Shown in pieces: positions 1 to 33,176 of a stretch of 33,176 bases of DNA. Source of the DNA: Ruminococcus sp. (lineage in GTDB: Bacteria > Bacillota > Clostridia > Oscillospirales > Ruminococcaceae); assembly GCA_017523285.1 (NCBI GenBank), contig JAFWWU010000113.1, positions 1 to 33,176 on the forward strand, given 5' to 3'. The notes under the pieces were generated by a model. The model was not told the DNA's origin, ran no database searches, and saw only the letters and a program-made list of their open reading frames with translations. A program made the position numbers and the translations under genes. The first letter of the stretch is position 1; each line of letters starts with the position of its first letter.

Positions 1-342
1 ACACTCACACCGGCTGTTACAGTTGCAGTAGGTGAAACTACTCTTGTGGAAGGCACAGATTATGACATAGTAAAATATACATCCAATGTAAATGCAGGAA
101 CAGGAACTGTCACAATTGCCGGCAAAGGTGATTACGTGGGAACCGCATCTCAGACATTTATCATTAATCCGACTGAGGCAACAGATGAAAACGGCGAAAA
201 TGATGCCGATACAGACGAAGATACAGAAGATGTACAGGCAACAACGACATACATCGATGAGGAAGAGGAAATGTTCAGAGAACATGATGAACAGAATGTA
301 ACGACAGCGACAACTACAACCACACAGGCTTCGGATGAGTAA
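1..342 (+). CDS. C-terminal fragment of a surface/adhesin-like protein with an MBG/Ig-like repeat
   Basis: The reading frame is open from the first base, so this is the 3' end of a longer gene cut by the window edge. The internal GTG at 46 is not a credible start because homology-like sequence continues upstream of it. The visible part holds the end of a beta-sandwich repeat (pattern TPAVTVAVGETTLVEGTDY, then NVNAGTGTVTIAGKGDYVG and a closing TFIINP), typical of bacterial Ig-like/MBG repeats on Clostridia surface proteins. About 50 acidic, Thr-rich residues follow (TATTTTTTQ), which look like a linker rather than a domain. No LPXTG or membrane anchor is visible at the C-terminus. The family assignment is by pattern and the binding target is unknown. 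Confidence 0.7.
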   Translation, partial: TLTPAVTVAVGETTLVEGTDYDIVKYTSNVNAGTGTVTIAGKGDYVGTASQTFIINPTEATDENGENDADTDEDTEDVQATTTYIDEEEEMFREHDEQNVTTATTTTTQASDE

Positions 343-438
343 ATAATCGTTATATTGCACATAAATGTTAAAAAAAACAGTTCAACTCAACGAAATATTG
401 TGAAATCGATGAAAAATAAAAAAAATTATTACAGATAC

Positions 439-467
439 TTGAAATACACAAAAATATATGATAAAAT
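439..467 (+). promoter_or_regulatory. Putative sigma-A promoter of ftsZ
   Basis: TTGAAA (439-444), a 17-bp spacer and TAAAAT (462-467) lie in the AT-rich gap before ftsZ. Transcription would begin near 474, leaving a leader of about 70 nt before the AGGAGG ribosome site at 531. No other signal was seen in the 343-543 gap. Confidence 0.55.
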
Positions 468-543
468 AATTAGTGTATTTTAGAATGTTATTATTGTAAT
501 TTGTTAAATAACTAAGGAATATAAATTTAGGAGGACATATAAA

Positions 544-1662
544 ATGGCTGATTTTATTTTAGAAGAAACACTTGAGCCTGATGTAAATATAAAGGTTATC
601 GGTGTTGGCGGCGGCGGCGGAAACGCTCTTAACTGCATGGTTGATTCAGGTGTAAATGATATTGAATATATTGCTGTAAATACAGACGCAAAGGCGCTTA
701 ATAAGTCAAAGGCTACAACAAGAATTCCGATTGGTGCTAAGCTCACAAAGGGCAGAGGCGCAGGAAATAAGCCTGAGGTTGGTAAGCGTTCAGCTGAAGA
801 AAACAGAGATGAAATCGAAACACACCTCAAGGGTGCTGATATGGTTTTCATTACCGCAGGTATGGGCGGCGGTACAGGTACAGGTGCTGCTCCTGTTGTT
901 GCTAAGATTGCACAGGAAATGGGCATCCTTACTGTTGCTGTTGTTACAAAGCCATTCCTTTTCGAAAGAGAACAGAAAATGATTCAGGCTGAAAAAGGTA
1001 TCGCAGAGCTCAGAAAATATGTTGACTCACTCATCGTAATTCCTAACGAAAAGCTCCTCGTTGGCCTTGATAAGCCACTTACAATGCTTCAGTCATTCGC
1101 ACTTTCAGATGATATTCTCAAGACAGGTGTAAAGAGTATTTCAGACCTTATCGTTGAAGAAGGTTACATCAACCTCGACTTCGCTGACGTTTCAACAATT
1201 ATGAAGGGTGCAGGCTATGCTCACATGGCTATCGGTCACGGTGCAGGCAAGGATAAGGCTCAGCAGGCTGCTGAAGCTGTTATCAAGAGCCCACTCCTCG
1301 AAACTTCAATCGCAGGTGCAAAGAGACTCCTTATCAATATTGCTATGTCAGAAGATATTCTTTCTTCAGATGTTGATACAGCTACAAAGATGATTACAGA
1401 TCAGGCTGCTGATAATGTTGAATTCATCTTCGGTACAGCATTCAAGGAAGATATGCAGGATGAAATGATCATCACTGTTATCGCTGCAGGCTTTGACGAT
1501 CCTGCTGAAACTCCTGTTGAAGAAAAGAATACAGAAGAGGAAGAGGACGAAATCATCAAGATTGATAATCCGCTTATCGATGAACTCGGTCTTGGCGAAA
1601 AGTCAACTTCATCATCACAGGATGACGACCTCGAAGCTATCTTCAAGATGCTCGGCAACTGA
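544..1662 (+). CDS. ftsZ: Cell division protein FtsZ
   Basis: FtsZ is the tubulin-like GTPase that polymerises at mid-cell and organises the division machinery. At 372 aa it has normal length. Seen in order: a glycine-rich nucleotide-binding loop (GVGGGGGNA, about residues 20-28), the tubulin signature GGGTGTGAAP (about 108-117), and the T7 synergy loop NLDFADV (about 209-215), whose aspartate completes the GTPase site of the next subunit. An acidic variable linker follows. The start is fixed by AGGAGG at 531 with good spacing to the ATG. The extreme C-terminus reads DDDLEAIFKMLGN, not the usual D-[IL]-P-x-F-[IL]-R peptide that binds FtsA, SepF or ZapA. The gene is monocistronic: it has its own promoter and a strong terminator. 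Confidence 0.97.
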   Translation: MADFILEETLEPDVNIKVIGVGGGGGNALNCMVDSGVNDIEYIAVNTDAKALNKSKATTRIPIGAKLTKGRGAGNKPEVGKRSAEENRDEIETHLKGADMVFITAGMGGGTGTGAAPVVAKIAQEMGILTVAVVTKPFLFEREQKMIQAEKGIAELRKYVDSLIVIPNEKLLVGLDKPLTMLQSFALSDDILKTGVKSISDLIVEEGYINLDFADVSTIMKGAGYAHMAIGHGAGKDKAQQAAEAVIKSPLLETSIAGAKRLLINIAMSEDILSSDVDTATKMITDQAADNVEFIFGTAFKEDMQDEMIITVIAAGFDDPAETPVEEKNTEEEEDEIIKIDNPLIDELGLGEKSTSSSQDDDLEAIFKMLGN

Positions 1663-1690
1663 TTACATAGCTGATAATCGTGAAATATAC

Positions 1691-1729
1691 AGCACTTCCG
1701 TGTTCTGCGGAAGTGCTTTTTGTTTTTTC
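1691..1729 (+). terminator. Rho-independent terminator after ftsZ
   Basis: A perfect 10-bp stem AGCACTTCCG (1691-1700) / CGGAAGTGCT (1708-1717) with a 7-nt loop is followed by a T-rich tail to 1729. Confidence 0.92.
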
Positions 1730-1834
1730 TATAATGATGTAATATACAAATTTGAGTACAAATTAACTCATACAGATAATTGAGTTTAGTATAAAATGCA
1801 CTAAAATAAAACGATAATTTCTACAAAATGAGGG

Positions 1835-1863
1835 TTGAAAATTAAAAATAAAAATGTTATAAT
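1835..1863 (+). promoter_or_regulatory. Sigma-A promoter of the DivIVA-like gene
   Basis: TTGAAA (1835-1840), a 17-bp spacer and a perfect TATAAT (1858-1863) lie about 75 bp before the start codon at 1937. Confidence 0.75.
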
Positions 1864-1936
1864 TGTATATAAGGTGTGAACTCACTTTGTATAACTTTAT
1901 TCTGCAATTGATGTTTTGCAGGGATTGGAGCGTATT

Positions 1937-3376
1937 ATGGATGAACCAGTAGTATTAAGAACCGCGAAAGTTGGCGGATTTGTAAAAGATGATGTATTAC
2001 AGTACGTTGATGAGCTTAATTCTAAGAACGTTGCATTAGAAGAACAGATAAAAGCTTTACAGGAAGCCGGACCTGCTGATCCTCAGGAAATTGCAAAGTA
2101 TAGATCACAGATTGATAATCTTCAGGATAAACTCAATAATGCAAATAACTCTCTCAGAGCAGCTAAGACTGAACTTGAAACTCTCAAGAAACAGCATGAA
2201 TCAGATATAGCACTTATCAATCAGCTCAAGTCACAGTCAGGCGGTCAGGCAGGCGCTGCAGTCAATACTCCTGCAAATGCTGCACAGGCTGCCGAACTTA
2301 ACAGCGCTAAGGCTGCACTTATAAAGGCTAAGGAAGAAATCGACAAGCTCAAGGCAAGCGTTGAGGCTGCTGAAAACAGAGCTAAGGCTGCGGAAGAAAA
2401 GGCAAATAATGCTGCTGCAGCTCCTGCACCGGCACCTGCTGCTGTTGATACATCAGCTAAGGATGCTGAAATTGCTGAAGCTAAGAAGGCTCTCGAAGCA
2501 AAGACAAGCGCTCTCGCTGCTAAGGATAATGAGCTTCAGAATAAAATCAAGGAACTTGATGACAAGGCTAAGCTTATCGCTGATAAGGACGGCGAAATTG
2601 AAAAGCTTAAGGCTGAAATTGAAGAGCTTAAGGAAAATGCTGATTCAGCTGCAATTCCTACAAGCTTTGATATGGGCGCTCTCTTTACAGAGGCTCAGCA
2701 GACAGCTAAGAAAATCACAATTGAAGCTAAGAATGCCGCAGATAAGGCTGTCAAGGAAGCTCAGGCTCAGGCTAAGCAGATTGTTGACGACGCTAATGCT
2801 GAAGCAGAAAAGGCTATCAATTCAGCAAATACAACAGCTGATAAGTGTGTTAAGGACGCAAATGAACAGGCTAAGCTTACAATTCTTGATGCTAATACAC
2901 GTGCCGACAAGGTAAACGAAATGGCTGATACTGTAAGAAATATGCTTGTAACTGAAATTGACGGAATTCAGGCTAAATTTGATGATATTTCAGGTCTTAT
3001 GCGTAAGCTTACTTCACAGGCATCAGACAGAATGGATGAATCAAAGAGCATTATTGATAATGCAAGAAAGAGCATTACTGATGTGCCTGAGGTTAAGAAG
3101 GCTGAACTTCCACAGGATACTGTTTTTAATAATCATGCTGCAATGCCTGAATATGCAAAGGTACCTGAAAAGAAGCCTGTAAGCGATATGGGTAACAGCT
3201 ATAATTCACAGCAGAACAAGCCTGTGAATGAACAGCCTGCAAGCAATAATTCTCAGAAGCCATATCAGGATAAGAATATGAAGAAGGCTGCTGACTTCAA
3301 TTTTGATATGTCAGAATTACTTAAGGCAGCTGAAGAAGAAGCTTCAAAGGAAGAAGCTCTTAACATCGAAGAATAA
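1937..3376 (+). CDS. DivIVA-like coiled-coil cell division/polarity protein
   Basis: The N-terminus (RTAKVGGFVKDDVLQYVDEL) matches the DivIVA/GpsB membrane-binding segment. A long Ala/Lys/Glu-rich coiled coil follows. It is broken by a Pro/Ala stretch near residues 160-170 (AAAPAPAPAAV). A second coiled-coil block (FTEAQQTAKKITIEAKNAADKAVKEA) resembles the C-terminal DivIVA coil. The tail is Asn/Gln/Pro-rich and ends in an acidic helix. At 479 aa it is far longer than classical DivIVA (about 160-230 aa). The ATG at 1937 is preferred because GGAG sits 7 nt upstream; an upstream ATG at 1916 has no ribosome site. Placement next to ftsZ supports a role in septum or pole organisation, but the exact partner cannot be read from sequence. 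Confidence 0.8.
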   Translation: MDEPVVLRTAKVGGFVKDDVLQYVDELNSKNVALEEQIKALQEAGPADPQEIAKYRSQIDNLQDKLNNANNSLRAAKTELETLKKQHESDIALINQLKSQSGGQAGAAVNTPANAAQAAELNSAKAALIKAKEEIDKLKASVEAAENRAKAAEEKANNAAAAPAPAPAAVDTSAKDAEIAEAKKALEAKTSALAAKDNELQNKIKELDDKAKLIADKDGEIEKLKAEIEELKENADSAAIPTSFDMGALFTEAQQTAKKITIEAKNAADKAVKEAQAQAKQIVDDANAEAEKAINSANTTADKCVKDANEQAKLTILDANTRADKVNEMADTVRNMLVTEIDGIQAKFDDISGLMRKLTSQASDRMDESKSIIDNARKSITDVPEVKKAELPQDTVFNNHAAMPEYAKVPEKKPVSDMGNSYNSQQNKPVNEQPASNNSQKPYQDKNMKKAADFNFDMSELLKAAEEEASKEEALNIEE

Positions 3377-3389
3377 TTGTTTGAATATT

Positions 3390-3422
3390 ACACAGAATCC
3401 CGTTTATACGGGATTTCTGTGT
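3390..3422 (+). terminator. Hairpin after the DivIVA-like gene
   Basis: ACACAGAATCCCG pairs with CGGGATTTCTGTGT (one bulge) around a 6-nt loop. The T tract is weak, so termination may be partial and allow readthrough into the next gene. Confidence 0.6.
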
Positions 3423-3441
3423 TATTAATGAGGGTGATTTT

Positions 3442-3996
3442 TTGTCTTTAATTAAATTGACGGTTGATGAGCTTAGAAATGCTGCTCCGAGCCTAAAAAT
3501 CGGAGATAAAGTGCTTCTTAGCGGATACGTTTATACATCAAGAGATGCGGCACACAAAAGAATAAAGGCTATGATGGATAGCGGCGAAACGCTGCCTTAC
3601 GACCTCAAGGATGCTGTAATTTACTATGCAGGACCTACTCCTGCACCTGAGGGGAAGCCTATCGGCTCATGCGGCCCAACAACTTCAAGCCGTATGGATG
3701 TTTTTGCTCCTGAATTTCTTGATAACGGGCTTGTTGCAATGATTGGCAAGGGCGAGCGTAATCAGGCTGTGCGTGATGCGATTGTACGCAATAAGGCTGT
3801 GTATTTCTGCTTTGTAGGCGGTGCGGGCGCATTGGCGGCAAAGTGTATCAAAAGCTGTGAGGTTATTGCATTTGAGGATCTCGGCTGTGAATCTGTTAAG
3901 AAGCTTTATATCGAGGAGCTTCCGCTTATAGTTGCAAATGACTGCAATGGCGGCGATCTTTTCTCAGAAGGTCGTGCTGAATACTCTAAACTGTAA
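3442..3996 (+). CDS. Class I (Fe-S) fumarate hydratase / L-tartrate dehydratase beta subunit
   Basis: This 184-aa protein matches the C-terminal (beta) domain of class I fumarases and tartrate dehydratases. These convert fumarate and malate using an oxygen-sensitive 4Fe-4S cluster carried by the alpha subunit. The diagnostic stretch GSCGPTTSSRMDVFAPEFL (about 72-90) is intact, as is the IGKGERNQAVRDAI region. The start is TTG, preceded by GAGGGTGA. No alpha-subunit gene is beside it, although the two are normally adjacent. It may therefore work with an alpha subunit encoded elsewhere. Whether the substrate is fumarate or tartrate cannot be decided from the beta subunit. Confidence 0.88.
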   Translation: MSLIKLTVDELRNAAPSLKIGDKVLLSGYVYTSRDAAHKRIKAMMDSGETLPYDLKDAVIYYAGPTPAPEGKPIGSCGPTTSSRMDVFAPEFLDNGLVAMIGKGERNQAVRDAIVRNKAVYFCFVGGAGALAAKCIKSCEVIAFEDLGCESVKKLYIEELPLIVANDCNGGDLFSEGRAEYSKL

Positions 3997-4098
3997 TTTA
4001 AACGACTGATTCTATGTGTAAATTAACAAATTTTTTTACTGTAAATTGGTGGAAATGATGTTTTTTGGCATTATAGTTAAAAAATTGTTAAGTTTTTA

Positions 4099-4127
4099 TT
4101 GACAAAACAGAAAAAATGCTATATAAT
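4099..4127 (+). promoter_or_regulatory. Consensus sigma-A promoter of the sigma factor gene
   Basis: A perfect TTGACA (4099-4104), a 17-bp spacer and a perfect TATAAT (4122-4127) are present. Transcription should start near 4134. This excludes the ATG at 4116, which lies inside the promoter, as the start codon of the downstream gene. Confidence 0.85.
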
Positions 4128-4169
4128 ATACAATATAGTATTTACATTCAGAGTGATTGGGTGAATGAA

Positions 4170-4763
4170 GTGCTTGGTTCGGATTATGATTCAAAATCTC
4201 TTGATAAATTAAGTGATGAAGAGCTTGTTGTTATTGCACGTTCAGACAGACGTGCTGAGGCTCTTGTAATTTCACGCTATATTAAGTTTATTTGGAAAAA
4301 ATCCGAATCATTTGCAAATTCAATTATTGACAGCGATGATCTTGCGCAGGAGGGCTTGCTCGGTCTTATGAGTGCCGTTGCAGGCTTTAATCCCGATAAA
4401 AATGTAAAGTTTTCTGCGTTTGCGGCTATATGCATAACAAATCGTATGAAAACTCTCGTTTCAAAATCGAATAAAGTAGATTCGCCTGTCGATAATATTG
4501 AAGAGCTGTCTGTTTTACAGGGTATTTCATTTTCTGAAACGCCTGAAACTATTTTTCTTTATAAAGAATATTTTTCGGATTTGTTCAACAAAATCGATTC
4601 CGTTCTTACTGAAAGAGAAAATGTTGTTTTTCAGATGTATATTCACGAGATGTCTTATAAAGACATTGCTGAAAAGCTGAAGATTACTGAAAAGTCTGTT
4701 GATAATGCTATACAAAGAGCCAGACGGAAAATTAAACTTCTAATGAATGCGTCTGAAAAATGA
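4170..4763 (+). CDS. Sigma-70 family RNA polymerase sigma factor, SigH (Spo0H)-like
   Basis: The protein has an N-terminal LSDEELVVIARS segment, a region 2 core (DDLAQEGLLGLMSAVAGFNP) and a C-terminal region 4 helix-turn-helix (MSYKDIAEKLKITEKSVDNA followed by IQRARRKIK). This architecture and length (about 197 aa) match SigH/Spo0H-type factors, which drive transition-phase or competence genes in Firmicutes. The frame is open back to an ATG at 4116, but that ATG is inside a perfect promoter. GTG at 4170 with GGGTGA 5 nt upstream is the best start; GTG at 4161 is an alternative. Regulon and sporulation role are not visible here. Confidence 0.82.
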   Translation: MLGSDYDSKSLDKLSDEELVVIARSDRRAEALVISRYIKFIWKKSESFANSIIDSDDLAQEGLLGLMSAVAGFNPDKNVKFSAFAAICITNRMKTLVSKSNKVDSPVDNIEELSVLQGISFSETPETIFLYKEYFSDLFNKIDSVLTERENVVFQMYIHEMSYKDIAEKLKITEKSVDNAIQRARRKIKLLMNASEK

Positions 4764-4764
4764 T

Positions 4765-4830
4765 GACCTGGTAGCTTAAGTAAAGAGCGTTGTTAATCAA
4801 AGGTATTGGTGCGAATCCAATCATGGTCCA
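4765..4830 (+). pseudogene. Degenerate tRNA-like sequence between the sigma factor and zinc-ribbon genes
   Basis: A tRNA outline can be drawn. Acceptor GACCTGG (4765-4771) pairs at 5 of 7 positions with CATGGTC (4822-4828). A TA linker and D-arm GCTT/GAGC with loop AAGTAAA follow. A perfect 5-bp T stem ATTGG/CCAAT (4805-4821) encloses loop TGCGAAT, close to the canonical TTCGAAT. The anticodon arm is only 12 nt (4789-4800) instead of about 17, and the D loop lacks the GG pair. This looks like a decayed tRNA gene or a tRNA mimic in the intergenic part of a transcript, not a working tRNA. It begins one base after the sigma factor stop codon. Confidence 0.45.
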
Positions 4831-4855
4831 AATATATTAAGCGAGGTATTTTAAA

Positions 4856-5131
4856 ATGTACGAAGACAAGACATTAGTCTGCAAGCAGTGCGGAAGCGAA
4901 TTTACATTTACTGCAGGCGAACAGGAATTTTATGCAGAAAAAGGTTTTGTAAACGAGCCACAGAGATGTAAGGCTTGTCGTGACGCAAGAAAGAATGCAG
5001 GCAAGGCTGACAGAGTAATGTTTACAGCTGAATGCGCTTCATGCGGCGGCGAAGCTAAGGTTCCTTTCGAACCAAAGGAAGGCAGAGCTGTTTACTGCAG
5101 CGATTGTTTTGCTAAAATGAACGAAGCATAA
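4856..5131 (+). CDS. Small zinc-ribbon protein with two CxxC pairs per half
   Basis: The 91-aa protein has an N-terminal zinc ribbon (LVCKQCGSEF with a later RCKACRDAR) and a second cysteine set (AECASCGGEAKVPF, then YCSDCF). This pattern fits the probable zinc-binding family common in Clostridia, often described as CxxC zinc-ribbon proteins. Such proteins are thought to bind nucleic acid or other proteins, but no function is proven. The start follows a weak GCGAGG ribosome site. It lies downstream of the tRNA-like sequence and has its own terminator. Confidence 0.78.
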   Translation: MYEDKTLVCKQCGSEFTFTAGEQEFYAEKGFVNEPQRCKACRDARKNAGKADRVMFTAECASCGGEAKVPFEPKEGRAVYCSDCFAKMNEA

Positions 5132-5143
5132 TAATGCCGATTT

Positions 5144-5177
5144 CAAGGCACAGCGTCGGCTGTGCTTTGATTTTTTG
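5144..5177 (+). terminator. Rho-independent terminator after the zinc-ribbon gene
   Basis: An 11-bp stem CAAGGCACAGC/GCTGTGCTTTG (one G-T pair) with loop GTCG is followed by TTTTTT at 5171-5176. Confidence 0.9.
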
Positions 5178-5225
5178 TATGGCATAATATATCTATTTTA
5201 TAAATTTCTGAAAGGATTGTTTAAT

Positions 5226-5429
5226 ATGGTAGTTACTAAAAACACAATAATCGGAGATATTCTTGACGCTGATTTTGACGCTGCTCCTTACTTCCTTGAA
5301 ATAGGAATGCACTGTCTTGGCTGTCCTGCATCAAGAAGCGAAACAATAGAAGAGGCATGTGCTGTTCACGGAACAAATGCCGACGAGCTTGTTGAAAAGC
5401 TTAACGCTCATTTTGCAGCAAAGGCTTAA
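5226..5429 (+). CDS. DUF1858-type redox-disulfide domain protein
   Basis: The 67-aa protein (VTKNTIIGDILDADFDAAPY, then GMHCLGCPAS) matches the DUF1858 / hybrid-cluster-associated disulfide family, with the conserved C-x-x-C at HCLGCP. These small proteins occur in anaerobes and are presumed to handle redox or metal chemistry; the mechanism is not established. The ATG at 5226 is chosen because AAAGGA lies 10 nt upstream. A longer frame from 5175 adds a hydrophobic leader with no ribosome site and overlaps the preceding terminator. Confidence 0.85.
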   Translation: MVVTKNTIIGDILDADFDAAPYFLEIGMHCLGCPASRSETIEEACAVHGTNADELVEKLNAHFAAKA

Positions 5430-5438
5430 GTTACTGCG

Positions 5439-5470
5439 GCGTGTCGAATAATCGGCACGCTTTATTTTTT
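5439..5470 (+). terminator. Rho-independent terminator after the DUF1858 gene
   Basis: GCGTGTCGA (5439-5447) pairs with TCGGCACGC (5452-5460) with one wobble and a short loop. It is followed by TTTATTTTTT. The next operon begins within 20 bp. Confidence 0.88.
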
Positions 5471-5486
5471 GATTGGAGATTGATTT

Positions 5487-6956
5487 ATGCTTGATAAAAG
5501 ACTTGAAATGTGTATGGAGCTTGTAGGCGGTGAGGGAATAGTCTGCGATATCGGTACAGACCATGCATATCTTGCCGCAGAGCTTATAAAAAGCGGTAAA
5601 TGCGAAAAAGTAATTGCCGCAGATATAAATGAAGGTCCGCTTGAAGCAGCTGCAAAAACAGTTGAAAAATACGGGCTTTCAGATAGAATAACTCTCATCC
5701 TTTCAGATGGACTTGAAAATGTACCGCTTGATAATGTGAGCGATGTTGTTATTGCAGGTATGGGCGGCGAAACTATTGCAGGTATTATCGGAGAAACTAC
5801 TACTGGCGTTATCGTAAATGCCTCTATAGATAAATGTGATTTTGAAAGCATACGCTGGATTTTACAGCCTATGACAAAGCCTGAAATTCTGCGTAAATGG
5901 CTTATTGGAAATGGTTTTGAAATTATATCTGAAACAGGCGTTGAAGAAAATGAAAAGCTATACACGGTAATTACTGCAAGATATTCTGCCGTTTATAAAC
6001 AGCTTACAGAGTTTGAGGCTTTGCGTGGATTTTTCAGAGATGATGATGAAATGGGCAAAAAAATCCGTCAGAAAGAAGCAGAAAAGCTTAATAAAGTCAG
6101 TCAGTCACTTGAAAAGGCAGGCAAGCTTAACGAATCAGGTCATTATGCGGCTATGGCAAGCAGAATTCATAAAGGAAATGAAGAAGTATCTATAAGCGAT
6201 ATATACTCATTCCTTAACGAAAAATATCCTTTTGCATTACAGGAAGGCTGGGATAATTCGGGTTATCTTGTTGAGTCGGAAACAGGCAGATGCTCAAAAA
6301 TTCTTCTTACTCTTGATATTACAAATGACAGTATCGAAGAAGCAGTTGATAAAGGGGCAGGACTTATAATTTCACATCATCCTGTTATCTTCAATCCGCT
6401 GAAAAAAGTACAGACAAACAATCCTGTTTATAAGCTTATCAGAAACGGAACAGGTGCAATCTGTATGCATACAAATCTTGATATTGCAGAGGGCGGTACA
6501 AATACTGCAATTGTAAAGAAAATCGCTGAAAAGCTTGCTGTATCTGCAAATATTGAGCCGCTTGAGGATTGTGGACTCGGCTGTATAATTGAGTTTGAAA
6601 AGGTAATTGATTGTGAAGAATTTGCGGCGATACTCAAGGATATTTTTAAAATTGACCGCATAAAAACAAATATATACGGTGAATATATATTATCAAAAAT
6701 TGCAGTATGTTCAGGTTCGGGCGGTTCATTGTGGAAACTTGCAAAGGCTAAGGGCTGTGACGCACTTATTACAGGTGATGTAAAGCACGATATATGGATT
6801 GATACGAATAATGCTAAGTTTACAGTATTCGACTGCGGTCACTTCCACACAGAAAACCTTGTTCTTGAGGAGCTGAGATACGCTCTTGAAAAGAAATTCC
6901 CACAGCTTGATGTTGAGATTTCAGAGCGTTCAACAGACCCATGCGAATACATTTAA
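5487..6956 (+). CDS. Fusion of TrmK (tRNA A22 N1-methyltransferase) and a NIF3/DUF34 (YqfO) domain
   Basis: Residues 1 to about 225 are TrmK, the SAM-dependent enzyme that makes m1A22 in tRNA. The motif VCDIGTDHAYLAAELI (about 19-34) binds SAM, AGMGGETI follows at about 90-97, and a helical C-terminal domain closes the enzyme. From about residue 230 the protein is NIF3/DUF34: ISHHPVIF (about 295), MHTNLD (about 326), ITGDVKHD (about 430) and DCGHFHTEN (about 449) supply the expected dinuclear metal ligands. The two genes are usually separate neighbours in Firmicutes (trmK-yqfO); here one frame of 489 aa covers both with no stop or internal ribosome site seen. It heads a five-gene operon. Confidence 0.9.
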   Translation: MLDKRLEMCMELVGGEGIVCDIGTDHAYLAAELIKSGKCEKVIAADINEGPLEAAAKTVEKYGLSDRITLILSDGLENVPLDNVSDVVIAGMGGETIAGIIGETTTGVIVNASIDKCDFESIRWILQPMTKPEILRKWLIGNGFEIISETGVEENEKLYTVITARYSAVYKQLTEFEALRGFFRDDDEMGKKIRQKEAEKLNKVSQSLEKAGKLNESGHYAAMASRIHKGNEEVSISDIYSFLNEKYPFALQEGWDNSGYLVESETGRCSKILLTLDITNDSIEEAVDKGAGLIISHHPVIFNPLKKVQTNNPVYKLIRNGTGAICMHTNLDIAEGGTNTAIVKKIAEKLAVSANIEPLEDCGLGCIIEFEKVIDCEEFAAILKDIFKIDRIKTNIYGEYILSKIAVCSGSGGSLWKLAKAKGCDALITGDVKHDIWIDTNNAKFTVFDCGHFHTENLVLEELRYALEKKFPQLDVEISERSTDPCEYI

Positions 6957-6968
6957 TAGGGTGAATCT

Positions 6969-7796
6969 ATGAATATATTTACTTGTCCCGTATGCAGTGA
7001 AATGCTGTATAAAGAGGGGAAAAGCTATATTTGTCCGAAAAGACATACGTTTGATATAGCAAAAAGCGGATATGTAAATCTGCTGATTTCAAAGCAGGTG
7101 GGAAAGACTGTTCATGGCGATAATAAGCTTATGGTGAAGGCAAGACGTGATTTTCTTGAAAAGGGATATTACGGAAAGCTTCTTGCGGCACTTTCTGAAA
7201 CTGTAGCTGAATATGCTGAAAACGGAAGTATAATTCTTGATTCGGGATGCGGAGAGGGCTATTATACAAAGGGTGTATATTCTCACCTCAAAGAAAACAG
7301 CATTGAAGCGGATTTCTACGGAGTTGATATTTCAAAAACTGCTCTTGAATATGCATCAAAGCTTTTTAAAGAAGCACATTTTGCGGTGGGAAGTGTTTTT
7401 CATCTGCCGATAGCCGATAAATGCTGTGATATTGTTATGACTTTATTTGCTCCGTTTTGCAGAGAGGAATTTCTCAGAGTTTTAAAAGAAAGCGGAATAT
7501 TTATAATGGTTATCCCCTCGGAAAAGCATTTGTGGGGACTTAAAAAGGCTGTGTATGATACTCCGTATCTTAACGAAGTCAAGGACTATGCAATTGACGG
7601 ATTTGAGCTTATAAAAAGCAGAAAAATAGCGTATGAAATAAATATTGATAACAATGAGGATATACAGAATTTGTTTTCAATGACTCCGTATTATTATCGT
7701 ACAGGTAAAATACAGCAGGAGCGTCTTGCGGCTCTCAATGAGCTTGAAACTGAAATCGAGTTTGAAATTCTTGTATATTCAGCAAAAGAAAATTAA
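6969..7796 (+). CDS. 23S rRNA (guanine-N1)-methyltransferase, RlmA family
   Basis: The N-terminal zinc finger reads CPVCSEMLYKEGKSYICPKR followed by HTFDIAKSGYVNLL, the signature of RlmA/TlrB enzymes. A Rossmann SAM-binding motif ILDSGCGEGYYT occurs at about residues 90-101. The family methylates N1 of G745 (RlmAI) or G748 (RlmAII/TlrB, linked to tylosin resistance in its producer) in 23S rRNA. Which base is modified here cannot be decided by eye. It starts 12 bp after the upstream gene and is 275 aa, normal for the family. Confidence 0.88.
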   Translation: MNIFTCPVCSEMLYKEGKSYICPKRHTFDIAKSGYVNLLISKQVGKTVHGDNKLMVKARRDFLEKGYYGKLLAALSETVAEYAENGSIILDSGCGEGYYTKGVYSHLKENSIEADFYGVDISKTALEYASKLFKEAHFAVGSVFHLPIADKCCDIVMTLFAPFCREEFLRVLKESGIFIMVIPSEKHLWGLKKAVYDTPYLNEVKDYAIDGFELIKSRKIAYEINIDNNEDIQNLFSMTPYYYRTGKIQQERLAALNELETEIEFEILVYSAKEN

Positions 7797-7813
7797 CACA
7801 GAGGATTGATAAA

Positions 7814-9568
7814 ATGGCTTTAGACGGTGCATTTCTTTATGCGATAAAAAGTGAAACAGAAAGTCTTATCGGCGGAAGAGTAGAAAAGGTACATCAGCCT
7901 TCAAGGGAAGAAATAATTATATCGCTCCGTACAAGACATGGAAGTCATAAGATAATGATTTCCGCAAATGCAGGAAGTGCGAGAGTACACATTACAAAGC
8001 TTACGGTTGATAACCCGAATACACCGCCTATGTTCTGTATGCTTCTTAGAAAGCATCTCGGAAGCGGAAAACTTATAGCTGTACGTCAGGACGGTTTAGA
8101 GCGTATACTGTTCCTTGATTTTGAATGTGTGAATGAGCTTGGCGATGTTGTTACTGTAACTCTTGCCTGTGAAATAATGGGGCGTTGTTCTAACCTTATT
8201 ATTATTAATCAGGAGGGCAATGTAATTGATAGTATCAAGCGTGTTGACGAGGAAATGTCAAGAGAGCGTATGGTACTTCCGGGAATGAAATATTCACTTC
8301 CGCCAAGAAGCGAAAGACTGAATTTTCTCAGTGCAGAGCGTGAAGAAATCGTAAATGCTCTGAAAAATACAAACAGCGGAGAGCTTTCAAAGGTGCTTAT
8401 CAGAGTATTTGAGGGCATATCTCCGATTCTTGCAAGGGAATGGAGTTTTTATGCAGGTAAAGGGGAGTATATTACTTCTGAGGAAATCACAGATGAGCAG
8501 ATTGACAGGCTTATATTTATAATCAATCAGACGAAAAATGCTCTTATTGAAAACAAATGCACATTTACCGCTGTTATGGATAAGGAAGATATATTAAAGG
8601 ACTTTTCGTTTATCCGTACAGAGCAGTTTGGAAATCTTATGATTACAAAAGAGCTTCCCTCTGCTTCAGAGCTTCTTGATTATTTCTATGCAGAGCGTGA
8701 CAGATCGGCACGAATTAAACAGAGAGCAAACGACCTTTTCAGGCTTCTTGTAAATCTTACGGAGAGAACTTCAAAGCGAATTGCAGTTCAGCGTGATGAG
8801 CTTATCGAATGTAAGAATAAGGATGCATTGAAGCTTTACGGCGACCTTGTTTCAGCGAATATGTATCGCATACAAAAGGGCGATGAAGTATTGATTGCAG
8901 AAAATTTCTATGATGAAAATCTGCCGCAGGTTGAGATTAAGCTTGATATAATGAAAACTCCCTCGCAGAATGCGCAGTATTACTATAACGAATACAAGAA
9001 ATCAATAACTGCCGAGCAGAAGCTTGCAGAGCAGATTGAAAAGGGCGAGGAAGAGCTTGCATATCTTGACAGCGTATTTGACGCATTGACAAGAGCATCG
9101 ACAAACAGCGATATCAGCCAGCTAAGACTTGAGCTTTCTGAACAGGGATATATAAAGCACAGCACACAGAAAGGCAAGCCGCCAAAGGCTTTGCCGCCTG
9201 TTGAGTATAAATCAAGCGACGGATACTGTATACTTGTCGGAAGAAACAACAAGCAGAATGACCAGCTTTCGCTCAAATTCGCAGAAAAGAGCGACATATG
9301 GCTTCACACGCAGGGAATAACAGGTTCGCATGTTATTATATGCACAGACGGAGCAACTCCGCCTGATAAAACAATAGAAGAAGCGGCAATAATTGCGGCA
9401 GTAAACAGCAAGGGCAAAAGCTCTAATCTTGTTCCTGTTGATTATTGTCTTGCAAGATATGTGAAAAAGCCGTCAGGTGCTAAACCGGGAAAGGTTATTT
9501 TTACAAATTACCAGACAGCTTTTGTAAAGCCTGACAGCGAGCTTGCAGAAAAACTGCTTGTAAAATAG
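7814..9568 (+). CDS. rqcH: RqcH, ribosome quality-control NFACT protein
   Basis: RqcH (bacterial Rqc2/NEMF homologue, once called fibronectin-binding protein) binds stalled 50S-peptidyl-tRNA complexes and adds C-terminal alanine tails that mark nascent chains for degradation. The 584-aa protein begins MALDGAFLYAIKSE, typical of the NFACT-N domain. It has a long coiled-coil middle (about 290-430) and ends with the NFACT-R domain, where DIWLHTQGITGSHVII (about 493-508) is the conserved core. Domain order and length match B. subtilis RqcH. It lies in an operon with other RNA-modification genes, 17 bp after rlmA. Confidence 0.94.
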   Translation: MALDGAFLYAIKSETESLIGGRVEKVHQPSREEIIISLRTRHGSHKIMISANAGSARVHITKLTVDNPNTPPMFCMLLRKHLGSGKLIAVRQDGLERILFLDFECVNELGDVVTVTLACEIMGRCSNLIIINQEGNVIDSIKRVDEEMSRERMVLPGMKYSLPPRSERLNFLSAEREEIVNALKNTNSGELSKVLIRVFEGISPILAREWSFYAGKGEYITSEEITDEQIDRLIFIINQTKNALIENKCTFTAVMDKEDILKDFSFIRTEQFGNLMITKELPSASELLDYFYAERDRSARIKQRANDLFRLLVNLTERTSKRIAVQRDELIECKNKDALKLYGDLVSANMYRIQKGDEVLIAENFYDENLPQVEIKLDIMKTPSQNAQYYYNEYKKSITAEQKLAEQIEKGEEELAYLDSVFDALTRASTNSDISQLRLELSEQGYIKHSTQKGKPPKALPPVEYKSSDGYCILVGRNNKQNDQLSLKFAEKSDIWLHTQGITGSHVIICTDGATPPDKTIEEAAIIAAVNSKGKSSNLVPVDYCLARYVKKPSGAKPGKVIFTNYQTAFVKPDSELAEKLLVK

Positions 9569-9580
9569 GAGGAGATTGCT

Positions 9581-10105
9581 ATGAAGCTTGGCAGAGATTT
9601 TTTCAGCCGTGATTGCCTTGAAGTTGCTCCCGAGCTTGTGGGAAAGATTATAGCCCGCAAGCTGAGTGACGGGACTGTTATCCGTGTGCGTATAACCGAA
9701 ACCGAGGCTTACAGAGGCGAGGAAGATAAAGCTTGCCATGCTTCAAAGGGCAGAACTCCGAGAACAGAGCTTCTTTATGGTGAAAGCGGAGTGATTTACG
9801 TTTATTTATGCTATGGAATGCACTGGCTTATGAACGTGATTACAGGCGAAAAGGATATTCCACAGGGAGTTCTTATAAGGGCAGGAGAGGGATATAACGG
9901 TCCTGCAAAGCTTACTAAAAGGCTGATGATAAATAAGGAACAGAACGGCACTTATATATACGATAACGACAGCGTATGGATTGAAGATGACGGCTATAAG
10001 CCTTATATAGAAACAGCAAAAAGAGTCGGAATAGACTATGCGGGTGAATACTGGCGTGATATTGAATGGCGTTTCATAGACGGAAGTAAGGAAGTGAAAA
10101 AATGA
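9581..10105 (+). CDS. 3-methyladenine DNA glycosylase (AAG/MPG family)
   Basis: This base-excision repair enzyme removes alkylated purines. Motifs seen are the N-terminal LGRDFFSRDCLEVAPELVGK, the catalytic glutamate segment RITETEAYRGEEDKACHA (about residues 42-59), the YLCYGMHWLMNVIT block and GPAKLTKR. At 174 aa it is slightly shorter than many homologues (about 190-200) but has all the core blocks. AGGAGG lies just upstream, 12 bp from rqcH, and its 3' end overlaps the next gene by 4 bp. Confidence 0.93.
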   Translation: MKLGRDFFSRDCLEVAPELVGKIIARKLSDGTVIRVRITETEAYRGEEDKACHASKGRTPRTELLYGESGVIYVYLCYGMHWLMNVITGEKDIPQGVLIRAGEGYNGPAKLTKRLMINKEQNGTYIYDNDSVWIEDDGYKPYIETAKRVGIDYAGEYWRDIEWRFIDGSKEVKK

Positions 10106-10884
10106 AAATTCTGGGTATAGGTTATCATACTATTCATAAAGACGGATACAGCGTGCGAAGAGAAAACGGCTCGGAGGGTTATATGCTTATGCTCTCATAT
10201 GCTCCGTGTGTATTTGAGTTTTCGGGCGTAGAAACAAGCGCACAGGAAAACTCGGTGATAATTTATGAAAAAGGGATACCGCAGATTTTTCATTCCGATG
10301 AGCCATATTTTGTGTGCGATTGGGTGCATTTTGATGCTGAGGGCGATGATGATTTTCTGAAATCGCTTAATATTCCGTTCAATCTGGTTTTAAGCAATGC
10401 TGACACGGAATTTATAAGCGATATTGTAAAGAATATGTACAGTGAATTTTATTCAAGCCGTACAAACAGAACGAAAATGCTTGACGCTATGCTGAAAACC
10501 ATGCTTATGAAAACAGCTGAATGCACAGAGATTATGACAGAACAGAAATCGAATACCGACCCTCATTATGCCGAGCTTATGGAGCTCAGGGATAAGATTT
10601 ACAGCAATCCTCAGATTAAGTGGACTGTTGAGCTTATGGCGGGCGAGGTTAATATGTCACGTTCGTATTTCCAGCATATTTACAGTGAAATTTTCGGAGT
10701 ATCGTGTATATCTGACGTTATAAACTGCAAGATTGAAAAGGCGAAGGAGATACTCAGCTCAAGTCAGGCGACTATTTCGCAGGTAGCCGCAATGTGCGGA
10801 TATGACAACGAGGAGCATTTTATGCGTCAGTTCAAAAAAAATGTAGGCGTTACGCCTACTGTTTACAGGAAGAATAGTATGTGA
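10102..10884 (+). CDS. AraC-family transcriptional regulator
   Basis: The C-terminal 100 residues carry two helix-turn-helix motifs: MAGEVNMSRSYFQHIYSEIF, then ATISQVAAMCGYDNEEHFMR followed by QFKKNVGVTPTVYR. This is the classic AraC/XylS DNA-binding unit. The N-terminal 150 residues resemble a cupin-like sensor domain, but no ligand pocket is recognisable. It is translationally coupled to the glycosylase gene (ATGA overlap), which hints at shared expression. Its target genes are not evident. Confidence 0.9.
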   Translation: MKILGIGYHTIHKDGYSVRRENGSEGYMLMLSYAPCVFEFSGVETSAQENSVIIYEKGIPQIFHSDEPYFVCDWVHFDAEGDDDFLKSLNIPFNLVLSNADTEFISDIVKNMYSEFYSSRTNRTKMLDAMLKTMLMKTAECTEIMTEQKSNTDPHYAELMELRDKIYSNPQIKWTVELMAGEVNMSRSYFQHIYSEIFGVSCISDVINCKIEKAKEILSSSQATISQVAAMCGYDNEEHFMRQFKKNVGVTPTVYRKNSM

Positions 10885-10894
10885 TAATATATCT

Positions 10895-10925
10895 GACTTC
10901 GTTGAATAAACGAAGTCGTTTTTTT
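10895..10925 (+). terminator. Rho-independent terminator ending the trmK-to-araC operon
   Basis: A 9-bp stem GACTTCGTT/AACGAAGTC (10895-10903 / 10909-10917) is followed by a run of seven T. Confidence 0.93.
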
Positions 10926-10999
10926 GTTCTTGAATAAAGTTTTGGTTTTAATATATAAAGCAAAGAATTATAAATTTAAAGTAAAACTTTAAAAATGTA

Positions 11000-11047
11000 T
11001 TGACAAGCGCAGAAATCTGTGCTATACTGATGTTGTAATTAATTACA
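11000..11047 (+). promoter_or_regulatory. Promoter and palindromic operator of the DUF2975-YozG operon
   Basis: TTGACA (11000-11005), a 17-bp spacer and TATACT (11023-11028) form a strong promoter. A perfect 14-bp palindrome TGTAATTAATTACA occupies 11034-11047, exactly over the predicted start of transcription. That is a natural place for autorepression by the HTH protein encoded as the second gene. The promoter is well supported; operator function is inference. Confidence 0.7.
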
Positions 11048-11085
11048 GATATTTTTACAAGTATATACAACAGGAGGTATTTACT

Positions 11086-11706
11086 ATGAAAACATCGTTG
11101 AAAAAACTGGAACGCTCGGTAAAAACAGACCGTACTTGTGTGCTGATTATAGCTGTGATTGTTATAATTGGCGTTATAGGGACAATTTCAAATGTTGTAT
11201 CACTTCTTTCAAAAGAGCCGTCTGAATTTTCGGTAAGGGTGGAGAAATCTGAAACCTTTGGAATAGAAACAACATATCTTGATGTGAATGGAGAGGAATA
11301 CAGCGAGATTTTTACGGACTATTATAAGCTGCTTGATGATAATGGAAAAACTAATTATCAGGCAATTGCTGTAATCGAAGAAATCGGAACAATTGTGCAA
11401 TATGTTTTGATGGCTGTTATTACAATACTTGTTTATATGCTTTTCAAGGATTGCAAGAATCTGCGTACACCATTTACAAAAAAATCCGTAACTTTGCTGC
11501 GCTGGATTGCAGTATTGATTATGGCGGCAGTATTATTGCATGAGTTTGTTTGTCTTATCATTACTATGGTTGTTTTTTCTTATGCTTCTTTTGAGATTCC
11601 TGCATCTTCAGTTTTCGTTATACTTTTAGGGGCTGTATTCGGTATGATTGCTGAAATATTTAAATATGGCACAGAACTTCAGGAAGATTCAGATTCTATT
11701 GCATAA
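11086..11706 (+). CDS. DUF2975-like four-helix membrane protein
   Basis: The 206-aa protein has four clear hydrophobic segments: about 20-42 (VLIIAVIVIIGVIGTISNVV), 101-121, 142-166 and 174-195. An extracellular-type loop of about 55 residues lies between the first two. Pairing with a small XRE regulator immediately downstream is the hallmark of the DUF2975/YozG arrangement in Firmicutes. No transport or enzyme motif is visible. AGGAGG fixes the start. The two-gene unit may be a membrane sensor with a regulator, but this is a guess. Confidence 0.75.
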   Translation: MKTSLKKLERSVKTDRTCVLIIAVIVIIGVIGTISNVVSLLSKEPSEFSVRVEKSETFGIETTYLDVNGEEYSEIFTDYYKLLDDNGKTNYQAIAVIEEIGTIVQYVLMAVITILVYMLFKDCKNLRTPFTKKSVTLLRWIAVLIMAAVLLHEFVCLIITMVVFSYASFEIPASSVFVILLGAVFGMIAEIFKYGTELQEDSDSIA

Positions 11707-11718
11707 GGAGCGGATGAT

Positions 11719-11934
11719 ATGTCGATTATTATACGTCTTGACAGAATGATGGCGGATAGAAAAATATCTGTGAATGAACTTGCACAAAAACTGGAAATGT
11801 CTAATGTAAATGTATCAAATCTTAAAACAGGAAAAATGAAGGGCATTCGTTTTGAAACTCTCAATGCTATTTGCGATGTGCTGGATTGTCAGCCGGGTGA
11901 CTTATTTGAATTTGTAAAGGATGATGAGAATTGA
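11719..11934 (+). CDS. YozG-like Cro/C1 helix-turn-helix regulator
   Basis: The 71-aa protein is a single XRE-type HTH domain: LDRMMADRKISVNELAQKLE, then MSNVNVSNLKTGKMKGIRFE and TLNAICDVLDCQPGDLFEF. The CxPGDLxE ending is typical of YozG-like regulators. It starts 12 bp after the DUF2975 gene with AAGGAG. It probably represses its own operon through the palindrome at 11034-11047. Confidence 0.9.
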   Translation: MSIIIRLDRMMADRKISVNELAQKLEMSNVNVSNLKTGKMKGIRFETLNAICDVLDCQPGDLFEFVKDDEN

Positions 11935-12191
11935 AAAAGGTGAGCAGATGCTCACAACTCGGATGTCAGAAGTATCTTTGCTTTACTTCTCGAAGAATTA
12001 AAAATACTAAAGAAAAAGGAGCATTTAAATATTGAAATGCTCCCCTTATTTTTTGACACCCACTTTGACACCCATATTACATGATTATTTATAATAATTC
12101 TTAAAAAAACTCAAAATGATAAAATGAGATTATTAAAATAAAAAGCCTCGCAAATGACTGTATAAAACCATTTGCGAGGGCTGAATTCTGT
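11935..12191. other. Gene-free stretch with hairpins and integrase-like direct repeats
   Basis: No credible gene was seen. The stretch holds a short hairpin GTGAGC-AGAT-GCTCAC at 11940-11955 and a rightward terminator at 12018-12054 (GGAGCATTT/AAATGCTCC then TTATTTTTT). Two direct copies of TTTGACACCCA lie at 12052-12062 and 12064-12074. A leftward terminator is described separately. Short tandem repeats of this kind resemble arm-type binding sites of tyrosine integrases, which would fit the adjacent tRNA attachment site. That reading is inference. Confidence 0.5.
12145..12181 (-). terminator. Leftward terminator, probably the original tRNA-Thr terminator
   Basis: CCTCGCAAATG (12146-12156) pairs perfectly with CATTTGCGAGG (12169-12179). 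On the minus strand the stem is followed by TTTTTATTTTAA. It lies immediately beyond the partial tRNA copy, as expected for the tRNA's native terminator before the islet inserted. Confidence 0.75.
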
Positions 12192-12233
12192 AGCTGATGA
12201 TCGGACTTGAACCGACGACCTACGCCTTACCAA
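12192..12233 (-). repeat. Attachment-site copy: 42-bp duplicate of the tRNA-Thr 3' half
   Basis: These 42 bp are identical to 13351-13392 and comprise the tRNA-Thr 3' half from the anticodon loop to the end, in the same orientation. The tRNA is cut at the anticodon loop, a standard crossover site for tyrosine integrases. Next to this copy the bases where CCA would sit read ACA, while the intact tRNA has encoded CCA. The 5' half of the tRNA is absent here. Confidence 0.88.
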
Positions 12234-12329
12234 AGAGAATTTTTACTTTTTGTGGCTTTTTGTAGTTTTTGATTTTTAGCTATATTGCGTGATATTCTTG
12301 CTGTAGCCGTTGTTGTTTTATTGTAGTTT

Positions 12330-12347
12330 TTAGTGCCCTTAGTGCCC
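12330..12347. repeat. Tandem 9-bp repeat inside the islet
   Basis: TTAGTGCCC occurs twice in tandem. Together with TTTGACACCCA at 12052-12074 it resembles the paired arm sites near integrase attachment sites. Evidence is pattern only. Confidence 0.4.
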
Positions 12348-12357
12348 TCAAAATATA

Positions 12358-12380
12358 GGAGCAGGTTTTGTGCCTGCTCC
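12358..12380 (-). terminator. Hairpin downstream of hicB
   Basis: GGAGCAGG/CCTGCTCC with a 7-nt loop lies 13 bp after the hicB stop codon. The T tract on the minus strand is weak (TATATTTTG). Confidence 0.55.
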
Positions 12381-12392
12381 GTTCTGCTATAT

Positions 12393-12806
12393 TCAATTAA
12401 GATTGAGCTGCTCTTTAAGAGCCGATTGAAGAACCTGAGAAAAATTCACGTTGTTTGCAACAGCAATTTCATTAAGCCATGAAGGAATAGTAAGAGTTTT
12501 TTTGACTGACTTTTCAAAATGCTTCTTAGCATATTCAGCAACATCCACAGCTACCATATTTACAAAAGCACTTTCATACTCGTCATATTCCTCGTTAATG
12601 TCAATGGTGTTTATATCAGACGGAGCAGGTATATTCTCGCCCTCCTGTTTAGCTGTATACAGATAACCTGCAAGACAGTCAACGGCCATTTCAATAGCGT
12701 TTTCAAGAGTATCTCCACACGTTGCAAGGTGGTTGAGGTCTGGGAAAATAACTGCATAACCGCCCTCTTTTTCCTTATAGAAACAAGCTGGATAAACAGA
12801 TAACAT
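12393..12806 (-). CDS. hicB: HicB-type antitoxin
   Basis: This 137-aa protein has the N-terminal HicB RNase H-like degenerate fold (YPACFYKEKEGGYAVIFPDL, then ATCGDTLENAIEMAVDCL). The C-terminal DNA-binding part (TLTIPSWLNEIAVANNVNFS, then QVLQSALKEQL) is of ribbon-helix-helix type. It neutralises HicA and represses the operon. AAGGAG precedes the ATG. Order hicA-hicB and length are normal for the family. Confidence 0.92.
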   Translation of the reverse strand: MLSVYPACFYKEKEGGYAVIFPDLNHLATCGDTLENAIEMAVDCLAGYLYTAKQEGENIPAPSDINTIDINEEYDEYESAFVNMVAVDVAEYAKKHFEKSVKKTLTIPSWLNEIAVANNVNFSQVLQSALKEQLNLN

Positions 12807-12845
12807 ATAATCAACTCCTTTTATATTATATGCAGGAGCAGGGCA

Positions 12846-13028
12846 TTATTTCAGCCCTGCCTGCTTCAGGATTGAATTTGCTGTACCTTTAGGGATATCT
12901 CCCTTATGATTAGGTACAGTTACTTTTCCACTTTTGGTCGGGTGTATGTACTGAAAGTGTGATCCGACAGTACTCTTTAAAAGCCAACCATCAGCTTTAA
13001 GTAACTTCTCCATTTCCTTAAAAGTCAT
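12846..13028 (-). CDS. hicA: HicA-type mRNA interferase toxin
   Basis: HicA cleaves mRNA independently of the ribosome. The 60-aa protein begins MTFKEMEKLLKADGWLLKST and continues GSHFQYIHPTKSGKVTVPNH; His24 in GSH is the catalytic histidine of this dsRBD-like fold. The longer frame beginning at 13046 is rejected because AGGAGG lies between that ATG and the one at 13028, with good spacing to the latter. It appears complete and is transcribed leftward with hicB. Confidence 0.93.
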   Translation of the reverse strand: MTFKEMEKLLKADGWLLKSTVGSHFQYIHPTKSGKVTVPNHKGDIPKGTANSILKQAGLK

Positions 13029-13302
13029 GGCGTTTTCCTCCTGCATTTATATTATAGCATATAATACGTATTGTGTCAATACGTATTGAATATTTTTTAT
13101 AAAAAAGAGCAGATTTTTCATCTGCTCCATTTTTTTATCCTATCTTCTGTTTTGTATCCTCTTCCTGCTCCCTCTTAGTCTGAGTGATGAGCATTTTGCT
13201 ATGCTTGCTTTCTTTTTTTGAAAACAATTTGTCGCATATTCTTATATTATTTCGTAGTTATTAATATTGATAGTGTCCTGAACGATATTGATAAAAAAAC
13301 AA
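13029..13302. other. Islet segment upstream of hicA: hairpin and possible gene remnant
   Basis: Beyond the hicA promoter, a symmetrical hairpin GAGCAGAT/ATCTGCTC (13107-13127) is flanked by A and T runs, so it could terminate in either direction. Leftward from about 13255 to 13138 a frame of roughly 40 codons ends KREQEEDTKQKIG, hydrophilic and with no start or ribosome site. It could be the 3' remnant of a mobile-element gene, but it is not recognised. Nothing else was seen. Confidence 0.35.
13051..13087 (-). promoter_or_regulatory. hicAB promoter with double palindromic operator
   Basis: On the minus strand a perfect TTGACA (13079-13074), a 17-bp spacer and a perfect TATAAT (13056-13051) are present. 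The 10-bp palindrome AATACGTATT occurs twice, at 13063-13072 and 13078-13087, flanking the -35 box at 15-bp centre spacing. This is the expected layout for cooperative binding by the HicB DNA-binding domain. Confidence 0.85.
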
Positions 13303-13328
13303 GCACACTCCCTGAAATGAGAATGTGC
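13293..13328 (-). terminator. Leftward terminator after intact tRNA-Thr, supplied by the islet
   Basis: GCACACTCCC (13303-13312) pairs with GAGAATGTGC (13319-13328), including two G-T pairs. On the minus strand it is followed by GTTTTTTT. It lies 20 bp from the tRNA 3' end. Confidence 0.75.
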
Positions 13329-13347
13329 CTATTTTACGTTGTTTTAT

Positions 13348-13423
13348 TGGAGCTGATGATCGGACTTGAACCGACGACCTACGCCTTACCAAGGCGTTGC
13401 GCTACCGACTGTGCCACATCAGC
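13348..13423 (-). tRNA. tRNA-Thr (anticodon GGT)
   Basis: Read on the minus strand it forms a full cloverleaf: acceptor GCTGATG/CATCAGC, anticodon stem ACGCC/GGCGT with loop TTGGTAA (anticodon GGT), and a canonical TTCAAGT T loop. The discriminator is T and CCA is encoded. Its 3' half (13351-13392) is duplicated at 12192-12233, marking it as an integration target. Confidence 0.95.
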
Positions 13424-13451
13424 ATTTATATAGTTCGATAAGAACATTAAT

Positions 13452-13480
13452 ATTATACTACATAAGCATAAAAAAGTCAA
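13452..13480 (-). promoter_or_regulatory. Promoter of tRNA-Thr
   Basis: On the minus strand TTGACT, a 17-bp spacer and a perfect TATAAT (13457-13452) lie about 30 bp upstream of the tRNA. Confidence 0.8.
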
Positions 13481-13516
13481 TAGCAATTTTCAAAAAATAT
13501 CACACCAAAAAGAAAG

Positions 13517-13538
13517 GGCTGACGGATAACCGCCAGCC
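13517..13538 (-). terminator. Terminator after the alanine symporter gene
   Basis: GGCTGACGG (13517-13525) pairs with CCGCCAGCC (13530-13538) with one mismatch-type pair. The minus-strand tail is CTTTCTTTTTGG. Confidence 0.7.
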
Positions 13539-13546
13539 GATTTGTA

Positions 13547-14965
13547 TTATTTGATTTCGCCTTTTTTTAGTCGTGCAAGATAATCCTTTGTTTCAGCGGC
13601 AACAACTCCGGAAAGTCCGATAAGAGCTATAATATTAGGCAGAGCCATAAGTCCGTTGAAGATATCGGCAAAATTCCATACAGCCTCAACTGTGAGATAC
13701 GGACCGATAAATATTGCGGCAATGTATACCCATTTATATACCGAAGCGTATTTTTTCTTAGCTCCCGTAAGATATGAAAGACATCTGTCTGAGTAGTAAT
13801 TCCAGCCGAGAATTGTTGTGAATGCGAAAAATGTAAGACACATCATAAGAAGGAACGATGACAGCTTTGCAGGGAACGGCAGACCGCATACGAATGCGTC
13901 AATTGTGATGTTTACGCCGACAAGTCCTTTGTCATAGCTTCCTGCCATTACAATTGCAAGTCCTGTCATTGTACATACGATAATTGTGTCAATAAATGTG
14001 CCTGTCATGGTAACCATACCCTGTCTTACAGGCTCGTTTGTCCTTGCAGCAGCTGATGCAATCGGTGAAGAGCCAAGTCCCGCTTCGTTTGAGAAAATAC
14101 CTCTTGCAACACCGCTTCTCATTGACATTTTAACTACCGCAAAGCCTGCAATTCCTCCCGCAAGAGGACGAACTCCGAATGCTCCCTTTACTATATCCGC
14201 AACAGCTGAGGGAATTTGTCCGATGTTCGAGATAATTATTATAAGACAGCTTATAACATAAATGATTATCATTGCAGGAACAACAATCTCTGAAAATGCG
14301 GCAATTCTCTTTATTCCGCCGATGATGATAAGAGCCGCAAGAACTGTTATTATCAGACCTGCTATTATCGTTGTGTATGTGTATTCGTTTCCGAAAAGCG
14401 TAACTGTATGACTTGCTGACGGGTCAAAGAAATTATTTGCGGCGGAAGTGATTCCGTTTATCTGAGCAATTGTGCCTATGCCTAAAAGTCCTGCAAGAAG
14501 TCCGAACAGAGCGAAGAGCTTTGCAAGCCATTTCCAGCTTTTGCCAAGCCCGTTTTCTATGTAATAGAAAGGTCCGCCGAGGAGATTTCCGTTTTTATCC
14601 TTGATTCTGTATTTTACAGCGAGGAGTCCTTCTGCGTATTTGGTAGCCATTCCGAAGAAAGCAGCAATCTCCATCCAGAAAAGAGCTCCCGGACCGCCTG
14701 CGCCTATTGCGGTTGCTACTCCGACAATATTTCCCGTTCCGACAGTAGCGGAAAGAGCAGTACACAGAGCTGCAAAGCTTGAAACATCGCCTGTTCCGCC
14801 CTCTTCGTTTTTCACCATATATTTAAGCGAAGTGCCGAGTTTTCTCACCTGCAGAAAGCATGTGCGCACAGTAAGAAGAATACCGCAGGATATGATGAGA
14901 ACTATCAGTGGAACTCCCCAGACGAATTCATCTATTTTTACAAGAATGTCATTGAATTTTTCCAT
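13547..14965 (-). CDS. Sodium:alanine/glycine symporter, AGCS family
   Basis: The 472-aa membrane protein matches AlsT/DagA-type AGCS carriers, which import alanine or glycine with sodium. Signature regions seen are CTALSATVGTGNIVGVATAI with GGPGALFWMEIAAFFGMATK (about 69-110), SNEAGLGSSPIASAAA (about 290-305) and ILGWNYYSDRCLSYL near the C-terminal third. About ten hydrophobic helices are evident. AGGGAG precedes the ATG at a somewhat long spacing. Alanine versus glycine preference cannot be judged here. The gene is monocistronic with its own promoter and terminator. Confidence 0.94.
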   Translation of the reverse strand: MEKFNDILVKIDEFVWGVPLIVLIISCGILLTVRTCFLQVRKLGTSLKYMVKNEEGGTGDVSSFAALCTALSATVGTGNIVGVATAIGAGGPGALFWMEIAAFFGMATKYAEGLLAVKYRIKDKNGNLLGGPFYYIENGLGKSWKWLAKLFALFGLLAGLLGIGTIAQINGITSAANNFFDPSASHTVTLFGNEYTYTTIIAGLIITVLAALIIIGGIKRIAAFSEIVVPAMIIIYVISCLIIIISNIGQIPSAVADIVKGAFGVRPLAGGIAGFAVVKMSMRSGVARGIFSNEAGLGSSPIASAAARTNEPVRQGMVTMTGTFIDTIIVCTMTGLAIVMAGSYDKGLVGVNITIDAFVCGLPFPAKLSSFLLMMCLTFFAFTTILGWNYYSDRCLSYLTGAKKKYASVYKWVYIAAIFIGPYLTVEAVWNFADIFNGLMALPNIIALIGLSGVVAAETKDYLARLKKGEIK

Positions 14966-14999
14966 AACGACTCATACTCCCTAAAAAATCAATCATAAT

Positions 15000-15028
15000 A
15001 TTATATCATATTTTCAGGGAAAATGCAA
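15000..15028 (-). promoter_or_regulatory. Promoter of the alanine symporter gene
   Basis: On the minus strand TTGCAT (15028-15023), a 17-bp spacer and TATAAT (15005-15000), with the extended -10 context TGATATAAT. Confidence 0.7.
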
Positions 15029-15060
15029 ATGTTTTTTGAGTTTTGTCGCCCATACTTCAA

Positions 15061-16647
15061 TTAACACGGATACATTGTTTTCAGATATTCCACCAGCATT
15101 TCGGGAATATACTGATAGTGATGTGATTCATATAATTTATGTGTAAAGTCTACACCGTGGGATTCAAAGCGTTCTTTCAGCTTTGCAACGCCTTCAAGCG
15201 TTGTATCATCTCCCTCACGGTAATTTTGTTCGTAATCGGGATCTTCCAATGAGCCTGCACAGAGGAATATTGTCTTATCCAGCGTTTCATTTCTGTCAAA
15301 ATAGCCGTAATCGTTCAGCACATCATCATTGGTCATATTATTATCCAGATTATAATGATACAGTCCCCACAGCGCAGGACTGCCGATGATATAATGACCG
15401 AAGGGCTGATTTTCATACCTGTCCGAATTGAAAACCGCATTATGTGTGAACACACCGCCGTCCGAATGACCATACAGCGTGGAATTATCACAGTCGATAT
15501 TGTAATTCTCGCACAAATACGGCATAAGGTTGTCGGTGATAAAGTCGAGCAGCTTGTCACGTTCGATTACAAGGTCATTATAGCGTATCCATTGGTCAGG
15601 GTCGGTGACATTGTAGCAATAATAAAGGCTGACAAGTATCACAGGTGCAGCTTCGCCGTTTTCCATGCATTTTCTCAGTTCAGGACAGTTGCCGAAACGC
15701 CAGATGCCGTCTGTCAGGAAGAATACAGGATAGGTCTTGTCCTTGTCGTAATTGGGTGGGAGTGTCACATGAACGACAAATGGTCTATCAAGTTCTTCAT
15801 CGTAAAAATATATCTCGTCAACGGAATCCTTTATTGCTTCAACTGCAGCACGGTCATATTCCCAGTCGCTTCTGTAATTTTGAAGTGCAGACCAGAGATA
15901 CAACGATTGGTCGTTAATATCCACACTACCTTCGGGAAGCGTTTCATAGGTGCCGTTCTTCAGTGCTTCATATGCAAGTTGAATTTGCAGGATCTCCATT
16001 TCAGTTACTTCATTGGTGTAACCTAACTTGGATTCTTGTTCTCTGATATAGTCGAGATATTCCTCAAATGAATCAAAAGAGACATATTCTACTTTCTGCT
16101 CACCGTTTTCTCCTATTGTGCTAGAAGTAAAGCCGAATGAGTTGCCATCATTAAAATCATCTGCATCAGGGACAAGTCGCTGAACGATATACCCGTCAAC
16201 AAGAACGCAAGTACTAAACTGAAAGGAGTCTTCACCTTTTTCCTCAGCGATTCTGATATCCTCCATAGCAGCCTCATATTGTTCATCGCCAATTTCAGAT
16301 CGACACTCTTCCAAATTTTTACGATATTCGGCATAGGTCATTGTTCTGAACTCGACACTGACCTTGTGTTCAGCATTCGGGTCGGCATTTGGCTTTTCGA
16401 TTTCGTCAAGAAGCGTGAGAGCGTGCTTATCCACAGAGTTGATCTCTAACTCCGTCATTTTGTTGGTAAGCTTTGTGGGAGATATCGTCTGCGGCTGTTC
16501 CGTTTCAGCGTTATTGCTTTCAGTGGTAATACTGCTTTCCTGCTGAACAGAGCTTTCAGTTTGCGAAGAGTTTTCCTGCTTGTTGTTGCAAGAGGTGACT
16601 GGTAATGTCATTGCAAGAAGTAAAAGAAATGTGACTATTTTTTTCAT
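15061..16647 (-). CDS. Secreted lipoprotein with a C-terminal esterase (enterochelin-esterase-like) domain
   Basis: The N-terminus MKKIVTFLLLLAMTLPVTSC is a lipoprotein signal with Cys20 in the lipobox. A Ser/Thr/Gln-rich linker follows, then a helical region of unknown fold (about 60-250). Residues about 275-528 form an alpha/beta hydrolase of the esterase D/Fes type: RPFVVHVTLPPNYDKDKTYP, nucleophile Ser395 in GHSDGG, probable acid Asp469 in SLEDPD, and His509/510 in ESHHYQ. Relatives cleave carbohydrate esters (acetyl, feruloyl) or siderophore esters. In a fibre-degrading gut anaerobe a carbohydrate esterase on the cell surface is plausible, but the substrate is not shown. Confidence 0.85.
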   Translation of the reverse strand: MKKIVTFLLLLAMTLPVTSCNNKQENSSQTESSVQQESSITTESNNAETEQPQTISPTKLTNKMTELEINSVDKHALTLLDEIEKPNADPNAEHKVSVEFRTMTYAEYRKNLEECRSEIGDEQYEAAMEDIRIAEEKGEDSFQFSTCVLVDGYIVQRLVPDADDFNDGNSFGFTSSTIGENGEQKVEYVSFDSFEEYLDYIREQESKLGYTNEVTEMEILQIQLAYEALKNGTYETLPEGSVDINDQSLYLWSALQNYRSDWEYDRAAVEAIKDSVDEIYFYDEELDRPFVVHVTLPPNYDKDKTYPVFFLTDGIWRFGNCPELRKCMENGEAAPVILVSLYYCYNVTDPDQWIRYNDLVIERDKLLDFITDNLMPYLCENYNIDCDNSTLYGHSDGGVFTHNAVFNSDRYENQPFGHYIIGSPALWGLYHYNLDNNMTNDDVLNDYGYFDRNETLDKTIFLCAGSLEDPDYEQNYREGDDTTLEGVAKLKERFESHGVDFTHKLYESHHYQYIPEMLVEYLKTMYPC

Positions 16648-16696
16648 TGTTATGCCTTTCTGTGTTTACTTTTTCTATTTTATATAAATATTTAAT

Positions 16697-16725
16697 ATTA
16701 TATCACGGCATACAATAATTGTCAA
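16697..16725 (-). promoter_or_regulatory. Promoter of the lipoprotein esterase gene
   Basis: On the minus strand a perfect TTGACA (16725-16720), 17-bp spacer and perfect TATAAT (16702-16697). A GTAGGGG-type palindrome starts only 7 bp beyond the -35 box. Confidence 0.88.
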
Positions 16726-16727
16726 TA

Positions 16728-16872
16728 GTATGGGCGGATATCATCCGCCCTACATAACGGGATGCCGAGGGCGGCATCCCCTACACAGCAAAACAAACGC
16801 AAAACCAATCGGGCGGATAATATCCGCCCCTACACAACGGGACTTTGAATCATAAATCCTCGATGTTGAGTT
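16728..16872. repeat. Palindrome cluster 1 (A, B, A) plus 68-bp repeat copy 1
   Basis: It contains family A GGGCGGAT-ATC-ATCCGCCC (16732-16750), family B GGGATGCCG-AGGG-CGGCATCCC (16759-16780) and family A GGGCGGATAATATCCGCCC (16811-16829). An A/C-rich spacer (AAACAAACGCAAAACCAATC) separates the last two. Bases 16805-16872 are repeated exactly at 17426-17493, and 16759-16829 recur at 18371-18441. Confidence 0.92.
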
Positions 16873-17263
16873 ATCGTTTTTCTGAAATAGGATTTATCTT
16901 CAAAACCCATTTCAAACGTATTGGAGATATCTCAATGACAAAATGTTTTTCATTTATATTTGTACCTGGATGTGATGTTGTAATATCAATCGTTACATCA
17001 GCAATTGTAGCTTTTTGAAAATACTGAGAATCACCCAAAACAATATATTGGGCACCAATATAATCTATATATCCACTTGGTTCAGGATTCAACGGTAATA
17101 CTTCAAATGGCTTTGTTATGTCTATCCCAATATTTTTTAAATAAGTACTAAGCTGTGGATAAGTTGCTTCAATTTCATGTATATAGTTTTTACAATATAC
17201 ACATTTGCACAAATATGAAGATGCTATCTCACTATAAAATTCTATGTTTTTTTGAATATCCAA
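16871..17263 (-). CDS. Conserved-type hypothetical protein with an N-terminal CxxC
   Basis: The 130-aa protein opens with a four-cysteine-free but CxxC-bearing motif (YLCKCVYCKNYIHEIEATYP), followed by YLKNIGIDITKPFEVLPLNP, then a beta-rich C-terminal part. Similar small proteins with a C-x-x-C-R/K-N-Y start and a GID..KP.E motif are common in Firmicutes, but I know of no assigned function. The start is TTG with AAAGGGGTG upstream. The stop codon uses the last two bases of a 68-bp repeat, and the same repeat lies upstream of the gene's promoter, so the gene is bracketed by direct repeats. Confidence 0.7.
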   Translation of the reverse strand: MDIQKNIEFYSEIASSYLCKCVYCKNYIHEIEATYPQLSTYLKNIGIDITKPFEVLPLNPEPSGYIDYIGAQYIVLGDSQYFQKATIADVTIDITTSHPGTNINEKHFVIEISPIRLKWVLKINPISEKR

Positions 17264-17319
17264 TTTAACACCCCTTTATCAAATACCTGTTTGGTTTATC
17301 GTTCTATTCGATTTTCCAT

Positions 17320-17328
17320 ATTATACCA
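17320..17328 (-). promoter_or_regulatory. Extended -10 promoter of the CxxC hypothetical gene
   Basis: TGGTATAAT on the minus strand (TATAAT at 17325-17320) is an extended -10. The -35 position falls at the edge of a family B palindrome and is a poor match. Confidence 0.5.
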
Positions 17329-17345
17329 CAATATGCAATAATCTT

Positions 17346-17493
17346 GTAGGGGATGCCGCCCTCGGCATCCCGTTTTATATATACCGTTTTGAAACGTTGA
17401 ATCCGAACGATTTTTTTCATATTACCCAATCGGGCGGATAATATCCGCCCCTACACAACGGGACTTTGAATCATAAATCCTCGATGTTGAGTT
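17346..17493. repeat. Palindrome cluster 2 (B, A) plus 68-bp repeat copy 2
   Basis: Family B GGGATGCCG-CCCT-CGGCATCCC lies at 17350-17371 in the orientation opposite to cluster 1, and family A GGGCGGATAATATCCGCCC at 17432-17450. Bases 17426-17493 duplicate 16805-16872. The segment after the A palindrome (GGGAC...CCTCGATGTTGAG) resembles a decayed family C palindrome. Confidence 0.9.
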
Positions 17494-17545
17494 TGCGTTA
17501 TAATAATTTTTCAGTATTCTTATTTTCTGATTAATGCAGATACTT

Positions 17546-18223
17546 TTAGATTGTAGCTAACACATTTATTATCATATGAACTGCTATAGGACAAAATATA
17601 TTATTAGATAGCACATAAACTATTCCGAACATTAATCCCATTAACATTTGCGGAATAACAGTTAGTATTTCCATGGCAGAAAAATCTATATAATTACAAT
17701 GAATCATTCCAAATAATATTGCTCCTACAATAATAGATATTACTATTCTGACTTTGCCTGATTTTTCACCTTTTATTGCGCCCAGTACAATCCCTCTATG
17801 AATAAATTCTTCAACCAGTGGTCCGAAAAGACATGCCGGTAACACCATAAATATACCATAATTTGTAACTGCATCATCCACAGCTTTCTGATTGTCACTC
17901 TCACCAATACCGCAGATATCCAGAATAATCGCAGCCACAACAACCAAAATAATTGTGATGAAAGCACATATAGCAATTATAGGAATGTATTTTTTTAAAT
18001 TGTTTTTAAAATCCTTTAGACATTTATATAGTGTTTTCCGAAAAATAATAACGTAGAATAAAAATAAACCTCCATAATACACAAGGTCAATATACTTTAT
18101 TGCGTTTTCATAACCAAATGTATTAATTATCAATTCGGGTTGTGTTTCTATAAAAAGCATCAATGCCACAAAAACTAATATTGATATTAAACAACGCAAC
18201 CTGTTTTCTTTTGTTAATAGCAT
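17546..18223 (-). CDS. CPBP-family intramembrane metalloprotease
   Basis: The 225-aa membrane protein has the three CPBP/Abi motifs: EExxxR at Glu138-Glu139...Arg143 (VEEFIHRG), FxxxH ending at His175 (FGMIH), and HxxxN at His216...Asn220. About six hydrophobic helices are visible. Family members process CAAX proteins in eukaryotes. In bacteria many act in bacteriocin self-immunity or maturation, or in membrane protein turnover. No bacteriocin gene is next to it, so the role is open. It is monocistronic with a good promoter. Confidence 0.9.
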   Translation of the reverse strand: MLLTKENRLRCLISILVFVALMLFIETQPELIINTFGYENAIKYIDLVYYGGLFLFYVIIFRKTLYKCLKDFKNNLKKYIPIIAICAFITIILVVVAAIILDICGIGESDNQKAVDDAVTNYGIFMVLPACLFGPLVEEFIHRGIVLGAIKGEKSGKVRIVISIIVGAILFGMIHCNYIDFSAMEILTVIPQMLMGLMFGIVYVLSNNIFCPIAVHMIINVLATI

Positions 18224-18303
18224 AATCGTATACCTCTCAATTTTTTGATATTATCTGTTAGTTAAGTATGTGTCAGATTCTTATGAACAGTTATTTTTCC
18301 TAT

Positions 18304-18332
18304 ATTATATCACAACGCACAGTATTTTTCAA
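18304..18332 (-). promoter_or_regulatory. Promoter of the CPBP protease gene
   Basis: On the minus strand TTGAAA (18332-18327), 17-bp spacer, perfect TATAAT (18309-18304). A decayed family A palindrome starts about 7 bp beyond the -35. Confidence 0.82.
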
Positions 18333-18338
18333 TATTTT

Positions 18339-18495
18339 GTAGGCACGGATATCATCCACCCCTACATAAAGGGATGCCGAGGGCGGCATCCCCTACACAG
18401 CAAAACAAACGCAAAACCAATCGGGCGGATAATATCCGCCCATACAAAACAACATTCCGCAATTCAAAAGGGATATCGAGGGTGTAATCCCATAC
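18339..18495. repeat. Palindrome cluster 3 (A', B, A, B')
   Basis: A decayed family A element (18342-18362, GGCACGGAT-ATC-ATCCACCCC) is followed by intact B (18371-18392) and intact A (18423-18441). A decayed B sits at 18470-18491, keeping the outer GGGAT/ATCCC but losing two inner pairs. Bases 18371-18441 match 16759-16829. The cluster fills the gap between the divergent CPBP and asnS promoters. Confidence 0.9.
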
Positions 18496-18520
18496 AACAG
18501 TTAAAATTTTCTCCGAAACC

Positions 18521-18549
18521 TTGACATATAGCGTGAAAAGTGGTAAAAT
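18521..18549 (+). promoter_or_regulatory. Promoter of the asnS T-box transcript
   Basis: TTGACA (18521-18526), 17-bp spacer, TAAAAT (18544-18549). The start point would be near 18556, about 290 nt upstream of asnS. Confidence 0.82.
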
Positions 18550-18555
18550 AAAAAG

Positions 18556-18830
18556 TAGTTTTCTTAAAATGCTATGACTGAGAGAAGTAATGCGGATTTT
18601 TTCGTTCACAGAGAGTGCGGGTAAAGGTGTGAGCCGTATAATGAATGTCGTATGAATAACACTCACGAGCAGCAATCTGAAAGTCTTTGCGATTATTAGG
18701 TGCGCCGTTTCACTGTGCGTTAAACAGTTTCAGAGTGACTGCCGTTTCTGCGGCGGTAATTCAGGTGGTACCACGGATTTATTCTCCGTCCTGTTTTTTA
18801 GCGGGACGGAGTATTTTTTTATTTTTGAAA
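18556..18830 (+). promoter_or_regulatory. T-box riboswitch controlling asnS
   Basis: The leader carries the T-box core TCAGGTGGTACCACGG (18760-18775), which pairs with the uncharged tRNA acceptor end. An intrinsic terminator follows: CTCCGTCC (18784-18791) / GGACGGAG (18804-18811) and a long T tract. A likely stem I lower helix GTGAG/CTCAC (about 18628-18666) encloses AATAACA, offering an AAC asparagine specifier at 18658-18660. Uncharged tRNA-Asn would then stabilise the antiterminator and turn on asnS. The T-box call is firm; the specifier position is my reading of the fold. Confidence 0.88.
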
Positions 18831-18845
18831 GGATGGATTTTATTT

Positions 18846-20219
18846 ATGAAGCATATTGATATAAGAGAGGTTGTTAATTCTCCTGAGCTTATCAATCAGA
18901 TAGTAACTGTATGCGGTTGGGTGCGTACATCAAGAAATTCAAAGAACGTAGCTTTTATTGAGCTAAACGACGGTACAACATTCAAGCATATACAGATTGT
19001 TGTTGACAAGGGCGGCTGTCCTGATTACAAGGAGCCTCGTGTAGGTACTTCACTTAAGGTTGAAGGTAAGCTTGTTGAGGGCAGAAACAATACTGTTGAA
19101 ATCTGCACTGAGCCTGAGAATATTGTAATTCTTGGTGATTGTCCGACAGATTATCCGCTTCAGAAAAAGGGACACACTCTTGAATTCCTCCGTACAATGC
19201 CACACCTCAGAGGAAGAACAAATACATTCAACGCTGTATTCAGAGTTCGTTCAGTTATGGCTGACGCTGTTCACGATTACTTCCAGAGCAAGAACTTCGT
19301 TTATGTAAATACACCTCTTATCACAGGCAGTGACTGTGAGGGTGCAGGCGAAATGTTCCAGGTTACAACAAACGGCTATACAAACGAGTTCAAGAGCGAG
19401 GAAGAATACTACTCAAACGACTTCTTCGGCAAGAAGGCAGGACTTTCAGTTTCAGGTCAGCTTGAGGGTGAGGTTGCCGCTATGGCATTCGGTAAAATCT
19501 ATACTTTCGGTCCAAGCTTCAGAGCTGAAAACAGTAACACTCCGAAGCACCTTGCTGAATTCTGGCACGTTGAACCTGAGATTGCTTTTGCTGAGCTTCC
19601 TGAAATCATTGAAACAGCAGAGGATATGATTAAGACTGTTATCCGCAATGTACTCGATAAATGTCCTGATGAAATGAAGTTCTTTGACGCTCATTTTGAA
19701 AAGGGAATTATTGCACGTCTTGAAGACCTCATCAGCCACGACTTTGCAACTGTAACTTATACAGAGGCTATCAAGCTCCTCAAGGAATCAGGAGAAGAAT
19801 TCCAGTATCCTGTTGACTGGGGCTGTGACCTCCAGACAGAGCATGAAAGATATATCTCTGAAAAGGTATTCAAGAAGGCTGTTTTTGTAACAGATTATCC
19901 AAAGGAAATCAAGTCATTCTATATGAAGCAGAATCCAGACGGCAAGACAGTTGCCGCAGTTGACCTTCTCGTTCCTGGTGTAGGTGAAATCATCGGCGGA
20001 AGTGAGCGTGAGGCTGATTACGATAAACTTGTTGCTGCTATGGAAGAAAGAAATATGAATCTTGAGCTTTACACAGACTATCTTGACCTCAGAAAATACG
20101 GTTCAGTACCTCACGGCTGATTCGGCCTTGGTTTCGAGCGTCTTATTATGTACATCACAGGCGTATCAAATATCCGTGACGTAATTCTTTACCCAAGAAC
20201 AGTAGGAAATGTAAGATAA
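18846..20219 (+). CDS. asnS: Asparaginyl-tRNA synthetase, interrupted by an in-frame TGA at codon 425
   Basis: AsnRS charges tRNA-Asn. The protein starts [20 protein letters not shown] with an OB-fold anticodon-binding domain, followed by the class IIb catalytic core ([20 protein letters not shown], then the [34 protein letters not shown] and [20 protein letters not shown] blocks). ATG 18846 follows AAAGGA; upstream in-frame codons lie inside the T-box leader. At 20118-20120 a TGA sits after GSVPHG, exactly where a glycine is expected in the family's [11 protein letters not shown]-type motif 3. The same frame continues [20 protein letters not shown] and on to TAA at 20217. Without readthrough the protein lacks motif 3 and its ATP-binding arginine. 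TGA is an ordinary stop elsewhere in this window, for example ftsZ, hicB and the araC gene. Confidence 0.9.
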
Positions 20220-20252
20220 GAAAATATTTGTTTCAAGGGTTGATGATATAGC

Positions 20253-20298
20253 GTAGGGGATGCCGTACCCATGGGGCATAAATCCTCAGCATCCCACC
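20253..20298. repeat. Family B palindrome with an enlarged loop
   Basis: GTAGGGGATGC...GCATCCC keeps the outer arms (20257-20263 / 20289-20295), but the 4-nt loop is replaced by about 25 nt containing CCCATGGG and a second TGCC/GGCA pairing. It looks like one palindrome disrupted by, or recombined with, another sequence. Confidence 0.75.
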
Positions 20299-20350
20299 AA
20301 ACTCATACGGAAAACATAAAATCAATTTTAAAATAAAATGGAGTAAGAAT

Positions 20351-21544
20351 ATGAAAAAAGCATTAATATTAGCACTGGTTCTCTCCCTTTTAACTTCAGT
20401 TTCTTGTGAAAAAAATGATAAGAAAAAAGCTTCTTCTGAAATATCCTCGGAAGCTTCACAGGAATATTCTTCTGAAAAAGAAGAAAAAGAAAATGATGAA
20501 GAATCTGAGAGCGAAGCCGAAGAAAAAACCGAAACTGAAACACAACCGAAAACAACTCAGGACGAAGAAGATAAACACATTATCGAAGATGAAGACCCTG
20601 CTGAAAAATCAATGAGAATTAATGAGATAAAAAGAAAATTAAAAGCCGATGATGACGGATTTCTCATTGAAGATGGAATCTTATATGATTATGAGGGCGT
20701 TTCGTCTATCGTTGTTATTCCCGATAATGTAATATATATTGAAAGTCAGGCGTTCTGGAGCAATGATGTTATTGAGGCAGTCTATATTCCTTCATCTGTA
20801 AAGGAAATCGGCGAGAGTGCATTCTGGAGCTGCAGCGGACTGAAGTTTGTTGACGTCGAAGAGGGACTTGAAAAAATCAACAGTAGTGTTTTCTGGTCTT
20901 GCAGCGGACTTGAAAATGTAAATCTTCCTGCAAGTTTGAATGATATTGAACGTTCTGTATTCTGGGCAATGGATGAGCTTACAATACATGCTCCGTCAGG
21001 CTCATACGCTGAAAGCTTTGCAAAAAATAACGGATTTGATTATTCGTCGGATTATCATGAATATCAGAAATCAGACCGTAAAAATCTTATCAGAGCTTCA
21101 CAATATGCTGGTAATGAGTTTACAGAATTTCAGATTCCTTCAAACATCAAGGGGATTGACGCATGTGCATTTCAGTATTGTAAAAAACTGAAAGAAATAA
21201 CTATTCCGTCTAATGTAGAATATATAGGTGCAGATGCTTTTGAATATTGCTATGGACTTAAAAAGGTTGTAATAGACGGATGCCGTGAAATAAAATCAGA
21301 AGCATTTGAATATTGTGAATCACTTGAAATGCTTCGCATTAAAGAGGGAACGGAAAAAATAGGTAGTAGTGCTTTTGCTTATTGTGATAAGCTGAAAGAT
21401 ATTTATCTTCCTGCAAGTGTAAGCAATATCGACAAAAGAGCTTTTGAATATTGTTCGCCTGACCTTGTGCTTCATGTGCCTGCAGGTTCATATGCAGAAG
21501 ATTACGCAATGGCTCTTAATATTCCTTTTGATAACAATATATAA
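20351..21544 (+). CDS. Lipoprotein with BspA-type leucine-rich repeats
   Basis: The signal MKKALILALVLSLLTSVSC gives a lipidated Cys19. A very acidic, Ser/Glu/Lys-rich linker (about 20-95) should hold the domain off the membrane. The rest is LRR_5 (BspA-like) repeats, used by gut bacteria for adhesion and protein binding. The repeats fall into two blocks: one built on AFWSCSGL-like units (about 135-210) and one on AFEYCxxL-like units (about 275-375), each closed by a HxPxGSYAE cap. The outer surface is probably the binding face; no partner is known. GGAGTAAG precedes the ATG. Confidence 0.88.
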   Translation: MKKALILALVLSLLTSVSCEKNDKKKASSEISSEASQEYSSEKEEKENDEESESEAEEKTETETQPKTTQDEEDKHIIEDEDPAEKSMRINEIKRKLKADDDGFLIEDGILYDYEGVSSIVVIPDNVIYIESQAFWSNDVIEAVYIPSSVKEIGESAFWSCSGLKFVDVEEGLEKINSSVFWSCSGLENVNLPASLNDIERSVFWAMDELTIHAPSGSYAESFAKNNGFDYSSDYHEYQKSDRKNLIRASQYAGNEFTEFQIPSNIKGIDACAFQYCKKLKEITIPSNVEYIGADAFEYCYGLKKVVIDGCREIKSEAFEYCESLEMLRIKEGTEKIGSSAFAYCDKLKDIYLPASVSNIDKRAFEYCSPDLVLHVPAGSYAEDYAMALNIPFDNNI

Positions 21545-21559
21545 TTGTTTCTCCAACCA

Positions 21560-21746
21560 AATCGGGCGGATGGTATCCGCCCCTACGAAAATAATTAATA
21601 CAATTTGTAGGGGACGGCATCTCGACGTCCCACAAAATACACAATTGTAGGGGATGCCGCCCTCGGCATCCCGTGTAATCGTGTAGGGGAAGATATCATC
21701 TTCACGAAAAAAACACAACCAAATCGGGCGGATAATATCCGCCCAC
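21560..21746. repeat. Palindrome cluster 4 (A, C, B, D, A)
   Basis: It contains A GGGCGGAT-GGT-ATCCGCCC (21564-21582), C GGGACG...CGTCCC (21611-21631), B GGGATGCCG-CCCT-CGGCATCCC (21651-21672), D GAAGAT-ATC-ATCTTC within GTGTAGGG...CAC (21681-21705), and A GGGCGGATAATATCCGCCC (21725-21743). All four families occur in under 200 bp between the LRR gene and asnA. Confidence 0.92.
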
Positions 21747-21776
21747 GCAAAAAATTAATATAGGAAAGTGGTAATT

Positions 21777-22787
21777 ATGTCAAGAACACTTATTATTCCT
21801 GAAAAATACAAATCTGTCCTTACGCTGAGAGAAACTCAGCACGCTATAAAATATATCAAGGACCTTTTTCAGCAGACTCTTTCTTTTGCTCTTACACTTG
21901 ATCGTGTAACTGCTCCGCTTCTTGTACGCAAGGGAAGCGGTATAAACGACGACCTGAACGGCGTAGAGCGTAAGGTTGAATTTTCATTGAAGGAAATGGA
22001 TTTTGAAGCCGAGGCTGTACAGTCACTTGCAAAATGGAAGAGAATGGCTCTCTATCGCTACGGCTACAATGAGGGCGAGGGCATCTATACAGATATGAAC
22101 GCTATCCGCCGTGATGATGACGCTGATAATATCCATTCGGTTTTCGTTGACCAATGGGACTGGGAAAAGGTTATCAGCAGAGATAAGAGAACTATTGATT
22201 TCCTCAAAGAAAACGTATGCGCTATCGTAAAGGCAGTTGCTTTCACAAAGAGAAAGGTAAATCTTAGATATCCACAGCTTAAAGGAACAGTATGCGATAC
22301 TCCGTTTTTCATCACATCGCAGGAGCTTGAGGATATGTATCCCGATAAAACTCCGAAAGAGCGTGAAAACCTCATCACAAAAGAGCATGGCACAGTTTTC
22401 ATTATGCAGATAGGAAATGTGCTTAAAAGCGGAAACAAGCATGACGGAAGAGCTCCCGATTATGACGACTGGGCACTTAACGGTGATTTGCTTTTCTGGA
22501 ATGATGTTCTTGGCAATGCTCTTGAAATATCCTCAATGGGTATCAGAGTAGATGAGAATTCACTCCGTTCACAGCTTAAAGAGTGTAACGCAGAGGATCG
22601 TCTTGCATTTGAATATCACAGAATGGTAGCAGACGGAACACTCCCACTTACAATCGGCGGCGGCATAGGACAATCAAGACTTTGTATGCTTCTGCTTGAA
22701 AAGGCTCATATCGGAGAAGTTCAGGTTTCAATATGGCCTGATGAAATGATAAAGACCTGTGCGGAAAACGGAATAACATTGTTATAA
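21777..22787 (+). CDS. asnA: Aspartate--ammonia ligase (asparagine synthetase A)
   Basis: AsnA makes asparagine from aspartate, ammonia and ATP (forming AMP) and is structurally related to class II aminoacyl-tRNA synthetases. The 336-aa protein has the family blocks IPEKYKSVLTLRETQHAIKY at the N-terminus, FALTLDRVTAPLLVRKGSGI (about 40-60), the NGVERKVEF segment, YTDMNAIRRDDD, HSVFVDQWDWEKV, and the C-terminal LTIGGGIGQSRLCMLLL that binds ATP. ATG 21777 is preferred with AGGAAAG upstream; GTG 21768 is too close to that site. With asnS nearby it forms an asparagine-related neighbourhood, though no T-box lies directly before it. Confidence 0.95.
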   Translation: MSRTLIIPEKYKSVLTLRETQHAIKYIKDLFQQTLSFALTLDRVTAPLLVRKGSGINDDLNGVERKVEFSLKEMDFEAEAVQSLAKWKRMALYRYGYNEGEGIYTDMNAIRRDDDADNIHSVFVDQWDWEKVISRDKRTIDFLKENVCAIVKAVAFTKRKVNLRYPQLKGTVCDTPFFITSQELEDMYPDKTPKERENLITKEHGTVFIMQIGNVLKSGNKHDGRAPDYDDWALNGDLLFWNDVLGNALEISSMGIRVDENSLRSQLKECNAEDRLAFEYHRMVADGTLPLTIGGGIGQSRLCMLLLEKAHIGEVQVSIWPDEMIKTCAENGITLL

Positions 22788-22798
22788 TCGTGCGTATT

Positions 22799-23055
22799 GT
22801 AGGGGACGGCGTCCTCGATGTCCCACAAAACAATTATAATGTAATTGTAGGGGATGCCGCCCTCGGCATCCCGCAAAACAAACGCTAATCAATCGGGCGG
22901 ATGATATCCGCTCCTACGGAAATGATTAATCCAATTTGTAGGGGACGGCATCCTCGATGTCCCACAGAATATCATATAAACAAATGGGATGCCGAGGGCG
23001 GCATCCCCTACGCGAAATAAACGCAAAACAATCAGGCGGATGATGTCCGCCAATA
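22799..23055. repeat. Palindrome cluster 5 (C, B, A, C, B, A)
   Basis: The C-B-A order occurs twice. The first set is C 22803-22824, B 22851-22872 and A 22895-22914 (one arm base changed). The second is C 22942-22963, B 22986-23007 (inverted relative to the first B) and A 23035-23051 (GGCGGA-TGATG-TCCGCC). The B-A spacer again carries AAACAAACGC-like or AAATAAACGC-like sequence. The cluster fills the whole 311-bp gap before the first phenylacetate-CoA ligase gene; no gene was seen in it. Confidence 0.92.
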
Positions 23056-23098
23056 CGGAACAGGTTAAGATATAAAATAACGAAAGGAAGTTTTTAAG

Positions 23099-24397
23099 AT
23101 GTTTCAAAAAGATATTGAAACCATGCCACGAAATAAAATCGAAGAGCTTCAGCTTGAAAGACTGAAATGGCTCGTTGATTACTGTATGAAAAACATCCCG
23201 TTTTATAATAAAAGACTCACAGAAGCGGGAGTTACAGCTGAAAAAATCAAATCATTAAAGGATATTGAGTATATCCCATATACCACAAAGGCTGATATCC
23301 GTGATACATATCCATTCGGTCTTTTCGGTCAGCCGATAAAGAATATTGTCCGTATCCACGCTTCAAGCGGTACAACAGGCAAGCCTACTGTTGTAGGCTA
23401 TACAAAGCAGGATATCGAAAACTGGAGCGACTGTATGGCGAGAATATGTGTTGCAGGCGGTGCAACTGATGAGGATATCGTTCAGATTGCTTTCGGCTAT
23501 GGACTTTTCACAGGCGCACTCGGACTTCATTACGGTCTTGAAAAAATCGGTGCAACTGTTGTTCCTACTTCAAGCGGAAATACAGAAAAGCAGATTATGC
23601 TTATGCAGGATTTCCAGACATCAGCTCTTGTTGCTACACCTTCATACGCTCAGTATATCGCTGAAAAGGCAAAGGAAATGGGCGTTCTCGAAAACATCAA
23701 TCTCCGTCTTGGTCTGTTCGGCTCTGAGGGCTGTACAATTGAAATGCGTGACCAGATTGAAAAGGCTCTCGGCATCTTCGTTACTGATAACTACGGTATG
23801 AGTGAGCTTATGGGACCGGGTGTATCGGGTGACTGTGAATACCGCTGTGGTATGCATATCAACGAGGACCACTTCCTTGCTGAAATTATCGACCCGAATA
23901 CTGAAAAGGTACTCGATAAGGGAAGTCAGGGCGAGCTTGTTATTACAACTCTTACAAAAGAGGGTATCCCGATGCTCCGTTACAGAACAAAGGATATCAC
24001 AAAAATCAATTACGAAACATGTAAGTGCGGAAGAACATTTGCAAGAATGGATAAAATCAAGGGAAGAAGCGACGATATGCTTAAAATCAGAGGTGTTAAT
24101 GTATTCCCATCACAGATTGAAAGTGTGCTTATGTCATTTGATAAGATTGCTCCGCATTATCAGCTTGTTGTTACAAGAGCAAACTTCTCAGATAATCTTG
24201 AAGTCAAGGTTGAGCTTGCAGACGGTTCACTTCTTGAAAAATACGGCGAGCTTGAAAAACTCAGAAGCAATATTCATCATAATCTTAAAACAGTTCTCGG
24301 AATCGATACAAAGGTTTCACTTGTTGAGCATAAATCTCTTGAGCGTTTCCAGGGTAAAGCAAAGAGAATTGTAGACCTTCGAAACAACAACGCATAA
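23099..24397 (+). CDS. Phenylacetate--CoA ligase (PaaK-type), copy 1
   Basis: This adenylate-forming enzyme activates aryl acids such as phenylacetate to CoA thioesters. Motifs seen are the P-loop HASSGTTGKPTVVGYT (about 87-102), the YGMSELMGPG acidic core (about 230-240), RYRTKDIT, and the C-terminal hinge GRSDDMLKIRGVNVFPSQIE. The 432-aa length is standard. GAAAGGAAG precedes the ATG. It overlaps the next gene by one base and sits upstream of iorA, so it probably acts with the oxidoreductase. Substrate range (phenylacetate, indoleacetate or 4-hydroxyphenylacetate) is not readable. Confidence 0.94.
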   Translation: MFQKDIETMPRNKIEELQLERLKWLVDYCMKNIPFYNKRLTEAGVTAEKIKSLKDIEYIPYTTKADIRDTYPFGLFGQPIKNIVRIHASSGTTGKPTVVGYTKQDIENWSDCMARICVAGGATDEDIVQIAFGYGLFTGALGLHYGLEKIGATVVPTSSGNTEKQIMLMQDFQTSALVATPSYAQYIAEKAKEMGVLENINLRLGLFGSEGCTIEMRDQIEKALGIFVTDNYGMSELMGPGVSGDCEYRCGMHINEDHFLAEIIDPNTEKVLDKGSQGELVITTLTKEGIPMLRYRTKDITKINYETCKCGRTFARMDKIKGRSDDMLKIRGVNVFPSQIESVLMSFDKIAPHYQLVVTRANFSDNLEVKVELADGSLLEKYGELEKLRSNIHHNLKTVLGIDTKVSLVEHKSLERFQGKAKRIVDLRNNNA

Positions 24398-25200
24398 TGA
24401 ATGAGCTTTTTATTTCCGACCTTGACGGAACGCTTTTCAATTCAGACGCAAAGCTTACAGATTTTACCGCAGAGGTAATCAATTCGCTTACAGAGCGTGG
24501 AATAAGCTTTACTTATGCAACGGCACGTTCAGAACGCTCTGCAATAGATATGACGAGCAAGTTAAAGCTTAATATGCCGTGTGTTTTAATGAATGGTGTT
24601 ATAATATACGACACGGAAAAAAAGGCATATGAAAAGGCGGAATATATTTCCGAAGAGCTTTCCGCAGAAATTGCTTCGCTTTATGAAAAGCATAATGTAA
24701 AGGGGCATCTTTACAGGATTTCAGGCGGAAATCTCAAATCATATACAACGATTGAAAATGACGATATGCTTGTATATGAATATCATAAGAGCTTTTATGA
24801 TATTTTAGGTATTGATAAAGAAAATCTGCCGATATATTTTACGGCAAATGACGCTTATGAAATACTTCTGCCGCTGAAAAATGATGTATCTGAAATAGAG
24901 GGCACAGATTTTACATTCTATGAGGATACATATACGGGTAAATGGTATCTTGAAATCTTTTCCGATAAGGCATCAAAAGCCAATGCTGTAAAATATCTCA
25001 GAGAAAAGTATAAATTTGATAAGGTTACGGCTTTCGGTGATAATCTCAACGACCTTTCACTTTTCAGAGAGGCAGATGTTAAAATTGCTGTTGCAAACGC
25101 AAAGCAGGAGCTTAAAAATTCCGCCGATTTAGTTATCGGCTCAAACGATGACGACGGCGTTGCAAAGTGGCTTAAAAAATATATGAAAGGACTTTTTTAA
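24397..25200 (+). CDS. HAD-superfamily (Cof-type) phosphatase
   Basis: The N-terminal DLDGTLFNSDAKLT motif contains the nucleophilic aspartate of HAD phosphatases. ATARSERS is the second motif, and FGDNLNDLSLFREAD near the C-terminus supplies the magnesium-binding acids. A type II (Cof) cap lies between. The 267-aa length is normal. Such enzymes dephosphorylate sugars, cofactors or nucleotides. Placement inside the paaK-iorA transcript (1-bp overlap upstream, 1-bp gap downstream) is tight, but no link to aryl acid metabolism is established. Confidence 0.9.
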   Translation: MNELFISDLDGTLFNSDAKLTDFTAEVINSLTERGISFTYATARSERSAIDMTSKLKLNMPCVLMNGVIIYDTEKKAYEKAEYISEELSAEIASLYEKHNVKGHLYRISGGNLKSYTTIENDDMLVYEYHKSFYDILGIDKENLPIYFTANDAYEILLPLKNDVSEIEGTDFTFYEDTYTGKWYLEIFSDKASKANAVKYLREKYKFDKVTAFGDNLNDLSLFREADVKIAVANAKQELKNSADLVIGSNDDDGVAKWLKKYMKGLF

Positions 25201-25201
25201 A

Positions 25202-26932
25202 ATGAAGAAATTAATGCTTGGAAACGAGGCCTTTGCAAGAGGTCTTTACGAGGCAGGCTGTAAGGTAGTATCAAGCTATCCCGGTACTCCTTCAACTGAA
25301 ATCACAGAATATGTTGCTAAGTATGACGAGGTTTATGCTGAATGGGCACCAAATGAAAAGGTTGCTATGGAGGCTGCTCTCGGTGCGTCAATTGCAGGCG
25401 CAAGAAGCTTCTGCGGAATGAAGCACGTTGGTCTTAACGTAGCCGCAGACCCTCTCTACACAGCAGCATACACAGGTGTAAACGGCGGTATGGTTATCGC
25501 TGTTGCAGACGACCCCGGTATGCACTCATCACAGAACGAGCAGGACAGCCGTCATCACGCAATTGCGGCAAAGGTTCCTATGCTTGAACCTTCAGATTCA
25601 TCTGAATGTAAGGAATTCGTAAAAATCGCATTCGACCTTTCAGAAGAATTTGACGCACCTTTCATCGTAAGAATGTCAACAAGAGTTGCACACTCACAGA
25701 GCGTTGTAGAGCTTTGCGACAGAGATGAAAAGGAGCTTAAGGAATATACAAAAAATCCTCAGAAATACGTTATGATGCCTGCATTTGCAAGAGGCAGACA
25801 CGTTTTCGTTGAAGAAAGAACAGCAAAGCTTACAGAATACGCAGAAACATCAGCACTCAACAGAACAGAGCTTTCAGACAAGGCTGAATTCGGTGTTATT
25901 ACAAGCGGTGCGGCTTACCAGTACGCAAAGGAAGCTCTCGGCGAAAAAGCTTCAATCTTAAAGCTTGGTATGGTAAACCCACTTCCTGTAAAGCTTATTC
26001 AGGATTTCGCTTCAAAGTTTGAAACAGTTTACATAATCGAAGAGCTTGACGGCATTATCGAACAGCACTGTAAAAATATCGGTGTTACAAATGTTAAGGG
26101 CAATGAAATCTTCGGCTTAATCGGTGAATTATCACAGTCAATCATTGCAGAAAAGCTCCTCGGAGTAAAGAACGAATACAAGGAATTCGGCGAGAATGTT
26201 CCTGTACGTCCTCCTGTAATGTGTGCAGGATGTCCTCACAGAGGTCTTTTCTACTGTCTTTCAAAGCTTAAGGTTACAGTTTCAGGCGATATCGGATGCT
26301 ATACACTCGGCGCATCAGCACCTCTCTCAGCTATGGATACAACAATCTGTATGGGTGCATCAATTTCAGCGCTTCACGGCTTCAACAAGGCAAGAGGAAG
26401 CGAAGCTGAAAAGAGCAGTGTAGCTGTTATCGGTGATTCAACCTTTATGCACAGCGGTATGACAGGTCTTGTAAATATCGCATACAACTCAACAAACTCA
26501 ACTGTTATTATCCTTGATAACTCAATCACAGGTATGACAGGTCATCAGCAGAATCCTACAACAGGCAAGAACTTAAAGGGCGACCCTGCTGCCGCAGTTA
26601 ATCTTGAAGAGCTTTGCAAGGCTATCGGATTCAAGCGTGTAAGAGTTGTTGACCCATATTCACTTGCTGAAACAGAAGCCGCTATCAAGGAAGAGCTTGC
26701 TGCTGAAGAGCCATCTGTTATCATTTCAAGACGTCCATGTGCACTTCTCAAGTATGTACAGCATAAGCCTGCACTTGCAGTTGATACAGATAAATGCGTT
26801 GGCTGTAAGATGTGTATGAAGCTCGGATGTCCTGCAATTTCAATGAAGGACGGCAAGGCAGTTATTGACCATACACAGTGCGTAGGCTGTGGAATCTGTC
26901 AGGAAATGTGCAAAATCGGTGCTATCAAGTAA
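25202..26932 (+). CDS. iorA: Indolepyruvate:ferredoxin oxidoreductase, alpha subunit
   Basis: IorA with IorB converts aryl-pyruvates (from aromatic amino acids) and CoA to aryl-acetyl-CoA, CO2 and reduced ferredoxin, or the reverse. The protein starts with a pyrimidine-binding domain (SSYPGTPSTEITEY), continues with the thiamine diphosphate domain (MCAGCPHRGLFYCL, then GDSTFMHSGMTGLVNIAYN with the LDNSITGMTGHQQNP loop), and ends with two 4Fe-4S motifs (CVGCKMCMKLGCP and CVGCGICQEMC, about 530-570). The length of 576 aa and domain order are typical. Its partner iorB is not adjacent but about 2 kb downstream. Confidence 0.96.
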   Translation: MKKLMLGNEAFARGLYEAGCKVVSSYPGTPSTEITEYVAKYDEVYAEWAPNEKVAMEAALGASIAGARSFCGMKHVGLNVAADPLYTAAYTGVNGGMVIAVADDPGMHSSQNEQDSRHHAIAAKVPMLEPSDSSECKEFVKIAFDLSEEFDAPFIVRMSTRVAHSQSVVELCDRDEKELKEYTKNPQKYVMMPAFARGRHVFVEERTAKLTEYAETSALNRTELSDKAEFGVITSGAAYQYAKEALGEKASILKLGMVNPLPVKLIQDFASKFETVYIIEELDGIIEQHCKNIGVTNVKGNEIFGLIGELSQSIIAEKLLGVKNEYKEFGENVPVRPPVMCAGCPHRGLFYCLSKLKVTVSGDIGCYTLGASAPLSAMDTTICMGASISALHGFNKARGSEAEKSSVAVIGDSTFMHSGMTGLVNIAYNSTNSTVIILDNSITGMTGHQQNPTTGKNLKGDPAAAVNLEELCKAIGFKRVRVVDPYSLAETEAAIKEELAAEEPSVIISRRPCALLKYVQHKPALAVDTDKCVGCKMCMKLGCPAISMKDGKAVIDHTQCVGCGICQEMCKIGAIK

Positions 26933-26948
26933 TTATACGGAGTAAGCT

Positions 26949-27329
26949 ATGGAAATTTATATCGAATTTGAAAAATGGCTGAGTAAGCTTCTTGAAAATG
27001 ATATGCCCGATAATACAGCCGCATATAATTTCAATATCTATGAAGAAGAGGACGAAACCTACGGCGTACAGCTTATTGCATCAGATGAATTTTCAGAAGA
27101 TGACGATGACTGGGCTTGTTCTGAAATATGGTCAAGCGAGGAAGAAATCTTCTATATCGACCATTCAGATGAAAAGGATGCAGACAGAGAGCGTGGACTT
27201 GAATTTATAAGTCAGCTTATATGCGATTATCTTGAAAAGGGTGAAAAGGCTGATAAGCTTAAAGCTGTAAAGGCTGTCGGTGCAGGCTTTGTTGACGGTG
27301 ATCTGAAAATTTTATATAAGGAAGCTTAA
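26949..27329 (+). CDS. Acidic hypothetical protein (first gene of the cassette between iorA and iorB)
   Basis: This 126-aa soluble protein is very acidic (IYEEEDETYG, SEDDDDWACSE, SSEEEIFYIDHSDEKDA). It has predicted alternating strands and helices and no signal or membrane segment. I do not recognise the family; the compact acidic fold is reminiscent of immunity-type or SMI1-like proteins, but no motif proves this. It begins 16 bp after iorA with GGAGTAAG, so it is probably on the same transcript. Confidence 0.7.
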   Translation: MEIYIEFEKWLSKLLENDMPDNTAAYNFNIYEEEDETYGVQLIASDEFSEDDDDWACSEIWSSEEEIFYIDHSDEKDADRERGLEFISQLICDYLEKGEKADKLKAVKAVGAGFVDGDLKILYKEA

Positions 27330-27332
27330 TCT

Positions 27333-27584
27333 ATGAACAGAAAAAAGCTTTCAACGAAAAATATATACGAATTGGTTCTGTTCCTGCTGTTTATTGCTGT
27401 AACAGCGGTGCTTGAAATTCCGTTTATATATCAGGTTGCAATCCTTGTTGCTGTTATAGGTATTTACAAATTCACTGAGCATCTTATTGAAAGCAAAAAG
27501 GTGAAGAATACTGCTGAGGCGGCTTATACAGAGCAGACAGGCGTTTTTCCTGCCGATAAGCAAGGTAAAGAAAACGATGATTGA
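27333..27584 (+). CDS. Small two-helix membrane protein (cassette gene 2)
   Basis: The 83-aa protein has two hydrophobic segments (about 11-29 and 33-50) and a hydrophilic C-terminal tail ending GKENDD. It starts 3 bp after the previous stop and overlaps the next gene by 8 bp, so translation of the set is likely coupled. No family is recognised. Confidence 0.7.
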   Translation: MNRKKLSTKNIYELVLFLLFIAVTAVLEIPFIYQVAILVAVIGIYKFTEHLIESKKVKNTAEAAYTEQTGVFPADKQGKENDD

Positions 27585-28302
27585 CAAAAAGAATTTTATA
27601 ATCAGGCTTCTTGTATCAATTTTGTTCTGGATAATCTTAGTTATATGCTTTATCAAGTTGATGAGTGATGAAGAAAAGATAGTTTATGGAATAGTTTTTA
27701 CAATTAGTATGATTATGGTTATAATCGAAAGTCTTCTGAGAACAAGCTATAAGAAAAAGAAAAAAAACGGAGAGTTATCGACTGACGGTGAAATGCCGAG
27801 AGAAATTTTTCTTGACAAGGATGGAAACGAGATAACTAATGAAATACCGAGAGAAGTTATTCTTGACAAGGACGGAAATGATATATCGTCAGATTTTGAC
27901 ATTCATTCAGACAGTGCATTGCTAAATGTGATAAATGATGTTATCACAGAAACGTCACTTCCCTATATAGACGACATCAACTCGGTGATAGATACGTTTA
28001 AAAAGGACAAAGAATATATTAAGGCGAAGCAAAACGGCGAGCTTCCACACGATAAATACAATCAATACATGATAGACAAAGCAAGAGAGTTACATGAAAT
28101 GGAAGAGGAACAAAAAAGCAGATATGTCTATGTGAATGATAATGCAGCAATGGAATCTCTTACAGCAAATGTGAATAATGAAATTGCTCACGCAGAACAT
28201 AATGGAAACGCTTTTATGCCGACAATATCCACAGAGAATTTTGATATGCAAAATACAGAAAATGATGATGCAGATATAAAGAACGGAGAAAACAATGCAT
28301 AG
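27577..28302 (+). CDS. Two-TM protein with duplicated LDKDGNE/DI motif (cassette gene 3)
   Basis: The 241-aa protein has two N-terminal membrane helices (about 8-28 and 36-54), then a basic patch YKKKKKNG. The motif PREIFLDKDGNEIT (about 74-87) recurs as PREVILDKDGNDIS (about 91-104). A helical region follows with RELHEMEEEQKSRYVYVNDN (about 170-189) continuing AAM, then an Asn/Asp/Glu-rich tail. The D-x-D-G-N unit looks like a short Ca-binding-type turn, but no full EF-hand is present. It is a paralogue of the next gene. ATG overlaps the upstream stop by 8 bp. Function unknown; the topology suggests a membrane-anchored cytosolic domain. Confidence 0.75.
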   Translation: MIDKKNFIIRLLVSILFWIILVICFIKLMSDEEKIVYGIVFTISMIMVIIESLLRTSYKKKKKNGELSTDGEMPREIFLDKDGNEITNEIPREVILDKDGNDISSDFDIHSDSALLNVINDVITETSLPYIDDINSVIDTFKKDKEYIKAKQNGELPHDKYNQYMIDKARELHEMEEEQKSRYVYVNDNAAMESLTANVNNEIAHAEHNGNAFMPTISTENFDMQNTENDDADIKNGENNA

Positions 28303-28939
28303 AAACAGAAGCTTTACGGTTAAGCTCGTGATCGCTCTCGCAACACTTCTTCTTATCATTATTATATGTGCAGGAGTATTCTCGAAACTTCCGACAGAGG
28401 ACAGGATAATATTTGTTCTTGTGGCTGTTTCTGTTATACTTACTCCTGCCTTGAATATGATGAAAAAGATTATATCGGGTATTCTCAGAAAGGGACTGCT
28501 CGGAGAAGATACAGAAAACAACCCGAAAGAAATAAAGCTTGATAAAGACGGAAACGAAATAACTCCGCTTACCGATGGTGCTCCGCAGTCAGACAATATT
28601 CTTGTTCAGGGAATATACAATGGCGTAACGGCAATCGGAAATTTCTGGCTCGATGCGGCTGAAAAGACTGCTGTAAAGCGAGAAAAGAGATATTACTGCC
28701 CGACGGTAAGGGCGGAAGAAAACGAAAGAGAAAGACGCAAGTCATTGAATGAGCTTCGTGAAGAAAGAGAAGAACTGATTCAGCAAAGACTTCAGGAGCA
28801 AAGAAGCAGATATGTCTATGAGGATGATGATGCCGCAATGGCACCGCTTATAACCGATGAGGCGTTTAAATCCGCAGAAAGCTCTGCTTTGCAGAATAAC
28901 GAAAACAACGATGATGATACTGAAATGAAAAGTATCTGA
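28295..28939 (+). CDS. Two-TM protein with LDKDGNEIT motif, paralogue of the preceding gene (cassette gene 4)
   Basis: The 214-aa protein repeats the plan of its neighbour: two membrane helices (about 9-28 and 37-56), one KEIKLDKDGNEIT motif (about 78-90), a charged coiled-coil-like helix (ERRKSLNELREEREELIQQR) running into SRYVYEDDDAAM (about 171-182), and an acidic Asn-rich tail. The middle region (YNGVTAIGNFWLDAAEKT) is not shared. The start overlaps the upstream stop by 8 bp. No enzyme or transport motif is visible. A weak hairpin (28953-28974) without a T tract separates it from iorB. Confidence 0.75.
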   Translation: MHRNRSFTVKLVIALATLLLIIIICAGVFSKLPTEDRIIFVLVAVSVILTPALNMMKKIISGILRKGLLGEDTENNPKEIKLDKDGNEITPLTDGAPQSDNILVQGIYNGVTAIGNFWLDAAEKTAVKREKRYYCPTVRAEENERERRKSLNELREEREELIQQRLQEQRSRYVYEDDDAAMAPLITDEAFKSAESSALQNNENNDDDTEMKSI

Positions 28940-28997
28940 AAAAACAAATAAGATACCTGAATATTAACAGGTATTGCCATAATAATGAGGTGTAAAT

Positions 28998-29573
28998 ATG
29001 GAAACTAAATCAATTATGATAGTCGGAGTCGGCGGACAGGGTTCACTCCTTGCTTCAAGACTTCTCGGCAATGTACTCCTTGCTCAGAATTACGATGTAA
29101 AGGTAAGCGAGGTACACGGTATGTCACAGCGCGGCGGCTCTGTTGTAACTTATGTTAAGTACGGCGACAAGGTATATTCTCCTGTTATCGAAAAGGGCGA
29201 GGCTGACGCTATTATTTCATTTGAAATGCTCGAAGCTGCAAGATGGCTTCCTTACCTTAAAAAAGGCGGTAAGATTATAACATCAACACAGTGCCTTTCA
29301 TCAATGCCTGTAATTACAGGTGCGGCTGTTTATCCTGAAAATATCCTTGACAAAATCAAGGCAGAGGGTGTTGACATTACAGCTGTTGACGCATTGAAGC
29401 TTGCAGAAGAGGCAGGAAATGCAAAGGCTTCAAACGTAGTGCTTATGGGTGTTGTTTCAAACAAAATGGACTTTGAAGAAAAGCTCTGGCAGGACGCAAT
29501 TGAGCAGTGTGTTCCTGAAAAATTCCTCGAACTCAATAAGAAAGCATTTGAACTCGGAAAGAATGCAGAATAA
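28998..29573 (+). CDS. iorB: Indolepyruvate:ferredoxin oxidoreductase, beta subunit
   Basis: This is the gamma-type domain partner of IorA. The N-terminal IMIVGVGGQGSLLASRLLGN is the family glycine-rich motif, followed by VSEVHGMSQRGGSVVTYVKY, which contacts thiamine diphosphate-bound intermediates in related enzymes. The 191-aa length is standard. GAGGTG precedes the ATG. In most genomes iorA and iorB adjoin; here a four-gene cassette lies between them, yet both look intact. Confidence 0.95.
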   Translation: METKSIMIVGVGGQGSLLASRLLGNVLLAQNYDVKVSEVHGMSQRGGSVVTYVKYGDKVYSPVIEKGEADAIISFEMLEAARWLPYLKKGGKIITSTQCLSSMPVITGAAVYPENILDKIKAEGVDITAVDALKLAEEAGNAKASNVVLMGVVSNKMDFEEKLWQDAIEQCVPEKFLELNKKAFELGKNAE

Positions 29574-29620
29574 TTGAAGCAAATCAATAAAATTCATTAA
29601 AATAAATGGAGGAAAAACCA

Positions 29621-30928
29621 ATGGAAAGATATTGGAATAAGGAAATGGAGTGCGCTACTCTCAGCGAAATGAAGGCACTCCAGAGCTTCCGTCTTTCACA
29701 GACAGTAAGACGTGTATATGAGAATGTTCCTGTATATCGTGAGAGAATGGACGCAGCAGGAGTAAAGCCTGAGGACATCAAAAGCGTAGATGACCTTTAT
29801 AAGCTTCCGTTTACTGTAAAGCAGGATTTGCGTGATACATATCCATACGGACTTTTTGCAGTTCCGATGGATAAGGTTGTAAGACTTCACGCATCAAGCG
29901 GTACAACAGGCAAGCAGATTGTCGTTGGCTACACAGAAAAGGACCTCGATACATGGGCTGAATGCTGTGCAAGAGCTTTAACTGCGGCAGGTGCTACAAA
30001 GAATGACTTTATGCACGTTTCATACGGCTATGGACTTTTCACAGGCGGTCTCGGACTTCACGGCGGTGCTGAAAAGGTTGGTATGACAGTTATCCCTGTT
30101 TCAACAGGCAATACTGCAAGACAGATTAATATTCTTCGTGATTTCGGTTCAACATATATATGCTGTACTCCGTCTTATGCTCTTTTCATTGCTGAAACAA
30201 TGGAAGAAATGGGCATCAGCAAGGACGAAATCAAGCTTAAAGCAGGTCTTTTCGGTGCAGAGCCATGGACAGAGGAAATGCGTCAGGAAATCGAGGAAAA
30301 GCTCGGCTGTAAGGCAATGGATATTTACGGACTTACAGAAATCATCGGCCCCGGTGTAGCATTCGAGTGCAGCGAGCAGTCAGGTATGCACATCAACGAG
30401 GATAACTTCATCGTTGAAACAATCGACCCTGATACAGGAGAGGTTCTCCCGGAGGGCTCACAGGGTGAAATCGTATTCACATGTATAACAAAGGAAGCAT
30501 TCCCGCTTATCCGTTACAGAACAAGAGATATCGGTATTCTCACAAGAGAAAAGTGCAGCTGTGGACGTACACTCATCAAGATGAAGAAGCCTGCCGGCAG
30601 AAGCGACGATATGCTTATCATCAGAGGTGTAAACGTATTCCCGTCACAGATTGAAAGTGTGCTTCTTTCACTTGGAAATACAGCTCCATACTACAAGCTT
30701 ATCGTTGACAGAGTAAACAATACAGATATGCTTGAAATTCAGGTAGAGCTTTCACAGGAAATGTTCTCAGATACAATCAAGAGCCTTGAGGAAGAAGAAA
30801 AGCGCATCAAGAACGCAATTGATTCAACTCTCGGTATCTCGGCAAAAATTACTCTTGTTGAGCCAAAAAGCATTGAACGTGTTGAAGGCAAGGCAGTAAG
30901 AGTTATTGATAAACGTAAATTACATTAA
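29621..30928 (+). CDS. Phenylacetate--CoA ligase (PaaK-type), copy 2
   Basis: A second aryl-CoA ligase, 435 aa, with HASSGTTGKQIVVGYTEKDL (about 88-107), YGLTEIIGPG, RYRTRDIG, and GRSDDMLIIRGVNVFPSQIE. It is clearly a paralogue of copy 1 but diverged throughout, so not a recent duplicate; the two may prefer different arylacetates. The ATG at 29621 has GGAGG 8 nt upstream. An ATG at 29606 overlaps that ribosome site and is rejected. Confidence 0.95.
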   Translation: MERYWNKEMECATLSEMKALQSFRLSQTVRRVYENVPVYRERMDAAGVKPEDIKSVDDLYKLPFTVKQDLRDTYPYGLFAVPMDKVVRLHASSGTTGKQIVVGYTEKDLDTWAECCARALTAAGATKNDFMHVSYGYGLFTGGLGLHGGAEKVGMTVIPVSTGNTARQINILRDFGSTYICCTPSYALFIAETMEEMGISKDEIKLKAGLFGAEPWTEEMRQEIEEKLGCKAMDIYGLTEIIGPGVAFECSEQSGMHINEDNFIVETIDPDTGEVLPEGSQGEIVFTCITKEAFPLIRYRTRDIGILTREKCSCGRTLIKMKKPAGRSDDMLIIRGVNVFPSQIESVLLSLGNTAPYYKLIVDRVNNTDMLEIQVELSQEMFSDTIKSLEEEEKRIKNAIDSTLGISAKITLVEPKSIERVEGKAVRVIDKRKLH

Positions 30929-30940
30929 GGAGGTTTGATT

Positions 30941-31375
30941 ATGAACAACATCAGACAGATTTCTGTTTTCGTTGAAAACAAGCAGGGCAGACTTTCAGCA
31001 ATTATCCGTATTTTAAAGGATAACGGAATTAACATCAGAGCAATTTCTATCGCAGACACTAAGGATTTCGGTATTTTAAGACTTATCGTAAGCGATCCTG
31101 ACCTTGCCTGCCAAAAGCTCAGAGAGCAGAAATGCACAGTAACAATTACAGAAGTAGTTGCAATTGAAATTCAGGACGAGCTCGGTATGCTCAGCAGCGT
31201 AATGGATATTCTTGCAGAGGATAAGGTAAATGTTGAATATATGTATGCATTCCTCAGCAAGTCAGACAATAAGGCTTCAATTATCCTCAGAGTTGACGAT
31301 AATGCTAAGGCAAGCGAGGCATTCAAGAAAGCAGGAGTTATCCAACTTACCGAAAATAACATCTGTGAATTGTAA
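30941..31375 (+). CDS. ACT-domain protein (tandem ACT)
   Basis: The 144-aa protein consists of two ACT folds: IRQISVFVENKQGRLSAIIR, and VVAIEIQDELGMLSSVMDIL. ACT domains bind amino acids and regulate enzymes. This family regularly accompanies PaaK and Ior genes, so it may sense an aromatic amino acid. AAGGAGG overlaps the stop of the upstream ligase gene and fixes the ATG at 30941. A TTG at 30935 is rejected on spacing. It closes the operon; no clear terminator was seen after it. Confidence 0.9.
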   Translation: MNNIRQISVFVENKQGRLSAIIRILKDNGINIRAISIADTKDFGILRLIVSDPDLACQKLREQKCTVTITEVVAIEIQDELGMLSSVMDILAEDKVNVEYMYAFLSKSDNKASIILRVDDNAKASEAFKKAGVIQLTENNICEL

Positions 31376-31412
31376 TAAATGCACAAACATCATATAGTTT
31401 TGCAAAAAAAGC

Positions 31413-31440
31413 TTGACATTTTTTTAAAATATTGTATAAT
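31413..31440 (+). promoter_or_regulatory. Promoter of the zinc-ribbon gene
   Basis: A perfect TTGACA (31413-31418), a 16-bp spacer containing an 8-T run, and a perfect TATAAT (31435-31440). Confidence 0.82.
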
Positions 31441-31490
31441 TATATATGAGGATTTATGCAGATAATTATGCAATATAGGAGTGATTTGAA

Positions 31491-31925
31491 ATGGGAATTC
31501 TCGATAAATTCAATGACGTCAGCAGAGGCGTGAATGATAAAGCCAAGAATATTTCTGAGGCTAATAATCTGAAAAGAAAGATTCTTTACGAGGAAGAAAG
31601 AATAGTTGAGATTTTTACTGATATCGGTAAGAAGTATTATAAAAATCCCGACGAAGATCCAAACGTATTCAGAGTTCTTTGTGAAGATATCGACACAAGA
31701 CGCAGACGTATCAAGAAAATGCGTTTTGAACTCAATCAGATAAGAGGATACAAGATTTGTCCTAAGTGTGACGCAGCTGTAAACGATAAGTTCCAGTTCT
31801 GCGGCGCTTGCGGTGCAAGACTTCCTGACCCTGAGGACGAGGACTTTACATCACTTGAAGAAAACGATTACTACACAGTAAACAGCGACAGCTTCTTCAA
31901 CGCTGATGCAAACAAGACATATTGA
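31491..31925 (+). CDS. Coiled-coil protein with a C-terminal zinc ribbon
   Basis: The 144-aa protein is helical and charged for about 90 residues (KAKNISEANNLKRKILYEEE), then has a double-CxxC zinc ribbon (CPKCDAAVNDKFQFCGACGA, about 99-118) and an acidic tail. Zinc ribbons of this short type are widespread in Clostridia as protein-interaction modules; no function is assigned. It is monocistronic with a strong promoter and terminator. Confidence 0.82.
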   Translation: MGILDKFNDVSRGVNDKAKNISEANNLKRKILYEEERIVEIFTDIGKKYYKNPDEDPNVFRVLCEDIDTRRRRIKKMRFELNQIRGYKICPKCDAAVNDKFQFCGACGARLPDPEDEDFTSLEENDYYTVNSDSFFNADANKTY

Positions 31926-31931
31926 TTTATC

Positions 31932-31964
31932 ATACCGCCTGATATATTCGGGCGGTATTTTTTT
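31932..31964 (+). terminator. Rho-independent terminator after the zinc-ribbon gene
   Basis: ATACCGCC (31932-31939) pairs with GGCGGTAT (31951-31958), followed by TTTTTTT. Confidence 0.92.
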
Positions 31965-31995
31965 GTATGTACGGCACTAATGGTGGAATTTTCTG

Positions 31996-32090
31996 TGTAG
32001 GGGCGGATATCATCCGCCCGATTTGTTTACGGGAAGATAATATCTTCCCCTACACTATCATGTGGGATGCCGAGGGCGGCATCCCCTACA
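31996..32090. repeat. Palindrome cluster 6 (A, D, B)
   Basis: A GGGCGGAT-ATC-ATCCGCCC (32001-32019), D GGGAAGATAATATCTTCCC (32031-32049) and B GGGATGCCG-AGGG-CGGCATCCC (32064-32085). The cluster opens with TGTAGGGG and closes with CCCCTACA. D differs from A GGGCGGATAATATCCGCCC at two base pairs, with complementary changes in both arms. The rest of the 311-bp gap (31926-32236) holds only a terminator and a promoter. Confidence 0.93.
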
Positions 32091-32165
32091 AAGCACCCTC
32101 GTTATGACACATATAATTATTTTTTAAATGTTAATACAATGTTAATCAAATACAAGGGTTATGTA

Positions 32166-32174
32166 TGATATAAT
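32166..32174 (+). promoter_or_regulatory. Extended -10 promoter of the frameshifted membrane gene
   Basis: TGATATAAT, an extended -10 element, ends at 32174. No good -35 is visible. Confidence 0.5.
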
Positions 32175-32236
32175 ATATACAAGTTGAACAAACGACTGAT
32201 CATAACATAAGCTTTTCAGAAAGGAGGCTGGGCTTT

Positions 32237-32517
32237 ATGTATAATGAAGGAATTGGTGCGTTAGGTGTTGGCTTACTCGGAATACTTGTTTTTTTGCACC
32301 TTGGATTATCGCACTTAGTTTTTTCATTGTATCTCTCACAAAAAGGATGAATGATAAAGGTGAAGACCCGAAAAAACGCAAAAAGCGCAATATCTTATTA
32401 ATCATATCAAGCATTTCCCTTGCGCTTGTCGTTGCGTATTATGTAGGTGATTTCCTCAGTTATGCATCAAGCGGTGCTTTAGAACACCAATGCGAAAACC
32501 CGAATTGCGGTAAGTAA
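32237..32517 (+). pseudogene. Small membrane protein gene with a frameshift in a T7 run
   Basis: AAGGAGG (32221-32227) and ATG 32237 begin MYNEGIGALGVGLLGILVF. At the T run 32289-32295 the frame leads to a stop at 32348. With one extra T the frame would continue FAPWIIALSFFIVSLTKRMN and KKRKKRNILLIISSISLALV to CENPNCGK and TAA at 32517. That gives a coherent 93-aa protein with two or three membrane helices and a basic loop. The gene is either broken, mis-sequenced, or decoded by slippage on the homopolymer. Confidence 0.65.
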
Positions 32518-32537
32518 TAAAAAGATTATCCTTACAG

Positions 32538-32605
32538 TAGGGGCGGATAGTATCCGCCCTGAGTTTTATGTATTACCCAATCGGGCGGATAATATCCGCC
32601 CCTAC
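32538..32605. repeat. Palindrome cluster 7 (A, A)
   Basis: GGGCGGATAGTATCCGCCC (32541-32559) and GGGCGGATAATATCCGCCC (32583-32601) in opposite flank orientation (GTAGGGG before the first, CCCCTAC after the second). The next promoter's -35 begins 13 bp further on. Confidence 0.92.
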
Positions 32606-32617
32606 ATAAATTAGTTA

Positions 32618-32646
32618 TTGACAAGCATTGTATGATATGGTACAAT
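32618..32646 (+). promoter_or_regulatory. Promoter of the 89-aa membrane protein gene
   Basis: A perfect TTGACA (32618-32623), 17-bp spacer, TACAAT (32641-32646). Confidence 0.8.
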
Positions 32647-32694
32647 ATGCTAAAAAGAATTTGCAGATAAGTATTTAAAAATGGAGGTTTCTTT

Positions 32695-32964
32695 ATGAAA
32701 CAAAACAGAAAAGACATATCCCTGACACATAAGATTGTAATAAATGTATCTGTTTTATTAAGTTTGTCAGTCATTGTATTGGCGATAATGCAGATGTTTA
32801 ATATTTGGGAAAATGCAATCAATGTATTTGTTCCACTTTGTGGTGTAATAAATCTTTGTCAGGCATATCTGCATTGGAATACGAGCCGAAAGACTGCGTA
32901 TTTCAGCATCGGCACGGCAGTGTTTATCTTCATCTGTGCTATCTTAGTCTTTTTTATCAAATAA
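32695..32964 (+). CDS. Small three-helix membrane protein
   Basis: The 89-aa protein has three hydrophobic stretches (about 14-32, 40-58 and 67-88) and ends in FFIK. It resembles small DUF3953-like membrane proteins in size and layout, but I cannot confirm the family. GGAGG precedes the ATG. Function unknown. Confidence 0.75.
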   Translation: MKQNRKDISLTHKIVINVSVLLSLSVIVLAIMQMFNIWENAINVFVPLCGVINLCQAYLHWNTSRKTAYFSIGTAVFIFICAILVFFIK

Positions 32965-32973
32965 CAAATACAA

Positions 32974-32985
32974 GTAGGGGCGGAT
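32974..32985. repeat. Half of a family A palindrome
   Basis: GTAGGGGCGGAT is present but the expected ATCCGCCC arm does not follow; the sequence changes to TATGGAAGTC at 32986. This is the only family A element in the window with one arm missing entirely. Confidence 0.7.
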
Positions 32986-33023
32986 TATGGAAGTCACCCA
33001 TAGGGAACAATAAAAATTTAAGT

Positions 33024-33053
33024 AATACGGAGAGTTTTTCAGCTCTCCGTATT
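33024..33053. terminator. Terminator between the membrane gene and the recombinase fragment
   Basis: AATACGGAGAG (33024-33034) pairs with CTCTCCGTATT (33043-33053). T-rich sequence follows on the plus strand and AAATTTTTATTG precedes it, so it may serve the leftward recombinase gene too. Confidence 0.75.
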
Positions 33054-33061
33054 TATTTTGT

Positions 33062-33176
33062 TTAAGACATCTTACCTACATGGGTAAAGAAGATGTCGAT
33101 ATCTTGTGTTTTCTTGCCCGTAGTTTCATCCTTGACTTTTTCGTGGATTTCAATTTTGGAAATAAAAGTATGCAGA
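33062..33176 (-). CDS. C-terminus of a large serine recombinase (DUF4368-type), cut by the window edge
   Basis: Reading leftward from the edge the frame gives LHTFISKIEIHEKVKD, then ETTGKKTQDIDIFFTHVGKM, then S and stop TAA. The FI-x-KI-x-[IV]-HE-K...QDIDI-[FY]...VGK pattern is the C-terminal DUF4368 segment of TndX/TnpX-type large serine recombinases, which excise and integrate conjugative transposons. Only 37 codons are visible. Family identification rests on this short pattern and on the codons being in one open frame. Confidence 0.65.
   Translation of the reverse strand, partial: LHTFISKIEIHEKVKDETTGKKTQDIDIFFTHVGKMS

Follow-up and report, generated by a model that had tools for sequence, protein, structure and literature searches.

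GTAG-type REP elements of a Ruminococcus genome and the REP pair inside its RAYT gene

The window analysed here is the whole stretch of 33,176 nucleotides (positions 1-33,176, forward strand, of contig JAFWWU010000113.1, assembly GCA_017523285.1, Ruminococcus sp.). Between 16.7 and 33 kb it holds 27 palindromic elements, whole and worn, which were listed by visual inspection and then checked back with a script:

16728..16750, + strand, REP type A with head GTAT and CCCTAC on the other side
16759..16784, - strand, REP type B
16811..16833, - strand, REP type A
17346..17371, + strand, REP type B
17432..17454, - strand, REP type A; right flank repeats the flank of 16811-16833
18339..18365, no strand, worn type A with GTAG and CTAC at both ends
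18371..18396, - strand, REP type B
18423..18445, - strand, REP type A with head GTAT
18470..18494, - strand, worn type B-like element (by eye)
20253..20295, + strand, type B with enlarged middle (by eye)
21564..21586, - strand, REP type A
21607..21631, + strand, REP type C
21647..21672, + strand, REP type B
21683..21705, + strand, worn type D
21726..21748, - strand, type A stem, head lost
22799..22824, + strand, REP type C
22847..22872, + strand, REP type B
22895..22917, - strand, REP type A with one foot mismatch
22938..22963, + strand, REP type C
22986..23011, - strand, REP type B
23034..23056, - strand, worn type A
31997..32019, + strand, REP type A, left end of the 93-bp A-D-B composite
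32031..32053, - strand, REP type D, middle of the A-D-B composite
32064..32089, - strand, REP type B, right end of the A-D-B composite
32537..32559, + strand, REP type A, inverted pair with 32583..32605
32583..32605, - strand, REP type A, inverted pair with 32537..32559
32974..32999, + strand, half type A element, 5' arm only

The initial annotation had placed about 24 palindromes in this interval; the location was right, and the count becomes 27 with worn copies. A scan for hairpins headed by GTAGGG found none in 1-16,600, where none had been reported, and 15 in 16,601-33,176, whereas 100 dinucleotide shuffles of the latter region gave at most 1, which rules out chance palindromes. GTAGGGG/CCCCTAC is present from 16,778 onward only. 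The elements had been called intergenic, and none of the 27 overlaps any of the eight genes compared with them. Two mechanically called TTG-start ORFs on the minus strand, 18352-18675 and 32532-32822, overlap with REPs and were excluded from the gene count. The inner stems A to D are as originally described, but most elements have GTAG at one end only, and a few copies in the genome are headed at both ends. With 20-40 bp palindromes that have GTAG unpaired at the foot, many dispersed and mostly intergenic copies, and inverted dimers and mosaics, the scattered palindromes are GTAG-type REP elements in BIME-like composites, in keeping with the REP/BIME identity first proposed. Genome-wide, a loose REP pattern gave 88 matches (a few places being counted twice) compared with 22 for a reversed-pattern control. 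The window and 31 stretches chosen for loose-pattern matches contain 70 typed elements, found by a finder that misses some worn type C copies shown by the loose-pattern listing. An ORF of at least 110 aa holds 4 of the 70, and 2 of these 4 are in the RAYT gene. An Rfam search of 16,000-33,176 at gathering scores gave only a T-box, at 18565-18796.

The 93-bp A-D-B unit occurs at three sites in the genome (92/93 and 89/93 identity), with unrelated flanks and sharp GTAG and CTAC borders. As the initial annotation had observed, two stem pairs distinguish A from D, and at each the two sides have changed in a complementary way (32001-32019 compared with 32031-32049). Type D is seen mainly within this one composite, copied to several places, and the A/D difference is therefore best seen as a single old event that was then copied; repeated independent compensation within the window was dropped as an explanation. 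That the composite keeps these borders at all three sites although the surrounding sequence differs, together with the co-occurrence of RAYT and REPs described below, suggests that the REPs have moved.

The absence of a RAYT (Y1) gene from the window, noted at the outset, is explained by its position: the sole Y1_Tnp match in the genome (97.5% complete) is on another contig, in the order recF-remB-RAYT-gyrB. The REP system extends beyond the interval first described, and this gene, whose product has 175 aa and which was found by the search for Y1/RAYT genes that the initial annotation had proposed, is most likely the spreader of the palindromes. Its Y1_Tnp domain (Pfam 37.5 bits, cut-off 23) has the HuH motif and the catalytic Tyr, and 30 aligned relatives show no variation at the HuH, WQ and Tyr residues; the HuH motif reads DHIH in this genome, and both D and N occur in relatives. 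The score for NCBIfam NF047646 (66.5 bits) misses the curated cut-off of 80 but is well above that for the IS200 model NF033573 (24.8, cut-off 55). By fold, the closest match is 4er8, the E. coli RAYT in complex with a REP. A canonical IS200/IS605 element, a multi-copy mobile gene with terminal hairpins, was rejected because the gene is single copy, NF033573 is below its cut-off and a RAYT is at the same place in 13 of the 30 remB loci read, this genome's included. The RAYT has the low copy number and the REPs at and in the gene that are expected of a TnpAREP: a type C REP is directly upstream, and the coding sequence contains two family-A REPs, translated, inverted and one on each side of the HuH motif. 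This internal pair had not been foreseen.

Relatives were read in a genus sample and a class sample. Eight of the 50 genus loci (L057, L058, L059, L068, L074, L076, L077 and L079) were removed before pair counts; these are fragments, one adjoining an N run, except that L059 was taken as an unrelated protein by its sequence. In the class sample 292 genomes were searched and 109 matched, and the best 30 loci were read, one being this genome's own. Of 31 genus-sample RAYT genes in which HuH and Tyr are retained, 29 contain a REP pair, 28 of them around HuH; the 31 include L067, which has a shifted N-terminus and was omitted from the tree. Across genus and class, 46 of 62 genes have both sites, 13 have one and 3 have none. 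In having in-frame internal REPs, YIxNNP and WQ these genes agree with TnpAY1 subclass 2.4.

About a dozen internal REP types occur, and the pair changes type in concert at both sites. The 9-nt arms are identical in 30 of the 33 loci having both internal REPs, and arm identity averages 0.990 within a gene's own pair compared with 0.578 across genes; none of 20,000 permutations reached the own-pair value (uncorrected for relatedness). Translation runs through the two REPs on opposite strands, so a need for a shared peptide cannot account for the identical DNA. In a type-blind test on 41 gene pairs, Met and Trp excluded, codons for the same residue were identical in 496/531 cases inside REPs and in 2415/4122 outside. 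This replaced a first test (369/382 and 1364/2378), which grouped genes by REP type and was therefore partly true by construction. Distinct internal REPs have Watson-Crick stem pairs at 193/200 and 220/243 positions, and the best of 2000 shuffles reached 167 and 183. Varied complementary stem changes occur among these internal REPs. The constraint on the hairpin, which the initial annotation had ascribed to selection or a mobility mechanism, is borne out, as is the suggested link to RAYT. RAYT genes at one chromosomal place differ in internal REP type, and some of these are still at least 60% alike in core protein.

Where the internal type is A, C or E, dispersed copies of the same type are more numerous, less strongly for C and E, and genomes lacking RAYT have almost none. 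With internals subtracted, dispersed type A copies have a median of 51.5 in 6 genomes with internal A and of 4 in the 24 others that hold a RAYT or remnant, and 30 genomes without RAYT have 1 in total. RAYT and REPs are both present in 28 genomes, REPs only in 4, RAYT only in 2 and neither in 26; some of the 30 RAYT genomes have nothing but broken copies or remnants, and the total is 30 rather than 31 because G030 was omitted when fragments and unrelated loci were removed. In other families of the class, four genomes have C in the RAYT: the C pattern has 49 and 35 matches, counting the internal ones, in two of these, a single dispersed copy is present in G130 and none in G097, and three genomes where it was unexpected have 1, 1 and 4. 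The GGGAGCGCA pattern has 20, 8 and 2 matches in three genomes that belong to one genus, and in two of the three the RAYT itself carries GGGAGCGCA; the other 26 genomes have 0. Among the loci read, no internal REP matches the 36 type A copies of G008 or the 54 type E copies of G045, and in the present genome, where one Y1 gene was found, no RAYT has an internal REP matching B, C or D.

We consider it probable that these REPs and BIMEs are spread by a RAYT whose own REP pair is kept as a site at the nucleic-acid level, giving feedback and type matching. The HuH/Y1 enzyme would act on single-stranded hairpins and cleave these REPs, which would spread singly and as composites bounded by GTAG and CTAC. 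The pair, carried in two loops flanking HuH, would be a putative enzyme-binding site in the gene or its message, and binding there may exert feedback control and tie the enzyme to its substrate. A change of type would then alter both internal copies and the dispersed family together.

It is possible, though rather unlikely, that the internal REPs are tolerated passengers without a role of their own, which landed in two permissive loops and are kept alike by gene conversion or repeated exchange with the dispersed pool. Such exchange would account for the match between internal and dispersed types. In the structure model the REP-coded residues 47-54 and 106-114 are low-confidence loops (pLDDT below 50 at 47-49), a profile alignment shows no counterpart of them in the E. 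coli enzyme, whose gene lacks a GTAG hairpin in its coding sequence, and such loops are termed peripheral by Quentin et al. 2018 (PMC6006769). However, passengers would be expected to be lost more often than the retention of both sites in 29/31 and 46/62 genes allows; the genes with one site or none show that loss is possible.

That the dispersed hairpins are host terminators or stabilisers of mRNA ends, with an incidental link to RAYT, is improbable. They are G+C-rich and intergenic, and REPs make up 9 of 22 terminator-like sites (shuffle mean 11.6), but 18 of the 27 elements do not satisfy the T-run rule of the terminator scan, identical composites are bordered by GTAG and CTAC, and the presence of REPs tracks that of RAYT. 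Still less probable is that the REP-coded peptides are recognition loops, so that the substrate would encode the very region by which the protein recognises it and specificity would be self-encoded: both peptides vary with REP type and the 3' loop comes directly before helix 115-130, which by position may match the DNA-contacting helix of the E. coli enzyme (alpha3 in PMC8266576), but the loops are poorly modelled and lack an E. coli counterpart, and the constraint is at the codon level, beyond that of the peptide.

A stricter form of the feedback and matching proposal, a specificity lock in which the transposase gene must hold its own DNA substrate in two translated copies, neither enzyme nor REP family can change without the other and the enzyme senses and limits its gene through the internal pair, seems doubtful. 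If true, the RAYT beside gyrB would be a hub whose internal pair switched type several times, from C to A, C to E and E to F in directions suggested by a tree that is not fully resolved, reseeding the genome each time. The internal REPs suggest a simple rule, that the substrate of a RAYT can be predicted from its own coding sequence, and this bears on how a RAYT and its REPs are kept in step and on the origin of new REP families. RAYTs at the same place with different internal types are natural swaps for direct tests of specificity, feedback and REP movement.

A literature search found no published report of these REPs in Clostridia, of a pair around HuH, of a concerted type change or of a match to dispersed families. 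As in E. coli, an HuH/Y1 enzyme is adjoined by GTAG-headed REPs, but the GTAG hairpins of E. coli rayT were found in the 300-nt flanks only. The GTAG REP families of Di Nocera et al. 2013 (PMC3733652), as far as that text goes, share the palindrome of 20-40 bp with GTAG unpaired at one end, the intergenic position, the inverted dimers and the association with RAYT. The intragenic REPs named there are in genes other than RAYT, and REPs lie at RAYT gene flanks, some overlapping gene ends, whereas here two are inside the coding sequence; the words Clostridi, Ruminococc and Firmicut are absent from its main text. In-frame REPs inside tnpAREP genes have already been published for TnpAY1 subclass 2.4, or RAYT group 4 (Quentin et al. 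2018, PMC6006769). In the available part of that account, subclass 2.4 shares the unbroken frame, the GTAG foot, a stem whose lowest pairs are G-C, forms with a 'double foot', an insertion that follows the HuH strand and precedes the next helix, and the YIxNNP and WQ motifs. It is described as abundant in Cyanobacteria and Bacteroidetes, with scattered occurrence in other groups, whereas the present genes are from Clostridia; its key motif is NH[IFV]H and that of this genome's gene DHIH. Its insertions are generally between HuH and Y, whereas here an inverted pair flanks HuH with one site upstream, and, unlike subclass 2.4 as described there, both internal sites are alike and change together.

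A scan for hairpins headed by GTAGGG (REPs) found 15 in 16,601-33,176, against a maximum of 1 per shuffle in 100 shuffles of that part, and none in 1-16,600; the earliest GTAGGGG/CCCCTAC in the window is at 16,778. The initial annotation had described about 24 palindromes in 16.7-33 kb, all intergenic, and none in 1-16600. The position and the empty part agree with our scan, but 27 elements are listed when worn copies are included. The eight compared genes are free of REPs (0/27 elements overlap them), although two mechanical TTG-start ORFs (107 and 96 aa), not taken as genes, overlap some. Nine of 22 terminator-like sites coincide with REPs. The four types in the window are as follows.

REP type A: GTAG-GGGCGGAT-n3-ATCCGCCC
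REP type B: GTAG-GGGATGCCG-n4-CGGCATCCC
REP type C: GTAG-GGGACGGCG-n4-CGACGTCCC, one stem pair mismatched
REP type D: GTAG-GGGAAGAT-n3-ATCTTCCC

In the same window, asnS (18846-20219), with a T-box leader upstream (18565-18796), has an in-frame TGA at 20118-20120, presumably at the place of a conserved glycine, and its frame continues to 20219. TGA is a stop in this genome because it terminates another window ORF (31491-31925).

Across the genome (2.84 Mb, 174 contigs), the exact patterns matched 32 times for type A, 14 for B and 3 for C, and their reversed controls gave 0 matches. A relaxed pattern gave 88 matches, with a few places double-counted, versus 22 when reversed. Window 16600-33176 is a hot spot holding 7/14 exact type B elements. 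In the window plus 31 stretches chosen for relaxed-pattern matches, 70 elements were typed (45 A, 17 B, 4 C, 4 D) and 4 were untyped. Four typed elements lie within ORFs of at least 110 aa, two in the RAYT gene (TnpAREP) and two in ORFs lacking Pfam matches. Loci L166 (1642-2016) and L167 (212-643) each hold a Pfam-unmatched ORF that includes a REP or starts at one.

An A(+)-D(-)-B(-) composite of 93 bp, starting GTAG and ending CTAC, occurs at three sites.

Window 31997-32089: A-D-B composite, copy 1
Contig C98, 53715-53807: A-D-B composite, copy 2
Contig C148, 2983-3075: A-D-B composite, copy 3

The other two copies are identical to the window copy at 92/93 and 89/93 positions, while their 60-nt flanks share 13 to 26 of the 60 bases. 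Near-identical composites in dissimilar flanks are the best sign of movement as a unit. The copied composite also suggests that the A/D stem difference mostly reflects a single inherited event. REPs headed at both ends are found at C46:3692-3718 and C87:39505-39531.

The search for Y1/RAYT genes that the initial annotation proposed found one Y1_Tnp gene in the genome, outside the window on contig C23, in the order recF-remB-RAYT-gyrB (recF, remB and gyrB named from sequence). Types B, C and D of this genome are either served in trans by this single enzyme or remains from lost enzymes. The coding sequence for the 175 aa product contains GTAGGGGCGGATATTATCCGCCC, translated as VGADIIRP, and an inverted copy of this element 180 nt downstream, translated as GRIISAPT, with the HuH motif between the two. 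Among solved structures, the closest in fold is 4er8, the REP-hairpin complex of the E. coli RAYT. In the structure model (mean pLDDT 76.4), both REP-coded peptides are predicted in low-confidence loops.

Among 60 genus genomes, 31 had a protein match, and exclusion of G030, judged to be an unrelated protein, left 30 with a RAYT or remnant. Both internal REPs are present in 29/31 genes with HuH and Tyr in one frame, and 28 of these 29 pairs flank HuH; L037 and L041 have a single internal REP each. Counting full and broken genus loci, 33/42 included loci retain both, with identical 9-nt arms in 30/33, an agreement reached by 0/20,000 permutations. Adding 29 further class genes gives 62 genes, 46 with both internal REPs, 13 with one and 3 with none. 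In a different RAYT at L073 (986-1534, genome G034), the two internal REPs occupy different positions, each following HuH, suggesting more than one origin of internal pairs.

The claim that the hairpin is kept despite sequence change was upheld by pairing in the internal REPs. Watson-Crick cells numbered 193/200 in 25 distinct 23-nt REPs (shuffle maximum 167) and 220/243 in 27 distinct 26-nt REPs (shuffle maximum 183; 2000 shuffles), and the coded peptides vary widely while stem pairing is kept. In 41 gene pairs with at least 60% core identity, of any REP type, aligned same-residue codons (Met/Trp excluded) were identical in 496/531 cases within internal REPs versus 2415/4122 elsewhere. We think that the internal pair is retained as a putative nucleic-acid site for the enzyme, linking enzyme to substrate. 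The main rival explanation is that internal REPs are passengers, with exchange from the dispersed pool.

Dispersed copies bear on both the retained-site and the passenger explanations. With internal REPs subtracted (one-sided Mann-Whitney, kinship ignored throughout), the type A median was 51.5 in 6 internal-A genomes versus 4 in 24 other RAYT genomes (p 0.00017), type C 22 in 5 versus 8 in 25 (p 0.018), and type E 19 in 7 versus 0 in 23 (p 0.0052). The 30 RAYT-less genus genomes together hold 1 A, 6 C and 2 E copies. REPs of type A, C or E and RAYT occur together in 28 of 60 genomes, REP alone in 4, RAYT alone in 2 and neither in 26. Outside the genus, with internals counted, the C pattern is found in the four genomes whose RAYT carries it (G073 49, G309 35, G130 3, G097 1) and in three others (G274 4, G161 1, G205 1), with no match in 22. 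The GGGAGCGCA pattern is found there in G236 (20) and G255 (8), both with it in the RAYT, and in G196 (2), with no match in 26.

In a quick-method RAYT tree with REP residues removed (23/59 inner branches open), types track the core: A forms a single clade, as does E with F nested inside it, and the type C genes have an unresolved position at the base of both. RAYT lies between remB and gyrB in 13/30 remB loci read, and types A, C, E and F all occur among these; type therefore varies at a single syntenic place, and does so at both sites within the gene. Among 13 remB loci from RAYT-less genomes (G030 counted), 9 have just 45-173 nt before gyrB, in 3 the gap is longer but RAYT is likewise absent, and 1 contig stops too early. 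At L111, L118 and L130, the RAYT or remnant end codons TGG AGG TAA overlap the gyrB ribosome-binding site, and remnants in this gap are also seen in G041 and G006.

Like GTAG REPs, the window elements have GTAG at a single foot. We read them as GTAG REPs accompanied by a subclass 2.4-like RAYT, and frame-preserving REPs inside the RAYT gene have already been described for subclass 2.4 (PMC6006769).
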